This document shows, piece by piece, positions 1 through 64,000 of a DNA stretch of 64,000 nucleotides; within the stretch, counting starts at the first letter, position 1; each line of letters starts with the position of its first letter. The notes below the pieces were generated by a model. That model did no database searches, was not told the DNA's origin, and saw only the letters and a list, made by a program, of their open reading frames with translations. The stretch is from Candidatus Woesearchaeota archaeon (GTDB lineage Archaea; Nanobdellota; Nanobdellia; Woesearchaeales; 21-14-0-10-32-9). The translations under genes were made by a program, and so were the position numbers. The stretch spans positions 1 through 64,000 of the forward strand of contig JAHKLZ010000002.1 of assembly GCA_020854775.1 (NCBI GenBank), given 5' to 3'.

Positions 1-777
1 TATTAAACTAGTTGTTGTTGTCCAAAAATCCCCGTTAACTAGAGTGGTGGGTGTCAAACCGTGTGGTAAATTCAAATAAGCAGAATCAGTTATTGACGCA
101 GGCAAATTTAATTTCCCTGTGAGTGTTCCTCCACTTAAAGGCAAATGACCTGTTTGCGAATAAGTGTAAGCCGTATTCCAATTCGTACTGGTTCCTCCTG
201 TCGCGGTGATTGTTCCGTTAACGTCTAGTTCGGTTCCCGGATTTGTTTTTCCTATACCTACGTTTCCGTTGTTTAGTAGTATTAGTTTTGTGTCGTTTTC
301 TGTTAGGTCTCCTGCTGTTGTTTTTGTTATGATTGAGAAGTTGCTTCCTGTTCCCCAACTACTTCCTATTACTACTCTCGTGTTTGGTGTTCCTGGGTCA
401 CTGTACATTATTCTGTTTCTTGCTGCGTTTAGAATTATGTTTGTTCCCACGCTGTCTATTGTTTCGTAACTGTTTATTTGTAAACTAGATGTGGGTGTGT
501 TTGTTCCGATGCCGAGTCTAGAATTGGTGTTGTCCCAGAATAAGTTGTTGTTTCCACTTACTGTGGGTGGCGTCGTGGTCCAGAACGTGATTTGTCCTGG
601 TTGTACGTCTCCTTCGTGGTATAGTCCGCTGACTGAGTCTAGTACTTCTGTTAGTGGTTTCCATTCAGCGTTTCCTTGATTATCTGTGGAGGTTAATACT
701 CTATTTTCTTCAGGGGTTCCACCTTCTATTTTTATTTTATCTTCAAATACGGCTGGCAGATTAAATCTTAGTTTCAA
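1..777 (-). CDS. Partial tail-fibre-like surface protein (C-terminus outside window)
   Basis: An uninterrupted reading frame of 259 codons enters from the left edge on the minus strand and begins at a TTG at 777-775, preceded by an AGAGGG Shine-Dalgarno-like run; there is no nearer ATG in frame. The protein reads like the distal part of caudoviral tail fibres: it has units of the type NVGIGxxxPxxxLDVNGT (two copies, the first shorter), followed by a LPLSGGTLTGKLNLP segment. This layout precedes an intramolecular chaperone (peptidase S74) domain in many phage fibres, but that part would lie left of the window. No signal peptide is visible. In archaea such proteins occur in proviruses and as cell-surface proteins; which applies here cannot be decided. 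Family recognition is by motif only. Confidence 0.7.
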   Translation of the reverse strand, partial: MKLRFNLPAVFEDKIKIEGGTPEENRVLTSTDNQGNAEWKPLTEVLDSVSGLYHEGDVQPGQITFWTTTPPTVSGNNNLFWDNTNSRLGIGTNTPTSSLQINSYETIDSVGTNIILNAARNRIMYSDPGTPNTRVVIGSSWGTGSNFSIITKTTAGDLTENDTKLILLNNGNVGIGKTNPGTELDVNGTITATGGTSTNWNTAYTYSQTGHLPLSGGTLTGKLNLPASITDSAYLNLPHGLTPTTLVNGDFWTTTTSLI

Positions 778-902
778 ATTTGTTTCCCTCTTCTTTTTTT
801 AGTTTGTTTTTTTTCTTTTATATTTTTTTCTTATTTTTTTGTGTTTTTGTGTTTTTTTCGTCTTTAAAAAAAAAGAATTTGTTGTTTTTTGATGTCATTT
901 GA
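778..902. other. T-rich intergenic region between divergent genes
   Basis: About 125 bases between the minus-strand fibre-like gene and the plus-strand RHH gene. It consists of long T runs on the plus strand, which on the minus strand form the A-rich upstream region and AGAGGG ribosome-binding site of the fibre-like gene. No open frame or repeat of note is seen. Confidence 0.5.
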
Positions 903-914
903 TAACATTTATAT
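903..914 (+). promoter_or_regulatory. TATA box of the RHH gene at 939
   Basis: The string AACATTTATATA lies about 25-36 bases before the ATG at 939, so the transcript is expected to be leaderless or nearly so. The same core recurs, in the right orientation, ahead of several other genes here (for example minus-strand promoters near 5553, 19985 and 57221), suggesting it is the local BRE/TATA consensus. Confidence 0.6.
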
Positions 915-938
915 ATTTGTTTTGTTTTTGTTTTATTT

Positions 939-1166
939 ATGGCTAATAAATTAATAAGTTTGAGGATTCCTGACACTTTATTAAATGAAACAAATAAGTT
1001 TGTTAAAGAACAAGGCTTTTCTAGTGTTCAAGAATTTATTAGGTTGGCTTTGCGTGAAAAAATTGATAGGACTAAGAAAAAAAAATTGTTTGAGCAAAGT
1101 AAGCTTAGTGAACTAGAAAAAGTTAAGATTCGTGCTGATTTGGAAGAATATATTAATATTGAATAA
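939..1166 (+). CDS. Ribbon-helix-helix (CopG/Arc-like) DNA-binding protein
   Basis: This 75-aa protein opens with a beta strand (LISLRIPDTLL) followed by two helices with a turn (FVKEQGFSSVQEFIRLALREK), the standard ribbon-helix-helix layout, and ends with a charged helical tail rich in Lys and Glu. RHH proteins dimerise and insert a two-stranded sheet into the major groove. The ATG start follows a TATA box by about 25 bases. It is monocistronic and sits directly upstream of tRNA-Trp. No antitoxin partner is adjacent, so it may be a simple regulator; its target is unknown. Confidence 0.75.
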   Translation: MANKLISLRIPDTLLNETNKFVKEQGFSSVQEFIRLALREKIDRTKKKKLFEQSKLSELEKVKIRADLEEYINIE

Positions 1167-1173
1167 AAAAAAC

Positions 1174-1190
1174 TTTTTTAAACTCTTCTA
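1174..1190 (+). promoter_or_regulatory. Probable promoter of tRNA-Trp
   Basis: A TTTTTTAAACT stretch lies 20-30 bases before the first base of the mature tRNA, the expected distance for an archaeal TATA box. No other candidate lies between the RHH stop codon and the tRNA. Confidence 0.45.
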
Positions 1191-1206
1191 TAATCTTGTT
1201 TTATGC

Positions 1207-1344
1207 GGGGGCGTAGTTTAACCTGGCTAGAATAGCCGGCTCCAGTGCTTTGGAGCGATGAGTCGAAAGACGATGATTAATGTTACGGTATGAATTAGAA
1301 GTGAGAGATACCGGCCGATGGGGGTTCAAATCCCTCCGTCCCCA
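1207..1344 (+). tRNA. tRNA-Trp (CCA) with a 64-nt intron
   Basis: The acceptor stem GGGGGCG (1207-1213) pairs with CGTCCCC (1337-1343), followed by discriminator A1344. A D arm, the anticodon stem GCCGG/CCGGC (1235-1239 with 1311-1315) and a T arm with loop TTCAAAT (1325-1331) complete the cloverleaf. The anticodon loop reads C-T-CCA-G then, after the interruption, A1310, giving anticodon CCA at 1242-1244. The intron is therefore about 1246-1309, at the canonical 37/38 site of archaeal tRNA introns. Intron bases TGGAGC (1251-1256) are complementary to the anticodon region GCTCCA (1239-1244), as expected for a splicing-competent fold. Exact splice sites are inferred. The 3' CCA is not encoded. 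Confidence 0.9.
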
Positions 1345-1378
1345 CTTTCTTTTTTGTTTATTGGTATTGTTGTTTGTT

Positions 1379-1462
1379 AGGGGATTTGAACATGCTCAAA
1401 AACTTTCAGTTTTTGGCACCTCTTAATTTCGTTCGAGGAATCCCTTCGTCCTCACTTTCTTT
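1379..1462 (+). other. Structured element with a partial copy of the tRNA-Trp 3' end
   Basis: The sequence can fold as a three-way junction: P1 1379-1386 with 1439-1446 (8 bp), P2 1394-1404 with 1408-1417 (10 bp with a bulged T) and P3 1419-1422 with 1435-1438. Its tail, roughly 1438-1462, repeats the tRNA-Trp 3' end and downstream flank (about 1328-1352) with only two or three differences, and its left arm GGGATTTGAAC is the inverse complement of the tRNA T arm. It is not itself a functional tRNA, since no cloverleaf fits on either strand. It could be a small RNA, a tRNA-derived relic, or the scar of an element that integrated at the tRNA 3' end. Confidence 0.4.
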
Positions 1463-1488
1463 CTGCTTTTTTTTAATACACAACAAAA

Positions 1489-1543
1489 GTTATATGTTAT
1501 AACCAAAATATTTAAATAAGTCTTATTGGTTATATATTATAAC
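1489..1543 (+). promoter_or_regulatory. Promoter with flanking 18-bp inverted repeat (operator) of the HEPN-MNT pair
   Basis: GTTATATGTTATAACCAA (1489-1506) and TTGGTTATATATTATAAC (1526-1543) are inverse complements at 16 of 18 positions. The 19-base spacer contains the TATA box ATATTTAAATA (about 1508-1518). The right arm ends immediately before the ATG at 1544, so the operator covers both TATA box and start site. This is the arrangement expected for autoregulation by a toxin-antitoxin complex. Confidence 0.65.
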
Positions 1544-1879
1544 ATGGTTTTGAAGAATCAAATTTTAGTATTTAAAAAATCAGCAGATACTTTGTTTAAA
1601 CAGAAAGATTATACTAGTGCTACAATTCTTTATTTTAAAACTTGGTTTGTTTTGCAAGATTTTATTTTAAAAGAAAAAATAGGGGAATCTCCTAAAGATC
1701 ATAATGTTCGTTTTAGAATGTTGGAATCTTATTTTCCTAAAACATATATTGAATTAGATAAAGAATTTTCAACTTATAGAGATACATATTCTAAAATAAC
1801 TGATTTTGAAACTTGTAAGAGAATAAAACAAAAGGTGGAAAAAGAAATTGATACATACAAAATTAGTAAAGATTTGTAA
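1544..1879 (+). CDS. HEPN-domain protein (putative toxin of a HEPN-MNT pair)
   Basis: A 111-aa, almost entirely helical protein. The N-terminal part (KKSADTLFKQKDYTSATILY) is typical of HEPN domains that sit beside minimal nucleotidyltransferases: residues around AxxLFxxxDYxxA are a hallmark of this group. A full R-x4-6-H ribonuclease motif is not clear; HNVR occurs near residue 56, so catalytic activity as an RNase is uncertain. The ATG at 1544 is preferred over an upstream TTG at 1526, because the operator arm and TATA spacing put the transcript start at about 1540. It overlaps the next gene by 32 bases, indicating translational coupling. Codon use is less T/G-biased than that of its neighbours, which hints at recent acquisition. 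Confidence 0.7.
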   Translation: MVLKNQILVFKKSADTLFKQKDYTSATILYFKTWFVLQDFILKEKIGESPKDHNVRFRMLESYFPKTYIELDKEFSTYRDTYSKITDFETCKRIKQKVEKEIDTYKISKDL

Positions 1880-2438
1880 ATCTTATAAAAAAGTTAAAGA
1901 TTTAGACGACATTATTTTATTTGGATCTTTAATGAGGGGTAAAAAAAATCCTGAGGACGTAGATATTCTTTTAGTTTTTAAAAATAAAGTATCTAAAGAT
2001 TTAGAGTATGATTTAAGGAAAAATTTGGAAAAAATAATAGTTAATGTTTCTTTATTATCTAAAACTAAGATTCAATTAATCGACGAGTTTTTTGAGGCCA
2101 GAGAAGGTGTTTTTTTCGAGGGTTATAGTTTGTTTAGAGAAAAATTTATTGCGGAAGAGCGAGGTTTTAAATCTTTTGGTTTATTTATTTATCAAACTAA
2201 GAATTTGTCTAATTCTAAAAAAACTAATTTTTATTATGTTTTAAATGGTAGACGTTCAAATAAAGGCATGATTGAAGAGTTAGAAGCTATTAAGTTATCT
2301 AATAATTTATTATTGGTTGAATTAGGTTTCATTGAACAAACAAAAGAATTTCTTGATTTTTGGACAGATTACACTTATGTGCCAGTCATGATGCCTTTAC
2401 GTCTTGCTCATAAAAAATTTTTAGAACTAAATTTTTAA
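1848..2438 (+). CDS. Minimal nucleotidyltransferase (MNT) with C-terminal extension, putative antitoxin
   Basis: The motif GSLMRGKKNPEDVDILLV near residue 26 is the GS-x9-DxD signature of polymerase-beta-like minimal nucleotidyltransferases. In characterised HEPN-MNT pairs the MNT enzyme AMPylates and silences the HEPN toxin. The protein is 196 aa, longer than the usual 100-150 aa, with a C-terminal part rich in aromatic residues (YVLNGRRSNKGMIEELEA onward) that I cannot assign. The start is TTG at 1848, inside the HEPN gene, with AAGGTGG as ribosome-binding site; an in-frame ATG would cut off the N-terminal helix. The pair forms a small operon under the inverted-repeat operator. Confidence 0.75.
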   Translation: MIHTKLVKICKSYKKVKDLDDIILFGSLMRGKKNPEDVDILLVFKNKVSKDLEYDLRKNLEKIIVNVSLLSKTKIQLIDEFFEAREGVFFEGYSLFREKFIAEERGFKSFGLFIYQTKNLSNSKKTNFYYVLNGRRSNKGMIEELEAIKLSNNLLLVELGFIEQTKEFLDFWTDYTYVPVMMPLRLAHKKFLELNF

Positions 2439-2474
2439 CACATTTTTTATATTCTTATTTTTTTCTTGTTGTTT

Positions 2475-3068
2475 ATGAAGAAAGATCTTGTTCTTGATGA
2501 TTTGCGAAAAGCTAAACAAGAATTAGCAGATAAATCTGATGAAGAGTTAGAAGAAGAACATCAAAGTAGTATTCTTTTTAAAAGAATTGTTAATGTGTTG
2601 GTTGCTTCTTTTCTTGTTTTGTTAATGCTTTCTTTTTTGTATCTTGGTTCTCCTGTTTATAGTTACATTTTTGGTTTGGCTGGTTCTTCTAGAATTGATG
2701 ATTTTAACACAGTCGTTTTTAGGAATGAAGTAATTGTTTCTTTTGATGATGAGACTTTGTTTTTTCTTCAAGAATTATATAATCCTTTAGGTGATGAAAG
2801 GGCTGTTTGTTTGCTAGGGGAAGTTAAAGGTAATGAATACTTCGTTGAAGGTTATTATAAGCCTAGGGTTTTTGAAAGAGCTTGGAATTATGTGTCTCAC
2901 GCTCCTTGTTCTGATGACACAATTATCATGTTGCACACTCATCCTTTTAAGAGGTGCGCGCCTTCTAGTACTGACAAGAACACTCTTAGAAATACTAAAT
3001 TTGTTAATCCTAACATCATCATGTTGGTGATGTGTGGTGCTGAAAGATTCTCGGCTGTTATTGATTAG
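2475..3068 (+). CDS. Membrane-anchored JAMM/MPN-type metalloprotease
   Basis: The 197-aa product has a charged cytoplasmic N-terminus, one membrane segment (about 37-58) and an outer domain with the full JAMM signature: Glu116 in LLGEVKG, then His154-x-His156 followed after ten residues by Asp167, with Ser164 in the SxxD position. JAMM enzymes bind zinc through the two His and Asp and cleave isopeptide or peptide bonds. Archaeal members are normally soluble desampylases. Here the catalytic domain would face outside if the N-terminus is inside, so the substrate is probably an envelope protein. ATG at 2475 is chosen over TTG at 2466. The gene overlaps the 3' end of the convergent primase gene by 11 bases. 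Confidence 0.75.
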   Translation: MKKDLVLDDLRKAKQELADKSDEELEEEHQSSILFKRIVNVLVASFLVLLMLSFLYLGSPVYSYIFGLAGSSRIDDFNTVVFRNEVIVSFDDETLFFLQELYNPLGDERAVCLLGEVKGNEYFVEGYYKPRVFERAWNYVSHAPCSDDTIIMLHTHPFKRCAPSSTDKNTLRNTKFVNPNIIMLVMCGAERFSAVID

Positions 3069-4437
3069 TTTTTTTTATTTTTTCTCTGTATTTTCGTCTC
3101 ATTTCTTTTTGTTCTTCTGTTAATTTAGGTCTGCCTTTTGATTTTTGTTCCGTGTTCATTTTTTGTTTTAGTACTGCGTATTGTAAGGGGTTTCTAATTC
3201 TTGAACAAAAATTATCTGGTGTGCATATTCTTAGGTCTTCGTAGTATGACTTACAATTATGAGGGGGTATTGCTTCTTTTTGTTTTCTTAATTGTGATAA
3301 TTGTCCTTTTAAGTATACTTCTCTTAGTGGCTCAGGATTTTTTATATTCCAGTCTTTTATTTTTTGTTCAATCGCGTCAAATTCCCAGTTTACTCCTTTG
3401 AAAAAATTTATCATTGTGAACAAAGTTCTTTTTTTTCCATCTTCTAATCCTCGTAACGCGTTTTTCATGCATGGCGGAAATAAATCTTCAGGCACTGCTT
3501 TTTCTGGTAAATCAAAATGTTTTTTTTCCGTGTTTTGTATTGGTTCTTTTGGGTGCGTGTCGAACGCGTTTATTATTAGTGTGCTTGCTTCTCCTTTCTT
3601 AACGTTTTTTCTTTCTAAGAATGGCACGTCGAACTTCACGTTTTCTGGTTTGGCTTCCTCTTTTGAAAATTTTAATATTCTATCAATGCTTACAGGCACG
3701 CTTACTAGTTCTGATTTTTCATGGAATGAATAAGGCATTCTGTATAAGTGTCTTGGAGCTATAAGGACTGTGTCTATTTCTAAGAATGATTCAACGTCTA
3801 ACATTCTTATTTCTTCGTTGTTTTCTTTTCTTATTTGTATTAATTTATTTATTGGTATGTTTGTTCTTTTTGACACATTATTTATGTCTTTTTTTTCGAA
3901 TTTCATTATTGCTTTTTCGAGTTTTGGTTTTAATATATCTCGTAAATAATAAGCGATTCTTCTTGGCGCGTCAGGAAATAATTCTTTTGTTGGCTTATTA
4001 TTTACTGTTTCTGGGAATGCTTCAAAAGGTACCGCTAAGTGGAATCCTTTGTTTCCTGAGAATTTACACGTAACACTATTAATTTCGTGTTCTTTAAGTA
4101 TTTTTATTAATAAGTGCGCAGCTATTTTGCTGTACGCGAAATGATAACAATCTATGTCTAGGATTAAATCCCATCCTTTTCTTATCGCGTTAAGCTCTGT
4201 TGCTCTCATATCGCTGCTTATGCTTAAAGGATTAGTCCATAGTTCTTCTGAGCAGTGAAAACTTGTCGCTTTCTTTTTTGCTAGTTCTAATATGTCTGCT
4301 TCATAAAATAATGCATCAGGTCTTTTTCCAAAAAAATCTTTGAAGTGTATTGCGACTTCTTTATCTTTTGCTTGTTCTAATATTGCTTTTCTTACTTCGA
4401 TTCTCTTATAGAATTTAAGTGTTTTTGATAAGAACAT
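3058..4437 (-). CDS. priS: Fused DNA primase: PriS catalytic core plus PriL-like Fe-S domain
   Basis: A 459-aa archaeo-eukaryotic primase. The catalytic part carries the metal-binding DxD (Asp94, Asp96 in LILDIDC), the nucleotide-binding SGNKGFH motif (127-133) and a third acidic site near Asp222 before the APRHLYRMP strand. After a linker, residues about 320-425 match the C-terminal [4Fe-4S] domain of the large subunit, with four candidate ligands Cys323, Cys395, Cys405 and Cys411 and the terminal RNPLQYAV. The N-terminal body of PriL is missing, so one chain combines both activities, as in Nanoarchaeum equitans and other DPANN. A basic tail (429-459) may bind DNA. The gene synthesises RNA/DNA primers for replication. 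It is transcribed alone from a minus-strand promoter in 4438-4484. Confidence 0.85.
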   Translation of the reverse strand: MFLSKTLKFYKRIEVRKAILEQAKDKEVAIHFKDFFGKRPDALFYEADILELAKKKATSFHCSEELWTNPLSISSDMRATELNAIRKGWDLILDIDCYHFAYSKIAAHLLIKILKEHEINSVTCKFSGNKGFHLAVPFEAFPETVNNKPTKELFPDAPRRIAYYLRDILKPKLEKAIMKFEKKDINNVSKRTNIPINKLIQIRKENNEEIRMLDVESFLEIDTVLIAPRHLYRMPYSFHEKSELVSVPVSIDRILKFSKEEAKPENVKFDVPFLERKNVKKGEASTLIINAFDTHPKEPIQNTEKKHFDLPEKAVPEDLFPPCMKNALRGLEDGKKRTLFTMINFFKGVNWEFDAIEQKIKDWNIKNPEPLREVYLKGQLSQLRKQKEAIPPHNCKSYYEDLRICTPDNFCSRIRNPLQYAVLKQKMNTEQKSKGRPKLTEEQKEMRRKYREKIKKTNQ

Positions 4438-4484
4438 ATTGTTTATTATTATTGATTACTATAAAAATCTTATTAAATTTTTGT

Positions 4485-4994
4485 TTATACTTCTCCGAAC
4501 CTAGTCATGTTTAAGAAACTCTTTATTTCTCGTCTTATTTTGTCTTTATCACTGATTAGTGTTTCTTCGTATCTGTCTGTATATGATTTGTATATGAATT
4601 TGTCCATTAATGTTTTTAGAAAGAAATAGAAGGGTGTTCCACTCCAATGACCTTCATAATCAGTTACTACGAAAGTGTCAAATGTGAATTTCGCATTTCC
4701 TTTCATCAGTGTTATTTTTACGCCGTCTTGATTAATAGTTGTTTCTTTTAGTTTTGATAGTACCGCGTTTATTCTTATTTCTATTTTTACGTAGTCTGAT
4801 ATTTTTTTGTAAGGGTGAAGTTTAAGAGTTATTTGTTTTCCATCTTCGTACACTTCTTCGAAGTTCCATTTTTCGAATTTGTCATATCCGTGCTCTTTGA
4901 ACCATTTATCTATTAATCTGTAAAGTCCTTTAACATCTATTAATCCTTTGTATGAAAAAGATTCTCCGAATGTTAAATTTCTGTATTCAGTCAT
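4485..4994 (-). CDS. Conserved hypothetical protein, paralogue of the adjacent gene
   Basis: A 169-aa soluble protein with no signal peptide or membrane segment. It is homologous along its whole length to the product of 5005-5514: both start with a GLYRLIDKWFKE-like helix, continue with alternating strands and the pattern DYEGHWSG/DYQGKFKG near the middle, then a helix ending in YxDRYEETL or YVDRLYYDL and a charged C-terminal helix. The fold looks alpha-beta; I do not recognise the family. A TGAGGC ribosome-binding site precedes the ATG. It lies 10 bases after the paralogue's stop, so the two are co-transcribed; the shared promoter is at about 5553. Confidence 0.7.
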   Translation of the reverse strand: MTEYRNLTFGESFSYKGLIDVKGLYRLIDKWFKEHGYDKFEKWNFEEVYEDGKQITLKLHPYKKISDYVKIEIRINAVLSKLKETTINQDGVKITLMKGNAKFTFDTFVVTDYEGHWSGTPFYFFLKTLMDKFIYKSYTDRYEETLISDKDKIRREIKSFLNMTRFGEV

Positions 4995-5004
4995 TTTTTT
5001 TGCC

Positions 5005-5514
5005 TCAGTAAGCGTTGCTCGCTGTTTCCATATAGACTTTCTCCTTAATTAATGTTTGCAAAGTGTACAAATCATAGTATAGTCTGTCTACATATTTTAT
5101 GTCGTAATAATTTTTAAGTATTCTTTTTACTAATAATTCTAGGAAGTACTCAGTTATGTTTCCTTTAAATTTTCCTTGATAATCATAAGTGACTTGGCCT
5201 GATATTTTTACGAAGAATTGTCCATTGTTTACTTTTCTTTTATTCCCCATGTATTCTGCTTCGAATTCTTTTACTCCGTAGAATTTTCCGTCAACTTCGA
5301 CGTTGAATTTTACGAAGTCATTTATTTTTACTTCTGCGCGCATTTCTACTTCTAATTCGTTTCCGTAATCCGCGACTTTGTCTTTGTATCTTTTTTCATC
5401 ATAATCATATTCTCTTTCTTTGAACCAATGTCTTAATCCTTTGTAAATAGCGTCTAAATCATATATTCCTTTATGACGTACTTCTATTGTTGGAATTGGT
5501 TCGCTTATGCTTAT
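5005..5514 (-). CDS. Conserved hypothetical protein, paralogue of the adjacent gene, apparent ATA start
   Basis: The obvious ATG at 5343 would give only 112 aa and lose a segment (VRHKGIYDLDAIYKGLRHWF) that aligns with the N-terminus of the downstream paralogue. The frame stays open to an in-frame TAA at 5517-5515. The only initiator-like codon after it at the right place is ATA at 5514-5512, preceded by GGTGAT (5524-5519). From this ATA the gene is 510 bases, the same length as its paralogue. So either ATA is used as start, or an ATG has mutated and the protein is shortened. Function unknown; see the paralogue for the shared features. Confidence 0.6.
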   Translation of the reverse strand: MSISEPIPTIEVRHKGIYDLDAIYKGLRHWFKEREYDYDEKRYKDKVADYGNELEVEMRAEVKINDFVKFNVEVDGKFYGVKEFEAEYMGNKRKVNNGQFFVKISGQVTYDYQGKFKGNITEYFLELLVKRILKNYYDIKYVDRLYYDLYTLQTLIKEKVYMETASNAY

Positions 5515-5552
5515 TTAAATCACCTTTTTTATTCTTAATTTATCAGAGCGAA

Positions 5553-5562
5553 CTTATAAATG
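5553..5562 (-). promoter_or_regulatory. TATA box of the paralogue pair
   Basis: Minus-strand CATTTATAAG, preceded by GAAGAAA, sits about 39 bases before the ATA start at 5514, leaving a short leader that includes the GGTGAT ribosome-binding site. It matches the AACATTTATA core seen at other promoters here. Confidence 0.55.
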
Positions 5563-5590
5563 TTTCTTCTTTTGTTTTTTTTTTCACTAA

Positions 5591-5601
5591 TTATTTATAA
5601 T
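5591..5601 (+). promoter_or_regulatory. TATA box of dph2
   Basis: TTATTTATAAT lies 22-32 bases before the ATG at 5623, so the dph2 transcript is probably leaderless. It is divergent from the promoter at 5553. Confidence 0.5.
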
Positions 5602-5622
5602 AATTAATATTTCTTTGTTTTT

Positions 5623-6615
5623 ATGTACAAGGAAAGATTATTGGTGGAATTGAAAAAATTAAAGAGTTCTTTATCAAGTGATGATAAGCCTGTGGCTGTT
5701 CAGCTCCCTGAGGGGTTGAAGCAGTATTCTACTCTTGTGTTGGATGAATTGTGTGATTTTGATCCTGTTTTATTTGTTGATCCTATGTATGGTGCGTGTG
5801 ATTTAAGAGATGAGGAAGCTAAGAAGTTTGGTTGTAATTTGTTGATTCATTTTGGTCATGCTTTTATGGGCAAGCCTAAGATTAAGACTTTGTTTGTTCA
5901 TGTTTCTTATTTGTTTAATGATGAAGAATTATTTTTTTTGGTTGATGAAGTTAAAAAATTAAATTTAGGTTCTGTTAATCTCGTTACTACTATTAATTTT
6001 TTGGATGAAATTCCTAGAATTAAGGATGAATTAAAAAAAATAGGTGTTGTTGTTCTTGATTCTAAGAGTTCTAGTCACGTAACTAATAATCATGTTCTTG
6101 GTTGTGATTCTTCTACGATTGTTGATGTTGGTGAGCCTGTTGTTTTTGTTGGTGATGGTGATTTTCATCCTAATAATCTTGGTTTTGTTCATAAAAACGT
6201 TGATGTTTTTGTTATTGATCCTGTTCATAGAAAATCTAAGAAATTAGTTATTAGTGATTTGTTTATTAAGCAGAGGTACGCGTTGGTTGCTAAGGCTAAG
6301 TCTTGTAATTCTTTTGGTATATTTGTTAGTGGTAAGCAAGGTCAGTTTCGTTTAAGATTTGCTAGGTTTATTAAGGATAAATTAGAGAAGCTTGGTAAGA
6401 AGGCTTACATTTTTGGTTGTGATTATGTTAATGAGGATTACGTTGAGGGTGTTAGTGTTGATTGTTATGTTAATACTGCTTGTCCTAGGATTGCGTATGA
6501 TGATCATGCTAATTTTAGGAAGCCTATTATTACTCCTCAAGAAGTTTTCTTGTTGGAAGATATTCATAATGAATTAAAAATTGATCAGATTCATGAATTA
6601 GAGGATTTTTATTAG
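5623..6615 (+). CDS. dph2: Diphthamide biosynthesis enzyme Dph2 (3-amino-3-carboxypropyl transferase)
   Basis: A 330-aa protein of the Dph1/Dph2 family, which uses a [4Fe-4S] cluster to cleave S-adenosylmethionine and transfer the aminocarboxypropyl group to a histidine of elongation factor 2, the first step of diphthamide formation. The three cluster ligands of archaeal Dph2 are visible, one per domain: Cys59 in YGACDLRDEEA, Cys161 in HVLGCDSS and Cys287 in YVNTACPRIAYDD. The N-terminal VAVQLPEGLKQY is also characteristic. Length is normal for the archaeal homodimeric enzyme. The gene stands alone, followed by the HerA-like ATPase with its own promoter. Confidence 0.92.
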   Translation: MYKERLLVELKKLKSSLSSDDKPVAVQLPEGLKQYSTLVLDELCDFDPVLFVDPMYGACDLRDEEAKKFGCNLLIHFGHAFMGKPKIKTLFVHVSYLFNDEELFFLVDEVKKLNLGSVNLVTTINFLDEIPRIKDELKKIGVVVLDSKSSSHVTNNHVLGCDSSTIVDVGEPVVFVGDGDFHPNNLGFVHKNVDVFVIDPVHRKSKKLVISDLFIKQRYALVAKAKSCNSFGIFVSGKQGQFRLRFARFIKDKLEKLGKKAYIFGCDYVNEDYVEGVSVDCYVNTACPRIAYDDHANFRKPIITPQEVFLLEDIHNELKIDQIHELEDFY

Positions 6616-6627
6616 TTTGTTTCACCA

Positions 6628-6638
6628 AAAATATTTAA
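6628..6638 (+). promoter_or_regulatory. TATA box of the HerA-like ATPase gene
   Basis: AAATATTTAAG lies about 25-35 bases before the ATG at 6663, consistent with a leaderless transcript. Confidence 0.5.
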
Positions 6639-6662
6639 GTAAGCTTTGTAATTCTTGTTTGT

Positions 6663-7973
6663 ATGAATGATATAATTATTGGCAGAGATTCTAGTGATAG
6701 AAAAAAATTTGGTGATAAAGGCATTATTCTTCTTGGTAAGCACTACGTGAAGATGGGTAGGACTACTTCTTTGTCTAATCGTGTTTTTATGGATGTTACG
6801 CGTAGTCACGTCATTTTTATTTGTGGTAAGCGTGGTGGTGGTAAGTCTTATACGTTAGGTGTTATCGCGGAGGGTGTTTCTGATTTGCCTGAGGAAGTTA
6901 AGCAGAATGTTTCTATTATTTTGTTGGATACTATGGGTGTTTATTGGACTATGAAGTATCCTAATAAGCAAGATAAGGATTTGTTAGAGGAGTGGGGTTT
7001 AGAACCTAAGGGTTTGGATGTTAAGATTTTTACGCCCACTGGTTTTTTTGATACTTTTAGGGAGAAGAATATTCCTACTGATTTTCCTTTTTCTATTCAG
7101 CCTTCTGAGTTGAATGGTGGTGATTGGATTACTACTTTTGGTATTAAGCCTGAGGATCATGTTGGTGTTTTGATTGAGCGTATAATTTATGAATTAAAAG
7201 AGATAGGTAATAATTATAGTGTTAAAGATATTATTAAGCGCATCGATGATGATAAGGATTCTGATCCTGTTACTAAGAGTGCGGCGAAGAATCGTTTCTT
7301 GTCTGCGGATAAGTGGGGTTTGTTTGATGAGCGCGGTACGCCTTTGTCTAAGTTGGCTATGGCTGGTCAAGTAACTGTTCTTGATTTGTCTTGTTATGCT
7401 ACTATGTCTGGTTCTTGGAATATTAAGAACTTGGTTGTTGGTCTTATTGCTGATAAGTTATTCGTGCAGAGGATGGTTGCGCGTAAGGATGAGGAATTCG
7501 TTGAGTTGCATAAAGCTATGAATCCTTATTCTGATGATTATAAGGAGAAGCAAGAGGAGCCTTTGGTTTGGTTAGTGATTGATGAGGCTCATGAGTTTCT
7601 GCCTAAGGATGAGAAGACTCTTGCTACTGATCCTTTGATTACGATTCTTAGGGAGGGTCGTCAGCCTGGTATTTCTTTGATTCTTGCTACTCAGCAACCT
7701 GGTAAGATTCATACGGATGTTATGACTCAGTCTGACACGGTTCTTGCTCATAGGATTACTGCTAAGCTTGATACTGAGGCTCTTGGTACTTTGATGCAGA
7801 GTTATATGCGTACTGGTTTAGTGGGTGAGTTGGATGATTTGCCTAGGGAGAAGGGTGCCGCGGTTATTTTTGATGATACTAACGAGAAATTATATCCTAT
7901 GAGGGTTAGGCCTAGGTTTACTTGGCATGGGGGTAGTTCGCCTATTGCGATTCATTCTAAGAAGGAGGATTGA
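6663..7973 (+). CDS. HerA-family ATPase (FtsK/HerA clade)
   Basis: A 436-aa cytoplasmic ATPase. Walker A is GKRGGGKS (55-62), Walker B is LVIDEAH (304-310), and the sensor-like LATQQPGKI follows at about 341-349. The N-terminal strand-rich segment (RTTSLSNRVFMDVTRSHV) corresponds to the HAS-barrel region of HerA proteins, here reduced. HerA pumps DNA during end resection together with NurA and Mre11-Rad50; none of these is next to it, so a role in repair versus another translocation process is open. It shares a compact group of + strand genes with a 51-aa ORF and a COG1325-like RNA-binding protein that follow at very short spacing. It differs clearly from the membrane-bound ATPase at 50-53.7 kb. 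Confidence 0.85.
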   Translation: MNDIIIGRDSSDRKKFGDKGIILLGKHYVKMGRTTSLSNRVFMDVTRSHVIFICGKRGGGKSYTLGVIAEGVSDLPEEVKQNVSIILLDTMGVYWTMKYPNKQDKDLLEEWGLEPKGLDVKIFTPTGFFDTFREKNIPTDFPFSIQPSELNGGDWITTFGIKPEDHVGVLIERIIYELKEIGNNYSVKDIIKRIDDDKDSDPVTKSAAKNRFLSADKWGLFDERGTPLSKLAMAGQVTVLDLSCYATMSGSWNIKNLVVGLIADKLFVQRMVARKDEEFVELHKAMNPYSDDYKEKQEEPLVWLVIDEAHEFLPKDEKTLATDPLITILREGRQPGISLILATQQPGKIHTDVMTQSDTVLAHRITAKLDTEALGTLMQSYMRTGLVGELDDLPREKGAAVIFDDTNEKLYPMRVRPRFTWHGGSSPIAIHSKKED

Positions 7974-7979
7974 TTATTC

Positions 7980-8135
7980 GTGGGTGAAGTTGTTGATAAG
8001 AAGGATGTTGTTTTGATGAAGCAATGTATTGATGATGCTAAGCTTATTGTTTTTGAGAAGCGTTTATTGGAGTCTCAGTCTTCTGTTGTTAGTATCGCTG
8101 TTGCTCTTTTTGAGTCTAGGAGTAGGGGTAAGTAA
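7980..8135 (+). CDS. Small conserved-looking ORF (51 aa) in the HerA operon
   Basis: GTG start at 7980, preceded at good spacing by GGAGG at the 3' end of the HerA-like gene. The stop TAA (8133-8135) abuts the TTG start of the next gene, so all three are probably co-translated. The product is mostly helical (residues 9-50), with a small hydrophobic patch VVSIAVALF near the C-terminus. No family recognised. Its T/G-ending codons match the neighbouring + strand genes, which supports its being a real gene. Confidence 0.6.
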   Translation: MGEVVDKKDVVLMKQCIDDAKLIVFEKRLLESQSSVVSIAVALFESRSRGK

Positions 8136-8585
8136 TTGAGATTGATTAATAATTTCGTTGTTAGGGTTTTTTGTAAGTCTGGGGAGGATGAACAACTAAT
8201 TAAGGAAGGTCTTCTTAGGGTTGCTGGTTTTAGTTTTGAGGATTTGGAGCGTGAGAAACTAGTTATTTCTAGGTGTGTCGCTAAAGGTTTTGATGATAAA
8301 ATTATTATTTTTGAGTTGTTTTTGCAGAAGCCTAGGCATTTGGGTGTTGCTTTGAATAATTTGGTTAATAATTTGTCTGTTAAGGATAAGGGTTTTTTGT
8401 GTGCTCAAGATAATAGGTTAGATGATAATCTTGATTTTTATTTGAGGTTGTTAAAACCTGGGATTCTCGAAGATTTTTTTGAATTAACCGATTCTGGTGA
8501 TTGTTTTCATGTAAAATTTAATGTTGCTTCGTTTCCTAAAAACAAGGTTGTTGCTAAGCAAAACATTAATAAGCTTTTTTCTTAA
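8136..8585 (+). CDS. Putative COG1325 (DUF54)-like RNA-binding protein
   Basis: A 149-aa protein with alternating strands and helices. The central LDFYLRLLKPG stretch followed by FELTDSGDCFHVKFNVASFP resembles the archaeal RNA-binding protein family COG1325, which is often linked with exosome and ribosome genes; the match is from memory of the pattern and is moderate. The TTG start follows the stop of the 51-aa ORF directly. If correct, it would bind RNA in the cytoplasm. Alternative: a small unrelated alpha-beta protein. Confidence 0.5.
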   Translation: MRLINNFVVRVFCKSGEDEQLIKEGLLRVAGFSFEDLEREKLVISRCVAKGFDDKIIIFELFLQKPRHLGVALNNLVNNLSVKDKGFLCAQDNRLDDNLDFYLRLLKPGILEDFFELTDSGDCFHVKFNVASFPKNKVVAKQNINKLFS

Positions 8586-8597
8586 TTCTTTTTTTTT

Positions 8598-9212
8598 ATG
8601 ATTGGTTCAAATAAGAATTTTGTTCATGTTTTGTTTGTTGAGTACTTAGTTTTGTTTTCTATTATTTTTATTCCTGTTTATACTTTGTTGTTTGGTTTGA
8701 AGAAGTCGCCTTTTGAGTATACGCTTAGTATGATTGGTAATTGGTATGGTTTTCAGAAGTCTTTTATTATTTGGGGTGTTATCACTGCTGTTTTGTTGTT
8801 TTTTGTTATAATTCACATTTTTAGGAGAACTAAGTTTCAGAATAAGAAAGCGTATAGGTTTCTGTATTTTTCTGCTATTTTTTTGATTTTAACTGTTTTT
8901 GTTCCTACTATTCATGATGAACCTATTCCTAAGGAGTTGAGAAGTTTAGATTTTAATATTCACGCTGTTTTAGGTGTTTTATTCGCTGTTTTTCTTATTG
9001 TTTCTTTGTTGTTGTTTTCTAAGTATTTATCTTTGGTTGATAAGGAGTTGTCTGTTAAGTCTTTTCGTTTGATTTTGTTTTGTGTTGGTGGTTCTGTTTT
9101 TACTCTTACTGTTTTTGGTATGACTGGTATTTTTGAATTATTCTTTTTTATTTCTTTATCTGTTTTTCTTTTGATTATTAATAAGGATTTGAAATCTCAT
9201 AGAAAAGTTTAA
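8598..9212 (+). CDS. Six-segment integral membrane protein (DUF998-like)
   Basis: A 204-aa protein with about six hydrophobic segments (roughly 12-32, 55-75, 90-106, 121-141, 157-175, 177-195) and short loops, the size and layout of DUF998-type membrane proteins. No catalytic motif is evident. A GNWYGF segment follows the first hairpin. It starts 13 bases after the COG1325-like gene, so it may belong to the same transcript. Function unknown. Confidence 0.6.
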   Translation: MIGSNKNFVHVLFVEYLVLFSIIFIPVYTLLFGLKKSPFEYTLSMIGNWYGFQKSFIIWGVITAVLLFFVIIHIFRRTKFQNKKAYRFLYFSAIFLILTVFVPTIHDEPIPKELRSLDFNIHAVLGVLFAVFLIVSLLLFSKYLSLVDKELSVKSFRLILFCVGGSVFTLTVFGMTGIFELFFFISLSVFLLIINKDLKSHRKV

Positions 9213-9253
9213 ATATGGTTGAATAAGTCATTTTTTTTGGGGGGGTTTTAATA

Positions 9254-11017
9254 GTGAATAAGAAATTACTGTTGTCTTTTTTGATTTTGATGATTTTGTT
9301 TTCTTCTGTTGTATTTGCTGCTCCTCAAGTAATTGTTAATTCTGCTGATTGGCGCGATGTTTATTCTGGTTTGCTTTATGCTCGTCTTGATGGTAAGCAA
9401 GGTCATTTCTTGACTAGTACTAGGCACGCGTCTATTATTCTTGGTAGTATTTCTCGTGCTTCTGAGAGCATCGAAGTTTTTACGTCTAGGAATAATCCTT
9501 ATATTGCTAATTATCAGCCTATTCTTGTTAATGAGGGTTTTCAGAATATTCAAGAGTTCAGGGTTAGGAGTGGTAACTTAGAGATTCTTGATTTGCTTCC
9601 TAGTGTTGATAAGTTCATAATTGTTGATGATTCTTATGGTTATAATGCTATCTCTGTTGCTCCTTTGGCTTCTCTTGGTCGTTATTATGTGTTGTTTTCT
9701 AATCGTAATAATGTTAATCAAATAGTTAATGTTTTAGAGGATAGGAATGTTCGTGAATTAATTATTTATGGTCAAGTGGATAGGTCTTTAAGGTCTTCTT
9801 TAGAAGTTTATGATCCTTTAATTATTAATACTGGTGATAGGTTTGATAATAACATTATTTTGGTTGAGAAGTATCAAGAGGTTTATCGTAGCATTCATGG
9901 TCAGTCTAGGCGCCAAGTGATTCTTACTAATGGGGAGTTCATAGAGTCTAGTATTATGAGTGGTGCTGATCCTGTTTTGTTTATTGGCTTTGCTAACGTG
10001 CCTGATCAAGTTAGGAGTTATATTTCTAGGAGCGAATTAGAGGTTGGTACGCTTATTGGTAATGAGTTGATTGGCGCGGCTACTTTTATTAGGCGTCAAA
10101 CTGGTCTTAGTGTTTTCGTTAAGTTTGGTCAGGGTGCTCGTGTTCCTGAGGGCGCGATTGCGCAAGTTGAGGATCTTGATAGGTTTCCTATTCCTAGGTA
10201 TGATTTGAATCTTGGTATTGTCGTCGCGGTTGTTAATACTGCTACTAATAATTTAGAGGTTACTTATAGGAATTTTGCGCCTGTTTCTACTTATTTTTTA
10301 CCTATTAGTATGCGCGTCACTGATGGTCAGAGTTCTAGTATTGTTGATATAATTGATGTTATTCCTACGTTTATTGATGGTAATGATTTTAAGACTGTTA
10401 TTTATCCTTTGCTTGATGGTGATGGTGAGCGTATTGATTTGTTTGGTGATAATAAGTCTTTAGAGCTTAGCGTGATTTATGGTGAGTCTCCTAAGGCGTT
10501 GGAGCAGACTCTTGAAACCGTTGTTCCTCTTTCTGAGATAAGTGTTATTGATGGTGCTGAGTTGGATATTGTTGATGTTTCTTTTAGTGCTAGGAATAGC
10601 CGATTCTTGATTAAGGTTAGGAACATAGGTGATGTTGATGTTTATGCTACTGCTGAAATTGTGGAGTTGATAGTTGATGGTGAATCTCTTATTTTTGGTA
10701 CTGATCAAATTATTAGTTTAAGGCCTGGTAAATCAGGAACTATTAGTGTTGATACAACGATGGAGGAAGAAGATATTCCTTTTAATGAGAAGATTCGCGT
10801 TAAGGTTCTTTATGGTGAGCGTGAGAATTCTTTGATTAAAGTCAAGGAAGGATTGTTTGACTTCAAGTATGAATCTGTTGATTTGATGTTAATAATCTTG
10901 ATAATACTAATAATTTTGTTACTTCTTTTATTCTTCATCACGAAGAAATGCAAGCATTGTAAGAAGAAGAATCCTTATTTTAGGAAGAAGTGCAAGAAGT
11001 GTGGGCACAAATTATAA
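9254..11017 (+). CDS. Secreted membrane-anchored protein with cytoplasmic zinc ribbon
   Basis: A 587-aa protein with a Sec signal peptide (1-22, ending VVFAAP). The first 300 residues alternate strands and helices, with segments like VDKFIIVDDSYGYNAISVAPLA and VRELIIYGQVD that recall cell-wall-binding repeat 2 proteins. Residues about 320-520 are beta-rich Ig-like. A single membrane segment (543-563) is followed by a short C-terminal tail with a four-cysteine zinc ribbon (CKHCKK and CKKCGH). The topology is outside domain, one membrane crossing, inside zinc ribbon, which could relay contact to the cytoplasm. GTG start at 9254 after a G-rich ribosome-binding site. TATA-like TTTAAATATGG overlaps the end of the previous gene. 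Confidence 0.7.
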   Translation: MNKKLLLSFLILMILFSSVVFAAPQVIVNSADWRDVYSGLLYARLDGKQGHFLTSTRHASIILGSISRASESIEVFTSRNNPYIANYQPILVNEGFQNIQEFRVRSGNLEILDLLPSVDKFIIVDDSYGYNAISVAPLASLGRYYVLFSNRNNVNQIVNVLEDRNVRELIIYGQVDRSLRSSLEVYDPLIINTGDRFDNNIILVEKYQEVYRSIHGQSRRQVILTNGEFIESSIMSGADPVLFIGFANVPDQVRSYISRSELEVGTLIGNELIGAATFIRRQTGLSVFVKFGQGARVPEGAIAQVEDLDRFPIPRYDLNLGIVVAVVNTATNNLEVTYRNFAPVSTYFLPISMRVTDGQSSSIVDIIDVIPTFIDGNDFKTVIYPLLDGDGERIDLFGDNKSLELSVIYGESPKALEQTLETVVPLSEISVIDGAELDIVDVSFSARNSRFLIKVRNIGDVDVYATAEIVELIVDGESLIFGTDQIISLRPGKSGTISVDTTMEEEDIPFNEKIRVKVLYGERENSLIKVKEGLFDFKYESVDLMLIILIILIILLLLLFFITKKCKHCKKKNPYFRKKCKKCGHKL

Positions 11018-11048
11018 TTTTTTTTCTTTTTTTTGTGGTGATTAAAAA

Positions 11049-11537
11049 ATGAAGGGTAATTTTTGGAATAGTGGTTCGTTTAGGTTCGGGTTTAGTTTTG
11101 GATTAGTTTCTGGTATTCTTACTACTCTTGGTTTAATGGTTGGTTTGAATGCGAGTACGGGTTCTGCTGTGGCGGTTATTGGTGGCGTGATTATTATCGC
11201 GGTCGCGGATTCTTTATCTGATTCTCTTAGTATTCACATTTCTAAGGAGTCCGAAGTTAGAAGTGATTCTAAGGCGTGGAAGATTTCTTTGTTTACTTTT
11301 TTGTCTAAGATGTTTTTTTCTTCTTTGTTTGTTGTTCCTTTGCTTTTGTTTAGTTTAAATCTGGCTGTTCTTGTTAGTGTTGGGTTGGGTTTGTTTTTGT
11401 TGGGTGTTCTTAGTTATTTTTTGGCTTTGGAACAAAGAGAGAATCCTTTGAAAGTCATTTTTCAGCACTGGGTTTTAGCTTTTGTTGTTATTATTTCAAC
11501 TCATTTCTTAGGGTTGTGGATTAAGCTTCTGTTTTGA
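11049..11537 (+). CDS. VIT/CCC1-like metal transporter
   Basis: A 162-aa integral membrane protein with about four to five hydrophobic segments. The first, GFSFGLVSGILTTLGLMVGL, followed by VADSLSDSLSIHISKES, matches the conserved start of the VIT1/CCC1 family, which exports or stores iron and manganese; the AD-x2-SDSLSxHxS motif corresponds to the metal-binding helix 1-2 region. It is shorter than the usual 230-250 aa because the cytoplasmic metal-binding helix bundle is missing, as in several archaeal versions. It stands 31 bases behind the zinc-ribbon protein gene. Confidence 0.72.
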   Translation: MKGNFWNSGSFRFGFSFGLVSGILTTLGLMVGLNASTGSAVAVIGGVIIIAVADSLSDSLSIHISKESEVRSDSKAWKISLFTFLSKMFFSSLFVVPLLLFSLNLAVLVSVGLGLFLLGVLSYFLALEQRENPLKVIFQHWVLAFVVIISTHFLGLWIKLLF

Positions 11538-11562
11538 TTTTTTTCTTTTTTTACACAAAACA

Positions 11563-11598
11563 ATGTAAGTAAATATGTAAGTAAATTTATAAGTAAAG
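11563..11598 (+). repeat. Three 12-bp direct repeats upstream of the AbrB-like gene
   Basis: ATGTAAGTAAAT occurs twice in tandem (11563-11574, 11575-11586) and once more in altered form, TTATAAGTAAAG (11587-11598). The array touches the TATA box TATTTATAT (about 11600-11608), so a protein bound here would control transcription of the small AbrB-like gene and the surface genes behind it. Roughly one helical turn separates the copies. Confidence 0.65.
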
Positions 11599-11640
11599 TA
11601 TTTATATGGGTTTTGTTCTTTTGTTGTTTGTGATGTATTT

Positions 11641-11805
11641 TTGAAATTTAAACGTAAGCTTTATACTAGGGGTCATTCTTTTGAAACTACGATTCCTAAG
11701 CCTTTACTTTTTGAATTGGATTTAGACAAAAAGCAAAATGTCGTATTCAAATTTGATTCTAAGGCTAAGAAGTGGTACATAGACTTTGAGGAGGGTGATG
11801 ATTAA
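11641..11805 (+). CDS. Small SpoVT/AbrB-like DNA-binding protein
   Basis: A 54-aa reading frame from TTG at 11641 to TAA at 11803-11805. The sequence KLYTRGHSFETTIPKPLLF, then a short helix and a strand FKFDSKAKKWYIDFEE, fits the swapped-hairpin AbrB fold (the T-TIPK motif is the classic one). TTG is preceded by GTGAT at suitable spacing, and no ATG exists in frame. Its stop overlaps the ATG of the next gene (TAATG), so it is co-translated with a surface protein. It likely acts as autoregulator through the three 12-bp repeats upstream. Confidence 0.7.
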   Translation: MKFKRKLYTRGHSFETTIPKPLLFELDLDKKQNVVFKFDSKAKKWYIDFEEGDD

Positions 11806-12497
11806 TGTTGAAGATGCGCGCTCTTGTTAGTTTGTTGGCTGTCGTCGTGGTTTTGTTTCTTGGTTTTTTGTCTTTTTTTATTTCTTCTGAATTAGTTGAG
11901 ACTTTTACTGGTTTGACTACTGTTGCTAGGGTTAGGATTTTGGAGTTGTCTCCTGAGACTTGTTCTGTTTTTTTGGATGATGGTTTAAACGTGGTTTCGT
12001 TTCCTTGTGAGACTGGGGTGAAAAATTTTTCTTCTGCTTTGTCTGATGTGAATAATGTTTCTTTGAATTTTGAGTACATTTTTTATTTTAATCCTCTTAA
12101 TAATGTTGATCCTTGGAATAGTTTTAATCCTAGTTTGCCTAATTGGACGATTCAGACTAGTTCTACTTCTTTTGATAGGCGTAGAGGTTACTTTGTTTAC
12201 ATGAATGAACCTGGTACTTATTTCGCGGAGGGTTTGCGTTTTAATACTTCTACTATGAATCTTCGTTCTGGTTGGAATCTTGTGGGTTATCCTTCTGAAA
12301 CGGAGCTTGAAATAGTTGATGCTTTGAGTTCTATTTCTGATTATTATGTTAGTGTTCATTCGTTTCAATTAGTTAATGGTTCTTATTCGTGGTTGCATCA
12401 TTTTAAAGAAGGTAATAGTTCTTTGGATTATTTTGTTCCTGGTTATGGTTATTGGATTTATGTTAATCAAAATGTTGATTGGGTGGTGACTTGGTGA
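11805..12497 (+). CDS. Membrane-anchored surface protein with GWNLVGYP modules
   Basis: A 230-aa protein with an N-terminal signal/anchor (about 4-27) and an outer part of two similar beta modules. The first begins GLNVVSFPCE (about residue 62) and the second GWNLVGYPSE (about residue 157), each ending with an aromatic turn, GYFVYMN or GYWIYVN. The same module pair ends the 1901-aa protein at 32-37.8 kb, so this is a small relative of that surface protein. Possible N-glycosylation sites (NxS/T) are frequent. Its 3' end overlaps the next gene (GTGA). Confidence 0.7.
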   Translation: MLKMRALVSLLAVVVVLFLGFLSFFISSELVETFTGLTTVARVRILELSPETCSVFLDDGLNVVSFPCETGVKNFSSALSDVNNVSLNFEYIFYFNPLNNVDPWNSFNPSLPNWTIQTSSTSFDRRRGYFVYMNEPGTYFAEGLRFNTSTMNLRSGWNLVGYPSETELEIVDALSSISDYYVSVHSFQLVNGSYSWLHHFKEGNSSLDYFVPGYGYWIYVNQNVDWVVTW

Positions 12498-14284
12498 GTT
12501 TTATTTTTCGTAGAGGATTACTTGTTTATTTGGTTTTAGTAATTTTGTTATCTTCTTTCGTTGTTAGTCATCCGCCTTTGCCTATGGAGCTTTATGGCGC
12601 GGCTAAGCTTTTTAATGTCCCTGTTAATCCTGGCATGGTTATTCAAGCTGTTGATTCTCAAGGGGATGTTTGTGGTAGTTTTTCTGTTGTTAATTATGGT
12701 TTTTTTGGTACTATGTCTTGTTTGGGCGAGAATACTTCTCCTTCTGTGAGTGGTGCGTATCCTGGTGAATTAATAAGGTTTAGAGTTGGTGGTTTTCCTG
12801 CGTCTGTTCTTTTTAATAATTCTGTTGAGGGTATTGGTACTTTGCATTGGGAAAGTGGCAAATTTCAAGGATTGATATTGGTCGCGCCTCCTCTTATTTG
12901 TGGTGATGGTTTTTGTGATTCGTATGAAAATTGTAATACTTGTCCTGAGGATTGTGGTGAGTGTCCTGCGCCTCCACCTCCTTCTAGTTCTCCTGGCGCG
13001 TCTGATCCTTCTGATTCTCCGACGCCTGATTTTCCTGGTTTTGATCCTGGCGCGCCTGCTTTTGGTCCTGATACTCCTGGATTTGGTCCTGATATAGTTG
13101 AAGAAGATGAGTTAATTGATGATTGTGTTGAGTCTTGGAGTTGTGGTGATTGGGGTCTTTGTCTTCCTTCAGGTATTCAGTACAGGGATTGTGTTGATGT
13201 TAATCAATGTGGTACGGATGATGATAAGCCTGAAACGGAGAGGTTTTGTGATTATGATGCTGAAGCGATTTTGCCTCCTGACTTAATTGATAGGCCTAGG
13301 ATAGAGGAGCCAGGTGTTGTTGCGCGTTGTGATTTGCGTCTTCCTTTTTTTAGTGTGGAATCTTTGTTTTTCTTGGTTCTTTTTGCTATTATTGTTCTTG
13401 TTCCTTTATTTTTTCTCAAGGCTGAGAAGAGTAGTATTAAGAAAAAGAAGCTTGAGGAAACTGAGGAGTTGTTGGCTATTTTTCATGCTGAGCACAAAGT
13501 TTATACTTTTTTGATTATTGCTTCTGTTCTCTCTGTTATTGTTTATTTGTATCATTATTTTTTCTTTTTGTGCAAAGACGTTTATTATAATAATTTGTGG
13601 TTGCTTTTTGTTTTTGTTTTGATTTCTCCTATTGTTATTAATGTTTTTTTGGCTTTTTTGAAGTATTCTGAGCGTGAAAAATTGTTAAAGATTAGTTTGC
13701 TTAATAATACGCATTATAAGCATTTGTTGCTTTTGTCTAGGTTACAAAAGGAAGAAATTGCTAGGTCTGAAGCTGAGATTTCTAATCAGATTTATGCTTT
13801 GAACAGCAGGAATGAGTTTGGTGATTTGTTGTCTAGTGTGAAGGAAATTAAGAAGATTTATGATGATTTATTGCGTCTTTATGATTTGTATATTGATGGC
13901 AAGGATTCTTTGAAGACTGAGAAGGATTTGTTGAATCAGATTAAAGATCTTGATAAGAATGCTGATTTTATTAAGGCTGTTGAGAGTCATCCTGAGCTTT
14001 CTTCTTTGAAGGATAATATTTCTCTTCTTTATTCTGCTTTTGAGTCTAAGCAAGAATTAGATGTGCGTATTCATGCTTTTGAGGATGCTCTTAAGCATCC
14101 TGAGAAGGAGGATGTTTCTGCGGATGGTTCGGTTCCTGTGTTGTCTGATAATGAATCAAGTGAGGAATCAAAAAAGGAATCAAGTAAAGAATCAGGCAAG
14201 GAATTGAGTGATGGATCAAGTGAAGAATCTGGTGATGAAGCTAAAAGTGATGAGTCTAAGAAGCAGGATGGTTCTTCTAGTTAA
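12494..14284 (+). CDS. Surface protein with cysteine-rich and TSP1-like modules, three membrane segments and a coiled-coil tail
   Basis: Start GTG at 12494 overlaps the upstream stop (GTGA); about 596 aa. A signal peptide (1-26) leads to an outer part with a carboxypeptidase-regulatory-like beta domain, a cysteine-rich knot CGDGFCDSYENCNTCPEDCG (about 135-155), a Pro/Gly-rich linker, and a thrombospondin-1-like module (SWSCGDWGLC to ERFCDY, about 209-254). Three hydrophobic segments follow (about 286-309, 336-360, 368-391). The rest, inside the cell, is a coiled coil (about 395-540) and an acidic, Ser-rich tail. The cysteine knot and TSP1-like modules are common in DPANN surface proteins. The tail probably docks with cytoplasmic partners. 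Confidence 0.72.
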   Translation: MSFIFRRGLLVYLVLVILLSSFVVSHPPLPMELYGAAKLFNVPVNPGMVIQAVDSQGDVCGSFSVVNYGFFGTMSCLGENTSPSVSGAYPGELIRFRVGGFPASVLFNNSVEGIGTLHWESGKFQGLILVAPPLICGDGFCDSYENCNTCPEDCGECPAPPPPSSSPGASDPSDSPTPDFPGFDPGAPAFGPDTPGFGPDIVEEDELIDDCVESWSCGDWGLCLPSGIQYRDCVDVNQCGTDDDKPETERFCDYDAEAILPPDLIDRPRIEEPGVVARCDLRLPFFSVESLFFLVLFAIIVLVPLFFLKAEKSSIKKKKLEETEELLAIFHAEHKVYTFLIIASVLSVIVYLYHYFFFLCKDVYYNNLWLLFVFVLISPIVINVFLAFLKYSEREKLLKISLLNNTHYKHLLLLSRLQKEEIARSEAEISNQIYALNSRNEFGDLLSSVKEIKKIYDDLLRLYDLYIDGKDSLKTEKDLLNQIKDLDKNADFIKAVESHPELSSLKDNISLLYSAFESKQELDVRIHAFEDALKHPEKEDVSADGSVPVLSDNESSEESKKESSKESGKELSDGSSEESGDEAKSDESKKQDGSSS

Positions 14285-14308
14285 TTTTTTTCTTTTTTTC
14301 TTTTTTTA
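14285..14308 (+). terminator. T-rich transcription terminator
   Basis: Three runs of six to seven T broken by single C follow the TAA at 14282-14284 directly. Archaeal RNA polymerase terminates at such T tracts without a hairpin, and the next promoter lies about 45 bases further on. Confidence 0.5.
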
Positions 14309-14322
14309 AAAAAAGAACCTGC

Positions 14323-14419
14323 TAGCAAATTAGCAAAATATTTTTATATCGAAATATTTATATATAATGATAGCTATTATTTTTTTTATTATTTATAAAT
14401 AATTTAGAGAATAGCAACA
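14323..14419 (+). promoter_or_regulatory. Promoter and TAGC-type repeats upstream of the RHH gene at 14442
   Basis: TAGCAAAT and TAGCAAAA stand in tandem (14323-14338). ATAGCTAT, a palindrome inside a longer near-palindrome (about 14367-14382), and TAGCAACA (14412-14419) follow. Two TATA candidates lie between (ATTTATATATAA about 14357-14368 and ATTTATAAATAA about 14391-14402). Spaced short motifs of this type are the usual operators of RHH proteins, so the downstream RHH protein may control itself and the large membrane protein behind it. Confidence 0.5.
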
Positions 14420-14441
14420 ATTTAGGATTTGATGGTTATTA

Positions 14442-14630
14442 ATGGCAAGAAAACAGCTTAACATAAGATTAGATGAAGAAATACATACTAAAGCTAAAAT
14501 AATTGCTATTCTTAAGGGTTCTACGCTTAATGATTTCATAGAGAAAGCTATTCTAGAAGCGTTAAAAAAAGAAAATTCTGATGTTATTTCATCTCAAAGT
14601 ATTGGTTCAAAAAAGAAAGGTAAAGGATAA
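14442..14630 (+). CDS. Ribbon-helix-helix DNA-binding protein
   Basis: A 62-aa protein. The strand QLNIRLDEEIH and helices TKAKIIAILKG and TLNDFIEKAILEALKKE form a textbook RHH domain; a basic Lys/Gly tail ends the protein. Its stop is one base before the ATG of the 933-aa membrane protein, so the two are co-translated and probably co-regulated. TAGC repeats upstream are a likely operator. Confidence 0.8.
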   Translation: MARKQLNIRLDEEIHTKAKIIAILKGSTLNDFIEKAILEALKKENSDVISSQSIGSKKKGKG

Positions 14631-14631
14631 A

Positions 14632-17433
14632 ATGTTAAAAATAAAAACTAAGAAGGACTTGTATTTAAACATTGTATTAGTTTTATTTTTGTTACTTGTT
14701 TCTCTATCTTTTGGAACTGCTTTATCTATGGATGTTTCTTCATTGATTAAAGCTGAGAATAATGAAGCTATCTCTTTTCATCTAGGTATTTCTGGAAACG
14801 TATCAGAAGTTTCTGCTTCTAAAAATGTTTCTCAAGGAACTTTAGTTCTTGATGGTTCTGATTACTTGTTTTCTTGGATTTCTAATTTTGATTCTTCTGG
14901 TTACTTAGATATTTTGTTCTCTGTTGAAGATAATGAATCTAGTATTTCTTCTTCTGTTGTTATTGCTAGAAGTCCTGTTATTTCTGGCTTAGAGAACGTT
15001 AATATTAATTCAAGAATTCTTGATGTTTCTTTAGAAACTGATTTAGCTTCTGTTTGCAAATATGATTTATCTAACAAATCATTTTCAAGTATGACTTACA
15101 CATTTAAATCAGTTGATGATTTTGTTCATGAAGGTAAAACACCTAGTCTTTCTCAAGGAACGCACAAAGTTCATGTTATTTGCAAGTCACTTGTTGGTGT
15201 TGAGTCAAAAGCTTCTTTTGTTGTTGATGTTAATTTGTTTCCTTCTGCTGATATTATATTAAGTCCTAGTTCTCCTTTAAGAGCAGGTATAATAGAAGTG
15301 GAAGTTATTGCTTCTGAGGATTTGATTGGTGAGCCTGAGCTTAAGTATTATTTTGATGATGATGCTAGTCCTAGGAGTATTACTCTTACTGGTTCTGGTA
15401 ATAGGTGGGCTGGTTTCATGGTTATTCAGGAAGCTGATAAAAGAAGAATTGGAACTTTTACTTTTAAGGGAGTTGATAAAACTAATTTGGTTGGTACAGA
15501 AATAACGTCTGGTAAGATTTTTATTGTTGATAATTATGTTCCTTCTAGGGTTTCTAGTTTTGAGGCTCTCGTTGAATCTGATAGGGTTGTTCTTAATTGG
15601 AAGTACTTAGATGAATTATTTGATGAAATTAAAGAGTATAAGATTTATAAGAAATCAAATAGGGGTGGGGTTGATTATGTTCATTATTTAGCTACTACTT
15701 CTAGGAATTATTATTTTGATTATGATGTTGAGTATGGTGAGGCTTATTATTATAAGGTTAGCGCGGTTAATCATGCTCACAAAGAAGGTCCTTTATCTAA
15801 CGAGGTTGCTATTACTTTTATTCCTTATAGGGATGAGTCTTCTGAAGTTAAAGGTTTGGCTTCTGAGTTAAGAGCTGAGTTAAAAGATAAGATTAGTTTC
15901 GTGAATGCTTTGATTTTAGATGTTGATTTAGCTGAATCTAAGATTCAGCGTTTATCTTCAGAGAAGGAATTGTTGATTACTCAAAGTCTTGGATTATTAT
16001 CTGACATTGTGGCTTCTAAGAATAAATTAAATAATGTTGTGTCCGAATTATCTAAATTAGAATCTAAGGATTTGTCTTATGCTGAATTTGATTTGGCTGT
16101 GTCTAAGCTTATTATTGAAGCTAACAATGTTTTAAAAGATGTTCCTTTAAGTTTTGAAATTGTTGATTCTGTTTCTTATCAAGAAACTCATGATTCTTTC
16201 TTAGCTAGGAACGTTTTTGAGAAGTATTTGGAACTTGAAAATTTTAATCTTTCTCGTAGGGAATCTTCTGATTTGCTTAATTATTTAGTTGAGAGTCAAT
16301 CTTCTTTTTTAGTTGATTCTGAAGTGATTCGCGCAGTTATTTCTTATTCTGATAGAGAAGAAAGTGTTTCTTTAGTTTCTAAGAATTTACAGTTCTTTGA
16401 CATTGTTGATGACTTAGTTATCTTAGATAATGTTTTATCTTTAGAAAAAGATGTTGTTTTCGTTGTTAGTCCTGTTTCTAAGAATAATTATTTTGCTAAA
16501 TGGAATGTTAGTGGCGATTCTAAAAAGGTTTCTTATTATTCTTTTAGTAATTCATCTTTTGATGACTTTAAAGAATCTAAGATGTTAGTTTTCAAACAAG
16601 GTAAGGTTGATGAAACTAAGAATTTAATAACAGGTATGGTTGCTAAGGACGTTGAGCGTTCTTCTAATCCTTTATTTGTTCCTTTACTTATTGGTTTGTT
16701 GTCTGTTTTGTTTTTGTCTGTTTATTATTTTAAGTCTGAGGAGTCTTCTCTTGTGGATTTGGATTATGTTAAGGATTTGTTTGATTTCAAGAAATTGTTT
16801 GTTAAGAAAGATGATTCTCATAAGAAGCTTGATCTTGAGAAGCCTCCTGTTTTAGTTTCTTCTTCCAAGTCCGTTGATGATGCTAATTTAAAGTCTTTGA
16901 ATCATGTTACACTAATTAATAATGTTGCTAAGGAATTGTTAAATGAAGAAGCAAGTGCTGATAATGTTGATGATGTTGATAATGTTGGTGATGTTAATGC
17001 TAGCTTGGTTTCTGATAAGGGTGTTAGCGCGGTATCTAAGGAAAAAGTGTTTGTTGATGATTCTTCTATTAGTGAGGAAGTTCTTGATACGTTGTATGAT
17101 TTGAAAAGCATAGTTGAAGATATTTATTATTCTAAGGAGGTTGTTGATGATTTTACGTACGTGTCTAAGGTTAAAAATGTTCGTAAGAAGATGTCTAGGA
17201 ATGCTCCTTTTGGCAAAGAATTTTTGTTGTGTGACGGTCGCATCCTTAAGAATTTAAATGATTTAAGGTTTTCTTTGCGTGATATGAGTGATGATGTTTT
17301 TGGTCATCATGTTAATGATTCTAAGAATGATTTTTATTTGTGGATTCGTGATGTTTTTGGTTATAAGTCTTTGGCTTACAAAGTTAAGAATGTTAAGTCT
17401 AAGCAGGATTTGTTTAGAATTCTTAAGTTCTGA
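14632..17433 (+). CDS. Type I membrane protein with FN3 domain and cytoplasmic H-x5-NDF-x2-WI domain
   Basis: ATG at 14632 (933 aa) is preferred to the frame's earlier TTG, because it follows the RHH stop and begins a proper signal peptide. The ectodomain holds beta-rich Ig-like segments, a fibronectin type III domain (about 300-396; VVLNWKYLDE, KIYKKSN, YYYKVSAVN) and an alpha-helical coiled-coil part (about 405-560). A single membrane segment lies at about 675-697 (LFVPLLIGLLSVLFLSVYYF). The cytoplasmic C-terminus ends in a domain of about 75 residues with FLLCDGRILKNLNDL and HHVNDSKNDFYLWIRDVFG. This domain recurs in the membrane ATPase at 50 kb, the 468-aa protein and the 283-aa protein, linking this gene to the region-3 system. 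It converges with the secreted 297-aa gene, with no spacer. Confidence 0.8.
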   Translation: MLKIKTKKDLYLNIVLVLFLLLVSLSFGTALSMDVSSLIKAENNEAISFHLGISGNVSEVSASKNVSQGTLVLDGSDYLFSWISNFDSSGYLDILFSVEDNESSISSSVVIARSPVISGLENVNINSRILDVSLETDLASVCKYDLSNKSFSSMTYTFKSVDDFVHEGKTPSLSQGTHKVHVICKSLVGVESKASFVVDVNLFPSADIILSPSSPLRAGIIEVEVIASEDLIGEPELKYYFDDDASPRSITLTGSGNRWAGFMVIQEADKRRIGTFTFKGVDKTNLVGTEITSGKIFIVDNYVPSRVSSFEALVESDRVVLNWKYLDELFDEIKEYKIYKKSNRGGVDYVHYLATTSRNYYFDYDVEYGEAYYYKVSAVNHAHKEGPLSNEVAITFIPYRDESSEVKGLASELRAELKDKISFVNALILDVDLAESKIQRLSSEKELLITQSLGLLSDIVASKNKLNNVVSELSKLESKDLSYAEFDLAVSKLIIEANNVLKDVPLSFEIVDSVSYQETHDSFLARNVFEKYLELENFNLSRRESSDLLNYLVESQSSFLVDSEVIRAVISYSDREESVSLVSKNLQFFDIVDDLVILDNVLSLEKDVVFVVSPVSKNNYFAKWNVSGDSKKVSYYSFSNSSFDDFKESKMLVFKQGKVDETKNLITGMVAKDVERSSNPLFVPLLIGLLSVLFLSVYYFKSEESSLVDLDYVKDLFDFKKLFVKKDDSHKKLDLEKPPVLVSSSKSVDDANLKSLNHVTLINNVAKELLNEEASADNVDDVDNVGDVNASLVSDKGVSAVSKEKVFVDDSSISEEVLDTLYDLKSIVEDIYYSKEVVDDFTYVSKVKNVRKKMSRNAPFGKEFLLCDGRILKNLNDLRFSLRDMSDDVFGHHVNDSKNDFYLWIRDVFGYKSLAYKVKNVKSKQDLFRILKF

Positions 17434-18327
17434 TTATGGTGCGTACGCTGTGAATCTTATGAATCCTTCGCATAATCCGAATGGGTTCATTGGTACTTCT
17501 AATTGCCAATAAGTCGTGTTAGTTACTGGTGCTGTGCTTTGTGTTGGTTTTGGGAGTGTTATTCCTAGGTCTTGTGGTAAAGTGTCTAAAGGTATTTTTA
17601 ATCCGTAGTCTTCAAAAGGCGTGGTTGAGAATCTTTGGTAGTACACGTCTATGTCGTTGCTTCCTGAATTACATATTAGTCCTTGTCCATCTCCTGGTGT
17701 TTCTCCGTAGCCTTCTACGCTTATGTTTATTGCCATGTTTCCAAAATTTGTTATTGTCGCGTTTACTTCTTCGCTTGTGTCTAGTACTGCTAATTCGCCG
17801 TAGTCTATTAGGCTAGTAACGTTTAACGCGTATAATTCGTTGATAGTGGTGGTGTTTGATAATGAATCTATGAATGTTCCGTTGTTTCTAGCGGTGACGT
17901 TGCAAGTCCAGTTTCCATTAGTTGCGTGATAAGCAACTTGGAATGAGCATGTGTATAGTGCGATGTATTCTCCATCATTATCGTAGTTTTCACAACTGCT
18001 ATTTGTGTAATGATAATCTAGGCTGTCTACGTCTTCATGACTGCTGTCAAAAGTATGATATAATGTGGCGTTTGCGTATTCTATGTTTTCCCATCCACCC
18101 CAGTCTCTTACGGAAGCGTTACACGTGACTGTTTTTATACCTCCTCCTGTTAGAGTTATTGGATCGTCTACTACGACGCTTACCATTTCTGGGAATGCAT
18201 CTGTGATGTTTACTCTCGCGATTACGTCTTTTGTGTCTGTGTATTGAGAATTAACTATTGGTGCTAGAACTAGGATTAAACATAGTGTTATTAAAACTTT
18301 TTTTGTTTTGTTTATTTTTATTTTCAT
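17434..18327 (-). CDS. Secreted beta-rich protein, third gene of cassette A (297 aa)
   Basis: A signal peptide (about 1-27, ending IVNSQ) leads to two domains. The first is Ig-like, with paired cysteines (TVTCNASVRDW, NSSCENYDN, YTCSFQVAY, WTCNVTARN). The second runs from LYALNVTSLIDYGELAV, with TITNFGNMAINISVEGYG, to the C-terminus CEGFIRFTAYAP. It is the same length and clearly homologous to the product of 60730-61623 (cassette B), and its two domains also form the C-terminal half of the 585-aa protein at 28.5 kb. It is the last of three genes in one transcript, starting 8 bases behind the previous stop, with GGTG as ribosome-binding site. Likely an extracellular structural protein. No known family recognised. 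Confidence 0.75.
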   Translation of the reverse strand: MKIKINKTKKVLITLCLILVLAPIVNSQYTDTKDVIARVNITDAFPEMVSVVVDDPITLTGGGIKTVTCNASVRDWGGWENIEYANATLYHTFDSSHEDVDSLDYHYTNSSCENYDNDGEYIALYTCSFQVAYHATNGNWTCNVTARNNGTFIDSLSNTTTINELYALNVTSLIDYGELAVLDTSEEVNATITNFGNMAINISVEGYGETPGDGQGLICNSGSNDIDVYYQRFSTTPFEDYGLKIPLDTLPQDLGITLPKPTQSTAPVTNTTYWQLEVPMNPFGLCEGFIRFTAYAP

Positions 18328-18335
18328 GATGCACC

Positions 18336-19085
18336 TTAGCTTAGTTCTGCGTAAAAGTAGTACGCGGTTGATTGTCCTGCTTGGTTTGGTACGATTGCTT
18401 GGAAGTCTACTAGGTCTCCACTTCCTCTGAAACTTTCAGTTTCTTTTTTTATAGGGGTTGCGTATATTAAGTTAGTGTTACTTGTTAATAATATTAGTGG
18501 GAAATCTGCGTCGTTAGGCGCTACGCCTTGAGGATCTCCGTTTATGAATGTGCTTGTTGCTGGGCAATTGTTTTTTGCTTCTAAATTAACAGTTATTGAT
18601 GAATATGTGTTTGAGCTGAATGTTCCATTTATACTGTATGATGTGCTTGAATCTAGGCCTAAGTTAGCGTCTTCGTCTTCCATGTTTTGCGTTGTTGAAC
18701 AATTTATGTCTGTCCAGTCTACCGCGCTATCTCTTGTTATGAATATGTTTCCTGTTACGTCTCCTACGTCTAGTTCCCATCTGTATATTGAGTTTCCTCC
18801 TGCGTCGTCTAGGGCGAGTGTTCCTGTGATATTTCCCACGTAGGCTTTCCAAGTTATTATTTGCTGAGCTACTTCTACTTGCATCGTGGTGATTGTTCCT
18901 CCTATGTCTGTTCTTTCACTCGGTGCGTTCGCGTCTCTTGTTTCTGATTCGTTATAAGTTATATCTAGTCCTGTTGGTTGGGCTGTTATTTCTTGGGAGA
19001 AGAGGGGCAGGGCTAAGAAAGCCGTGAGTGCTAATAAAACTAGGAAGAGTTCAGATTTATTTTTCCTTTTTCTTTCTGGTTTCAT
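18336..19085 (-). CDS. Secreted subunit-like protein, second gene of cassette A (249 aa)
   Basis: A signal peptide with a basic start (about 1-36, cleavage near ITAQP) precedes a mature part beginning QPTGLDITYNES. The body contains WKAYVGNITGTLALDD, a ST-x-SINGTF segment, and ends with STAYYFYAELS. This is the domain shared by the small secreted proteins, the caps of the giant proteins and the ATPase ectodomain. Two cysteine pairs may form disulfides. Its counterpart in cassette B is 61630-62337; mature starts (QPTG-x-DIT) and ends are nearly identical. The protein probably assembles on the cell surface; no type IV pilin signal is present. Confidence 0.75.
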   Translation of the reverse strand: MKPERKRKNKSELFLVLLALTAFLALPLFSQEITAQPTGLDITYNESETRDANAPSERTDIGGTITTMQVEVAQQIITWKAYVGNITGTLALDDAGGNSIYRWELDVGDVTGNIFITRDSAVDWTDINCSTTQNMEDEDANLGLDSSTSYSINGTFSSNTYSSITVNLEAKNNCPATSTFINGDPQGVAPNDADFPLILLTSNTNLIYATPIKKETESFRGSGDLVDFQAIVPNQAGQSTAYYFYAELS

Positions 19086-19138
19086 TTTCTCTTAGCCCTG
19101 CTTTTTTTTGGTTAAAAAAAAGAATAAAATTGTGGCAC

Positions 19139-19903
19139 CTAGCTTAGTTCTATCCAGAAATAGTAGGTTGTGGAGTCAGTGTCTCCCCATTTTCCTCTTT
19201 CTGCTACTAGTAATTGGAAGTCGTATAATCCTCCGTCGTAACCCACTAAGGAATCTCTGACGTTGATTGTTTTGTCTTCAATTATAGCTGTGAATATTAA
19301 TGTGCTTTGGGAATCGCTTGTTAGTAGTAGTGCTGGGAAATTTTCAAATTGTCTTTCGCTGTTTTGAAATGTGTATGTGGTTCTACATCCGTTGATGGTT
19401 TCGAATCCTACGTATATTTCGGGGTGGTCCGTGGCGTTGTAGGTCATGTTTATGTTGTCGTAGTCTGATTCGTTCATTCCGTAGAAATTGTACCATGATG
19501 TTCTGTATCCGTTATCGTTTATTGGGGCGCATTCTACTGTTGTCCAGGATATGCTGTCGTTGACTGATGCGTATACTTGTCCTTGTGGTTCTGCCGCGCT
19601 CCAGTCGTAGAATCTTGCTCCGCTGCTATCTTCTAATATGATTGTACCTGATACGTTTCCGAAGAAGCCTTGCCAGCTCTTTGTTACGGATACTCCTGTG
19701 ATGTCTAATTCTGTCAGGTTTCCTGCTATTGCTTCTACTTCGTATGGTGGATACAGCGTCGTGTTTGTTGTTTCCGACCTTATCGTGGTGGCGTTTTCTG
19801 CACCTAACGGAACGTTGAATCCGTCATTTGCTTGTGCCATCGCTATGAACATAGTTATTATTGCTATGCTCATCATTATGATGGTTGTTTTTTTAATTCT
19901 CAT
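19139..19903 (-). CDS. Secreted subunit-like protein, first gene of cassette A (254 aa)
   Basis: A signal peptide (about 1-25, ending AQANDGF) is followed by one domain of the shared subunit type: ELDITGVSVTKSWQGFFGNV, ILEDSSGARFYDWS, the pattern FPALLLTSDSQS, and the terminal STTYYFWIELS. It is the first gene of the three-gene cassette, preceded by a strong GAGGTGA ribosome-binding site and the promoter at 19985. The cassette B counterpart is 62393-63091. Several NxS/T sites suggest glycosylation. Expected location: outside the cell, possibly as the most abundant subunit, since it is the first gene. Confidence 0.75.
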   Translation of the reverse strand: MRIKKTTIIMMSIAIITMFIAMAQANDGFNVPLGAENATTIRSETTNTTLYPPYEVEAIAGNLTELDITGVSVTKSWQGFFGNVSGTIILEDSSGARFYDWSAAEPQGQVYASVNDSISWTTVECAPINDNGYRTSWYNFYGMNESDYDNINMTYNATDHPEIYVGFETINGCRTTYTFQNSERQFENFPALLLTSDSQSTLIFTAIIEDKTINVRDSLVGYDGGLYDFQLLVAERGKWGDTDSTTYYFWIELS

Positions 19904-19984
19904 TGTTTTTTGTCACCTCACGGGCTTTTTTTTAGTGTGAATCTATGATTAAATCACCAAAACTTAGATACAAATGTGTATACT

Positions 19985-20004
19985 GATATATAAATGTTTC
20001 GTTT
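19985..20004 (-). promoter_or_regulatory. Promoter of cassette A
   Basis: Read on the minus strand, AAACGAAACATTTATATATC forms a TATA box with an upstream element. It differs by one base, over 14, from the element TAAATGTTTTGTTT (plus-strand reading) shared exactly by the promoters at 57228 and 63829. The leader to the ATG at 19903 is about 55-60 bases. Confidence 0.6.
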
Positions 20005-20099
20005 AGGATGGTTTTTTAGTCATTGAGCTTTTTTAGTAGAGAAACTAACAAATCAAATTTTTTTGTTTAGACGAGAAAAATATTTAAGAATTTTTTTTT

Positions 20100-20951
20100 T
20101 TAATAATTACTAAGAGTTTCTACTAATGAATCTTTATTACTGCATTTTTTAACAAGTTCAGCAAGCTCTTTTTGTCCAAAAACATGACTTATCCAAGTAG
20201 AGAAATCATGTTTATGACTTGAAACATGATGCTTATATTCTTCTTCACTCATGTCTTGTAATTCATTAAGCAAATCATTAATGCTTAACAATATTTTTCC
20301 ATTGTTTAATCTGAATGCTTTATCATGAGTTGTTTGCTTACTAAATATTTTAAATTTCTCTGCGCTTTTTATTAAAGATCTTAATTCTATTGATGCTTTT
20401 TCTATTTCTGATTCTTTTTCATTCAATAATTCCTTTGCTACGTTGTATTCTTTTGCGCGTATCATCCATTCATTCTCAAGTTCTTTTAACTTAAGCATTT
20501 TATTATACAAAGCATCATCTAATTCTTCTTCATGAAAAAAGAAATGTTCTCCTCTAACTCTGGCTTTATGATATCTTTTCATTAAATCAACCAAGCTAGC
20601 ATTAAAGTGATTATCGACTCCGTGTTTACCACTTTTTATTTTCTTTTCTAATTCCTCAAAAAAAGAATTCTTGCTTTGTTCTTTTTGTTGTGGGATATTC
20701 TCAGTCACTTCTAATTCTTTTGCTAGATTCCTTATATGCTCCATCTTCAAAGAATCATCATGCATTTTTTCCATTTCTTCCTTATTTTTTATTAAATCTT
20801 CAGGTATTTTTTGAGGATGATCTATTTTTTCTTCGTTTTTCTTGTTTAAACCATATTGTTCTATTAAGCTATCAGGCAAAGAACTAGGAGCATCTAAATC
20901 TTGTTTCTTCTCAGAACTATCTTCTTCTTTTTTTCTTTTAAAAAAATCCAA
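20100..20951 (-). CDS. Cytoplasmic coiled-coil protein with H-x5-HDF-x2-WI domain
   Basis: A 283-aa soluble protein with TTG start at 20951 behind AGAGGGGGAAG. Residues 1-110 are charged and probably flexible; 130-200 form a helical coiled coil; the C-terminal 70 residues (FRLNNGKILLSINDLLNELQ, then HHVSSHKHDFSTWISHVFG) are the domain shared with the membrane ATPase, the 468-aa protein and the 933-aa membrane protein. The core is HDF rather than NDF. It has its own promoter at 20990 and follows the giant-protein operon. A likely role is as a cytoplasmic adaptor of the surface apparatus. The sequence is less T/G-skewed than its neighbours. Confidence 0.72.
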   Translation of the reverse strand: MDFFKRKKEEDSSEKKQDLDAPSSLPDSLIEQYGLNKKNEEKIDHPQKIPEDLIKNKEEMEKMHDDSLKMEHIRNLAKELEVTENIPQQKEQSKNSFFEELEKKIKSGKHGVDNHFNASLVDLMKRYHKARVRGEHFFFHEEELDDALYNKMLKLKELENEWMIRAKEYNVAKELLNEKESEIEKASIELRSLIKSAEKFKIFSKQTTHDKAFRLNNGKILLSINDLLNELQDMSEEEYKHHVSSHKHDFSTWISHVFGQKELAELVKKCSNKDSLVETLSNY

Positions 20952-20989
20952 GTACTTCCCCCTCTTTTTAGTCCTTATAAAATTATTCT

Positions 20990-21000
20990 GTTATATAAAG
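20990..21000 (-). promoter_or_regulatory. TATA box of the 283-aa gene
   Basis: Minus-strand CTTTATATAAC lies about 40-50 bases before the TTG at 20951, inside the 97-base gap after the 2479-aa gene, giving this gene an independent promoter. Confidence 0.6.
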
Positions 21001-21048
21001 GTTTTGATGATTTTGGATTAGCAGAATCGTTTTAAAAAAAGACTTTTT

Positions 21049-24000
21049 TTAATTTAGTTCAAAGTAAAAAGCTAATTTGTTATTTTCACCGCTGTATTCT
21101 CTTAGTGTTGCAGGAACTCTTATTTCAAAATCATACACTCCGTATTTTCCTTGTTTCGCGTGATTTAGTTCCGTAATAAAAACTATTACTTCTTTATCGG
21201 CTGAATCATATCTTAGATTACCTGTGTCTTGACTAGTATCCCAAAGTATTCCTGTTACGAAGTCCTCATATTCGGTGCTTGGAACCACTGGAACATTATG
21301 TATTATTCCTGAAGAAACATTGAACGTTCTTGTTTGTAATGGTGTCTCTGTTCCTCCGCCCCATGTTCTTCGTATTGAGTCTGATAAATGAGTTGTGTTC
21401 ATAACTTCATCTATTGCTGAGAAGTCCCCTGCGACTAAGTTTCCATCCGTGTTCCTTGTTATTGCTTGCAAGTCTTGAAATGATATCTCTGAGTCCGCAT
21501 CCGCGAAGAATACATGTCCTTTTATCCCTGTATTATTAGGATATCCTAAGAATAATGAATAATCTGATTTTGCTAACACTATATCTGAAGTTGTGTTTCC
21601 ATAATAATATTGATATAATTCTAAATTCAAGGTGTTATTTGCTTTATTATTAGTAAGGTCTGTTTCGTTTATCACGTTTTTTTCATCAACTAATACATAT
21701 ATATTGTTTGGTCCTATGATTAAGTTATGAGTTGTATTGACTGTTTTTGTTTCTAAACTAGCTAAACTCGTTATGGTGCTTGTTCCTATTAATTCTCCTC
21801 CTGTGGCTGGATTTTGTAAATAAAAACTTACGTTGAATTCTTCTTCCGCAGGGCTTAATCCTTCGTTTGTTATGTTAGCAAAAATAGTATAAGTCGTTCC
21901 TTCTATTAGTTGAGTGTATTCAAACCATATGTCTTCGCTTCTCACTACTAAGTCAGGCGCTGAAATATTTAATACGTAGTTGCTTGTTGCGAAAGCAGAA
22001 TTGTTTTCTTCGTCGTGACATCGCACGTTCCATTCGTAAACACCTATGTCTACGAATATGTTTTCGAACGTGTTTGTTTCATCATTCGTAGGGTTGTTAT
22101 TTGTTGTTATTTCATTTAGTGTTTCACTAATATTTCCTATGAATAAAGTACAATAATCTAAGTTGTAATCAAACACGTAATAACTAAAATCAAAATTTCC
22201 TTTACCACTCTCAAACCAATCCTCGGGGCTGATTAAAGTGACGTTAGGTGGTGTCGCGTCTGGTGTCACGTTGAAAGTATAGTTATTAGTTGCATCATTA
22301 TAGGTGTCTGCTGTGGCAAGAGATACCGCTGAGTAAGTTCCAAGTTCTATGTCTTTCGTGTTCCAAGTAACTTCCAAGTAACCTGTTGAATCTGTGCTTT
22401 GTGTTTCGCTGTTTTTTAGTTCTTCTTCTGAATTATTTGTTGCGATAACTTCTGGATTCTTGTAATGTGTAACGTTCATTTCAACCCAGAACAAATACAT
22501 AGTTATGCTTCCTCTTCCTGTTTTTGTGACGTGTCCTTGCAGTCTTGTTCGGTTTAATTCTGTCCAAGTTATTTCTGAGTAAATATTTGTTATGTCATAC
22601 CAAGAACTTGTTTGTTTAGTCTGAGTCGTTGTTCCTGATGCTAGAGAAGAGTAATCTGCACCATCGTTCACGCTGTATCTTAATGACCACGTTCCTGAGC
22701 TCGCGGGTACTTGGTATCTGTAACTTACTTCTACTTTTTGTATTGGTCCGAATGTTTCATTTATGAATGCTCTTCCATGCGCGGAATGTGTTCCTCCTCC
22801 TCCTCCTTGTGTCATTTCTGCGTATGTATCATCATTTTTTCCTATGATGTTTGCAACACTTGTTGGTGTTCCTTCATCTGCTCCTGATTCTCGCGCGTTA
22901 AACAAAGTATGCGTGGTTACATCCACGTTATAATTAGGATTGCTCGCTCCACTATTATTATAATACGCGTAATATTCTTTGTTTTCTTCGTTCGCGGTTA
23001 AGTTCCCGTAGAAAACGAAGTAGCACCATTCACTGTTATCAGTGTAATATATTCTTCTTGGTATTATTGTTTTTGTTGCGTCTTCATGTTTTATTATTCT
23101 TAATTCATTCTCGCAACTTTGTATATTATTAAGTCCTGTTATGTTTATTCCTATCAAAATGTTTTCTTGGTTAGTTCCTGTTTCTTCATTTATTATTAGT
23201 TGTTGTCTTTTTTTCCAGTTAGTGTTCCACCAAGGCGTGTTTGTTTCTCCTGTTATTATGTAGTTAGTGATTTGAGTTTGTAGTGTGTTTCCGAATGCGT
23301 CTGTTGTGTTTATTTTTATTATTGCAGGTTCTCCTTGTTCCCATGTTTTTTCTGTATTAACATAAACATTTATTGTTTCATCACTTACTGCTGTGAATGT
23401 TCTTGTTTCGCTTGTTCCTTCATTTTCGTATTCGTCAAAACATTGTATTCTCCAATTGTATGTTTCTTCTTCTGTGTTTATTGTGAATGATTGTTGAGTA
23501 TTTTTTGTTATGTTCGTGCTTGTTTGATTTAATTCATCATTTATGTATAAGCTACAATTTAGGATGTTTGATGAGTCATTCACGTTGTAAATAAGGTTTC
23601 TTGAACCCGTAGCTAATAATGTGTTGTTCGTTGGGCTTATTAAAGTAATATTAGGTGGTGTTATGTCATTAACAGTTATGAAAAAAGTTTTTTGTTTTTT
23701 CAAATAATTTAGGGTTTCATTAAATATCATGGTGATGTTGTATTCTCCTGGTTCTGAGAAATATGTGTTGTTGTTAACGCTTCCTGTTCCTTTATTTATT
23801 AATTCGTTATTCAAATATAATTCTATGTATCCATCTCCAAGAATAATAACTTCTCCTTCTATTAAGACGTCGTTATTTTCGTTTATTGTTATGTTGTCTT
23901 GTACGCTGTTTAGGTAAAGATTAATTGTTGGTTCTGCTTTGTTAATAACATAACTGTAAATGGTTGTTTCATTTTCGTTTCCTGAAGTATCATTGGTGTA

Positions 24001-27000
24001 CCACTTGTAATAATATGTTCCTGAGTTAAGATTTTGTATTGAAAAATTATAAACATCGTTAATTCCTTGTAGGGTTTCTTCACTGATTATTCCTGTAAAA
24101 TTGTGTTCTAGTATTACTGTGTCTATTTCGAAGTTGTCTGTCCAAGTAATGTTGAAATAATATTTTTTATTATTTTCATAAATCGCAGGCGTTAATGGAT
24201 TAATGTTTATTTCGCTGTACTTAGGTGCCTCTACGTCTACGCTTAACGTGAAATTTTGTTCTGCGAAGTTTTTTCTTTTGCTTAAATCATGACATTTTAC
24301 GTTCCAAACAAATATTCCGCTTGGGGAGTTAACGTTAAAAATGTTTATTTCTCCGCTCGTGGGATTGGTGTGGTTAGCTGTTGCTTCGAAGTTTCCTGTG
24401 AAGTTTGTGTGTAATTCACAATAATGTAGATTTGTGTCTGTTGGGGTGTATTCGAAATTGATGTTATCATAATTCAAAAAAGAATTATTAATGGGGGAAT
24501 TTAACGTGATTTCTGGATTAGTCAAGTCTATTGTGAAGTGTCTCGTTGTTGAGTATCCTGTGTTGCTTTCACTGCTATTATCTGTACATGTTATGCTCCA
24601 GTTATATTTTTTTTCTGTTAACAAACTAATTGTGAAGTTGTTTTTTTCAAAATTAATTATGTTAGTGTTTTCTTCTTCGAAGTCTCCATCTATATATAAT
24701 GAACAACTGTCTATTCCTGTCGCGTCTTCTACTAAGTATTCGAAGAACGTTGTTGATGTGTTTAAGTATCTATTATTAACAGGATTTATCAGTGTGATAA
24801 TAGGAGGATCATTATCTAATGATTCAACTGTTAAGTATCTGCTTTCGCTTGTTTCGTCGTTTCCTAAGTCGTCGTAGCATCGCACGTTCCATTCGTAGTA
24901 GTTATTGTTTAGGAAAGTTGAAAAATTAAAATTTATGTTATCTGTTATCTCTGTATTTGTTTCTTCTACGCTTCCGTTAACTATTAATTCACAATAATTC
25001 ACGCTTGATAATTCATCGTATGCATTAGCTGTAAAAGTTACGAAGTTAGTGTCATCTATTAACGCGTCATCCTCTGGGCTTATTAGTGTTATTACTGGGC
25101 CTGTTGTGTCTACTGTTACTTGTCTTTGTGTTCCGCTTCCTTGGTTTGTTGCTTCATCATAACACCGCACGTTCCACGTTATTGGTCCTTCTGGTAGTGT
25201 TCTTGTGAAATAATTTAATTGGTTATTTGTTATTGTGTTATTTGTTTGTCTTACTTCCATTGTTCCTGTTTCGTTTGTTAATAATTCGCAATAATCTAAT
25301 GTGTTTGCGTCATTAGGCGTGTATGAAAATGTTACTTCATCATTTGATGCGAAGTGATTATTAGCAGGATTGTTCAGAGTCACTGTTGGGTTAATTCTGT
25401 CGTTTATGTATTTGAAATAATTTGTTGATTCTTTGCTGTTTTCGAATACGTCGTAAGCTATGACTTTCCAATAATAAACATTGTTCGCGTCTAATGCGAG
25501 ATCCACTGTGTAATTAGTATTGCTTATGCTAGTCATGGTATAAATATAGTCTGGGCTTCCGAAGTTAGGGTCTTTATCTAGTATTATTGTGTAATTTTTG
25601 AAGTCTGGCGTAGTGGTTTCTTCCCAAGTCAGGGTAGGTGTTAATTCTCTGCTTTCTGTTGCGTTCTCTGGGCTTATTAAATCAAATGTTGTTGGTTGTA
25701 TTGCTTGTACTTCGAACCACAAATTAGTATTTTTTTCGTTGCTTTGTCCTAATGTGTCATTTGCCCATATCTTCGTGACGTTATAGATTCCTTCTTCTAA
25801 GGTGTTTGTGAATTCGTAGTAGTACTCATCATCGTTGTTTTGTAGTTCGTGTTCTATCACGCTACTGTTTGGGTACGTAACACTTATTGTAGCTGTGCTT
25901 ATTCCGAAGCTATCAGTTATGGTGGCGTTAAAATGTAAGGTTCTGTTTTGTCTTATTGTGGTTTCGTTTAGTGCTTCGTTTTGTATTAGTGGCGCGTTGG
26001 TGTTTACGTACACTGTTCTGTTGTTTTCTGCGAACGCGCTTTTTTCGTCTTGGTTTTCACATTCAACATTCCAATTATATACTCCGTCGCTAGGACTTAG
26101 AGATGTGCTTGTTTGTGTATTGTTTTGTACATTTGTTAGTGTTGTGTTTATCTCCCATGTTCCTGTGGTGTTTGTGTATAATCTGCATGTCATCGTTGTG
26201 TATGTACTGTCTGTTGATGTGAAGTTAAAATTTATTGGTGTGCTAGTCATGATAGCATTAGGTGCTGGCGCGTTTAGTGTTACTTCTGGTGGGGGCGTCC
26301 CGGTATCTACTTCTAAGTACGCTGCGTATACGAATGCATTTGATGGGCCTCCTGCTCCGGTTACCGCACTTAAGTGTATGCTTAGTCCTGATAGGTCCCC
26401 GTTTGGTTCCCAACTACAACTTCTCCATGATAAACTCGTATCGGTAGGTACTGTGTTGCTGCACAAGGTGGTTGTTCCTCTTCTTAGGGAAAAAGTGTAT
26501 GTTGATGTTCCTCCAGTGCTGGTGTACACCCACAGCGTGATTTCTTCAATTCCTGTTTCTGTTATGCTTGAGAATCCAAATTCTGATATTTGATTTGATC
26601 TTCTTTGGCTTGCTACGTACGTTGAGATTGTTGGCGCGGTTGGTTGTCTAGTTGTTTTTACTATTTGTGTATAGCTTGTTCCTGTTCCGCTACTCCACTC
26701 AGTTGTTATGTCACTGCTCGGATCGTAGTATGTTATAGGGTCTATTGCTAGGTACCAGGGTCTTGCTTCTGTGAATGTTCTTGTTTCTCCTTGTTCTTCG
26801 TATGTTACTATGCTTGGGCCTAGTTCCCATAAGTAAGGTATTATGAAAGGAGAATTAAACTCGTATTTTATTTCCGTATCGTTTTTTATGTTGTGCCATG
26901 TTAAGTAAACATTTTCTTCGTCTGTTGTTTTCGTTGCGGGTTCGTAATTTTGTACTTTAAAACTTATAGGTAGCACTTCTGTGAAGTTGAATGTCTCTGT

Positions 27001-28488
27001 TTCTTTCAGACTCGTTATTTTTATTCTTGATTCGAAGGGTCCTTGGAAAGGGTCTATTGTTACAGGTGTTTCTCTGATTATGTCAAAGTCATATTCTTCT
27101 AATACTATGAAGTATGACTTCATAGAATCTTTAACTTCTCTTCCTTCTGCTCTTACACTTAATTCGTATCTTCCTTCTTCTTCAGTGGTGTGATTCGCGT
27201 AGTACACTCCTTGTTCTCCTCCAATCACTGTATTGTTTTTTGTTGTGTAAGTGAGTGTTTTGTTATTAGGAGTTGTCACGTTAACTTCCACTTCTGCTTC
27301 TGGTACTAAGTAACCATCTTTATCTAGAACAACTATTATTATTTCTGCGATTTCTCCTGTTTTGTACATTGATTTCTTGGTGTTTATTGATGCGACTCCT
27401 GTTTCTGCGTAAGTATTTGTTCCACTAGTTATTGTTACTTCGTATTCTTCGCCAGGTATTAATTCTTGTATTTTTTCCCAGTTCTCTTCGCATTTTTGTT
27501 CTTCGAAATTCCACTCCTCGCATTTTATTAATTCTGTTCCTTTCGCTACATTCTTAAACGTAGCTTCTTCAAATTCCAAATCTATGTTTATTAAGAATAT
27601 GTTACTGTTTTTTTCATTTATTTTTTTGTTTCTTGTTTCTTCAAATATTATGTTCTTGTTTTCTTCGTACTTGTATCCTTTTATGCTTATTCTTTGTTGT
27701 TTCTTTGTTATTTCTACGTCGTATTCCTTGTTTCTTTCTAGGTTTTCTTCTTCTATTTCTTTTATCGCGGTTCCTCTTGCTAAATTAATTATTTCTTTGT
27801 ATTCTATTTTTATGTCTTGTAATTTTCCTTTTGAATCTGTTATTTGTAAAGGCTTTGTTTTATGACTTCCAAAAACACGATGTTCTTGGTAACTCGTTAT
27901 TAGCTTGGTTTCAAATGTTGCTTCGTATTTTTTCTTTTCTGTGTCTTCTAATATGATCGTGTATGTACCTATTTTATCTGGGTAAAAACTCAGTGGGAAT
28001 TCTGGTTTTCCCATGAATGAATATTCTATGTTTTGAAAACTTATAGTTGCTTTTGTTATGTCTATGTTTTCTATTAGTTCTATTATGACTTCTTCTCCTA
28101 TTTTGTATTCTTTCTTATTAGTTTTAAAATACGCGTTCTGTATTAGTTCATAGTTTTCTTTAACGTAAAATGTTTTTGCTGTTTTTACTTCGTTTTCTTT
28201 ATTTATTAATTGTATTAAGTATTCTCCTCCGTTTTCTGGGTAAAATCTGTGTTCTCCTTCCACGTTTCCTATTAATTTGAAAACTCGGTCTGGGTGTATT
28301 ATTTCTAATTTATCTGTTTCTTCTCCTTCCACGAAGAACATTACTTGTTCTCCTTGTTCGTACTCTGTTTTCTCTAAGTTTATTGACGCGTTTATCATAG
28401 GAACTAATAATAGTGAAACAACTAAGAATAATAGCATTATTTCTTTTTTTGATTCGCTTTTTTTCTTTTTGTTTTTTTCTTGTTTCAT
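21049..28488 (-). CDS. Giant secreted Ig-repeat protein with subunit-type C-terminal cap (2479 aa)
   Basis: A signal peptide (about 15-34) is followed by two similar beta modules (NLEKTEYEQGEQV and FKTNKKEYKIGEEV), a cysteine-containing module near residue 325 (CEEWNFEEQKCEENW), a lectin-like module at about 590-735 shared with the 1901-aa protein, then many Ig-like repeats of 90-100 residues with the pattern ITLISPxNN, one cysteine in CxLYINxE and one in W-x-V-x-C-x-D. A DUF2341-like segment begins at WWNTNWKKRQQL (about 1750) and a CARDB-like domain lies at about 2176-2283. The last 170 residues form the shared cap, ending FEIRVPATLREYSG to LAFYFELN. There is no C-terminal membrane segment, so it is probably held at the surface by the cap. 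It is the last gene of the large operon. Confidence 0.8.
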   Translation of the reverse strand: MKQEKNKKKKSESKKEIMLLFLVVSLLLVPMINASINLEKTEYEQGEQVMFFVEGEETDKLEIIHPDRVFKLIGNVEGEHRFYPENGGEYLIQLINKENEVKTAKTFYVKENYELIQNAYFKTNKKEYKIGEEVIIELIENIDITKATISFQNIEYSFMGKPEFPLSFYPDKIGTYTIILEDTEKKKYEATFETKLITSYQEHRVFGSHKTKPLQITDSKGKLQDIKIEYKEIINLARGTAIKEIEEENLERNKEYDVEITKKQQRISIKGYKYEENKNIIFEETRNKKINEKNSNIFLINIDLEFEEATFKNVAKGTELIKCEEWNFEEQKCEENWEKIQELIPGEEYEVTITSGTNTYAETGVASINTKKSMYKTGEIAEIIIVVLDKDGYLVPEAEVEVNVTTPNNKTLTYTTKNNTVIGGEQGVYYANHTTEEEGRYELSVRAEGREVKDSMKSYFIVLEEYDFDIIRETPVTIDPFQGPFESRIKITSLKETETFNFTEVLPISFKVQNYEPATKTTDEENVYLTWHNIKNDTEIKYEFNSPFIIPYLWELGPSIVTYEEQGETRTFTEARPWYLAIDPITYYDPSSDITTEWSSGTGTSYTQIVKTTRQPTAPTISTYVASQRRSNQISEFGFSSITETGIEEITLWVYTSTGGTSTYTFSLRRGTTTLCSNTVPTDTSLSWRSCSWEPNGDLSGLSIHLSAVTGAGGPSNAFVYAAYLEVDTGTPPPEVTLNAPAPNAIMTSTPINFNFTSTDSTYTTMTCRLYTNTTGTWEINTTLTNVQNNTQTSTSLSPSDGVYNWNVECENQDEKSAFAENNRTVYVNTNAPLIQNEALNETTIRQNRTLHFNATITDSFGISTATISVTYPNSSVIEHELQNNDDEYYYEFTNTLEEGIYNVTKIWANDTLGQSNEKNTNLWFEVQAIQPTTFDLISPENATESRELTPTLTWEETTTPDFKNYTIILDKDPNFGSPDYIYTMTSISNTNYTVDLALDANNVYYWKVIAYDVFENSKESTNYFKYINDRINPTVTLNNPANNHFASNDEVTFSYTPNDANTLDYCELLTNETGTMEVRQTNNTITNNQLNYFTRTLPEGPITWNVRCYDEATNQGSGTQRQVTVDTTGPVITLISPEDDALIDDTNFVTFTANAYDELSSVNYCELIVNGSVEETNTEITDNINFNFSTFLNNNYYEWNVRCYDDLGNDETSESRYLTVESLDNDPPIITLINPVNNRYLNTSTTFFEYLVEDATGIDSCSLYIDGDFEEENTNIINFEKNNFTISLLTEKKYNWSITCTDNSSESNTGYSTTRHFTIDLTNPEITLNSPINNSFLNYDNINFEYTPTDTNLHYCELHTNFTGNFEATANHTNPTSGEINIFNVNSPSGIFVWNVKCHDLSKRKNFAEQNFTLSVDVEAPKYSEININPLTPAIYENNKKYYFNITWTDNFEIDTVILEHNFTGIISEETLQGINDVYNFSIQNLNSGTYYYKWYTNDTSGNENETTIYSYVINKAEPTINLYLNSVQDNITINENNDVLIEGEVIILGDGYIELYLNNELINKGTGSVNNNTYFSEPGEYNITMIFNETLNYLKKQKTFFITVNDITPPNITLISPTNNTLLATGSRNLIYNVNDSSNILNCSLYINDELNQTSTNITKNTQQSFTINTEEETYNWRIQCFDEYENEGTSETRTFTAVSDETINVYVNTEKTWEQGEPAIIKINTTDAFGNTLQTQITNYIITGETNTPWWNTNWKKRQQLIINEETGTNQENILIGINITGLNNIQSCENELRIIKHEDATKTIIPRRIYYTDNSEWCYFVFYGNLTANEENKEYYAYYNNSGASNPNYNVDVTTHTLFNARESGADEGTPTSVANIIGKNDDTYAEMTQGGGGGTHSAHGRAFINETFGPIQKVEVSYRYQVPASSGTWSLRYSVNDGADYSSLASGTTTQTKQTSSWYDITNIYSEITWTELNRTRLQGHVTKTGRGSITMYLFWVEMNVTHYKNPEVIATNNSEEELKNSETQSTDSTGYLEVTWNTKDIELGTYSAVSLATADTYNDATNNYTFNVTPDATPPNVTLISPEDWFESGKGNFDFSYYVFDYNLDYCTLFIGNISETLNEITTNNNPTNDETNTFENIFVDIGVYEWNVRCHDEENNSAFATSNYVLNISAPDLVVRSEDIWFEYTQLIEGTTYTIFANITNEGLSPAEEEFNVSFYLQNPATGGELIGTSTITSLASLETKTVNTTHNLIIGPNNIYVLVDEKNVINETDLTNNKANNTLNLELYQYYYGNTTSDIVLAKSDYSLFLGYPNNTGIKGHVFFADADSEISFQDLQAITRNTDGNLVAGDFSAIDEVMNTTHLSDSIRRTWGGGTETPLQTRTFNVSSGIIHNVPVVPSTEYEDFVTGILWDTSQDTGNLRYDSADKEVIVFITELNHAKQGKYGVYDFEIRVPATLREYSGENNKLAFYFELN

Positions 28489-28498
28489 CTTTTTAGTT

Positions 28499-30256
28499 TT
28501 AGTTTGTTACTGAAAACACGATTGTTCCTTCACAATTCGTAACACTCATAGGCACTGTTTGTAAATTCCAATAAGTGTTTTGACTTATCATTGTTTCAGT
28601 TGTTTGTTTTTGCATATTATTTATTATTTCTTGGAACGTCGAGGTTAATCCGTTTTTTTCGTTGAAATCAGTGTCTGCAATAGTTGAATATCTTTGGTTC
28701 TCTAAAGGTATGGTTTCTGAATTATCGCATATCATTGAATAATTTTGTTCTGGTTCACTCCCTGCGTATCCTCTCACAAAAACCGTTAAAGGCATATTTC
28801 CTATGTTTTGTACTTCTAAGATTTTTTCTTCTGATAAATCATTAGTTGGTATTTCTCCATATTCTAATATTAATGATGATAAATTAATTGCGTACAACGT
28901 GTCAATAGTTGTGTTTTCATAATTATTATTTGTTAATCCTTGTTGGTCTAGGGATGTTACGTTGCAGTGCCAAGTTCCGTTCTCTGCGTAGTAATAAACA
29001 TTAAAATCACAGCTGTATTCAGCGATGTTTTCTGATGAACTAATTAAAGAGCAGGAATTATTTATGTAAACATTGTTGTTGTTTTGTTCAAAATCAAGTA
29101 TTTTTTCTCTGTGCAAAGTCGCGTTTACACTTGTTATGTCATCTGCTCCGTTTTCGTCTTCTATCGTCGCGTTGCAAGTTATTGTTTTTGTGTTTCCAGG
29201 ATTAAGGTTTATTATTTCTTGTATTGCTATGTTTGTGATGATTGGGAAATAAACTCGCACGTATAAATTACGTGTTTCTGTTGTTCCAGTGTTTTCGTAA
29301 AAATCGTCGCATTCTATTCTCCACTCATAATAATTATTTTCTAGTGTGGCTGTGAATGTTTGTTCAATGTTTTTTTCAACGCTCGTTGATGTTTGATTAG
29401 TTGTTCCATTTATTATTAGTCTGCATTCTTCTATTTCTGAATGATCTGTGACGTTGTATCTGAAAGTTATTTCGTTGGTTGCTTTTTCTTCTGTGTTATT
29501 CGCGGGACTTATTATTGTTATTACAGGAGGTAAATCATCTATTATTGTTATGTTGTATATTGTGTCTGTGTTTTTTCCTTCAAATATTATTCCGTCGCTA
29601 TCGCATAAAACTTGTACTGTTATGTTTACTTGTCCTGGTCCGTAACTTTCTAATTCGAATATTGTTGTGATGGTTTCATCTTTTAGTATTTGGTTTATTT
29701 GATTAGTGTTCCCGTTTTTTACGTTAGCTATGCTCGTGTTGCTTATCGTGATGGTTGCTTCGCATTGATTCGCGTCTCCTATTAAAGCCGTGATGTTTGC
29801 ACTAACGTTAAAATCAGTATTTGGACTTATCAACTCATTATTTTCTGGTTGTATTATTGTAACGTTTACTTCTGAATCTCTAGTAAGGTTCATCGTGACG
29901 TTTATTTGCGTTAATGAACTTGTTAGTGTAGCAGTGGTTTCTCCGTAGTGCGTGTCGTTGTATGCTCTCACTATTACTTCATGTCCTGTGCTTCCTTGTA
30001 TTACTGCGGAGTATGCTCCTTTTCGTGATGGTATTGGTGGTGCTGATACTTCTGTTTCAAATACTTGGTTTGTGTTGGTGTTGTTTATTATTATTGGTAC
30101 TCCGTTTGGGGCTCTTTCTCCTCCGTTTAGGAATATGTATCCTTCTATGTTCATAGGCGTTGTTGGTTGGCTTATCACAATTATTGGACTTATAATTATT
30201 ACTAGTGCGATTGTTAAATAAAGGACTTGTTTTTTTTGCTTGTTTATTTTTTCCAT
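28499..30256 (-). CDS. Secreted protein with C-terminal half homologous to cassette gene 3 (585 aa)
   Basis: A signal peptide (about 1-30) precedes a carboxypeptidase-regulatory-like beta domain (IEGYIFLNGGERAPNGVPII), two Ig-like domains (the second with VITIISPANNTEEKATNEI), and a C-terminal part of about 280 residues (TITCNATIEDENGADDITSV, LYAINLSSLILEYGEI, CEGTIVFSVTN) that corresponds to the whole mature 297-aa proteins of cassettes A and B. It is therefore a larger, presumably tip or base variant of that subunit. It overlaps the preceding gene by 13 bases and is followed after 10 bases by the 2479-aa gene. Extracellular. Confidence 0.75.
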   Translation of the reverse strand: MEKINKQKKQVLYLTIALVIIISPIIVISQPTTPMNIEGYIFLNGGERAPNGVPIIINNTNTNQVFETEVSAPPIPSRKGAYSAVIQGSTGHEVIVRAYNDTHYGETTATLTSSLTQINVTMNLTRDSEVNVTIIQPENNELISPNTDFNVSANITALIGDANQCEATITISNTSIANVKNGNTNQINQILKDETITTIFELESYGPGQVNITVQVLCDSDGIIFEGKNTDTIYNITIIDDLPPVITIISPANNTEEKATNEITFRYNVTDHSEIEECRLIINGTTNQTSTSVEKNIEQTFTATLENNYYEWRIECDDFYENTGTTETRNLYVRVYFPIITNIAIQEIINLNPGNTKTITCNATIEDENGADDITSVNATLHREKILDFEQNNNNVYINNSCSLISSSENIAEYSCDFNVYYYAENGTWHCNVTSLDQQGLTNNNYENTTIDTLYAINLSSLILEYGEIPTNDLSEEKILEVQNIGNMPLTVFVRGYAGSEPEQNYSMICDNSETIPLENQRYSTIADTDFNEKNGLTSTFQEIINNMQKQTTETMISQNTYWNLQTVPMSVTNCEGTIVFSVTN

Positions 30257-32121
30257 TTTATTTGCTTGTTTATTTTTTTATTCTTATTTTTTTTATTTTC
30301 TATTATTGGTTTCATAGTCACGTAAAAAATTATTAGTATAGTTATAATAAATAGTATTATTATCGCGTTATTTCTTTTTATTTTAGAAATATCTTTTTCG
30401 TTTATTTGTATGTTTTCTTCGTTTATTATGTCTTTAATTGTTGTTTCATGTTTTATTTCTTTTTTATTCAAATCCAGCAGTATTGTGATTTCATCTCCTT
30501 TGTTTCCTGTTATGCTTCCATAATACATAATTTTGTTTCCTACAATTCTTGTTTCGAACTTCCCTGTTTCATTATTTTTTTGGTTCAATCCTTTTATTTG
30601 CATTTTTTTATTTATTTCATCTAATTGTTTCTCATTAAGACTTATTATTTTTTCCGCATCATTAATTATTTGTATTTCTCCTATGAATAAATAATTAGTT
30701 TTTATTTTACTTATTTGTATGGGTGTAGGTAATGGTTTTGCTTCATCGATGTGTGTAATAACAAATAAAGAAAGTCCTTGTGTTTCTGCTTCAAACAAAT
30801 ATTTTTCTTTTTCTTCTTTTAATGGCTTAGTGTATTGATTCTCCCAGAATCCTTCTTTGTATTTCTTTAATACTATTTCTCCTGGTTTTAATCCGTTTTC
30901 TTCTAACCATTTCTTATTCACTGAGAAAGTAATAGTTGTTTTCTCGGTTACTGCTTTGTTTGGTTTTATTGTGAAGTACTTATACGCTTTAGTGTTTATT
31001 GTTCTTACACCTTCATCTAAAGGATTAGTTTCTTTTATTTCCAGAGTTATTTCTTCTTCGTTGTTTATACTTATTTTTTTTATGACTAAATCAGTATTGT
31101 TTATTTCAAAATCTTTTATTCCTGTAATTAAAATTATTCGCGGACCTATTTTATCATTAATAACATCTTCTTTTTCTGATCTGCTACTTATTTCTGGTTC
31201 TATTATTCCTAGTATGAATATTTGTCTTTCTACTTCGTCCATGATGTCTATGATGTCTATTATTATTATGTATTCGCCTTCGTGACTATTATTCATTTGG
31301 AACGTTAGAACATTATCTACGAAAGTCATTCCTTCAGGTCCTCTAAAAACTTCAAATCTTAAGAATTCATAATCTTCATCAATAACTTCTACTTCGTACT
31401 CATATAATTCTCCTCTTTTCACAGTTCTTATAGGTTCTGATATTATGCTTGGTGATTCTTTTATTACGTAAACATACAACTCGTATTCTTGTAAGTCATA
31501 ATATTCTCCGTCACTCGCGTTTATTATCACTGTGTTATTTCCAAATTGTGATCTTCCTGGTGTCCACGTAATTAATCCTTCAGAGGTTATACTCATATTT
31601 TCTGGTGCTTCTTTTAATGTATGGGTTATTTCGTCGTTGTTCCAATCAAAACTCTTCACTTCGTACCTATATTCATATTCTGCGACGGCTTCTGTTATTG
31701 GAGTGGATGTTATGTTTGGTGGTACGTTTCCGAAGTCCATGTTTATGTTTAGATTGACTGGTCTCATCATTCCTTCTAATGTTATAGTTGTGGAATTTTC
31801 GTAGTATGGGTTTTGCACTTTTATTTCTATTAAGGGATTGTTTTCCCAGCTTAGGGCTATTGAGTATCTTCCGCTTGTGCCTATTCCTGTTTTTGCAATT
31901 ATTTTTTCTTGTGTTTCTAAGTTAGTAATAGTTAGGGGTATTTCTTCGAAGACTTCTGTTAATCCGTCAGGATGATATATTGTTCCTTCTATTCCTTGTG
32001 GTGACGGAACACTATTAACTATGTTACTAAGTGTAATGATTGTAAAAATGATTAGCATAATATTTAGTAGTATCTTAAAATTCTCTGTTTTGTTATTTTG
32101 TTGTTTTATCATCATTTTCAT
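30244..32121 (-). CDS. Surface protein with putative-Ig domains, PGF-pre-PGF-like domain and C-terminal anchor
   Basis: The start chosen is ATG at 32121, because it overlaps the upstream stop (ATGA) and has GGAG at good spacing; an ATG at 32136 lacks a ribosome-binding site. The product has about 625 aa. After the signal peptide come a carboxypeptidase-regulatory-like domain, two cadherin-type putative-Ig domains (GLITWTPGRSQFGNNTV is typical), and a region KKWLEENGLKPGEIVLKKY to LSLFVITHID that matches the PGF-pre-PGF domain found next to archaeosortase signals in archaeal surface proteins. Here a plain C-terminal membrane segment (IIILFIITILIIFYVTM) and a basic tail follow instead of a PGF sorting signal. 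It is anchored in the membrane and could tether the giant proteins. Confidence 0.72.
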   Translation of the reverse strand: MKMMIKQQNNKTENFKILLNIMLIIFTIITLSNIVNSVPSPQGIEGTIYHPDGLTEVFEEIPLTITNLETQEKIIAKTGIGTSGRYSIALSWENNPLIEIKVQNPYYENSTTITLEGMMRPVNLNINMDFGNVPPNITSTPITEAVAEYEYRYEVKSFDWNNDEITHTLKEAPENMSITSEGLITWTPGRSQFGNNTVIINASDGEYYDLQEYELYVYVIKESPSIISEPIRTVKRGELYEYEVEVIDEDYEFLRFEVFRGPEGMTFVDNVLTFQMNNSHEGEYIIIIDIIDIMDEVERQIFILGIIEPEISSRSEKEDVINDKIGPRIILITGIKDFEINNTDLVIKKISINNEEEITLEIKETNPLDEGVRTINTKAYKYFTIKPNKAVTEKTTITFSVNKKWLEENGLKPGEIVLKKYKEGFWENQYTKPLKEEKEKYLFEAETQGLSLFVITHIDEAKPLPTPIQISKIKTNYLFIGEIQIINDAEKIISLNEKQLDEINKKMQIKGLNQKNNETGKFETRIVGNKIMYYGSITGNKGDEITILLDLNKKEIKHETTIKDIINEENIQINEKDISKIKRNNAIIILFIITILIIFYVTMKPIIENKKNKNKKINKQIKWKK

Positions 32122-35100
32122 GGTTTGTGTCTCCATGTTGCTTGTGTGTTTGAGTGAAAATAGTATGCTTCCATTGGTACTAACTTGGTGAAGTGTTCAT
32201 TTCCTGGTGCGGGCCACCACCCCCAGGGTTCTTCTTCATCGTTGAATTCATGTATTGTTAATTCGTATGTTTGTGTTGTCGCGTTAAATCTGTTTATTGC
32301 CGTAACTGAATATTCTGGGTCTGTGATTATTAGTGGTTCTTCATAGTTTTGTGGTAGTTCTTTTTCTTTTGCTGACAGCCACGATACGAGGTTTAGTTCT
32401 TCTTCTAATGTTATTGTTTCATTTTGGATTGGTACGTTGCCTGCTATTTTTAATTCACAGTTCTTGTTTGTTTCTAGGAAGTATCCTCTTTGTGGGTTGA
32501 GTTCTGTGAAATCTTCGTTTCCTGTGCTTGGTTCGAATTTGTTGTTTATCCAATCTGTTTTTTTGAATCCTCCATTTTCGGGGTCGTATTCCCATAATGT
32601 GAGTGTGCATGATTCGTTAGTGTTGAATCTGAATCCGTTGTTTTCTCCATTTTCTAATTCGTAATTATTCAAATAAAATGGCAGGCTTATCATGTTGAAT
32701 CCTTCTTTTAGTTCTTGTGTGTTTATTCCTGCTTGTCCTCCTATTTCTGATTCTCTTCCGTTTGAAATCATTGTTATTTTGTAGAATAATTTGTTTATTC
32801 CTGTTAGGTTTTCTTCTAAAAAGTTTAAAGTGTAGCTAGTAATGTTTGGTTCTTCTGGGAATCCTTCTTCGTAATTATTTGTTAGGTATATGTTGTAGTA
32901 CTCTGCGTCTGGTTCATCAGTCCATTCTATTCGTATGGTGTTGTTTTCGTAAAGAGTTGTTTCAAGGACGGGGTCTGGGACTAGTACTATGAATGTAAAA
33001 TTGTTGTTTGCGTATGCTTCATTATTTTCTTTATCAAAGCATTTTACGTTCCAAGTATATTCTTCGTAATCTAGGAATAATTCAAAATAATTTTCTCCGT
33101 TTTGCACGGTTTTTGTTTCATTCTCTTCTTGCTCCGCGATTCCTATGTATAATGTGCATCTATCTATGTTGTAATCAAAAACTTCGTAGCTAAGATTAAT
33201 TATTCCTTTTCCTTGTCTTGAATCATTCTCGGGGCTTATCAGTGTGACTACTGGAGGTGTTATGTCTGGTGTTATAATTAAGAAAGTGGTATTTATTCCG
33301 TTTTCGTATCCTTCTTGTTTTGCTACGGCGTAAGCTGTGTAATTATTACTTGTTATGTTTTGTGTGTTCCATGTCCAAGTGTAGAATCCGTTAATGTTAG
33401 TAGTGTTGCTTCTTGATTCTATTAGTGTTTCTTCTTCTGATATGTTTGTGTTTGTTGCGCCTATTTGTTTTTTGTATGTGACGTTCATTTCTACCCAGTA
33501 CAAATCCACCGTCGCGGTTCCTCCTCCTCCTGATTTAACCATTCTTCCTTGGAGTCTTGTGTTGTTTAGATTAGTCCAGGTAAGTGATGCGTAAGCGCTT
33601 GTTACGTCGTACCATGGCGAAGTGGTTTTTGCAACAGTTGTTATTCCTGTGTATGCATTCGCGTAGCTTGTCCCGCTATTAACACTGTATCTCATCGCCC
33701 AATTAAGATTGCTAGCTGAAGGCACTGCGTATCGATATCTCACTTCTACTTTTTCTATGTCTCCGTTAAAAGTTTCATTAATGAATGCGCGTCCGTGCGA
33801 GGATATTGTTCCTCCTCCTTGTGGAACAGTCATTCTTGCGAAAGTATCATCATTTTTTCCGATTATGTTTCCTACGTTCGTAGTGGTTCCTTCATCGCTT
33901 GCTGATTGCTGAGCGTTAAACAATACGCTTTCATACATAGTTATTTGTTCCGCCGCATTTGTTTCTTCAGGATTGTAGTATAAGTAGTGTTCTTCATTTA
34001 TTGTATTCGCATCTTGATTAATTTCGAAGAGTATCTCGCACCAATCACTTCCTGAACTATTTAATAAGAATGCTTTGTTTACTGGTTCGTTTTCGTGTTT
34101 TATTATTCTTATATTATTTGTGCAGTCTTGTAGTCCTTCTAGGTTAGTTGCGTTTATCACTGCTAGTTTTTGTATTATGTCTTCGCCTGTTGTTTCATTT
34201 ATTGTTATTTTTCTTCGTTTCGTCCATGAAGTATTCCACCAAGGAACATTTGTGTTGCTTGTTATTATTCCTGTGTATATATTTGTTATTTGTGGGTCAT
34301 CGAAGAAATCAGTTACGGTTATGTTTATTGTGATTGGTTCTCCTTGTTCGTAAGTGTTATTGCTCTTATCTAAGTAAACGTTTTGAATAGTCGTGTCTAT
34401 CGCTGTAAACACTCTTGTTTTGCTTATTCCTAGATTATTATATGTGTCTTGGCATTCTACTCGCCAAGCATAAGTATTTTCTTCTGCGTTAAATAAAAAG
34501 TTTTGTTCTTCGTTTCTTGTTATGCTTGTATCATTTTCTTCTAATTCGTTGTTTATGTATAATGCGCAATAAGTTATTGGGCTTGCGTCTGTTACGTTGT
34601 ATCTTAGTATTATTGTTCCTGTGCTTGTTTCGCTTTCATTCTCTGGGCTGATAAGTGTGACATTAGGAGATATGGTGTCCATTACTGTTATGACTAATTT
34701 TTTTTCTGCGTTTGTATAATTATTTGTTTCTTCGTAAATCGCGGTGACGTTGTACTCGCCGGGTTCTTCGAACATAGTAATATTTGTTAATTGGTGTGTT
34801 CCTTGGTTTATTTTTTCTTCGTTCAAATACAGTTCGATGAAGCCGTTACTTGGCTTATTTATTTGTGCTGTAATATTAACAAGCGTATTTTCATTTATTG
34901 TTATGTTATTTTGTTCCTCATCAAGGTAAAGAATTAATTCTGATTCGTCTTTTAACACCGCGTAACTTTTTTGTTCCGTATTATTCTTATTATTCACTGT
35001 ATCGTTGGCGTACCATTTATATGAGTAGTTCCCCGCGCCTAGTTCTGTTGTGAACCAATATGTATTTCCCGCTTTGTTTGGTGTAATATTTGTTTTTGTT

Positions 35101-37823
35101 CCTGTGAAATTGTGTTCGAACAAAACGGTGTCTATGGCTACGTTGTCTGTCCACTCTATGCTGAAATTATATGTGGTGCTTGGTTCGTAAACACTAGGAC
35201 TAAGGGGGGTGACGTTTTCATTAGAATAAACAGGATTGGTAATATCTATGTTTATTAAATAATTATTTTCTGCGTAGCTTTTTCTTTTGCTTAAATCAAT
35301 ACACATAATGTTCCAGGCATATGTGCCTTGGGGCATGTTTCTGTTAATAGTATTGTTTTCTTCGTTATTAGGAGTCTGGGTTTGTCTCTCTTCCATTATT
35401 CCTGTTTCGTTTGTGTACAACGCGCAGTAATCTATGTTTGAATCATTAACGTAGTAATTAAAATTCACACTTGATTCTTTTGTCCATGAATCATTCTCAG
35501 GCGTATTCAATATAACTTCTGGATTTGTTAAATCCACAGTAAAAGTTTTGGTGGTTGAGTTTCCTTCGTTTCCTGGTTCGTCAAAGCATTGTACTTTCCA
35601 AGTATGAATTGTTTCTGTGAATTCCGCTACGAAAAAATTATTGGTGGTGAACGTTTCAACATCATAAGATATATCTGCTACGGATTCATTTATGTACAGT
35701 GTACAATTCGTGATGTCTGATGCGTCTTCTACGTAGTACTCAAATATTATTTCGCTTGTATTAACATAATCATTCGCTGCAGGATAATTCAGTGTTACTA
35801 GCGGAGGATCTTCGTCTAAGGAATCTATTCTGAAGAACCATGTATCTGTGGTGTTTTCCCATCCGTTTATGTCTTTACAGTTTACGCTCCATGAATAATA
35901 ATTGTTTAGTAAAAATCTTTCAAATTCGTTTACTGCGTTATTAACTACGTCGTACTTTGTTTGTTCTATGCTTCCATTTACGATTAATGAGCAGGATTCT
36001 ATTTCTGATAATTCATCACTAACATTGAATTCAAAGTGTATTATGTTTGTGCCAATTATTAATTCTTCATTTTCGGGGCTTACTAAGTTTAGTTTTGGTG
36101 GCGTTAAGTCCACGGTTAATGTATTATTTTGGGTGTTGTATGCGTTGTTTCCTGCTTCGTCGAAGCATCGTATGTTCCACGCGTTGCGTCCTTCGTTCAG
36201 CGTTGCGTTTAATTCGTTTTCTTGGTTTTTTTGAACGTTGTCTGTTTGATTAGCTATTGTCCACGTTCCTGTAGTATTTGTGTATAAATAGCAGTTAGTT
36301 ATTGTGTTTGTATCGCTCGGTGTGAACGTAAACGTGTTCTTTGTTTGGTTCGTGTATGAATCGTTGCTGGGTGTGTTTAGCGTTATGCTTGGTGGTGTAT
36401 TGTCTGTTATGTATTTGTACCAAGGTGTTATTCTTTGGTTTCCGAAGAAATCGTAAGCTATTACTCTCCAATAATATGTTGAATCGTCATCAAGATTATT
36501 TATAGAATAATTAGTAGTTGTTATTTCGAACGTGTTGTATCTTTGTTCTATGATGTTAAAATCATTATTTTTACTAAATTCTAATGTGTAATTATCGAAG
36601 TCTGGCGTGGTTGTTTGTTCCCATTCCATTTCTGGGTTAAGTGTTTTTGATTCTGTATTATTCAAGGGGTAAACTAAGTTGAAAATGTTTGGTGGTATTG
36701 CTTGTACTTCGAAGCTTATCTCGGGATTTATTTGTCCTGATTTTTCTCTTGTGTCATTTGCCCATATGCTTGTGACTTCGTATGTTCCTGTGTTTATTGT
36801 GTTCGTAAATGTGTAGTAAAATTCGTTTCCGTTCCTGTTTAGTTCATAACTTATTTGGGTTGTGTTTGGATATCTTAGTGTGATTGTGGCTGTGTCTACT
36901 CCATAATAATCTGTTATTGTCGCGTTAAATCTTACTGTTCTGTTTTGTCTTATGCTTGTTTCATTTAATTCGTAATTAGTTATGCTTGGTTGTTTCATGT
37001 TTAGGTAAATGGTTCTGTTATTTTCTGCGAATGCTCCTCTTCCGAATTCGTTTTCACAATACACGTTCCATTCGTAGTATCCGTCGTTTTGAGTTACGTT
37101 GAAAGAATTAGTTGTGTCGTTATCTATGTTCGTAATTGTTTGATTTGGTTCCCAGTTACCTGTGAAGTTTACGTATAACGTGCAGTTGTCTATTGTTGTA
37201 TAAAGTTCATCTATTACGTTAAAACTAAACGTGGTGGGTTCATTTATTGATGTTGTGTCTGTGTTTGGTGAAATTAATGTAATGTTTGGGGGTTCGGGTC
37301 CTGTGTCTATTTCGAGGTACGCCGCGTATACTTGTGCATTTGTTGGTCCTCCTCCTCCGGTTGGTCTCGTCGCGGCACTTAAGTGTATTCTCATATCTGA
37401 TAAGTCTCCTGTTACGTTGTCCCAAGTACAGCTTTGCCATCCTATTCCTGTGTCTACAGGTAGAAAAGTACTGCATCTAGTTGTTGCTCCTTGTCTTAGT
37501 GAAAAAGTGTATTGTGCATTGCTACTTGTTGCTGTGTATACCCAAAGAGTTATGTTCACAACGTTTTGTTCTGTTATGTTAGGGAATCCGAACTCTGATA
37601 TTTCTACCGCGTTTGATCTTGTAGCTACGAATGTGTTAATATCTGGAGCGTTTGGTTGTCGTGCACTATCTGTTATTTCTGTGTGTGTTATTCCTGATCC
37701 TTGACTCCACCCGTTTGATATGGTGCTGTTAGGATTGTAATAAGATATTATTGCGCTTGAAAGATTTATAATTAGAACTATTGTTAATATTGTAATGATT
37801 GTTAGTATTTTTTTTTTATTCAT
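32118..37823 (-). CDS. Giant secreted Ig-repeat protein with WNLVGYP-type C-terminal modules (about 1901 aa)
   Basis: ATG at 37823 is preferred to an upstream TTG at 37865, since it opens a clean signal peptide (KKILTIITILTIVLIINLSSA). A lectin-like module (about 28-175; TLWVYTATSSNAQYTFSLRQ) matches one in the 2479-aa protein. About ten Ig-like repeats of the ITLxSPENxS type follow, then a DUF2341-like segment (WWNTSWTKRRKITI, about 1191) with a second lectin-like part and one more Ig unit. The last 190 residues are two modules (FNMISLPFYLNNYEL, RGYFLETNKNC; LNLVSWLSAKE, AYYFHSN) like those in the 230-aa protein at 11.8 kb. No membrane segment and no subunit cap are present, unlike the other two giants. 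Extracellular, function unknown, probably adhesive. Confidence 0.78.
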   Translation of the reverse strand: MNKKKILTIITILTIVLIINLSSAIISYYNPNSTISNGWSQGSGITHTEITDSARQPNAPDINTFVATRSNAVEISEFGFPNITEQNVVNITLWVYTATSSNAQYTFSLRQGATTRCSTFLPVDTGIGWQSCTWDNVTGDLSDMRIHLSAATRPTGGGGPTNAQVYAAYLEIDTGPEPPNITLISPNTDTTSINEPTTFSFNVIDELYTTIDNCTLYVNFTGNWEPNQTITNIDNDTTNSFNVTQNDGYYEWNVYCENEFGRGAFAENNRTIYLNMKQPSITNYELNETSIRQNRTVRFNATITDYYGVDTATITLRYPNTTQISYELNRNGNEFYYTFTNTINTGTYEVTSIWANDTREKSGQINPEISFEVQAIPPNIFNLVYPLNNTESKTLNPEMEWEQTTTPDFDNYTLEFSKNNDFNIIEQRYNTFEITTTNYSINNLDDDSTYYWRVIAYDFFGNQRITPWYKYITDNTPPSITLNTPSNDSYTNQTKNTFTFTPSDTNTITNCYLYTNTTGTWTIANQTDNVQKNQENELNATLNEGRNAWNIRCFDEAGNNAYNTQNNTLTVDLTPPKLNLVSPENEELIIGTNIIHFEFNVSDELSEIESCSLIVNGSIEQTKYDVVNNAVNEFERFLLNNYYSWSVNCKDINGWENTTDTWFFRIDSLDEDPPLVTLNYPAANDYVNTSEIIFEYYVEDASDITNCTLYINESVADISYDVETFTTNNFFVAEFTETIHTWKVQCFDEPGNEGNSTTKTFTVDLTNPEVILNTPENDSWTKESSVNFNYYVNDSNIDYCALYTNETGIMEERQTQTPNNEENNTINRNMPQGTYAWNIMCIDLSKRKSYAENNYLINIDITNPVYSNENVTPLSPSVYEPSTTYNFSIEWTDNVAIDTVLFEHNFTGTKTNITPNKAGNTYWFTTELGAGNYSYKWYANDTVNNKNNTEQKSYAVLKDESELILYLDEEQNNITINENTLVNITAQINKPSNGFIELYLNEEKINQGTHQLTNITMFEEPGEYNVTAIYEETNNYTNAEKKLVITVMDTISPNVTLISPENESETSTGTIILRYNVTDASPITYCALYINNELEENDTSITRNEEQNFLFNAEENTYAWRVECQDTYNNLGISKTRVFTAIDTTIQNVYLDKSNNTYEQGEPITINITVTDFFDDPQITNIYTGIITSNTNVPWWNTSWTKRRKITINETTGEDIIQKLAVINATNLEGLQDCTNNIRIIKHENEPVNKAFLLNSSGSDWCEILFEINQDANTINEEHYLYYNPEETNAAEQITMYESVLFNAQQSASDEGTTTNVGNIIGKNDDTFARMTVPQGGGTISSHGRAFINETFNGDIEKVEVRYRYAVPSASNLNWAMRYSVNSGTSYANAYTGITTVAKTTSPWYDVTSAYASLTWTNLNNTRLQGRMVKSGGGGTATVDLYWVEMNVTYKKQIGATNTNISEEETLIESRSNTTNINGFYTWTWNTQNITSNNYTAYAVAKQEGYENGINTTFLIITPDITPPVVTLISPENDSRQGKGIINLSYEVFDYNIDRCTLYIGIAEQEENETKTVQNGENYFELFLDYEEYTWNVKCFDKENNEAYANNNFTFIVLVPDPVLETTLYENNTIRIEWTDEPDAEYYNIYLTNNYEEGFPEEPNITSYTLNFLEENLTGINKLFYKITMISNGRESEIGGQAGINTQELKEGFNMISLPFYLNNYELENGENNGFRFNTNESCTLTLWEYDPENGGFKKTDWINNKFEPSTGNEDFTELNPQRGYFLETNKNCELKIAGNVPIQNETITLEEELNLVSWLSAKEKELPQNYEEPLIITDPEYSVTAINRFNATTQTYELTIHEFNDEEEPWGWWPAPGNEHFTKLVPMEAYYFHSNTQATWRHKP

Positions 37824-37991
37824 TTTCTCATTTTTATTCTTTTTTGGGTTTAGCGACAACACCAAGCGAGCCTTGATTTTACAAACACAAAAATACTAGA
37901 CTCGGTGAAACATTGGTCAATTATTCGGGGCGAGCGCGTCGCGTTTCTTATCATTTTTTTAATCATTTTTTTTTCTTTCTTTGTTTTGTTT
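37824..37991 (-). other. Atypical GC-rich spacer inside the operon
   Basis: The 168 bases between two giant genes contain the strand-unusual stretch GGGGCGAGCGCGTCGCG (plus strand, 37927-37943) and GCGAGC again near 37865, in a window otherwise poor in GC. The minus strand holds a short open frame from an ATG near 37966 (MIKKMIRNATRS onward, 38 codons, rare codons CGC and TCG) that is probably not coding. A structured RNA, a processing site or a foreign insert are alternatives; nothing recognised. Confidence 0.35.
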
Positions 37992-40900
37992 TTATTTTAG
38001 TTCGGTGTAAAACACGACTCTGTCCGTGGGTCCTGAGTATTCTCTTAGTGTCGCAGGTATTCTTATTTCGAAATCATTAGTTGAGTTGTATCCTTGCGCG
38101 CCTTTGTTTATTCGTGTTATGAACAAGATGTTTTGTGTTCCGTCGTACTCTGTTCCTGTTTGGTAGTCCCATAGGATTCCTGTTTTGAAATTTGTGTTGT
38201 TCGTGCTGTTAATTATTGGTATGTTGTTGATTGTTGTTCCGAAGATGTTTATTGATTCTGTTTCTATTACTGCGTTGTTTTCTGTGTATGTTCTATTGAT
38301 TGAGTCCGCGTAATTAGTTGAACCTAGCGCCGTGTCTAATAATTCGAAGTCTTGTAGTCTTTCTTGGTTGCTTGTATCTCTTCCTAGTGCTTGCAGTGTT
38401 AGCCATGAAATGTCGGAGTCGTAATCTGTTACGTATATGTTGCTTCCTGTTGAATTCTCAACGTTCCATTCAAACAACAGTCCCGCGGATGCGTCTGTAA
38501 CTCTTAGTGTGTCATTAGTGGTTCCTAGGGCGTAGTGCCAGAATTCAACGCTTATTGTTCTTGAAGCGATATTGTTTGTGTAATTATCTTCTGTGATTCT
38601 TTTGTCGGGGTTCACGTACACTATTATATCGGTGCTTCCTACTGGGACTGTGAAGTTCACGCTCACATTTATTGATTCATTTTCATCTAGAGAAAGTATG
38701 GTTATGTTTTCTCCTATTTGGTTTCCTGTTGTGTTTACTTCGTTTGCCCAGAATTGCACGATGAATTCTCCTGCTGGGCTTCCTCCAATATTTCTTATAG
38801 TCGCGTTTATGGTTATTTCTTCGTTTTCTCTTGGATTCTCGTTGCTGAAGTATATCTCTGAAGCGTTCACGCTTAGGTCTGGTATTGGTATGAAGAACAT
38901 CCAAGTCTCACTCGTGTTTGTGTTTGTTGCTTGGTCCGTACATGTAACGTTCCAATAATAGTAGCCTCCCATAAGACTTGTTAGTTCTACTATTTCTTCT
39001 TCTCCGTTCGTAACGTTGAGGTTTTCTGCTATTGCATCATCATTTAGGGTTACGAAGCACATTAAGTATTGTGCCATATTATCACTTGGTGTAAAGCTAA
39101 GATTAACTGAGGTGCTCGTTGTGTTTGTGTCATTAACAGGGTAATTAAGTGTTACGCTTGGTGCGATTGTGTCATAAAATATGATTATTGTTTCGCTTGT
39201 GTTTGTGTTCCCTGCTAAATCAGTTGATTCTATTCTTACTTCGTAGATTCCGTTGCTTAGTCCTTCTAAGTTCCTCGTTGTTAATGTGTTATTGCTTGTT
39301 GTGCCTTCCACGTTTATTGTTCCATTAACATATATTGTGTAATTAATAGTGGTTGCTAAATTATCTGTTAAATTGAATTGTATTCCTGGTCCTGTGTTGA
39401 ACCAATTATTATTTTCTGTTATCATATTAATCTTCGGCGCTTCTAAGTCTACGTTCAGCGTTCTATTCTCGCTTATTCCTTGTGTGTTCATAGTTGTGTT
39501 ATCTAGGCATTCTATTCTCCATTCGTAGATTCCGTTCATGTTTTCTACTATGAATGTGTTATTATTATTGTTATTAACTGAGAAACTTGTTTGGTTAGAT
39601 ACATTATTCAAATAAATGGAGCATTGTTCTATTCCTGTGTCGTCGCTTACGTGGTAAGTAAAAGTATTTGTGGATAGGTTGCTCCAATAATTATTAATAG
39701 GAGTTATCAGTGTTATTTCTGGTGGTATGAACACATTAAAATTTTTTGTTTCGCTTGTGTTTGTGTTTCCTGCTTGGTCTGTGCACATCACGTTCCAGTA
39801 ATGTTCTCCTTCGTCTAAGTCTTCTGCGAGGAAGCTTTGTTGTTCTCCTACGTTATTATTAAATGGTCCATGCGTTGTTCCTGAAACGTTTACGTAACAA
39901 ATAGATGTTTGTGCCATGTTGTCATAAATGGTGTAATTTAATAACACATTTCTCGTTGTGAAATTTTCTTCGTTTTCTGGCGCGTCCAGAGTTATGCTTG
40001 GTGGTGTTACGTCTAAGTATATAATAGTGGTTGTGCTGTTTGCTTTGTTTCCTGATTCGTCTTCAGCTTCTAATATTAATGAGTAGGTTCCTTCTTCTAA
40101 TCCTGTTAGTTGTATTGTTTGAATTGTTCCATTAATTATGTGTCCTGTTTCTGTTTCTGTTTCGTTTACGTACAAAGTGTAGCTTATGTTTGTTGTTACT
40201 CCGTCCGTCGCGGTAATGTTTATTTCTGGATTAGTGGTGTTGAACCATGTATTGTTGCTTGTTAGAATTATTGGTACGGGTGGTGTTTCATCAACTATTA
40301 TTGTTACCGTGGTGTTTTTTATTCTTCCTATTGAGTCTTCTGCGCTTATAGTTATTGTTCTTGTTCCTTCGCTCAGTGCTATGTTTATTTCTTGGCTTTC
40401 ATTGTCTTGTATTTGTCCGCTTTCACCTATGAGTGCTTCGTCAACGTAAACTGTGTAATTAATTAATCCTTGTGTGTAATCTTGTAATGTGAAATTAAAT
40501 AATACTTCGCTGTAATTGAACACGCTTCCATTCAAAGGCTTGTGTATAATGTTTCTTAGTACGCTTATGTTAATCGTTGCGTTATTATTTGTTTCATTTA
40601 ATTCATCAATAGTATTATTCGGATCAGCGATCACGTATATGGTGTGATATCCTTCTGGTATGCTCCATTCAACCCAATATAATTCGTGTCCTTCATACGT
40701 CACGTTTTTTGTTTGACTTCCTATTAATATTCCTTCTTCATCTGGGTTGCCTTGCCAGAATTCAACTAACGTGTTTATTGCATCTACTCCTCCTAGGTTG
40801 CTCACGTTAGCAGTAATATTTATTACTTCGTTTAAATCAGGATTCGTGTTGTTAAAACTTATTCTCGTATCATTTAAGTATAAGTCAGGTTGGTTAATTA

Positions 40901-43900
40901 CGAATCTCCATGTTTCGCTTGTGTTTACGTTGTTTAAATCATCTTTACATGTTACGTTCCAGAAGTGTTCTCCATCTTCCAATCCGAAAAATGTGTAATT
41001 AAAAGTTTCGCCTGACATACCAGTTATGTTATCTGCGAATCTTTCTCCTAGAGGATCTGAAACATTTAACTCACACACTAAAGGTGTTGTTTCGTTGAAG
41101 TCCGTGGCGTTCCAGTAAAATGTTATGTCGTTTTGATTAAATGTCTGATCTACTTCTGGGCTTATCAATGTTATTATTGGTGGTGCTAAGTCTACGTGGA
41201 ATGTTTTTCCTGTTTCGTTTTTTCCTTCGTTTCCACTGGGATCTGCACACATAACGTCCCAGTTGTATGTTCCGTTTCCTAGGTTTGTTAGTTCAAAAGA
41301 ATTTTCTATTCCATTAGTTACACTAGTCTTTGTTTGGTTTGGTTCATCATTTATTAGTAATGTACAATTATTTATTGTTCCTGAATTATCGAACGCCGTG
41401 AAGAACAAATTAATAGTTGTTATGTTCGTTCTATGATTATTAATTGGGTTTCCTAGTATCACGATTGGCGGTTCTTGCACTTCGAAGTTCCTTGTTTCAC
41501 TCGTATTACTATTTGTTGCTAGGTCTCTACATTGCGCGCTCCAATTAAACCATCCGTCTGTGAATCCGCTTATGATTTCTTGGTGTGGCTCAGAATTATT
41601 TACTACTATGTTTGTTCTGTTTATTTCTTCATCGATGTATAAGTCACAAATCATTATTGGGCTTAGTGTGTCTGTGACTGTCCAATTAAACGTGATTGTG
41701 CTTGTGTTTAGTAATTCATCTATTATTGGGTTGTGCAATGTTATGCTTGGTGATGTTAGGTCTATGTAGAAACTGCTTTCGTTTGGCGCGTATGTATTCG
41801 CATCATTATCTGTACATGCGACTGTCCAGTTGTATTCTCCTTCTGGTAAATTGTTTAAGTCAAAAGTGTTATTTTGTTTATTGAATATTATGTTATTTGT
41901 TTGATTTGTTTCTCCGTTTAGTATTAGTTCACATCCTGTTATTTGAAAATCGTCTTCTGGGAAATATGTTAGTGTTACGTTGTTTGTGTTGAACCAAGTA
42001 TAATTTTCTGGGCTTATTAGTGTGACGTTTGGTGGTGCGATTACTTCGAAGAAGTATTCTGCTGATTCGTTGAATAAATCTGCTTTATCTACACATAGAA
42101 CGTTCCAAGAATAATTTCCGTCATTTAATAAATAATTTATTGTGTGTTCCGTGTTATTTTCTACTAATATGAAGTTCGCTATTGGATAAGTGTCTATTAT
42201 TGGTTCGTATTCTGTTAGGAACACGTCACAGTACATTTCTGGGCTGACTGCGTCTTTTGCTAGGAACGTGAATGATACGTTGTTTCCTGTTTCTATTGTG
42301 TTATTTAATGGGTTTATTAGTGTTACTTCGTATGGTGGTTCGTTATCCACGTAGTATATCCATGGTTCGTCTGCTTGTCCGGTTAAGCTATTAGTGTCTG
42401 TACATTGTACGTTCCATTCGTATGCGCCGTCAGGCATATTTGTTACTAAGAAGCTGTTTTCATCATTAGCAGTTATGCTTGTGTTTGTTGCTTCTGTTGC
42501 TCCATTTAGTATTAGTGAACACGTTGTGAATGTTCCGCTTCCTTCACTTGGTATGTACGTAAAAGTTGTGTCTCTATTCGTGCTTCCTGTGTTATTCGCA
42601 GGGTTTATCAGTGTGATTTTTGGTGGTAGTAGTACTTCGAAGTTTATTGTTTCGCTACTGTTTGTGTTTCCTGCTTTATCAGTACAAGTTATACTCCAGT
42701 TATACAACCCTGTTAGTAGTCCGCTTATTTCTATTCCTGTTTCTGTGTTGTTCTCAGTTAATATATTGGTTTGGTTTATTTCTTCGTTTATGTATACATC
42801 ACAAACCATTTCTTCTGAGTAATAATCTTGTGTTATCCAAGTAAAGTTATGTGTGGATGTGTTTACTGTTTGACTTTCGCTTGGATCTAAAGGTGTTATG
42901 CTAGGTGGTGTTCTGTCTACTATGAATGTTCTATTCGTGCTCGTATTAGTATTTGAGAATATTCCTGCATCAACGCAAGTTACGCTCCAATCATAATATC
43001 CTTCGCTTAGTCCTAGTAATTCGAATAATGTTTGTGTTCCTGAGGTTATGTTCGTTGTGTTTCTTTGATTGTATGCTTCGTTTAGGTATAAATCGCAGTA
43101 TTCAAATCCGTCATTATCCGCGGGGGTGTATGTCAAATTTATTATTGTGTCGTTGAGGTGTGTCGCGTTTATTGGCGTGTTTAGTGTTATTATTGGGCTT
43201 TGATTTATTGTTAAGTTTCTTGTTTCGCTCGTGTTTATATTTCCGCCTATGTCTGTGCACATCACGTTCCAATCATGATATCCGTCAGGGTATCCTGTTC
43301 CTGTTTCACTAACCATTGTTCCGCTCGTTGTGCTCGTAGTTATACTTGGTTCTTCGTTGAAGTTTATCGTACACATTAAAGGAGCCCAGTTATCATTCGC
43401 GGTGTATGAGAATAGTATGCTTGACTGCGTGAAGTAAGCGTCATTTAATGGGTTGTGTAGTGTTATTGTTGGTGGGGTGAAGTCTCCGAAGAAAATCCAT
43501 GTAGCGCTCGAACCAGGGTTGCTGTTCGAATCTAAACATTGTACGCTCCAATTGTATTCTGCTTCTTCTATTCCTATTTGGAACGTGTTTATTATGTTCG
43601 CAGTTATGCTAGTATTGGTTTGATTAAATAAGCCATTAACATATAATGAACATTCACTTATTCCGAATCCATCATAAGGTATGTATTCTAATGTCGCAGT
43701 GGTTGTGTTTACTCCTCCGTTATTCGCTGGGCTTATCAATGTTATTGTTGGTGGAACATCTGTTATTGTTATGTTATAAGTACTTGTTATATTTGTGTTT
43801 CCTGCTTCATCTGAACACTCCATTCTCCATGTGTAGTCTCCTATTGCGAAGCCTTCTATTGTTGTAGTAGTTAATGTATTATTTTGAGCTAGTACTATGT

Positions 43901-46900
43901 CTTCTAGCGCTCCGTCTATGTATATTTCACAAGTCATGTTTTCTGATTTTAAGTCTTGCACTATCCATTCAAAATCTATCCATGATTGTGTTATGTTTGC
44001 TTGTGGAATTTCTGGTTCGAAGATTGTTAAGTTGTAAGGTGCTTGTCTGTCTATGTCAAAATAATAAGTTGTTGAGTTTCCTATTAATCCTCCGTCGTCT
44101 TCGCACATAACACTCCAATTATATCTTATTTCTTCTAATCCTGATACTGAGAAAGTGTTTTCCACGTTCTTAGTTGGGTCGTTATCTGTTTGGTTTAATT
44201 CTTCGTTTATGTACAAATAACAAACATCTAAGTCTCCAAATGTTTGAGGAGTGTATCTGAAAATTACTGGTTCATCATTTATCCAAGAATTATTTCCAGG
44301 ATAATTAAGAGTTATTTCTGGTTCTGTTGTTACGCCTACTGTGACTTGTTCAGAGGATGTTATTGCTGTGGAATATTTAGATGCAGCTCTGCATCTTATG
44401 TTGGTTGTTCCAGGGTTGCTTCCTTCAAGATTAAAAGTTACGGTGGTTGTTGAATTAAAAAGGTCTCCTTCATCTTCAGGGTTATTCTGGGTGCTTCCTA
44501 GAATTATTATTCCGCTACTTCCTATGTTGTTCCATGTTCCACTTTCATTACTTTGTGCATAAACGTTTAGGTCTAGGCATGTTCCCATGTAGCAGTCTAC
44601 TTCGCATGTTAAATTAAAAGGATCTCCTTGTCCAACAGAAATAGATGTATTTGGTTGTATTAGTTCAGTGCTTAGTATTCCTATTTGTACGAAGTCTTGT
44701 GCATTAACAAAGCTTGATGTGTGATCTACTGCGTGAATAAATGTTCTTGCCGCGTTTGGATGAGTATTACCCATCCATATTTCGTAATATAATTTATCCG
44801 TGCTAAGAAGTCTAATATCTGTTGAAGGAGTGCATGTGCCAGTAGATGCGGCGCCACCACTTACGCCTGAGCCTGCTGTGTTTGAGCAAATCAAGGTGTT
44901 TGTTCCTGTTTCTGTTTGTCTGTATAAGTACCATCTGGCATTAAGATTGTTTCCTGCGTCTGTGTAGTATGTGCTGAATGAAACTGTTGAGCCACTTGGT
45001 ATTTCTGCTCCGTTTATTCCTAGGAAGGGACTTGTTGCTTCTACTATTTTTACTACTTGTCCTGAACCTACGCTTCCTGATACTGTGTTTTGTGTTCCAT
45101 CAGTTTGTTGTGCTAGGCCTAATTCGCAAAGTAATGTACCGCAGTCTGTTGTGCTTGTTTCGTACCATAATCCTTCATTTATTACTGGTGTGATATCTAT
45201 TGTTATTGTTCTTGTTGCACTCGTGTTTTGGTTTCCTGCTCCGTCATAACATTGCATGCTCCATTCGTATACTCCGTTTTCTAGGAAGTGGTTTATTGTT
45301 TGTGTTGTGTCTCTTGCTACGTCGTAGTACGTGCTTTGTGTTGTTCCGTTTATTATTAATGAGCAATTACTTATTGTTGAGTTATCTGTGACGTTATAAT
45401 TAAAAGATATGACGCTTGTATCTGTTATCGTTGCAGAATTAGCAGGGCTTATTAGTGTAATCATTGGGGGTGTTCTGTCTATGTGTATTGTTCTGTTTAG
45501 TACGGCTGTTGTGGTATCGTCGTTTTCGTCTATGCACATCATGTTCCAAGTATAGCTTCCTTCGTTTGTGAAAGTTGTGCTTAAGAAGTTGCTTGTGCCA
45601 TTGTTCACATTCGTGGTGGTGTTCTTCGCGCTCCATCCTCCTTCGTTTGTGTATAGTGAGCAGTTCTCGATTGTGGTTTCTGCGCTTGTTGGTATGTATT
45701 CGAATTCTTGGTTTGGGTCTGCTCTTGTGTAGTAATTGTTTTCTGGGTTTTCTAATATTACTGCGAAGTCTCCTGGTTCTGTGTAGTTCAGGTTCGCGTT
45801 TGCCCAGTTCAGGCTTATTCCTACTGTGCTTTCTCTTTGTGAGTTTCCTGGCGTGGTGAATGTTAGTGATGCGTCTAAATGTATGTAGTAAGTGCAGTAG
45901 TTTGGCCAGTTATCGCAGTTGTCTTGGTTGAATGATTGGCTTCCTGTTTCATCTATATTGTTATTTGTCCACGTAACCGTTGTGGATGATGTTGCGCTTG
46001 ATGAACCTACTTGTATTTCGTTTCCGTTTCCAAGATTATCGTCGTGGTCTAAGAACGCGTTTTGTGATCCCGCAGTTATTGTTCCTGCAGATGTCATTGT
46101 TATGTCTACGTTGTATTGTATTTCTTCCATGAAGAAAGAGGTTGCTCCTGTTGGTACTTGTACTGTGTATTCGCATGTTACGTCGCAACTTATTTGTGCG
46201 TTGTTACTTGTTTGTGTGTATGAGCAACTGCAATCTAGTGTATCGTTTAGTTCGCTGTATAGTGGGTCTTCTGGTGTTAGTGTGAATGTGTATATTTCTC
46301 CTAGTTCTAGGTTTCTCTTTTTTTGCCAGTTCCCCCAACAAGTCTGGGTTTCGAAGTCGTATTCTTTGCATTCGTATAGTGCTGTTCCTTGCGCGATTGC
46401 TGTTATTGTTGCTTCTTCGAAGTTCATAGTTGTTGGGTCTATCGCGTAGCTTCTTATTGTGGGTCTTCCGTTTATGTTTATTTCTTTGTTTATGTCTTCT
46501 AGTCCTAGTCTTGGGGGTGTTTCGTCTTTTAATCCTTTTATTTCTATTTTTTCTATTGCTTTTATTGGGTTTTCCATTAAAAGTCTTGGTCCTCTAGAAT
46601 TAAAGATGTGTTGTAGTGACGCAGGTCTTTTTATTCCCGCGTAATTTTCTAGGATGATTCCTCCTGGATTTATGTGGGTTGGTTGTTGTATTTGTTGTGT
46701 TGTTATTTGTTCTTGTTCTAGTATTTCTGATTTTGTTGTTTCTTCTATTGTTGTTTCTTCTTTGTTGGTTGTTATTATTGTTTCACTTATTATTTCTCTT
46801 GTTTTTTTATTTATTAGTTGTATTTTGTATGTGTCTGGTTCTGGTAAATTAAATTTTATTGGGAATTTTGGTATCCCTATGTAATCGTATTTTTTGGTGC

Positions 46901-47126
46901 TTGTTATTATTGTTAATGTTAATAATTCAGTTATGTTTTCATTTATTAGTTCAGGTTTCGTGTTTATTATTATTGTATCTTTTACTTCGTAGTATTCTTT
47001 ATCAGTTATTATTTTTAGATTTGAGAATTCATTTTCTGCAGTACTTATTAGTTGTATGTTTAATAAGAATATAATGGTAACTAGTATTATTGTACTAAGT
47101 ACTTCTAACCACCTTATTTTTCTCAT
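37992..47126 (-). CDS. Giant secreted Ig-repeat protein with subunit-type C-terminal cap (3044 aa)
   Basis: The largest gene of the window. A signal peptide (about 10-30) leads to an N-terminal beta module and a cysteine module (CKEYDFETQTCWGNW, near residue 260), both like those of the 2479-aa protein. I count about 19 Ig-like repeats of 90-100 residues (ITLISPAN to TFxVD, usually two cysteines each), one lectin-like insert (about 680-800), and two CARDB-like domains (about 2089-2195, DLYLNDTRISFNNTNPDLNE; and about 2745-2862). The last 180 residues are the shared cap (YADSINRTY, TINNIPIINSTN, FEIRIPATLREYSG, VVFYTELK). No membrane anchor. It would form a fibre of tens of nanometres if extended. 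NxS/T sites are very frequent. It is the first of the secreted genes in the operon, 49 bases behind the 490-aa coiled-coil gene. Confidence 0.82.
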   Translation of the reverse strand: MRKIRWLEVLSTIILVTIIFLLNIQLISTAENEFSNLKIITDKEYYEVKDTIIINTKPELINENITELLTLTIITSTKKYDYIGIPKFPIKFNLPEPDTYKIQLINKKTREIISETIITTNKEETTIEETTKSEILEQEQITTQQIQQPTHINPGGIILENYAGIKRPASLQHIFNSRGPRLLMENPIKAIEKIEIKGLKDETPPRLGLEDINKEININGRPTIRSYAIDPTTMNFEEATITAIAQGTALYECKEYDFETQTCWGNWQKKRNLELGEIYTFTLTPEDPLYSELNDTLDCSCSYTQTSNNAQISCDVTCEYTVQVPTGATSFFMEEIQYNVDITMTSAGTITAGSQNAFLDHDDNLGNGNEIQVGSSSATSSTTVTWTNNNIDETGSQSFNQDNCDNWPNYCTYYIHLDASLTFTTPGNSQRESTVGISLNWANANLNYTEPGDFAVILENPENNYYTRADPNQEFEYIPTSAETTIENCSLYTNEGGWSAKNTTTNVNNGTSNFLSTTFTNEGSYTWNMMCIDENDDTTTAVLNRTIHIDRTPPMITLISPANSATITDTSVISFNYNVTDNSTISNCSLIINGTTQSTYYDVARDTTQTINHFLENGVYEWSMQCYDGAGNQNTSATRTITIDITPVINEGLWYETSTTDCGTLLCELGLAQQTDGTQNTVSGSVGSGQVVKIVEATSPFLGINGAEIPSGSTVSFSTYYTDAGNNLNARWYLYRQTETGTNTLICSNTAGSGVSGGAASTGTCTPSTDIRLLSTDKLYYEIWMGNTHPNAARTFIHAVDHTSSFVNAQDFVQIGILSTELIQPNTSISVGQGDPFNLTCEVDCYMGTCLDLNVYAQSNESGTWNNIGSSGIIILGSTQNNPEDEGDLFNSTTTVTFNLEGSNPGTTNIRCRAASKYSTAITSSEQVTVGVTTEPEITLNYPGNNSWINDEPVIFRYTPQTFGDLDVCYLYINEELNQTDNDPTKNVENTFSVSGLEEIRYNWSVMCEDDGGLIGNSTTYYFDIDRQAPYNLTIFEPEIPQANITQSWIDFEWIVQDLKSENMTCEIYIDGALEDIVLAQNNTLTTTTIEGFAIGDYTWRMECSDEAGNTNITSTYNITITDVPPTITLISPANNGGVNTTTATLEYIPYDGFGISECSLYVNGLFNQTNTSITANIINTFQIGIEEAEYNWSVQCLDSNSNPGSSATWIFFGDFTPPTITLHNPLNDAYFTQSSILFSYTANDNWAPLMCTINFNEEPSITTSTTSGTMVSETGTGYPDGYHDWNVMCTDIGGNINTSETRNLTINQSPIITLNTPINATHLNDTIINLTYTPADNDGFEYCDLYLNEAYNQRNTTNITSGTQTLFELLGLSEGYYDWSVTCVDAGIFSNTNTSTNRTFIVDRTPPSITPLDPSESQTVNTSTHNFTWITQDYYSEEMVCDVYINEEINQTNILTENNTETGIEISGLLTGLYNWSITCTDKAGNTNSSETINFEVLLPPKITLINPANNTGSTNRDTTFTYIPSEGSGTFTTCSLILNGATEATNTSITANDENSFLVTNMPDGAYEWNVQCTDTNSLTGQADEPWIYYVDNEPPYEVTLINPLNNTIETGNNVSFTFLAKDAVSPEMYCDVFLTEYEPIIDTYPIANFILVENNTEHTINYLLNDGNYSWNVLCVDKADLFNESAEYFFEVIAPPNVTLISPENYTWFNTNNVTLTYFPEDDFQITGCELILNGETNQTNNIIFNKQNNTFDLNNLPEGEYNWTVACTDNDANTYAPNESSFYIDLTSPSITLHNPIIDELLNTSTITFNWTVTDTLSPIMICDLYIDEEINRTNIVVNNSEPHQEIISGFTDGWFNWSAQCRDLATNSNTSETRNFEVQEPPIVILGNPINNHRTNITTINLFFTAFDNSGTINNCTLLINDEPNQTKTSVTNGIENSFELTNLGNGTYNWDVMCADPSGNEGKNETGKTFHVDLAPPIITLISPEVDQTFNQNDITFYWNATDFNETTPLVCELNVSDPLGERFADNITGMSGETFNYTFFGLEDGEHFWNVTCKDDLNNVNTSETWRFVINQPDLYLNDTRISFNNTNPDLNEVINITANVSNLGGVDAINTLVEFWQGNPDEEGILIGSQTKNVTYEGHELYWVEWSIPEGYHTIYVIADPNNTIDELNETNNNATINISVLRNIIHKPLNGSVFNYSEVLFNFTLQDYTQGLINYTVYVDEALIGESGQIQDNESQEINIALSEGTRTITISAEDSIGRIKNTTVTIIVDETPPVPIILTSNNTWFNTTNPEINITATDGVTTNISYTLYVNETETETGHIINGTIQTIQLTGLEEGTYSLILEAEDESGNKANSTTTIIYLDVTPPSITLDAPENEENFTTRNVLLNYTIYDNMAQTSICYVNVSGTTHGPFNNNVGEQQSFLAEDLDEGEHYWNVMCTDQAGNTNTSETKNFNVFIPPEITLITPINNYWSNLSTNTFTYHVSDDTGIEQCSIYLNNVSNQTSFSVNNNNNNTFIVENMNGIYEWRIECLDNTTMNTQGISENRTLNVDLEAPKINMITENNNWFNTGPGIQFNLTDNLATTINYTIYVNGTINVEGTTSNNTLTTRNLEGLSNGIYEVRIESTDLAGNTNTSETIIIFYDTIAPSVTLNYPVNDTNTTSTSVNLSFTPSDNMAQYLMCFVTLNDDAIAENLNVTNGEEEIVELTSLMGGYYYWNVTCTDQATNTNTSETWMFFIPIPDLSVNASEIYFSNENPRENEEITINATIRNIGGSPAGEFIVQFWANEVNTTGNQIGENITILSLDENESINVSVNFTVPVGSTDIIVYVNPDKRITEDNYTNNIASRTISVEFWHYALGTTNDTLRVTDASAGLLFEWNVENSTGSNIYVTDYDSDISWLTLQALGRDTSNQERLQDFELLDTALGSTNYADSINRTYTENNAVIETESINIFGTTINNIPIINSTNNTNFKTGILWDYQTGTEYDGTQNILFITRINKGAQGYNSTNDFEIRIPATLREYSGPTDRVVFYTELK

Positions 47127-47175
47127 TTTTTCCCTTGTTTTTTTAAGTTTGATTTCTTTTTTTAGTGAATTTTTT

Positions 47176-48648
47176 TTATTTGAATATACTTTGTACTATT
47201 TTTTGAGGTAATTTGTTTTTAATGAGAACTTCTTTTATTTCTTCGTCTGTTTTTCCTCTTTTTCTTGCTTCTCCAACTATTAGTAATATTTGTTTTTCTA
47301 GTTCTCTTTCTATTTCAGGATCCGTTGTGAATTCGCTTATTACGTCTTTCAAGTTTTCTTTTATTTCTTCTTTCGTTTTCTGTTCGTTTTCTGTTTCTTT
47401 TGGTTTTTCTTGTTCTTCTGATTTTTCTTTCTCTATGTTTTGTTCTGTTTCTTTTTTTGGTTGTTCTTTTGTTTCTTTTTGTTCTTCTTTATTTTCTTGT
47501 TCGTTTTCTGTTTCTTTTGGTTTTTCTTGTTTTTCTGATTTTTCTTTCTCTATGTTTTGTTCTGTTTCTTTTTTTGGTTGTTCTTTTGTTTCTTTTTGTT
47601 CTTCTTTATTTTCTTGTTCGTTTTCTGTTTCTTTTGGTTTTTCTTGTTCTTCTGATTTTTCTTCTTTATTTTCTTGTTTTTCTTGTTCTTTAGGTTCTGT
47701 TGATTCTGGTTCTGTTTGTTTTTCTTTTTTGTCTTCAGGTTTATAATCTGTTTTTTCAACTTCTAAATTAAGTTGTTTTATAGCAGAATCAAGTTTACTT
47801 TTTATCTCAGTTTTCAAAGTATTCATGTGTTTCTTAACATCTTCATGAGTACTCTTAGATCTTTCATCCATTAAGTTTATTACGCTGTTTGTGTGTTTCT
47901 CAAAGTCGTTAAACTTAGTTATGAATTTTAATAATTCTTTCTTATCAGTTTTATCTTCTAATTTTATTTTTATTTTATCAAAATCAGATTGCATCTTATC
48001 GAAGCTTCTTTTCAAATCTTTTACGGAATCGTTAAACTTGTCAAATTCCACGAATTTTTTTTCTACTTCTATGTATATTGTTTCTACTTTGTTACTGTGT
48101 CTTTCTATTATTCCTTCTATTTTTTTTATATCTATGAGTTCTGCTTTGATTTCTTCGTTTAATTTATTGACTTGTTCTATTCCTTTGTAAAAATCAATTT
48201 TTTTCCTCATTTCTTTTACTTCTTTCATCATGTCTCTCATTAATGATTCGCTACTTTCCACTCCTGCTTTTACGCTTTCTATTTTAGAATCTTGTTTTCT
48301 AACTTCTAACATTAATTGATCTGGTTTAACGCTTTCTACTAAGTCTATTGCTTTAGTGGCTGAGGCTTCTATGTTACCTACGGACTTGTTCGTGTCCATC
48401 ATCATTCCTCTTATTTCACCTATTTCTTCGTTCATCCTTGAGAATCTTTCATTAACGGCTTGTCTTTGCTCGTTTAATCCTTCTAATTGAGCTTTTATTT
48501 TTGTTACTTCTATTCCTAGTTTAGAATCTCCTAAATCATCATTTTTTTTATTCTTAGCTGCTTCTTTTTCTTCTAATTCTGCTTGTTGCGCTTCTATGTT
48601 TTTCTTAATCATTTCTTCGTCGCTTAGCTTTTTCTTAAACAATCCCAT
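47176..48648 (-). CDS. Cytoplasmic coiled-coil protein with Glu/Lys repeats and C-terminal helical hairpin
   Basis: A 490-aa protein without signal or membrane segment. Residues 1-15 are basic; about 30-310 form a long coiled coil (heptads throughout, for example LNEQRQAVNERFSRMNEEIG). Then comes a low-complexity Glu/Lys/Gln segment containing 39-residue tandem repeats. The last 46 residues (ILLIVGEARKRGKTDEEI, VLIKNKLPQKIVQSIFK) form a helical hairpin that recurs inside the neighbouring 468-aa protein. GAGGAA lies upstream of the ATG. The protein looks like a cytoplasmic scaffold for the membrane ATPase next to it. Similarity to methyl-accepting-protein coiled coils is only superficial. Confidence 0.7.
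   Translation of the reverse strand: MGLFKKKLSDEEMIKKNIEAQQAELEEKEAAKNKKNDDLGDSKLGIEVTKIKAQLEGLNEQRQAVNERFSRMNEEIGEIRGMMMDTNKSVGNIEASATKAIDLVESVKPDQLMLEVRKQDSKIESVKAGVESSESLMRDMMKEVKEMRKKIDFYKGIEQVNKLNEEIKAELIDIKKIEGIIERHSNKVETIYIEVEKKFVEFDKFNDSVKDLKRSFDKMQSDFDKIKIKLEDKTDKKELLKFITKFNDFEKHTNSVINLMDERSKSTHEDVKKHMNTLKTEIKSKLDSAIKQLNLEVEKTDYKPEDKKEKQTEPESTEPKEQEKQENKEEKSEEQEKPKETENEQENKEEQKETKEQPKKETEQNIEKEKSEKQEKPKETENEQENKEEQKETKEQPKKETEQNIEKEKSEEQEKPKETENEQKTKEEIKENLKDVISEFTTDPEIERELEKQILLIVGEARKRGKTDEEIKEVLIKNKLPQKIVQSIFK
47381..47670. repeat. 117-bp in-frame tandem repeats
   Basis: A 117-bp unit, encoding 39 residues rich in Glu, Lys and Gln, is present in near-identical copies at 47381-47497 and 47498-47614, with part of a third up to about 47670. 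Copies differ at only a few bases, pointing to recent duplication and probable length variation. Confidence 0.8.
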
Positions 48649-48654
48649 ATTTCT

Positions 48655-50061
48655 TCATTCCTCTTTTTTTTCTTCGTATAAGCCCGCGGCTTGCAAAACT
48701 TCTTTTTTCACATTAAGCTCTTCTCTTTCTACTGATTCTTTTATTTCTTTTTTGACTCCTTCTAATAATTTCATAACTTGTCTTCTGTCTTGTTCTTTAT
48801 TGCTTACTTCTAAGAATGACAATTTTGGCTTTATCAATCTAAGATTCATGTAAGGCATAAACATGTCTTTTCCTTGTTTTCTGTAATCTGATATTTCTGA
48901 GTATAATTCTTCATATATGTCTTTAAGATCTGAAACTGTTTCTTTTTGTTTTTCATAATTCAAGTAAGAGTTACTTTTCATATTACGAGTTTTTTCCAGC
49001 AAATTTTCTGCTCTTTCCGCTCTCAAATCTCTTTCTTTTTCTTCAGCTAATTTTTGTTCTTCTGTTTTTTCTTGTCTTTCATATTTTTCTGGTTCTTCTG
49101 TCTCTGTTGTTTTTTCTGTTTCTTTTTGTTCATCATTATTTTCTTTGTCTTCCTGTTCTGGTTCTTCTTCTTTGTTTTGTTCTGTTTCTTGTTTTTGTTC
49201 AGATTCCGTGTTTGGTTGTTCGTTTTGTTCTTCTAGCTCTGCTGGCTCTACTGCTTCTTTTTGTCCTGTTTCTTTTTCATCTTTTTTTGTTTCTTCTTTT
49301 GTTTCTTCTTTATTTTCTTGTTCTTCTGTTTTTGATTCTTCTTCGTTTTGAGAAGAAAATATTTTATTTAATATCTCGGAACTTATTCCTTGGCCTATGA
49401 GTATTTTTTTAATTTCTTCATTTGTTTTTCCTAACTTTTTCGCTTCTTTTATTATTGATAATAAATTTTCCGTAACGCTAATTGTTTGTTTTTTTTCATT
49501 TTCTTTAGTTTGTTCCTCTTCTTCTTCCTCTTCTGATTTTTTATTCTTTATTTTCTTAGCTTCCTTTTCTAATTCTTTCATCCAATTATCGGAAGGGGTT
49601 CTTCGTATCTTGTTTAATATTTTTTTAAAAATGGTTTTTTTATCTTTATTATCTTCTTCTTTGTTTTTCTTAATTTTAGGTTTTATTATTTTTTTTAGTA
49701 TGGCTTTGGCTTTTTCTTTTCTTGTTATTTTTTTGTTAATTTCTAATTCGTGTTTTATTCTTTCTAAATCTATTTTTTTGTGTTTTTCTTTGTGTTCACG
49801 AGTTTGCTCTTCTAATATTATTCTAAGTAGTTCATCAGGTTTTTTCACGTTCTTCATTTTTTCATATAATTCTTGTTTATGAAACACGTTCTTTATCCAA
49901 TTAGCATAATCGTTTTTTTCATTAGTTACATGATGATAAAAGTTTTCAAGATTCTCGTAATTAGTGTTTTTTTCTAGTTCTTTTTCTAATTCTTTGATGC
50001 TTCTAAGTTTTTCTCCGTTCCTAAGATAAAAATAATTATCAGGTTTTATTGTTTGCATCAT
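48655..50061 (-). CDS. Cytoplasmic protein with N-terminal H-x5-NDY-x2-WI domain
   Basis: A 468-aa soluble protein. The N-terminal domain (about 8-80: YFYLRNGEKLRSIKELEKEL, then HHVTNEKNDYANWIKNVF) is the domain found C-terminally in the membrane ATPase, the 933-aa and the 283-aa proteins. A basic helical linker follows. At about 200-236 the helical hairpin of the 490-aa protein recurs (KTNEEIKKILIGQGISSEIL). A long Glu-rich low-complexity part and a final coiled coil (about 370-455) complete it. The ATG overlaps the ATPase stop (ATGA), so it is made with the ATPase and very likely interacts with it. I infer an adaptor role. Confidence 0.72.
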   Translation of the reverse strand: MMQTIKPDNYFYLRNGEKLRSIKELEKELEKNTNYENLENFYHHVTNEKNDYANWIKNVFHKQELYEKMKNVKKPDELLRIILEEQTREHKEKHKKIDLERIKHELEINKKITRKEKAKAILKKIIKPKIKKNKEEDNKDKKTIFKKILNKIRRTPSDNWMKELEKEAKKIKNKKSEEEEEEEQTKENEKKQTISVTENLLSIIKEAKKLGKTNEEIKKILIGQGISSEILNKIFSSQNEEESKTEEQENKEETKEETKKDEKETGQKEAVEPAELEEQNEQPNTESEQKQETEQNKEEEPEQEDKENNDEQKETEKTTETEEPEKYERQEKTEEQKLAEEKERDLRAERAENLLEKTRNMKSNSYLNYEKQKETVSDLKDIYEELYSEISDYRKQGKDMFMPYMNLRLIKPKLSFLEVSNKEQDRRQVMKLLEGVKKEIKESVEREELNVKKEVLQAAGLYEEKKEE

Positions 50062-53000
50062 TTTTCACCATCTTCTTTTTTATCCTCTGATTCTTTTTCA
50101 TCTTCTTTTGTTTCTTCTGATTTTTCTTCTTTATTTTCTTGTTCTTCTTGTTTCTTTGGTTCTTCAGCAGGTTCTTTAGCGAAGTTTTTTACTGCGTCTT
50201 TTTGTTCTTCTTGTTTCTTTTTTTCAGGACTTTTTTCTAACGCAGGCAATTTTTCTCCTTTTGCTCTTTTATCAAGCAAGCTTATTATTTCTTTTCTGTC
50301 CTTAGTGTTATCCAGATGTTCTGCTAATTCAGCATCTCCTACTGCGTCTCTTATCCAATCAGCGAAATCATTTTTATTTTCATTCACGTGGTACTCATAA
50401 TCTGAGTCTTTCATCGCTTCTATTTCTGAGTATAAACTCGTTGGGGTAACAACTAACATGTCGTTGTGCAATTTCAATATCTTGTCAGGAGGAACATCTT
50501 TTTTGAATTTGTCTTGAGGAGTTTCTTTTTTGTCATCTTTTGTTTCTTCTTTCTTATTTTCTGCTTCGAATTTTTCTCTTTCTCCTTGTGCTTTCTTTAG
50601 TTCTTTATCTAGTTCTTCTTGAGACACCATTTTTATTTCCATTTTCTTAGGTGTTTTTCCTATTTTAGTCCAAACTTTTTTTAGTCTTGGTTCTAATCCT
50701 TCAATGTATATCTTTACCATGTTGAAGTTTCCAGCTTTTACTTTGTCTAATGCTAATTTTAGTTCTAATCTTAAATCGAACACGTCTTGTTTTTCTTCTT
50801 TTTCTAATTGGTCTAATTCGTAAGTCATTTGATCTATTTTCATGTTGTATTCGTTGTATTGTGCTATTTCTTCATCGCTTAATCTTGCTACTGAGTGCAT
50901 TATTGGTCTGAACGTTATGAAATAAGGTCTTCCTCTGTTATATGCTGAGTTTTGCACCATTCCTGTTCCTATGCTTGCTTTTACTAAGCTTTGCAGAACA
51001 TCTTCTCCGTACTTTGTTTTAATCCTGTCTAAGTCTCCTTCGTCTCTTGTTCTCATTTGTACTTCTGTGTTGATGTTTGCTTTGATTTGTCCTACGAAGT
51101 CTGCTAATACTTGCGAGATTAGCATTACGCCTATTCCCCACTTCCTGAACTCACGGCATGCTCTTTCTATTTGTAAGAATCCTTCTCCACTTCCTCCGAA
51201 CTTAGGTAGTAAACGGTGTACTTCGTCGTATACTAAGCAAAGTCTTAGTGGTTCTGATTCGTCGAAGTTCGCGTGGAATACTTCTCTTACGGTGTTCGCG
51301 ACGAAGATATCTATTTCTTTTGGGTCTAATTTATGTACTGCGAATACTTGTATTTCTCCTGGTTTCATGAATTTTCTTATATCTATTAATTCGCGCGCGT
51401 TATTGATTTGTCTTATGTTTCCTGTGAATGGTTTAGCGTCTTTTTCTGTCATTCCGAAGCTAGGATATAAGCCTAGTAGTCCTTTGTTTGTTAGTTTTCT
51501 TAGCATCCCTGTCCATTGCGCGGTTGGATCGAAGACTATTACTGCCACGTCTTTTAGTAGCATTTCTTCTATTATTACTTGTGCTGAGAAACTTTTACCT
51601 CCTCCTGTTGATCCTGCTACGATTGTGTGTGTTTTAAAATTTTCAAGGTTCATGTATGCTTTGTTTGATGTCTCTGCGATTTTTCCTGCGAATATACTTC
51701 TTGGTCCGTCTTTTGGTATCTCTGAATATTCAACTTTTAAGTGATATTTCTTTTTTCCTTCTATTCTTTTTTTGATTATTATTATTGCTATTATTAGTCC
51801 TATTAAGAATAATAAGAATAGTACTGCGTGCCATACTCTTATTCCCCAAAATAATATGTATTGATGTATTGGTAGACTTACGTGGAATACGTGGCTAGTG
51901 CTAGAACTTAGATCTAAGTAGTTAGCGGTTACTCTTATTACGTATTCTCCTTCTCTTATGTTATCAGGTAATTGTACGTTTCTTATTAATGACAGACTTG
52001 TTTTTAGGAACACGTTAGATGTGTGTGTCCATATTGTTTCTGTTCCGTCTAGGTTTTGTATTGTGAATATTAGACTAACAGGGTATTCTCTGTCGCTTAG
52101 CAAGTTTGTTAGGTCTGTTCTGAATGTGAATTTTGAGCCTGAGTATATTTTTCTGTCACTCATACTTATTCCTAGTAGTAGTGCTTGTATTGGTATTTTG
52201 TCTCTGTCTAATATTTCTACTATTATTGGTATTTCTACATCTATTCCGCCGGTTATGTTTAATGTTCCGTTGTATATTCCTGGTGTTTCATTTCCAAAAA
52301 ATGTTAGGGTTGCTCTTCCATCTCCTCTTGGGGGTATTAGTACACTGGTTCTATCTATACTTATTACTTTTTTTGCGTCTCCTACTACTTCAAAATTTAG
52401 TTGCATGTTATTTTGTCTGAAGCTTTGTATGAAGACTGTTTCTTGTGCGAATTCTCCTTCTCTTATTCTCTTCGTGATTCTATTGAAGGGTATCCAGTAA
52501 TCTTGTCCTTCTATTTCTACGGGTCTTTCTATTTGGAAGGGTACTTCTCCGGGTCCTTGGTCTGGTCCTTGGTCTGGTCCGAAGTCAGGTCCTATGTCTG
52601 GGTGCATATCTATGTATTCTACTGGTGGTAAGTCTATTTCTAGTATTATGTTGTGTTCTGTTACATTGTTTTCGAATACTGTTACGTTATTGAAATATAC
52701 TTTGTATCCTGTTCTTATTGCGAAGATATTTCTTGTTCCTGCGTCTGTTGATATTCTGTAGTAACCTGTCGCGTCTGAGACGTTAGAATAGCGTCCTATT
52801 GTTACTATTGTGTTTTCCATAGGATTTCCTCCTATGTCTGTGACTATTCCTTCTACTATTCCGAATGCGCCTGGTTCATCTTCGCCTGCAGGACACTCTA
52901 TGTATGGATCTAAGAATATGTAATATTTTGTTGTTGCATTGTTGGGAATGGGGAGCATCATTTGATAATTATAGAATCTTTGGTTGAATCCTCTGTGGAG

Positions 53001-53678
53001 CATTTCTTCTATTAATGCGACGACTACATAATTGTTGTTTTCATCTTTTAATAGGCCTGCTTTGAACATTCCTTCTTCGGTGCCTGTTCCTACGTATGTG
53101 TATACTGTCGGTATATTGTTGATTGGGTTTGCGCCTATTTGTATGTTCATTGTTTCTTTGAATGTGTTAATGGTAGAATCGTAATGTGTGTTATCTATTC
53201 CTATAAACGCGTCTATTTCTTGGCGTGTTGCTGCTTGAAGCGTCGGTATGGATATTTCTTGTTGTGGTACTAGGCTTGCGAATAGTAGCGTGGTGGTTCC
53301 GCTTCTCAGACATTCGAAGAATATGTTTCCTTCTATCATTCCTCCTGGGTCTACTTCGAATTCCCATGGTTGTGTTTGTCCTACTCCGAATGCAGCGCCA
53401 TATAATCCTGCCCAGCTTATTACTGGTTTTTTGAACAGCAGGTTTATTTGGTGTATGTATCCGCCTTGTCCTTCATGATAAGCTATGTATCCTGTGTAAA
53501 TACTCGTGGTTAATATTATTAGTATACTTATTATTGTTAGTATGATTAATGCGTAGTTTTTTTCTTTAGTTTTTTTGTTATTTCTGTTTTTTAGCGCTTC
53601 TTCTATAGTCATATTTTTTTTTCTGGTCATGTCTTTTATTTTTTGTTTCAATGTCCGTTTTTTTTCTTGTTCTTTCAT
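50058..53678 (-). CDS. Membrane-anchored HerA/FtsK-type ATPase with large ectodomain
   Basis: A 1206-aa protein with an unusual layout. Residues 1-40 are inside; membrane segment 1 is 42-64. The ectodomain has (a) a domain of about 85-262 of the same type as the small secreted subunits (HYDSTINTF, NPINNIPTVYTYVG, TTKYYIFLDPYIEC), (b) a carboxypeptidase-regulatory-like domain (272-350), (c) a GPD-rich linker (363-377) and (d) two Ig-like domains (about 400-600). Membrane segment 2 is 613-636. The cytoplasmic ATPase has Walker A GSTGGGKS (689-696), Walker B VYDEVH (816-821) and IERACREFRKWGIGVMLISQ. After a coiled coil, the shared cytoplasmic domain (1065-1140, NDFADWI) ends the fold, followed by a charged tail. 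It is the probable motor of the surface system. Confidence 0.85.
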   Translation of the reverse strand: MKEQEKKRTLKQKIKDMTRKKNMTIEEALKNRNNKKTKEKNYALIILTIISILIILTTSIYTGYIAYHEGQGGYIHQINLLFKKPVISWAGLYGAAFGVGQTQPWEFEVDPGGMIEGNIFFECLRSGTTTLLFASLVPQQEISIPTLQAATRQEIDAFIGIDNTHYDSTINTFKETMNIQIGANPINNIPTVYTYVGTGTEEGMFKAGLLKDENNNYVVVALIEEMLHRGFNQRFYNYQMMLPIPNNATTKYYIFLDPYIECPAGEDEPGAFGIVEGIVTDIGGNPMENTIVTIGRYSNVSDATGYYRISTDAGTRNIFAIRTGYKVYFNNVTVFENNVTEHNIILEIDLPPVEYIDMHPDIGPDFGPDQGPDQGPGEVPFQIERPVEIEGQDYWIPFNRITKRIREGEFAQETVFIQSFRQNNMQLNFEVVGDAKKVISIDRTSVLIPPRGDGRATLTFFGNETPGIYNGTLNITGGIDVEIPIIVEILDRDKIPIQALLLGISMSDRKIYSGSKFTFRTDLTNLLSDREYPVSLIFTIQNLDGTETIWTHTSNVFLKTSLSLIRNVQLPDNIREGEYVIRVTANYLDLSSSTSHVFHVSLPIHQYILFWGIRVWHAVLFLLFLIGLIIAIIIIKKRIEGKKKYHLKVEYSEIPKDGPRSIFAGKIAETSNKAYMNLENFKTHTIVAGSTGGGKSFSAQVIIEEMLLKDVAVIVFDPTAQWTGMLRKLTNKGLLGLYPSFGMTEKDAKPFTGNIRQINNARELIDIRKFMKPGEIQVFAVHKLDPKEIDIFVANTVREVFHANFDESEPLRLCLVYDEVHRLLPKFGGSGEGFLQIERACREFRKWGIGVMLISQVLADFVGQIKANINTEVQMRTRDEGDLDRIKTKYGEDVLQSLVKASIGTGMVQNSAYNRGRPYFITFRPIMHSVARLSDEEIAQYNEYNMKIDQMTYELDQLEKEEKQDVFDLRLELKLALDKVKAGNFNMVKIYIEGLEPRLKKVWTKIGKTPKKMEIKMVSQEELDKELKKAQGEREKFEAENKKEETKDDKKETPQDKFKKDVPPDKILKLHNDMLVVTPTSLYSEIEAMKDSDYEYHVNENKNDFADWIRDAVGDAELAEHLDNTKDRKEIISLLDKRAKGEKLPALEKSPEKKKQEEQKDAVKNFAKEPAEEPKKQEEQENKEEKSEETKEDEKESEDKKEDGEK

Positions 53679-56650
53679 TGTTTTGTTATTTCTTCGGTTA
53701 TTTGTTTGATTTGTTCTTTGAATTTGATTTGTGTGTTTTTTTCTGATTTGTTGTATGCGTCTGTTAACTTGTTGTATGTTTCAATTGCGTATTCTTTGTT
53801 TTTTTCTTTTAGTGCTGTTTGTGTTTGTGTTGTTAGTTCTTCTACGTATTTTTCGTTTAGAATATTCATCAATGTTATGGCGTCTTCATATACTTCTTTT
53901 TTAACGTTTCTTGGCGCTTTTTCATATATCATTTTTATTTCTTTGTATATGAGGCTTGCGCGTTCTATTTCTTTTGTTTCCAAATAATCTTTTGCATCAT
54001 TTATGAGGTTTTGTAATTGTTTTATTTTCTTGTCTTTTGAAAAATTATTTATGTATTCTATTATTTTTTCTTTTAAGTCAAAAACGTAGAAAACATATCC
54101 TAGTATTAGTAAAATTAGTATTATTACTAAGCTCGTTATTGGTTCTAGTTTCATGTCTGTGAATGTTACTAGTCCTGTTATTGCATTACTTCCTGATCCG
54201 CTTGTTCTGAAAGATCCTTCTGTTAGTATTATTGTGTGTGTATTTTTTATTTTTTCTAAGTCTTGGTGTTCTTTTAAGTAATAATTTATTGTTTCTGGTT
54301 TTTCAAATCTTATTAATTTATTTCTTGTTAGTACATCGTGTACTTGTTTCGTTACGAATTCAGTAGTTATTTCATCGCTTATTTTTTCTAGTAAGAAATG
54401 ATGCCTTGTTGTGTCTCCTGTGTATTCTATTGTTTTTTGAACTACTGTTATATTTTCTTTTTCTCCATTTATGTATGTTATAGTTGTTTGTGCGGTGAAT
54501 GTTCTAATTCTTATTAGGTTTTGTTGATTTTCTATTTCTCTTAAGTCTGGTCTTCCTTGTAGGTTTCTTTTTTCTGCGTATTCTTTAACAATTTTTTCTA
54601 GGTCTTCCCTGCTTGCATGAGTCATGTATTCTTCTGATTCTGTAACTTCTATTAGTAAAGGAGTTTTTCCTTCTAATTGTATTACTTGTTCTTTGTATTC
54701 TTGTATTTTTTCTTGTTTTTGTTGATCTGTTAAGTCTCTTCTTAGTGCTAAGCTGTTAAGATCTCGTAGTATTCTTTCATAATCTCTTAGAGATACTCTT
54801 AGTGTTTCTTTTATGTCTAATGCGTCCGCGGTTTTTCTTTCTTCTAAGCCTAAGTTATCTAAGTTTTCGTGTGCTTGTTCTATTTGTCTTCTTAGTTCTC
54901 CTGCGTCTATTGTGTCTTGAGTGTTAGTTGTTGAGAATTGCGTTGTTGATTTTGAGAATTCTCTTATTTCAGATTCTGCTGTTTCTTTTTGTGTTTCACA
55001 ACTTATTTTCCATTTGTATTCTCCTGTTTCTATTTTTTCTTTGAAAGTTATTGTTCCTGCTTTCACGTTTTCTTTTCTTGCTAGCTCTATGAACCATTGG
55101 CTGTTTTTGTCTGTTATGAATAATTTACATGTAGCTGTTTCTGCTAAGTTTATTTTTGCTTGGAATTCTATTTCTGTATTAGTTATTGTGGCTTTATTTG
55201 TAGGTTTTTCTAGTTCTATTTTGTTATTTGTTGTTGTCGTTGTTGTTTCTATTTTGTCCAGTTTGATTGTTAGACTAGTTGTTGCATCTAGTTTGATTGT
55301 TTCTGTTTTCACGTAATATCCTATCGCGTCCAGTCTTACTTTGTATGTGTCTTTTGGTAAGTTAAATTTTGTTTTTCCTGTACTATCTGTTATTTTATCT
55401 TCGTTAGTTTCAAGTATTGTTATTATTGTGTCTTTTAGTACTTGGTTTTGTTGATTTCTTACTTCTATTGTTAAATCATAATAAGGTCTCACGTCTAAAG
55501 TGATGGTTTCTTCTTTTGTGTTTCCTTCTTTATCTCTTGCTGTTAATTTTATGTCTCTATATCCTTCTGTTGCATATTTTATTTTTAGTTCGTTTCCTGT
55601 TTTTGTTGTTCCATCTGGTAAAGTCCAAGTGTATGTGTAAGGTGTTATTCCTCCTGTTGTTGTCGCTGTAAGAGTTGTTTCTTCGTCTAGTTTTATTTTT
55701 GTTTTTCCAGAAACGCTTAGTTTCATGCTGTCTATTACTTCATATGTTTTTGTTATGGCTATGTTCGCGGTTGTTATGTTTGCTCTTATTTCGTACTTAC
55801 CCGGATTTTTTGTTTCTGTATTTGTTAATAATGTTGATGGTGCTTGTATTTTTTGTGTGTGTGTGCATTCTTCCCATTGTAAAGTTCCTTGTGTTGCATT
55901 TCTGCATATTTTTATGTCTACTTCTATATTGTTTGTTGTTTTTAATAAATAATAAGAAGTTTCTCCTAAGTTGTATTTTTCTTTGTCTGTTTCTATTATC
56001 AGGGCTTCTTCAACTACTATGTGTATGGTTTTTTCTTTGTGTGTATAATTTTCTGTTTCGTTATATCTTGCTTTTATTTCGTAGGTTCCTGTTTTGTCTG
56101 GTCTTCCTGTTATTGTTATGGTTCTTGTTCCTTCTGTTTCTTCAAGTAGTTCTGTTGTGTTCATCAAAGTATTATTTATTAATAGTTCTAAGTGTCCTTG
56201 TTCTGTTTCTATTGTCGCGGTTATATTTACTATGTCTAATTGATTTATGGTCGCGTTTTCAGTTTGTGAATTAAATTTAAGTGTTATTATTGGTTCGGCT
56301 TTTTTTATTTTGTAGTTATTTATTATTGTTGTATTAGTTGTGTTTGTTTCGTTTATTATTGTCCATTCATAATTGTATGTTCCTGCGCTTAAGTCGTCTA
56401 TGTTTATCAAGTAGTATCCTTCTTCGTAATTCACATCACTGTTTTCTAGAAGTATTATTTCATTTTCGAAGAGTTTGAATATTACTTTATCTTGTAATTC
56501 TTCTATTAATATGAATTCGTAGTTTTGATTAGGTGTGTATGTTGCGTTTTCTGGAGTTGTTTGTGTTGTTTGTGCTGATGCTAGAATTATTAATAATAGT
56601 GTTATCATCATGAAGGTTATTGCTTTGTTGATTTTTGGTGTTATTTTCAT
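53675..56650 (-). CDS. Type I membrane protein with Ig/PKD-like ectodomain and cytoplasmic helical repeats
   Basis: A 991-aa protein with signal peptide (about 1-26). The ectodomain contains Ig-like modules, a PKD-like domain (about 320-387; GGITPYTYTWTLPDGT is typical), a carboxypeptidase-regulatory-like domain (388-462), another Ig-like module (about 475-580) and a helical part (about 600-720). The membrane segment is about 833-853. The cytoplasmic tail of about 130 residues is helical, with TPR-like spacing (RASLIYKEIKMIYEKAP, YAIETYNKLTDAYNKSE). The start overlaps the upstream RHH stop and the end overlaps the ATPase start (both ATGA), so its amount is tied to the ATPase. Likely a membrane partner of the ATPase. 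Confidence 0.75.
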   Translation of the reverse strand: MKITPKINKAITFMMITLLLIILASAQTTQTTPENATYTPNQNYEFILIEELQDKVIFKLFENEIILLENSDVNYEEGYYLINIDDLSAGTYNYEWTIINETNTTNTTIINNYKIKKAEPIITLKFNSQTENATINQLDIVNITATIETEQGHLELLINNTLMNTTELLEETEGTRTITITGRPDKTGTYEIKARYNETENYTHKEKTIHIVVEEALIIETDKEKYNLGETSYYLLKTTNNIEVDIKICRNATQGTLQWEECTHTQKIQAPSTLLTNTETKNPGKYEIRANITTANIAITKTYEVIDSMKLSVSGKTKIKLDEETTLTATTTGGITPYTYTWTLPDGTTKTGNELKIKYATEGYRDIKLTARDKEGNTKEETITLDVRPYYDLTIEVRNQQNQVLKDTIITILETNEDKITDSTGKTKFNLPKDTYKVRLDAIGYYVKTETIKLDATTSLTIKLDKIETTTTTTNNKIELEKPTNKATITNTEIEFQAKINLAETATCKLFITDKNSQWFIELARKENVKAGTITFKEKIETGEYKWKISCETQKETAESEIREFSKSTTQFSTTNTQDTIDAGELRRQIEQAHENLDNLGLEERKTADALDIKETLRVSLRDYERILRDLNSLALRRDLTDQQKQEKIQEYKEQVIQLEGKTPLLIEVTESEEYMTHASREDLEKIVKEYAEKRNLQGRPDLREIENQQNLIRIRTFTAQTTITYINGEKENITVVQKTIEYTGDTTRHHFLLEKISDEITTEFVTKQVHDVLTRNKLIRFEKPETINYYLKEHQDLEKIKNTHTIILTEGSFRTSGSGSNAITGLVTFTDMKLEPITSLVIILILLILGYVFYVFDLKEKIIEYINNFSKDKKIKQLQNLINDAKDYLETKEIERASLIYKEIKMIYEKAPRNVKKEVYEDAITLMNILNEKYVEELTTQTQTALKEKNKEYAIETYNKLTDAYNKSEKNTQIKFKEQIKQITEEITKQ

Positions 56651-56916
56651 TTTTTAAGCTCCATAATTATTTTTTCTAGTTCTTGTAAGAGTTTGTCTTT
56701 GTCTTTGCTGTCTTTGTTTTGTGCGATGTTTTCTTCTAGTTGTTCTCTCATTTTTTGTACTTCGTGTTTGTAGGGTTGTGTGTGTTCTTCGCATTTTTGT
56801 CGTATTATTGTTCTGATTTGTTCTGATAAGTCTAAGTAGTGATTTTCTTGTGCTAAGATTTTTAGTTCTTGTACTAATGTTGCGGGGAGTCTTATGCTTA
56901 GCACTGTGTCTTTCAT
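56647..56916 (-). CDS. Ribbon-helix-helix regulator with coiled-coil tail
   Basis: An 89-aa protein. The RHH domain is at the N-terminus (TVLSIRLPATLVQELKILAQ, then DLSEQIRTIIRQKC); residues 50-89 form a charged helix. It overlaps the 53-aa RHH gene upstream and the 991-aa gene downstream by ATGA junctions. Two different RHH proteins opening one operon suggests a heterotypic or two-level repressor acting on the repeat-rich leader upstream. Confidence 0.8.
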   Translation of the reverse strand: MKDTVLSIRLPATLVQELKILAQENHYLDLSEQIRTIIRQKCEEHTQPYKHEVQKMREQLEENIAQNKDSKDKDKLLQELEKIIMELKK

Positions 56917-57074
56917 TTTTTTATCCCTCTTTGTTTTTGTTCTTGTACGTATTCTCTTAGGAATTGTCTTACGGCTTCTGATCTTGAGCTGAAGGATTTT
57001 TCTTGGAGCAATGGGTCAAGTTTTTTTAGAAGTTCTTTTGATAGTCGTACGTTGATTATTTCTGTTTTATTCAT
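56913..57074 (-). CDS. Ribbon-helix-helix regulator, first gene of the large operon (53 aa)
   Basis: A short frame from ATG at 57074 to TGA at 56915-56913. The product has strand IINVRLSKELLKKLD, helix 1 over LLQEK and helix 2 SSRSEAVRQFLREYVQEQ, a clean RHH domain with the usual FSSRSEAVR turn. Its stop overlaps the ATG of the 89-aa RHH gene (ATGA). It is easy to miss because of its length. The leader of about 125 bases upstream carries TTGTATGTTT repeats that are candidate operators for it. Confidence 0.8.
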   Translation of the reverse strand: MNKTEIINVRLSKELLKKLDPLLQEKSFSSRSEAVRQFLREYVQEQKQRGIKK

Positions 57075-57102
57075 TATTTGTTCCTCGACGCGTCAAACAA
57101 AA

Positions 57103-57197
57103 TTGTATGTTTTTTGTAGTTTTTTTATTAGTTTTTGTATGTTTAATGTATTACATTTAGTACCTTTTTTGTATATTTGTATTACATTTGTATGTTT
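57103..57197 (-). repeat. TTGTATGTTT / GTATTACATTT repeat array in the operon leader
   Basis: On the plus strand TTGTATGTTT occurs at 57103-57112, 57135-57144 and 57188-57197, and GTATTACATTT at 57148-57158 and 57179-57189; a TTGTATATTT variant lies at about 57169-57178. The array lies downstream of the minus-strand TATA box (about 57221-57229), so it occupies the start site and leader of the RHH-led operon. Repeated short motifs of this kind are typical RHH operators. Confidence 0.65.
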
Positions 57198-57220
57198 TTT
57201 ATACATTCTTCGTGCTACAT

Positions 57221-57247
57221 TATTATATAAATGTTTTGTTTTTTACT
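57221..57247 (-). promoter_or_regulatory. Promoter of the large operon with a 20-bp element shared with 63829
   Basis: TAAATGTTTTGTTTTTTACT (57228-57247) is identical to 63829-63848 and overlaps the TATA box of each minus-strand promoter at the same place (TATTATATA here). Because the identity extends well upstream of the TATA box, it is more than a shared TATA and suggests common activation of the large operon and of cassette B. Confidence 0.65.
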
Positions 57248-57261
57248 CTTGAAATGATTAA

Positions 57262-57275
57262 TTTCTATATAGAAA
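57262..57275. promoter_or_regulatory. Perfect 14-bp palindrome in the divergent promoter region
   Basis: TTTCTATATAGAAA is a perfect palindrome between the minus-strand operon promoter and the plus-strand membrane regulator gene at 57331, a natural place for an operator acting on one or both. Confidence 0.5.
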
Positions 57276-57330
57276 ATAATTTTGTGTGTGTTTTCATAAA
57301 TAATTTAAACAAAGGGGTCATCTTAATTAT

Positions 57331-58047
57331 ATGAAAAACAAGTTTTTCAAATTCGTATTATTTATATTCATATTATTGTTATCTGTTAATTTTTCTTTAG
57401 CTAGCTCAGAGAATGAATTTTATGCTGATTTGCTAATAAATATTAATGATAGAGGGGACGTGGTGATTTCTGGGCTGACTAATCATCCTAACATCACAGG
57501 TTCTTATGATGATTTAACCTCTAAACAAGGTAAGTATTGGGTTTTTAATTTGAGCAGTGATTATTTTTCTAGTGCTTTATTCAAAGTTTCTTTACCTGAT
57601 GGGGTCGTGATTAATTACGTGAAAAGTTCTGCACCTATTAATATAGGGTATGATGATTCTCCTTTCGTTAAAGGCATTTTGAAGGATAAAGTTTTAGAAA
57701 TATTCTTACAATATCATTTTGAAGAATCAAAACCTGGCAAGAGTTATTATTTGTTATTTGTTTTTTTAGGGATTTTTGTTTTGTTCATCGGATTTTATTT
57801 GTTGTATTTTGTTAAGAATAAAAAGAAAAAAGATGTGCATGTTAAGTTTTCTTTGACGGAGAGACAAAAAAATATTTTATTATTTTTAGAAAAGAAAGAC
57901 GGTGTGTCTCAGAGTTTTTTGGAAAAAAAATTTGGTTGGCCTAAATCTTCTTTGTCTAGAAATATTGATTCTCTTGTAAGAAAAGGATTAGTTGTTAAGT
58001 TAAATAAGGGTAATAGTAATGTTATTGTTTTGAATAAGCAAAAATAA
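57331..58047 (+). CDS. Membrane-bound winged-helix regulator with secreted sensor domain
   Basis: A 238-aa protein with a signal peptide or anchor (1-24), a small beta-rich outer domain (25-133), a membrane segment (about 136-160) and a cytoplasmic winged-helix domain (about 170-235; LTERQKNILLFLEKKDGVSQ, FGWPKSSLSRNIDSLVRKGL). The helix-turn-helix is of the MarR/DUF7343 type found in archaeal membrane-bound regulators. It could pass a signal from the cell surface directly to DNA. It is divergent from the large operon and directly precedes a TTGTTCCGG repeat array that is a good candidate for its binding site. Confidence 0.8.
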   Translation: MKNKFFKFVLFIFILLLSVNFSLASSENEFYADLLININDRGDVVISGLTNHPNITGSYDDLTSKQGKYWVFNLSSDYFSSALFKVSLPDGVVINYVKSSAPINIGYDDSPFVKGILKDKVLEIFLQYHFEESKPGKSYYLLFVFLGIFVLFIGFYLLYFVKNKKKKDVHVKFSLTERQKNILLFLEKKDGVSQSFLEKKFGWPKSSLSRNIDSLVRKGLVVKLNKGNSNVIVLNKQK

Positions 58048-58087
58048 TTTAAAGCATTAGTTATATGTATATATTCTTTAAGGCGCT

Positions 58088-58148
58088 TTGTTCCGGTTAT
58101 TTTTTGGTTGTTCCGGTTTGTTCCGGGCAAATATTATATTTTGTTCCG
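58088..58148 (+). repeat. TTGTTCCGG direct-repeat array (operator)
   Basis: TTGTTCCGG occurs at 58088-58096, 58108-58116 and 58118-58126, and TTGTTCCGT at 58141-58149. Start-to-start distances are 20, 10 and 23 bases, so the first three lie on one face of the helix. They flank an AT-rich TATA candidate (AAATATTATATT, about 58129-58140). CCGG is rare here, making chance repetition unlikely. Confidence 0.75.
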
Positions 58149-58158
58149 TCTTAATAAA

Positions 58159-58178
58159 AAGAGGTATCAAGTCCTCTT
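58159..58178 (+). promoter_or_regulatory. Leader hairpin upstream of the acidic coiled-coil gene
   Basis: AAGAGG and CCTCTT can form a 6-bp stem with an 8-base loop in the 5' leader, about 25 bases before the GAGGTGATAAAATG translation start. The loop does not overlap the ribosome-binding site; but the CCTCTT arm could instead pair with GAGG at the ribosome-binding site, giving a possible switch. Confidence 0.3.
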
Positions 58179-58201
58179 ATTGGATTTGATGAGGTGATAA
58201 A

Positions 58202-59203
58202 ATGATTTGGAAAAACTTGAAAGTTTTTTTGGTTGTTTTAGCTTTGCTTATTGCTTTGCCTTTAAGTTTAGCTGATGACAACGAAACGAATGAGGATGAC
58301 GTCATTAATGGAAATGATGTTGATGACGTAGAAAATAATGAATCAGATACTGATGCTGATGAAGCTGAAGTCGTTGATGATGAAGCTGATGATGAATTGG
58401 ATGAGGTTGCTGACGACGTAGAATTGGCTCCGTTCAACACTAATGATGGCGCAACTGTTAGATTGCTTCAGTTAGAAAGATCTATTCAGAAGAATATTCT
58501 TCAAGGAGAAATGTTACTTGAAAGATTAGCTGATAGATTATCTGAAGAGTCCTTGGAAGACTTGGAAGCTATTCTTTTGGTTATGGAAGATTTGAAGAGC
58601 AAAGTTTCTAGTTATGAACTTGTTGGTAAAGAAGAAGATGTTCGTGCTTTTGTTGAGTTTAGACATGAAGCATCAGAGTTATCTAAAGAATTTAGGGAAA
58701 CGCTTAGAGAATTTGTTCAAGAGCAAGAAAGAAATGATTTAAGAGCTCAAGTCAATAAGGAAGTTCATGAATTACCTAATCTGGCCAGGTATGATGATGC
58801 TTTGAGGGAAAGAGCCAGGATTCATAATGAAGAAATTGTTAGAGCTTCAGGCAGAGACGTTATCAGTGAGGATTTGCTTTCTAGGATAAGGTCTGGCGAG
58901 GTTGAGCCTAAGCAAATTAAGGAAGAAGTTCTTAGTTCTGTTAGGAATATTCGTGCCGAGCAAGCTAATGATGTTCTTCGTGATATGCAAGAGGAAGCTT
59001 TACGTCAAAGGATGAATATTATGCAGGAGCAAGAAAGAGTTAGGAATCAAGTTAGTTCTGAGAATGGTGAAAGAGTCAAGGAAAAGATTAATGAGATGAA
59101 AGAGAGAGTTCCTGAGGACTTACAGCAAAGAATTGATTCTAGGTTGAGTAATATTGCTCAGCGTCCTAGTGGCGTTGTTAATAACTCTGTGAGAGGTGAG
59201 TAA
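58202..59203 (+). CDS. Secreted acidic coiled-coil protein
   Basis: A 333-aa protein with a signal peptide (about 1-24, ending SLADDNE), a very acidic segment rich in Asp/Glu (25-78), then helical coiled coil almost to the end (82-320). No membrane anchor. It has a strong GAGGTGAT ribosome-binding site and lies behind the TTGTTCCGG array. It is followed after 2 bases by a small lipoprotein gene, so the pair probably acts together in the envelope. Acidic helical proteins of this kind can bind cations; that is only a possibility. Confidence 0.7.
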   Translation: MIWKNLKVFLVVLALLIALPLSLADDNETNEDDVINGNDVDDVENNESDTDADEAEVVDDEADDELDEVADDVELAPFNTNDGATVRLLQLERSIQKNILQGEMLLERLADRLSEESLEDLEAILLVMEDLKSKVSSYELVGKEEDVRAFVEFRHEASELSKEFRETLREFVQEQERNDLRAQVNKEVHELPNLARYDDALRERARIHNEEIVRASGRDVISEDLLSRIRSGEVEPKQIKEEVLSSVRNIRAEQANDVLRDMQEEALRQRMNIMQEQERVRNQVSSENGERVKEKINEMKERVPEDLQQRIDSRLSNIAQRPSGVVNNSVRGE

Positions 59204-59205
59204 AA

Positions 59206-59394
59206 GTGAAATATTTAGTGATGGGATTGTTATTGATTTCGGTGTTGTTGGTGTCTGCTTGTTCATCAATGGATGTTGCTGATAATGATTACTTAGGTGA
59301 TCAGCAATCAGTTGTTGATGAAGAAATAGAAGCAGATATTTTGCCTGAACTCGTTGATCCTGACGAATACATAGAAATTGGTGAAATGATTTAG
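59206..59394 (+). CDS. Small lipoprotein
   Basis: GTG start at 59206, 62 aa. A signal peptide with lipobox LVSAC (Cys19) is followed by a short acidic mature part of about 43 residues. It would be lipid-anchored on the outer face of the membrane. It is co-transcribed with the acidic coiled-coil protein and might anchor it. Its stop overlaps the end of the convergent gene by 4 bases. Confidence 0.75.
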   Translation: MKYLVMGLLLISVLLVSACSSMDVADNDYLGDQQSVVDEEIEADILPELVDPDEYIEIGEMI

Positions 59395-60602
59395 TTATTT
59401 TTTTTTCTTTTCTTTTTTTTCTTTTTTCTTAGTATTAAGAATAACAGTGTTGTTATAGTAATTATGATTATTGAATAAGTTAAGGTTACTATGTTGGTGT
59501 TTGTTTTTTGTGTTTTTGTTTCTGTGTTAACATTTATTATTGTTCCTCTTTCTTGTGTTACTTTTTGATTGTAATGTATTCTTCCTTTTACTTGGTATTG
59601 TCCTGGTTCTTCAGGTGTATAAAACATTTCTATGTCTATTTCTTCATTTCTTGGTACGTTGATTGTTTCTGATTCTATTATTTTTATTATTTTTCCGTCT
59701 TTTAGTATGACTCCTTTGAATTGCGCGCTCACAGTTCTTGTTCCTTGGTTTTTGAATTTAGCAGTTATTGGTACTATTTCGTTTGTGGTTGCCCAAGTTT
59801 TTGTTCTTAGAGTTATTAAGTTTCCTTCGTCGCTTATTCCTCCTCTTTCTAGCACGCTAAAGGTTATTGTTGCTTTGTTTCCGCATATTGGCTCTGTTAT
59901 TTCTGCCCAGTATTGTCCTGGTTCTAATCCTAGGTTTATTTTGTTGTTTATTATTTCTGTTTTTGTTGGTATTATTTCCGCGTCGTGTCTGTACGCGTGT
60001 TCTTTAATTAATTGTTCTTGTAGTTGTGAGAATATTTTCATTTCAAACAAAGGTCTTATTCTTACGTTTCCTGTGTTTCTTATAGTCGCAGTAATTGTGT
60101 TTTCTTCGTTTATTTCTATTGTGTCCAGGTTTATTCCTCCCGCGGTGCAGGAAATTATTTGAGTGTCTGTTATTGTCACGGTTATTTTTACTTCGAATGC
60201 TACCACTATGTTTGTTCCTATTTGAGAAGTTATTTCTCCTACGGGTCCTGTGCTTATTATTATTGTTCCTTCGTAAGTGTCTACTCTCGCGTCGCTTGGC
60301 GGTTCTACTATTACGTTTATTATTCCTGGATTGTTTTCAGTTACTATTAAGTGTTCATCTCTAGGTTCTAGGGTTATCCAATCAGCTATTTCTCCTTTTG
60401 CTTCGTAGAATACTTGTATTGCTCTTTCTGAGCCCATGCTCACTGTTATTTGTTGTTCTGCGTATCCTCCTCTTAGTACGTTTTCAAAGTTTAATCTTGC
60501 TCTGTTAACTCCGAGTATGGATGCTTCCGTGTTTTGAGAAAGAATCATAACTAGTACTATGCTTATTATTATAGTTATGAATATTGTTTTTTTTGTTTTC
60601 AT
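59391..60602 (-). CDS. Secreted Ig-like protein with C-terminal membrane anchor (403 aa)
   Basis: A signal peptide (about 1-27) precedes two or three Ig-like domains. The first (VNRARLNFENVLRGGYAEQQ, then WITLEPRD) resembles the start of MSP/PapD-like or ASPM-type beta domains; the last resembles CARDB (NQGTRTVSAQFKGVILKDGK). A C-terminal membrane segment (about 372-391) and a Lys-rich tail fix it in the membrane. It lies just behind cassette B on the same strand. A role as membrane-bound assembly factor for the small subunits is conceivable but rests on position and fold only. Confidence 0.65.
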   Translation of the reverse strand: MKTKKTIFITIIISIVLVMILSQNTEASILGVNRARLNFENVLRGGYAEQQITVSMGSERAIQVFYEAKGEIADWITLEPRDEHLIVTENNPGIINVIVEPPSDARVDTYEGTIIISTGPVGEITSQIGTNIVVAFEVKITVTITDTQIISCTAGGINLDTIEINEENTITATIRNTGNVRIRPLFEMKIFSQLQEQLIKEHAYRHDAEIIPTKTEIINNKINLGLEPGQYWAEITEPICGNKATITFSVLERGGISDEGNLITLRTKTWATTNEIVPITAKFKNQGTRTVSAQFKGVILKDGKIIKIIESETINVPRNEEIDIEMFYTPEEPGQYQVKGRIHYNQKVTQERGTIINVNTETKTQKTNTNIVTLTYSIIIITITTLLFLILRKKKKKKRKKNN

Positions 60603-60628
60603 ATTTATTACTTATTTTTTTATGGTTT

Positions 60629-60700
60629 TTATAATCCTATTGAGAAATCTAATAGGATGTCTTGGCTTATGTTTTCAACTTCGTCTACGTAGTTTTTCAT
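60629..60700 (-). CDS. Possible very short ORF (23 aa) between cassette B and the 403-aa gene
   Basis: ATG at 60700 is preceded by GAGAGGAAACAAAA, the same leader as at the cassette B gene starting at 62337 (GAGGAAACAAAAATGAAAA). The product begins MKNYVDEVENISQDIL. The 3' part overlaps a possible hairpin CCTATT/AATAGG (about 60636-60657). It may be a leader peptide or a remnant of a duplicated subunit gene; coding status is uncertain. Confidence 0.3.
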   Translation of the reverse strand: MKNYVDEVENISQDILLDFSIGL

Positions 60701-60729
60701 TTTTGTTTCCTCTCATGTTTTTATTATTT

Positions 60730-61623
60730 TTATGATGGTACCGTGGCTGTGAATCTTACAGTTCCTAAGCATATCCCGAAAGGGTTTGGTGGTACGTATA
60801 ATTGCCAGTACGTCGTTCTGTTTATTATTGGAGTTAAATCTGTTGGTTGTGAAAGCATTACTCCTAGGTCTTGTGGAGTGGATGATAGTTGAGTTTTAAA
60901 ATCCCAGTCTACGTCTATTGATGAGAATCTTTGATTTTCTATTGTTATGTTTGATCCTCTGTCGCATATCATTGCTAGTCCTGCTCCTACTACTGGGTCT
61001 GTTCCTCCGTATCCAAACACACTCACATTTATGTCCATGTTTCCGAAGTTCGTTATTGTGGCTGTTTGATTATCGCTTGTTTCTGTAACTGTTAAGTTTC
61101 CGTAATCTATTAGGCTCGTGACGTTTAATGCGTATAATTCATTAATAATTGTGGTGTTTGATAATGTGTCTGTGAAGTTGAATGTGTCTTTTGTTGTTAC
61201 GTTACAAGTCCACGTTCCGTTGTTAGCGTAATGTATCACGTTGAATGAGCAAGTATAGTTTGCTGTGTATAATCCATCGTGATTTATTATTGAGCAACTC
61301 GTATTTGTGTAGTGCGTATTTCCATCATCTGCTGATTCGTGTGTACTAGTTACGTGATAAAACGTGGCGTTTACTTCGGTTATGTCATCCCATCCGTTCC
61401 AGTCTAGAATTGTTGCGTTGCAAAAAATGTTTTTTGTTGTTCCTGCACTTAGGGTTTGGGTATTGTCCATTATTACTTGTAGTATTTCTGGTCCTGCGTT
61501 TGTTACGTTTACTCTCGTTGTTACGTTTACGTGTTCGTAGTTGTATGCTTCTACGTTTTTTTGGATTTGCAAACTACTTATTACAATTATTATTGTTATT
61601 ATTATCAGTAGTTTTAGTTTCAT
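60730..61623 (-). CDS. Secreted beta-rich protein, third gene of cassette B (297 aa)
   Basis: Same length and domain order as the third gene of cassette A (17434-18327). It has a signal peptide (about 1-26), an Ig-like domain with NIFCNATILDWNGWDDITEV and TWTCNVTTKD, and a C-terminal domain (LYALNVTSLIDYGNLTV, ITNFGNMDINVSVFGYGG, YWQLYVPPNPFGICLGTVRF). The strongest conservation between copies is in the second domain, so that part is likely the one that binds partners. The start has GGATGA upstream and lies 6 bases behind the previous stop. Confidence 0.75.
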   Translation of the reverse strand: MKLKLLIIITIIIVISSLQIQKNVEAYNYEHVNVTTRVNVTNAGPEILQVIMDNTQTLSAGTTKNIFCNATILDWNGWDDITEVNATFYHVTSTHESADDGNTHYTNTSCSIINHDGLYTANYTCSFNVIHYANNGTWTCNVTTKDTFNFTDTLSNTTIINELYALNVTSLIDYGNLTVTETSDNQTATITNFGNMDINVSVFGYGGTDPVVGAGLAMICDRGSNITIENQRFSSIDVDWDFKTQLSSTPQDLGVMLSQPTDLTPIINRTTYWQLYVPPNPFGICLGTVRFTATVPS

Positions 61624-61629
61624 ATTTTT

Positions 61630-62337
61630 TCATCCTAGTTCTACGTAAAAGTAGTATGTTGTTGTTGCTAAAGGATTATTTGCGACTATCATTTGAAAGT
61701 CGTATGTTGAGCCATCATATCCTGTGGTTGTTGGGTTTATGGCGCTTGCGTAAACTATGTTTGTACTTTCAGATTCTAGTAGTACTAGTTGGAAGTCCGC
61801 TGTTGATTGTGTTTGTCTTGTACTGCCTACGAAAGTACTCGTGGCGGGACAAGTGTTTTGTGTTATTACTGGTTGTCCGGCTATGCTTATTGCTTCGTGA
61901 GTAGTTTCATTAAATGTGTTGTCTATGCTGTCTATTCCTGTGAGGTTTAGCGCCGTGTTTTCTGATGTTATTCGCGCGGGTTGTGCACAAGATATGTCTG
62001 TCCAATCTATATTGTTGTGTCTGCTTGAGTATATTGTTCCGCTTATGTCTCCTTGGTCTAATTCCCAGTTGTATATTGTGCTTCCGCTTGAATCATCTAG
62101 TGTTAGGCTTCCTGTGACGTTTCCTATGTATGCTTTCCATCTTATGTTTTGTTGTAAAGCATTTACTACTAGTGTTGTTATTGTTCCTCCATCATCTGTT
62201 CTGTTTCCTGGAGGATTAGCTGTTACTGTTTCTTGGTTATCTACTGTGATGTCTGTTCCTGTTGGTTGGGCGGAGGAAAAAGAGGAAACAAACAGTATTA
62301 ATACAGTGGTTAATATTAGTCTTTGTATTGTTTTCAT
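61630..62337 (-). CDS. Secreted subunit-like protein, second gene of cassette B
   Basis: ATG at 62337 (235 aa) is chosen over 62364, because GAGGAAA precedes it and the signal peptide (KTIQRLILTTVLILFVSSFS) then has a normal length. Mature start QPTGTDITVDNQ, body WKAYIGNVTGSLTLDDSSG, SIDNTFNETTHE, and C-terminal TTYYFYVELG are the shared subunit domain. It is the counterpart of 18336-19085, with identical mature start QPTG. Extracellular, with several NxS/T sites. Confidence 0.75.
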   Translation of the reverse strand: MKTIQRLILTTVLILFVSSFSSAQPTGTDITVDNQETVTANPPGNRTDDGGTITTLVVNALQQNIRWKAYIGNVTGSLTLDDSSGSTIYNWELDQGDISGTIYSSRHNNIDWTDISCAQPARITSENTALNLTGIDSIDNTFNETTHEAISIAGQPVITQNTCPATSTFVGSTRQTQSTADFQLVLLESESTNIVYASAINPTTTGYDGSTYDFQMIVANNPLATTTYYFYVELG

Positions 62338-62392
62338 TTTTGTTTCCTCTTTGTTTTTCTTCATTTTTTAGTTCCTTTTCTTAGTTCTTATT

Positions 62393-63091
62393 TTATCTTA
62401 TTTCTAAGTAAAAGTAGTATGGTGTTGTTCCTTCTACTAGGCCATTTTCTCCTACTAATAGTTGGAAGTGCCATGGGTTCCCGTCGAATCCTTCTGGTGT
62501 TGTGTCTTCTATTATTGTTGTGTATATTGTGTCTGTGTCTGCGTTTAGTAGTACTTGCCAGAATGCGTTTCCTTGTTCTCCTGTTGCGTTGTATGCTTGT
62601 GTTGTTGGACAACCAGTTATAGTTGTTAAGCCTACGTTGAAATCAGGGTGGTTATTATTTGTGAACGTGTTGGTTATACTGTCTGGATCATTTGAGTTTT
62701 GTCCTAGTGCTGTTTCTTCAGCTGCTATGTGTGTCGCGTTTGAACAATTTATGTTCGTCCAGCTCACTGCGTTGTTTCTACTCGCGTATACTTGTCCTGT
62801 TGGTGTGGTTACGTTCCAGTCGTAGAAGTTCGCGCCTGATGCATCTGATAGTATTATTGTTCCTGTTATGTTCCCGTAGAAACCTTGCCAGAACCTAGTC
62901 ACAGATAATCCGTGTAGTGTTAATTCTGTAACGTTTCCTGCTTGTGCATCTACTGCTTCTGGTGTCGTTGTGTCATCGAATCTTGATGATGTTCCGACAT
63001 CCACGTCTTCCACTCCTAGTGGTTGCGCCGTTACGAATCCCGCTGTTAGGATTATTAGTAACAGCATTACTAATGTTGTTCTCCCCTTCAT
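62393..63091 (-). CDS. Secreted subunit-like protein, first gene of cassette B (232 aa)
   Basis: A signal peptide (about 1-22, ending VTAQPLG) is followed by the shared domain: ELTLHGLSVTRFWQGFYGNI, ILSDASGANFYDWNV, DSITNTFTNNNHPDFNVGL and the end TPYYFYLEIR. It corresponds to 19139-19903 in cassette A. The ribosome-binding site is strong (GGAGGG). It lies 43 bases behind the ArsR-like regulator on the same strand and may be read from that promoter. Confidence 0.75.
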   Translation of the reverse strand: MKGRTTLVMLLLIILTAGFVTAQPLGVEDVDVGTSSRFDDTTTPEAVDAQAGNVTELTLHGLSVTRFWQGFYGNITGTIILSDASGANFYDWNVTTPTGQVYASRNNAVSWTNINCSNATHIAAEETALGQNSNDPDSITNTFTNNNHPDFNVGLTTITGCPTTQAYNATGEQGNAFWQVLLNADTDTIYTTIIEDTTPEGFDGNPWHFQLLVGENGLVEGTTPYYFYLEIR

Positions 63092-63134
63092 TTTATTTCC
63101 CTCCGGTTTATTTTACTTATTGTATTTTTTTTTT

Positions 63135-63710
63135 TTACCTCGTGTCTATTTTTTGAGGATTGTATATTTCGTAATATTTTCCTGGTTGTTTTTCTATTTC
63201 TGTTCTAGTGATTGTTTCGTATTGTATTGTTGTATCTTTATGCGTGATTTGTTCTGTTTTGATTGGTTCTTTGAGAATTAGTCTTAGTTTTGTGTTGGTG
63301 TTTTCTTCGTAGTATATCGCGTCTATGTTTTGCATTTTGTTTCTTAGTTCTTGGTATCCTTGTTCTATTGTTTCGTGTTTTGTTTCATCTGGGTGTAGCC
63401 ATATTTTGATCATTATTTTTTTGTGTTCGTTTATTGGTATGAGTTTTTTATCTACGAGTCCTGTCGCGGTTATTATTAGGTACGCGTTATCGTTTGCTAG
63501 GCTGTATACTATTCTTGGTTGTCCTTTGTCGCGGTTGCTTATTCTTTCGCTTTTTACGATGTTTGCTAATTCTAGGAAGCGAAGTGATTGGCTTATGTTT
63601 GACATTGATGTGTTTGCGAGTTCTGCTAGTTCTAGTGGTGATTTTTTTTCTAGGGCTAATGCTTTTAGGATGTTCCATTTCGCGCTTGTGAATAGTGTTT
63701 CTTGTTCCAT
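63135..63710 (-). CDS. ArsR-like winged-helix transcription regulator of cassette B
   Basis: The winged-helix domain (WNILKALALEKKSPLELAEL, then TSMSNISQSLRFLELANIVK) starts a few residues after the ATG at 63710, as is usual for this archaeal group. A longer form from TTG at 63761 would add 17 residues overlapping an operator arm and is less likely. The wing reads GQPRIVYSLAND. The C-terminal half (about 100-191) is an alpha-beta domain of unknown role. It is the first gene ahead of cassette B and probably regulates itself and the cassette through the inverted repeat at 63755-63799. Confidence 0.78.
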   Translation of the reverse strand: MEQETLFTSAKWNILKALALEKKSPLELAELANTSMSNISQSLRFLELANIVKSERISNRDKGQPRIVYSLANDNAYLIITATGLVDKKLIPINEHKKIMIKIWLHPDETKHETIEQGYQELRNKMQNIDAIYYEENTNTKLRLILKEPIKTEQITHKDTTIQYETITRTEIEKQPGKYYEIYNPQKIDTR

Positions 63711-63754
63711 CTTTTTGTTTTTTTCAGACGATTTTGATGCCTTTTGGTCACTTT

Positions 63755-63799
63755 GATACAAAATCCAATCATTTCATCACTGGTATACTTTTTTGTATC
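63755..63799 (-). promoter_or_regulatory. Operator inverted repeat GATACAAAA / TTTTGTATC
   Basis: GATACAAAA (63755-63763) and TTTTGTATC (63791-63799) are perfect inverse complements separated by 27 bases that contain GTATAC (63783-63788), a smaller palindrome. The structure lies between the TATA box near 63821 and the ATG at 63710, at the expected transcript start, the natural site for autorepression by the ArsR-like protein. Confidence 0.6.
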
Positions 63800-63820
63800 T
63801 TAATTCATTCCATGATATAA

Positions 63821-63848
63821 GTTATATTTAAATGTTTTGTTTTTTACT
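63821..63848 (-). promoter_or_regulatory. Promoter of the ArsR-like gene and cassette B with shared 20-bp element
   Basis: Minus-strand AGTAAAAAACAAAACATTTA followed by AATATAAC gives a TATA box with an upstream element identical over 20 bases to 57228-57247. Confidence 0.65.
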
Positions 63849-64000
63849 ATAAAACAAAAATAATAGAATTTTATTTATTACATTAATTTATTAATTAGTG
63901 AATTAGATTCTTTAAAGCTTTAAAAACGCGAAATTTGTTTTTTTAAATATTGGTTTCTTAATTACTTTAATTTAATATTTATTTTGTTTTATTTATTACT
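63849..64000. other. AT-rich non-coding right edge
   Basis: About 150 bases with no open frame of note. Mostly A and T, with one CTTTAAAGCTTTAAAAACGCG segment; nothing further recognised. Confidence 0.4.

Follow-up and report, generated by a model that had tools for sequence, protein, structure and literature searches.

We find that the 64,000-nt stretch of DNA analysed here (the window) carries a putative operon in which a membrane ATPase is co-encoded with a coiled-coil protein (CC490), DUF5752 proteins, a type I membrane protein (T1M) and giant secreted proteins. We read this gene set as a DPANN trans-envelope surface apparatus that works in the manner of the SPEARE proteins of nanohaloarchaea, is probably related to them and is built in a take-apart form, and we give this reading a probability of roughly 0.55. 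The architecture of the apparatus is well supported, while docking through a shared module (WG), a transport step and a role in host contact are proposed. How DPANN archaea hold their hosts and exchange material with them is an open question for which SPEARE is a main molecular lead. SPEARE proteins are huge fusions that are difficult to express, but a split version could be tested piece by piece through separate parts of ordinary size, namely a motor ring, a coiled-coil partner, a docking module of ~25 kDa and an RHH switch. This reading would also add Woesearchaeota, Pacearchaeota and relatives to the halophilic nanohaloarchaea as carriers of this type of system, with its core partners defined.

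The open reading frames of the window include an uninterrupted minus-strand run from 57074 to 21049, in which the widest intergenic gap is 168 bp (Table 1). An earlier note on this DNA had described this arrangement and its narrow gaps correctly but counted ten genes; there are eleven. That note also listed five ATGA overlaps, four of which are unambiguous and exactly 4 bp long (RHH1/RHH2, RHH2/991 aa, 991 aa/ATPase and ATPase/468 aa), and the fifth (1901 aa/625 aa) is present if the start codon of the 625-aa gene is correct. The gene order is found again in tens of species, so the arrangement is not due to chance, and a putative operon of these eleven genes with shared regulation is supported. 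Extending the operon to 20100, as had been suggested, would take in a twelfth gene, encoding a 283-aa protein. A T-run and a TATA-like box of its own (CTTTATATA) lie just upstream of this gene, which is thus probably transcribed separately. Five genes for small WG proteins, the fifth of them just beyond the window end, and a large island of surface genes are also present.

Table 1. Features of the putative operon and its surroundings in the window.
Feature	Position	Strand	Remarks
BRE/TATA-like promoter element (aaaacatttatataataatg)	57216..57234 (ends approximate)	-	direct reading
Operator-like array	57104..57192	-	seven half-sites (TACA), with three pairs at an exact 11-bp spacing
RHH1, 53-aa ribbon-helix-helix regulator	56913..57074	-	Pfam RHH_1 E 1.1e-6; homologues in G001, G031
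RHH2, 89-aa RHH-like regulator	56647..56916	-	homologues in relatives
T1M, 991-aa type I membrane protein	53675..56650	-	signal peptide, PKD/Ig, TM ~841
HerA-family ATPase, 1206 aa	50058..53678	-	two TM helices, ectodomain, motor, DUF5752
468-aa cytoplasmic protein	48655..50061	-	DUF5752-like N-terminal domain
CC490, 490-aa coiled-coil protein	47176..48648	-	recurrent ATPase partner
Giant 1, 3044 aa, secreted	37992..47126	-	C-terminal WG module
1901-aa secreted Ig-like protein, accessory	32118..37823	-	ATG start; TTG start would give 1915 aa
625-aa secreted protein, accessory	30244..32121	-	alternative start 32136 would give 630 aa
585-aa secreted protein, accessory	28499..30256	-	C-terminal part related to 297-aa secreted family
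Giant 2, 2479 aa, secreted	21049..28488	-	C-terminal WG module
283-aa cytoplasmic DUF5752-like protein	20100..20951	-	probably own transcript
Two small exported WG proteins (249, 254 aa)	18336..19903	-	
Two small exported WG proteins (244, 232 aa)	61630..63091	-	

The ATPase is laid out as a TM helix at ~42, an ectodomain, a second TM helix at ~617, a motor at ~642-1031 and a DUF5752 domain. Its DUF87/HerA match scores 42.2 bits against a cut-off of 23.2, and the Walker A, Walker B, SQ and N-T-R motifs read AGSTGGGKS, LVYDEVH, ISQ and NINTEVQMRT; the catalytic motifs are retained across homologues. An AlphaFold2 model of the monomer has a mean pLDDT of 84, and its motor matches solved HerA hexamers (PDB 4d2i, 8xau and 9x1l). 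These results bear out the earlier description of the protein as a HerA-type membrane ATPase with an ectodomain. By sequence, it is a membrane motor of the HerA family, with the motor inside and the ectodomain outside, and six subunits would form a ring within the membrane. A pattern scan of IMG/VR contigs found no relative of the ATPase, and a viral origin was rejected on this basis.

Woesearchaeota and adjacent DPANN lineages again show the core order of RHH, RHH, T1M, ATPase, DUF5752/coiled-coil protein, coiled-coil protein and giant 1. The earlier note had proposed such conservation as a check and its absence from all relatives as a refutation, and the refuting outcome did not occur. Overlaps of 4 bp join the ATPase gene to its partner genes across species. 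T1M carries a cytoplasmic tail of helical repeats in addition to its PKD/Ig domains, and its gene directly precedes that of the ATPase at 33 of the 51 loci that could be tested. The family of the 468-aa protein, which has an acidic coiled middle and a conserved C-terminus, lies downstream of the ATPase in 44/53 loci. CC490 is the most constant partner (40/46 loci). Of 60 genomes, 17 encode it, 16 together with the ATPase (Fisher 1e-10, kinship ignored), and it also adjoins SPEARE-like giant-fused ATPases in relatives. CC490 has no meaningful Pfam or PDB match, and its assignment as an archaellum or other known component was rejected accordingly. Literature searches on DUF5752 and on Woesearchaeota HerA surface operons yielded nothing. 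From the cytoplasmic side, CC490 and the DUF5752 proteins would couple or brace the ATPase ring.

Among the secreted proteins, giant 1 has a conserved N-terminal region and Ig-like/CARDB domains and ends in the WG module (2856-3044), an ending that giant 1 has in 10 of 11 readable cases. Giant 2 likewise carries the module at its C-terminus (2284-2479) and recurs in relatives along with neighbouring small surface genes. Its counterpart follows giant 1 immediately in G312 and G313, and a DUF5752 protein comes after giant 2 in G310, G312, G313 and G320. The genes for the 1901-, 625- and 585-aa proteins are not generally conserved among relatives. The 625-aa protein has a PGF-pre-PGF domain (TIGR04213, E 3e-17) and a TM helix at its C-terminus. 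Several downstream surface genes differ between genomes.

The WG module is common to the C-termini of both giants, the small exported proteins and the ATPase ectodomain (~550 aa), where it occupies positions ~70-262 and is accompanied by a carboxypeptidase-regulatory-like domain and two Ig-like domains. HHalign comparisons gave 99.7% (E 1.6e-25) and 98.9% (E 1.7e-17), and giant 1 matches a small WG protein even by plain BLAST (E 1.4e-7). Small WG proteins are present in all genomes whose ATPase bears WG and in 0/4 of those in which WG is not detectable (Fisher 1.5e-7, kinship ignored), the ATPase ectodomains of G037 and G049 being cut by contig ends. The module has no Pfam match, a best PDB match of E 0.21 and no counterpart among viral models; it is a new-fold module, and a known pilin or TasA-like fold was rejected. 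Through this module, the giants and the small exported proteins would attach to the ectodomain of the ring, and such attachment would replace the covalent fusion of SPEARE-like relatives. The common modules may also reflect merely shared export or surface placement.

The earlier note knew of no described system with this composition. However, SPEARE proteins join a giant surface protein and a VirB4/TraG-like ATPase in one chain (Hamm 2019 PMC6642349; Reva 2023 PMC10266531), with a giant ectodomain, a TM helix, the ATPase and a second ATPase adjoining (PMC10266531), and Woesearchaeota sequences similar to their intracellular part had already been noted (Hamm 2019 PMC6642349). Both systems are from DPANN archaea, and in both a TM helix (~617 in the window ATPase) is followed by a cytoplasmic ATPase of the HerA/VirB4 clade. 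The Ig-rich giant ectodomain and the fused layout appear in relatives of the window ATPase, which include fusions of up to 15,809 aa with a CC490-type partner adjoining; G032 has a giant-fused ATPase with a second ATPase next door. The link to SPEARE rests on these fusions together with the published descriptions. In contrast to SPEARE, the window giants are separate genes, the ATPase ectodomain bears WG and is not thousands of residues long, and the operon holds RHH regulators, DUF5752 proteins and CC490. It also has a single ATPase gene with no second one directly downstream, tandem pairs occurring only in relatives. In one clade of ectodomain-bearing duplicates the catalytic Glu is replaced, while the short partner retains it. 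We tentatively extend our reading to a DPANN-specific, motor-driven trans-envelope machine in which a HerA ring with CC490 bears arms attached by WG docking or by fusion, with a mixed ring of active and dead subunits in some lineages; this version is somewhat less likely than not. In our main reading, ATP hydrolysis would drive a polymer, DNA or protein, through the ring at contacts with another cell or, alternatively, do mechanical work on fibres at cell contacts. Host contact and fibre building, both suggested in the earlier note, would be compatible roles. Speaking against the main reading, the operon encodes neither a polytopic channel protein nor a known cargo.

An unlikely but serious alternative is a machine without a special host role that assembles or retains a surface layer or fibres, its motor ordering secreted WG proteins on the surface of the same cell. 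Structural Ig-like and WG proteins make up most of the conserved outer parts, small WG proteins and a surface-gene island surround the operon, and no cargo or toxin gene was recognised. Against this, HerA-family motors are DNA translocases, SPEARE proteins are tied to host contact (PMC6642349), and just 55 of the 279 phylum genomes sampled encode the ATPase, an odd distribution if it served a basic surface layer.

The translocase activity of HerA motors would suit a system for DNA transfer or uptake, comparable to archaeal Ced import or conjugation, which we consider improbable. TraD, TraC and CedD profiles match weakly at the Walker A region, a SPEARE-like short ATPase has a TrwB-type match, and VirB4/VirD4 and Ced systems share the ATPase superfamily and the membrane setting. 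However, the partners are surface Ig proteins, and the operon lacks relaxase and pilus genes as well as any multi-span channel of the VirB6/VirB3/CedA type, its proteins having at most two hydrophobic helices by hydropathy. The N-terminal VirB4 domain PF03135 has no match in the genome, and a type IV secretion system was rejected given the absence of this domain and of a channel. The PF00437 secretion ATPase of type IV pili and archaella is absent from the gene set, its four genome matches all lying on other contigs.

It is very improbable that this is a plain surface-gene cluster under common regulation with the ATPase as a bystander: surface genes often cluster, and the downstream genes vary, but the ATPase and the giants share a module and co-occur, motor and giant form one polypeptide in relatives, and the ATPase-partner overlaps persist across species. 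A HerA-type anti-phage defence system can practically be dismissed, since the PADLOC HerA and mad8 matches (best E 8.5e-16) are confined to the motor, the genome lacks NurA, and the operon has surface and coiled-coil proteins in place of a SIR2, DUF4297 or nuclease partner; the ATPase shares its motor fold and Walker A/B, SQ and N-T-R motifs with Sulfolobus HerA, Thermococcus HerA-NurA and bacterial HerA-SIR2 and HerA-DUF4297, but differs from them in its membrane anchor and large ectodomain.

The two regulators at the head of the operon are an RHH and an RHH-like protein, in line with the earlier note. RHH1 lies above the Pfam RHH_1 cut-off, and RHH2, which Pfam does not support, is assigned through homologues (46-61%) at the same position in G001, G004, G009, G031 and G050. 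The operator-like array sits between the TATA box and RHH1, the first gene, and the RHH pair would set the dose of the entire gene set. Phasing of 11 bp is found upstream of RHH genes in 21/37 sites, with 46 intervals of exactly 11 bp, and TACA occurs there 142 times, compared with 69 ± 6.5 in shuffled sequences.

Open reading frame calls place eleven minus-strand genes in a single run in which the longest spacer is 168 bp. Four junctions are 4-bp ATGA overlaps (between the two ribbon-helix-helix genes, RHH1 and RHH2; between RHH2 and the gene for the 991-aa type I membrane protein; between the latter and the ATPase gene; and between the ATPase and 468-aa genes), and the 1901-aa/625-aa junction is a fifth 4-bp overlap if the appropriate start is chosen for the 625-aa gene. 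The run described in an earlier note is thus real, with its ORFs, overlaps and spacers confirmed, but the number of genes given there, ten, is wrong, as its own list contains eleven. The 283-aa gene, although inside the span given by that note, is probably separate from the operon because a T-run precedes it and it has its own TATA-like box.

Coordinates of features in the window, the rest of its genome and related genomes (G, genome; C, contig; L, locus)
Feature	Location	Strand	Remark
Eleven-gene run	57074-21049	minus	
283-aa gene	20100-20951	minus	T-run before gene; own TATA-like box
468-aa protein	48655-50061		
490-aa coiled-coil protein (CC490)	47176-48648		
117-bp repeat in CC490	47355-47678		2.8 copies, 94% match
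TATA box of operon	about 57226		
Divergent 238-aa membrane protein	57331-58047		MarR-type HTH
950-aa membrane protein	14581-17433		DUF5752
Second HerA-like ATPase	6663-7973		
Surface island	9254-19903; 58202-63761; L038:155-1398		
119-aa DUF5752-like protein	G000:C18:15279-15638		window's own genome
PF00437 secretion-type ATPase	G000:C18:19604-21910		L167
Giant-fused ATPase	G032:C41:15376-62802		L058, L059, L057
Walker B Glu to Gly/Ser	L127, L128, L131, L132, L135, L137, L139, L140, G024:C13		one clade, ectodomain-bearing duplicates

Two hydrophobic helices, near residues 42 and 617, flank the ectodomain of the 1206-aa ATPase, and the motor follows the second. The motor matches DUF87/HerA in Pfam (42.2 bits against a cut-off of 23.2), and its Walker A (AGSTGGGKS), Walker B (LVYDEVH), SQ and N-T-R motifs are conserved in homologues. 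When an AlphaFold2 model (mean pLDDT 84) was compared with the PDB using Foldseek, the motor matched HerA hexamers (4d2i, 8xau, 9x1l and others), and HerA entries also came up when PDB sequences were searched with a profile; several beta-rich and axonemal structures also ranked high because of the ectodomain. No NurA was detectable in the window's genome. A second HerA-like ATPase in the window, apparently soluble, has a Pfam DUF87 match, a weak Zot match and 70% identity to a counterpart in G050. The C-terminus of the operon ATPase contains DUF5752, a domain also present in the 468-aa, 283-aa and 950-aa proteins. In the window's genome, a different contig encodes a DUF5752-like protein close to a secretion-type ATPase.

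Strong relatives of the ATPase were found at 77 loci in assemblies named Woesearchaeota, Pacearchaeota and Nanoarchaeota, one record bearing the label Euryarchaeota SM23-78; in a sample of 279 genomes across the phylum, 55 have such a relative. Neighbors were counted around 62 loci with a full ATPase bearing the ectodomain module WG, the denominators being testable cases. Conserved gene order, for which the earlier note had called, is found on both sides: the type I membrane protein lies directly upstream at 33/51 loci, with an RHH gene ahead of it at 28/32, and a 468-type protein and CC490 lie downstream at 44/53 and 40/46, respectively. The two junctions of the ATPase gene have a median spacing of -4 bp. 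In 16/33 cases CC490 is followed by a giant that shares the N-terminal region of giant 1 (3044 aa), and in 20/33 by any giant; in G312 and G313 giant 2 (2479 aa) directly follows giant 1, and next come a DUF5752 protein and genes for small WG proteins. Counterparts of the 1901-, 625- and 585-aa genes are generally missing from the related loci compared. Among 60 related genomes, CC490 occurs in 17, of which 16 have the ATPase (p 1e-10), usually adjoining it; it has no useful match in Pfam or the PDB. The 117-bp tandem repeat in its acidic region is probably a recent expansion, and a motif of the type GKTxEEIKxxLIxxxxxxxIxxxIF is found at its C-terminus and midway through the 468-aa protein. 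A conserved surface island exceeds the operon, with counterparts in G031, G313, G320 and G310; it contains 587-, 230-, 601- and 950-aa membrane or surface proteins, two 297-aa secreted paralogues, small WG proteins, an ArsR-type regulator and a double-HTH regulator.

A single module, WG, makes up the N-terminal part of the ectodomain of the ATPase, the C-termini of giants 1 and 2, and a family of exported proteins of ~245 aa (four in the window and one just past its edge). HHalign relates the ectodomain to the small WG proteins (probability 99.7, E 1.6e-25) and these to the giants (98.9, E 1.7e-17), and plain BLAST relates giant 1 to a small WG protein (E 1.4e-7). Since the model of a small WG protein (pLDDT 85.9) has no significant structural match in the PDB and the protein has none in Pfam, the predicted fold looks new. 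Of 11 readable copies of giant 1, 10 end in WG and one, a 1250-aa ORF in L087, does not. Among 60 related genomes, every one with a WG-bearing ATPase also encodes small WG proteins (Fisher p 1.5e-7, phylogeny ignored, with the ATPase ectodomains of G037 and G049 incomplete at contig ends); no WG was found anywhere in G030, G032, G058 and G049, the last having its ectodomain cut by a contig end.

Giant ORFs that end in the ATPase occur in several genomes. In G032 such an ORF runs for 15,809 codons without interruption and encodes an N-terminal TM, a giant ectodomain, another TM and a HerA-type motor whose Walker A and B are intact; a 699-aa ATPase gene and then a CC490 homologue follow it. Fused ATPases with CC490 close by also occur in G180, G161, G068, G160, G220, G051 and G058. 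As judged from published descriptions, this is the layout of the nanohaloarchaeal SPEARE proteins, which have 8,880 and 9,409 aa, a VirB4/TraG-like ATPase and a second ATPase downstream, and which Reva et al. propose to be secretion straws (PMC10266531). Among cultivated archaea, the 9,409-aa protein has been described as the largest protein (PMC10266531); the G032 ORF is longer. Hamm et al. reported that Woesearchaeota contain sequences resembling the SPEARE intracellular part (PMC6642349). By a membership test the window ATPase is not itself a SPEARE protein, because it lacks a giant ectodomain and the operon has no second ATPase.

A membrane HerA-type motor, conserved partners, a common extracellular module and a common operator are established. 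Weighed against surface assembly with no host role, DNA transfer, a loose cluster of surface genes and, lastly, defence, the operon is best interpreted as a split relative of a SPEARE-type apparatus, and it probably works like a SPEARE protein. ATPase subunits would assemble into a ring, the giants would dock through WG in place of covalent fusion, ATP would drive transport or mechanical work, and the apparatus would act where the cell touches another cell. The literature searched held no account of this parts list and its partners.

In a tree of the motors, giant and short ATPases arranged in tandem at one locus group most closely with each other in G030, in G058 and, twice, in G032. This locus-by-locus grouping suggests that duplication or gene conversion has happened repeatedly. 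An earlier duplication produced short ATPases with DUF5752 and long ATPases with a WG ectodomain, some of the latter also bearing the helical tail of the type I protein. All members of the long clade except L121, its earliest branch, have lost the Walker B glutamate to a replacement (D-G or D-S), whereas all other readable motors in the set retain it. A simple reading, we infer, would be a mixed ring whose arm-bearing subunits are catalytically dead.

An array of TACA half-sites lies between the TATA box and RHH1. At 37 sites upstream of RHH genes, TACA occurs 142 times on the coding strand, against 69 ± 6.5 in shuffles; 46 neighbor intervals are exactly 11 bp, and this phasing is present at 21 of the sites. 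The array is consistent with autoregulation by the RHH proteins, with the operon tied to one switch. A three-site search of the window's genome with one mismatch gave no excess over control, and the match at the operon promoter is the only one known as an array. Across the intergenic region that holds the array lies the divergent gene for a 238-aa membrane protein.

Follow-up and report, generated by a model that had tools for sequence, protein, structure and literature searches.

The window analysed here, 64,000 nucleotides from the genome of a tiny, as yet uncultured member of the Woesearchaeota, carries an open reading frame whose product is a membrane-anchored HerA-type ATPase with a subunit-type (SUB) domain in its ectodomain (Table 1). 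The frame, which the initial annotation had read as an ATPase gene, begins with ATG and overlaps each of its flanking genes by 4 bp. The gene belongs to an operon of conserved order, in which a ribbon-helix-helix-like protein (RHH89) is followed by a membrane protein of 991 residues (U991), the ATPase, a TAIL-domain protein (TC468), a coiled-coil protein (CC490) and a giant surface protein (G3044). In 16 of the 19 subunit-type loci with upstream sequence, U991 immediately precedes the ATPase, and CC490 is encoded downstream in 17 of 19. At least four proteins encoded around the operon have a TAIL domain, which in W950 sits in the cytoplasmic tail.

Table 1. Genes and protein features at the ATPase locus (window positions unless stated otherwise).
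Feature	Position	Strand	Basis
RHH89, small ribbon-helix-helix-like protein, first operon gene	56647..56916	-	weak PF17723 match, E 0.04; position conserved
U991: signal peptide, PKD, TM near 841, cytoplasmic tail	53675..56650	-	Pfam, hydropathy, gene order
Membrane HerA-type ATPase, 1206 aa	50058..53678	-	ORF with ATG start, Pfam, orthologue search, hydropathy
TM1, residues 42-60, N-in signal anchor	53499..53555	-	hydropathy; AF2 helix ~39-65
SUB domain, residues ~61-258	52905..53498	-	stand-alone-subunit HMM, E 2.4e-13; BLAST-type matches without training
Carboxypeptidase-regulatory-like domain, residues 275-346	52641..52856	-	PF13620 (CarboxypepD_reg), E 2.3e-5, under gathering score; VIA Z 13.4
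Two membrane-proximal Ig-like domains, residues ~391-603	51870..52508	-	AF2, VIA, core profile A3
TM2, residues 617-635	51774..51830	-	hydropathy; AF2 helix 615-637
HerA-clade motor, residues ~655-930	50889..51716	-	Pfam DUF87; profile vs PDB HerA entries, E 1e-11 to 1e-6
Walker A GSTGGGKS, residues 689-696	51591..51614	-	sequence; K695 invariant 30/30
Walker B CLVYDE, residues 814-819 (acidic pair 818-819)	51222..51239	-	sequence; D818 invariant, E819 at least 90%
Helical TAIL domain of the ATPase, residues 1045-1141, distantly DUF5752-like	50256..50546	-	HMM; PF19027 under gathering score
TC468: N-terminal TAIL domain, then acidic coiled segment	48655..50061	-	HMM, gene order
CC490 coiled-coil protein	47176..48648	-	homologue and gene-order comparison
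G3044 giant surface protein, Ig-rich, no second TM; C-terminal ~190 aa SUB-like	37992..47126	-	Pfam; hhalign probability 96.8
G1915 large surface protein; C-terminus without SUB-like domain	32118..37865	-	Pfam, inspection
G2479 giant surface protein; C-terminal ~190 aa SUB-like	21049..28488	-	Pfam, profile comparison, inspection
283-aa cytoplasmic protein, C-terminal TAIL domain	20100..20951	-	hydropathy, HMM
Stand-alone SUB protein, 254 aa	19139..19903	-	SUB searches
Stand-alone SUB protein, 249 aa	18336..19085	-	SUB searches
W950, secreted/membrane, TMs near 31 and 698; TAIL domain ends cytoplasmic tail	14581..17433	+	hydropathy, HMM
Stand-alone SUB protein, 244 aa	61630..62364	-	SUB searches
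Stand-alone SUB protein, 232 aa	62393..63091	-	SUB searches
Fifth stand-alone SUB protein	G000:C2:64155-64892, beyond window		

By sequence, the ATPase chain runs N-in/C-in with two TM helices, exposing the SUB, carboxypeptidase-regulatory and two Ig-like domains between them and carrying the motor directly behind TM2. The 41 residues before TM1 are K/R-rich, and both membrane segments foreseen in the initial annotation are recovered by hydropathy and as helices of the AlphaFold2 (AF2) model; the large ectodomain between them likewise stands, at 556 residues by hydropathy rather than about 540. The model, a monomer prediction with a mean pLDDT of only 69 and less than 50 in the P-loop region, shows a beta-rich domain at residues ~88-258 and two Ig-like sandwiches at ~391-601, in agreement with the Ig-like pair proposed for the outside. 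In the same model the carboxypeptidase-regulatory-like domain, also anticipated, superimposes on human carboxypeptidase N over 77 residues at an rmsd of 1.4. The assignment of the ectodomain to the outside and the motor to the inside held up across 12 orthologues, which contain 122 N-glycosylation sequons in 6725 ectodomain residues as compared to 17 in 7963 residues C-terminal of TM2, and 4-8 K/R in the 20 residues after TM2 versus 0-4 in the 20 before.

The motor matches DUF87/HerA in Pfam at residues 665-732 (E 1.3e-10). Walker A was found where it had been placed, whereas Walker B, expected at 816-821, is present as LVYDE at 815-819. Among 30 core sequences K695, D818, R842 and R845 never vary, and E819 is retained in at least 90%; the conserved residues correspond in the alignment to Walker A and, in Sulfolobus HerA, to E356, R378 and R381, the last of which we take to be the arginine finger. 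With the Walker A, Walker B and arginine/sensor motifs all present, the ATPase is a predicted member of the HerA clade within the HerA/FtsK superfamily, and HerA is also its nearest structural clade in the PDB profile comparison. It has in common with the HerA (DUF87) translocases/helicases the motor domain, the Walker motifs and the RExRK...SQ motifs behind Walker B, but differs in being membrane-anchored, in its added ectodomain and in missing the canonical N-terminal HAS barrel. The PDB alignment begins at residue 119 of Sulfolobus HerA, the part before which is presumably filled by the HAS barrel, and since TM2 ends at residue 635, only 53 residues before Walker A, there is no room for such a barrel. 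No NurA nuclease was among the Pfam matches of 18 window proteins scanned, a subset of the window's open reading frames, and the label of a canonical HerA-NurA system was rejected. A separate HerA-like protein of 661 residues without a predicted TM is encoded elsewhere in the genome (G000:C8). The VirB4 N-terminal domain PF03135 has no match in the ATPase or in three minimal relatives adjoining fused giants, which rules out VirB4 as a label, and FtsK_gamma has no Pfam match in the ATPase at E 0.1 or better. CedB/CedD and VirB4, of Ced/Ted DNA import and type IV secretion, are likewise membrane-associated HerA/VirB4-type ATPases (PMC9905601, PMC11868833); the ATPase described here differs from them by the missing PF03135 and by its large ectodomain, a feature not described for them in the parts of these two papers drawn on here.

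The subunit-type domain that had been noted in the ectodomain is recognised by an HMM built from the sequences of 16 small secreted proteins of the stand-alone kind. With E-values from 5e-14 to 4.5e-6, this HMM matches the ectodomain in 13 of 15 ATPases; it missed the 5'-cut ATPase of G044 and that of G031, where SUB was detected only with an iterated, circular HMM. Eight of nine complete G3044-type giants at subunit-type loci have a SUB-like C-terminal end, as read by eye with a profile test for two, while G1915 lacks one. At the sequence level, SUB links the ATPase ectodomain to the five small secreted proteins and to the C-terminal ends of most giants nearby. Against the PDB, SUB gave no sequence match and, from a poor stand-alone AF2 model (pLDDT 65), no structure match, and no known pilin or fibre fold was matched; for the donor-strand filaments (TasA/AbpA/thread) in particular, no resembling PDB sequence match was found to E 10, nor any fold match with that poor model. 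In the comparison of the whole ATPase model with the PDB the matches were taken up by the Ig-like domains, and the SUB and motor folds were barely probed there. Because of the missing PDB match and the poor model, polymerisation of SUB is a guess.

Full-length relatives of like architecture, with a conserved operon, were found in many related genomes. They define a family with a fixed core of two Ig-like domains, a TM helix and a HerA motor, combined with a swappable ectodomain; in the ATPase, the Ig-like pair is where the core common to the fused giants begins (core profile A3). The core occurs in a minimal form (~700 aa), in the subunit-bearing form and fused to a giant ectodomain, the fused form being a single chain of 2,954-15,809 aa in eight loci of the tree. 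Both the subunit-type and the fused ATPases have CC490 homologues downstream (seven of eight fused loci with downstream sequence), and such homologues are also found in Altiarchaeales and Aenigmatarchaeota; named archaeal loci with relatives fall in Woesearchaeota, Aenigmarchaeota and Altiarchaeales. A weak type III restriction-enzyme match (ResIII) occurs in fused and minimal relatives. Identity to G004, G031 and G063 is 75, 50 and 41% in the ectodomain versus 92, 78 and 69% in the motor, the faster divergence of the ectodomain being as expected of a contact surface. Subunit-type ATPases do not form one clade but require four changes on the tree, so that a single origin is unsupported and the split form has had repeated origins or losses; with a very long outgroup branch, 15 open forks and G093 left out for its partial core, the tree leaves the order of fused and split forms unfixed.

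To assess the association of SUB with the motor, all 99 genomes were kept, at least 29 of them motor genomes among the matches listed. Among these matches, small SUB proteins occur in 19 of 19 subunit-type genomes (G024, G026 and G082 being counted as split despite their longer ectodomains), whereas any SUB match is found in none of five fused-only genomes and in 22 of 80 non-subunit-type genomes, the five included (Fisher p 2.3e-9 for SUB versus subunit-type ATPase, treating genomes as independent despite their relatedness). Three of the five motor genomes in neither class (G037, G049, G051, G079, G098; cut contigs, both forms or the minimal form) also have SUB among the matches listed. SUB is not exclusive to the ATPase system: of the 65 genomes in which neither a motor nor a broken ATPase was detected, 14 have SUB matches among those listed. 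In other orders of the class, seven of the eight genomes that have the core lack SUB, and the remaining one carries it solely inside the frame of its ATPase.

The initial annotation had assumed that ATPases of this clade normally carry no large ectodomain, a premise that is out of date given the SPEARE giant surface proteins of Nanohaloarchaeota, which are described as a large Ig-rich ectodomain, a TM, a cytosolic ATPase of the HerA/VirB4/TraG superfamily and a coiled coil (PMC6642349, reanalysed in PMC10266531). Hamm et al. reported that the intracellular part has relatives in Woesearchaeota, Aenigmarchaeota, Altiarchaeales and Micrarchaeota (PMC6642349). The 1206-residue ATPase has the same sequence of extracellular part, TM and cytosolic ATPase toward the C-terminus, and its fused relatives even carry the giant ectodomain in the ATPase chain. 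Here, in contrast, the giant and the coiled coil are separate genes, small SUB proteins are present, and the ATPase has an additional N-terminal TM and an ectodomain with SUB and carboxypeptidase-regulatory domains; a second ATPase gene, which directly follows the fused giants in G032, G030 and G058, is absent from this position at the locus. From architecture and the distribution reported in PMC6642349, we infer kinship with the nanohaloarchaeal SPEARE. The split arrangement was not found in the titles and abstracts listed by full-text searches of openly licensed PMC papers, and may be described elsewhere.

These observations lead us to a reading that we hold with confidence and doubt in equal measure, namely that the ATPase is the membrane-anchored ring motor of a SPEARE-type cell-contact apparatus in split form, on which the giants dock non-covalently. 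Six copies would assemble via their motor domains, and their six SUB domains would form a crown outside; secreted SUB proteins and SUB-ended giants would dock on this crown as a non-covalent substitute for the covalent giant-ATPase link of SPEARE. The giants may bind a host or neighbour cell, ATP hydrolysis would move DNA inward or protein outward as a polymer that passes through the ring or beside it, and the TAIL-domain and coiled-coil proteins might help on the cytoplasmic side. Host, fibre and complex are predicted, the P-loop region is poorly modelled, and no channel protein was identified among the window proteins scanned; the SUB matches in genomes without a detected motor, the missing SUB-like end of G1915 and the scatter of subunit-type ATPases over the tree also weigh against this reading. 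It is conceivable, though we lean against it, that the six SUB domains of the ring start or cap a surface fibre and form a socket into which interchangeable giant adhesins plug, with hydrolysis mechanically coupled to the fibre and covalent SPEARE as the hard-wired form. The coupling to surface fibres suggested at the outset is supported as a link to fibres or giants, by common domains, operon context, fusion in relatives and co-occurrence; export, retraction and sensing are candidate roles. Among these three, motor-driven export of subunits or giants would be least needed, because a Sec-like hydrophobic stretch, as judged by hydropathy only, is present at the N-terminus of the small SUB proteins and of the giants.

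The motor could instead, along the lines of the initial annotation, power the building, export or pulling of a SUB-protein surface fibre rather than polymer movement between cells. The SUB domain within the ectodomain provides a direct physical link for this and SUB co-occurs with the ATPase, but we consider it unlikely: besides the Sec-like segments of the candidate cargo, the motor's homologues are nucleic-acid or T4SS-type translocases and not pilus-extension ATPases, and since the fused relatives retain the motor without any SUB, SUB assembly cannot be the family's sole job. We give just as little credence to a DNA importer, in which the motor would draw in DNA from a host or the environment, as CedB/CedD do in Sulfolobales, and the giants would only hold the partner cell. 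CedD, a TM plus HerA/VirB4-like ATPase, is required in DNA import (PMC11868833), and the NCBIfam matches of the ATPase to CedD (E 2.2e-6) and TraD (E 2.1e-6), both far under cut-offs, fit such a role, as does HerA as nearest structural clade; however, neither a CedA/VirB6-like channel nor a nuclease turned up in the scan of 18 window proteins, and import would be a special case of the split cell-contact apparatus in which nothing favours DNA over protein. That the ATPase is a sensor, signalling ectodomain contact to the cytoplasm by ATP-driven conformational change without translocation, seems quite improbable: the recurrence of TAIL domains around the operon would supply partners together with the coiled coil, but HerA-clade motors are translocases and the catalytic residues are conserved throughout. 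Although contigs of several relatives break within the ATPase gene and G050 carries it in two frames, a chimeric assembly, two genes or unrelated neighbouring frames can be dismissed almost entirely, since the gene overlaps both neighbours, gene order is kept and full-length orthologues of 44-76% identity occur in many independent related genomes of the Woesearchaeota order.

How episymbiotic DPANN archaea grip their host and draw material from it is an open question for which the SPEARE giants are a main candidate, but because of their size these are very hard to express. The split form offers pieces of ordinary size, a 1206-residue motor with a defined ectodomain, subunits of ~240 residues, a coiled-coil partner and separable giants, so that docking, oligomerisation and substrate become directly testable. 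Should the socket arrangement be true, host-binding giants would be swappable while the motor is left untouched. The modular make-up of the family, with its minimal, subunit-bearing and giant-fused forms, also suggests a conserved engine, made of the Ig-Ig-TM-motor unit and its coiled-coil partner, to which exchangeable ectodomains are fitted.

The open reading frame at 50058-53678 on the minus strand is intact and real, and its coordinates overlap by 4 bp with both the upstream gene, which encodes the 991-aa membrane protein U991, and the downstream gene, which encodes the 468-aa protein TC468. Across 12 orthologues of the encoded ATPase, sequons occur at 1.8 per 100 residues in the ectodomain versus 0.2 C-terminal of the second transmembrane segment (TM2), and this density as well as the charges flanking TM2 agree with a predicted external location of the 556-residue ectodomain; the initial annotation had also placed the ectodomain outside, at 540 residues. 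AlphaFold2 models of the ATPase and of a stand-alone subunit-type (SUB) protein were moderate (pLDDT 69 and 65, respectively).

Features along the ATPase chain, in residue numbers
Feature	Position	Character
N-terminus	start of chain, before TM1	K/R-rich
TM1	42-60	
SUB domain	after TM1, up to about 258	
Carboxypeptidase-regulatory-like domain	275-346	
Linker	between carboxypeptidase-regulatory-like and Ig-like domains	Gly/Pro/Asp-rich
Two Ig-like domains	ending about 603	
TM2	617-635	
HerA motor	after TM2, up to about 930	
Linker	between HerA motor and TAIL domain	charged
TAIL domain	1045-1141	helical

A profile of 30 core sequences (Ig-Ig-TM-motor) matched HerA structures best in the PDB (E 1e-11 to 1e-6, eight HerA-type sequences), compared with E 0.0035 for DotL and 0.0038 for FtsK. 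K695, D818, R842 and R845 are invariant among the 30 sequences and E819 is kept in at least 90%; in the printed alignment the conserved motor residues align with the Walker A motif and E356, R378 and R381 of Sulfolobus HerA. TM2 and Walker A lie just 53 residues apart, so that the chain lacks the N-terminal part of HerA.

Among the matches listed, 29 of the 99 relatives contained motor sequence recognized by the ATPase query, and 39 of 193 genomes sampled from the phylum contain a long core match (counting matches below 1e-100). Five of 17 loci are named archaeal ones (Ca. Woesearchaeota 3, Altiarchaeales 1, Aenigmatarchaeota 1), all from uncultured isolates mostly labelled as metagenome-assembled, and the remaining 12 are distant bacterial matches. 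The family comes in three layouts: minimal (683-815 aa, made up of TM, two Ig, TM and motor), subunit-bearing (about 1180-1620 aa, including the ATPase studied here) and giant-fused (2,954, 3,421 (open), 3,995, 4,197, 8,055, 8,149, 8,189 (open) and 15,809 aa). A minimal ATPase adjoins or lies near a giant-fused one in G058, G030 and G032, and in the first two genomes the pair are sisters in the tree (support 100/100); this would fit a mixed ring, but recent duplication accounts for the pairing too. The Ig-Ig-TM part alone has many matches in other open frames, and the ATPase therefore resembles an ordinary archaeal surface protein, anchored in the membrane, whose cytoplasmic end would have acquired a HerA motor.

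The 15,809-aa protein of G032 (C41:15376-62805, in the joined loci L079-L081) is one open frame with TM and HerA motor at its end; after it come a minimal ATPase of 699 aa and a protein of 696 aa that is weakly similar to the coiled-coil protein CC490. In the 8,055-aa fused giant of G063 (C4:13992-38159, L076/L077), the external part includes NosD/beta-helix and NEW3-like domains, and a DUF835 domain lies C-terminal to the motor. In G050 (C36:51830-55804, L059) the orthologous ATPase is broken into frames of 587 and 729 aa. Contigs of several genomes start or stop within the ATPase gene (G015:C45, G051:C14, G073:C100, G039:C124, G011:C18, G044:C11), as if near-identical intragenomic copies had disrupted assembly.

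The SUB domain links the ATPase to other surface proteins. Its similarity to a small secreted protein emerged from BLAST-type searches that involved no training (E 7.5e-5 and 1.5e-5), and an HMM built from 16 stand-alone SUB proteins recognized 13 of 15 ATPases. In profile-profile comparison this HMM matched the C-termini of two giants with a probability of 96.8, the giant alignment having two rows only and the E-values referring to a single pair. By eye, the complete giants of G031, G063 (2), G072 and G081 (2) end in a SUB-like pattern, which is absent from the large surface protein G1915 and from the fused giants. Five stand-alone SUB genes occur in the source genome, all on the operon's contig and at most 50 kb away. 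Among the matches listed for 99 genomes, SUB was found in 19/19 subunit-type, 0/5 fused-only, 3/5 unclassified-motor and 19/70 no-motor genomes (Fisher p 2.3e-9 for subunit-type against the other 80 genomes, treating genomes as independent and ignoring shared descent); five of these last 19 contain instead an ATPase ectodomain that is broken or partial, or a large SUB-bearing frame. A second small secreted family, of the LYALNVTSLIDYG type, lies beside SUB genes in the window (17434-18327, 60730-61623, 28499-30256) and in G031, G098, G024 and G011, often accompanied by a CARDB-like membrane protein and an HTH regulator.

Gene order around the subunit-type ATPases is conserved. U991 is the immediate upstream gene in 16 of 19 loci having upstream sequence, CC490 follows a few genes downstream in 17 of 19 having downstream sequence, and 16 loci place a TAIL-domain or TC468-like protein in between. 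A giant of the G3044 type comes immediately after CC490 in seven loci, some ended by the contig edge, and farther downstream in G063 and G072. CC490 homologues also lie downstream of fused giants (7/8 loci with downstream sequence; exception G030) and of the Altiarchaeales minimal ATPase, which links the split and fused forms as one system.

The cytoplasmic proteins TC468 (48655-50061) and CC490 (47176-48648) share, by eye, a similar helical motif of about 40 residues (EAKKLGKTNEEIKKIL...ILNKIF type), which may serve for UBA-like binding. The TAIL domain (HVxxxKNDFxxWI, with weak similarity to DUF5752) recurs at 14581-17433, 20100-20951, 48655-50061 and 50256-50546 and on contigs C18 and C19 of the source genome. 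It sits on several proteins of the cytoplasm and on the tails of membrane proteins, much as a shared docking module would. Adjoining the operon, a divergently oriented gene (57331-58047) encodes a protein with an N-terminal hydrophobic segment, a TM and a C-terminal MarR-type winged helix, which may be a transcription factor bound to the membrane.

Because relatives join giant and motor in one chain, the two are predicted to cooperate where they are encoded separately. Fused giants are anchored by TM2; in the giants G3044 and G2479 no membrane anchor is predicted beyond the N-terminal hydrophobic segment, and the split form would for this reason need a docking surface, which the SUB domain common to ATPase and giants would supply. 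A HerA ring, putatively hexameric, would thus bear a SUB crown outside, and this crown would hold interchangeable giants. As to the ring's cargo, Ced-like DNA import (PMC9905601, PMC11868833) is as good a guess as the effector secretion that the authors of PMC10266531 propose for SPEARE.

In SPEARE, the nanohaloarchaeal giant surface proteins, a giant ectodomain linked via a TM to an ATPase is already established (PMC6642349, PMC10266531). Whereas SPEARE unites ATPase and giant in a single chain, the ATPase described here lacks such a giant chain; for this reason, and because direct homology to SPEARE is putative, we file it as a HerA-clade motor that may work like SPEARE rather than as a SPEARE protein. 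As far as we searched the literature, the new elements are an additional TM, an operon of conserved gene order, a SUB domain that occurs in proteins of three kinds, the separation into parts that would dock, and a modular family extending from 683 to 15,809 aa.
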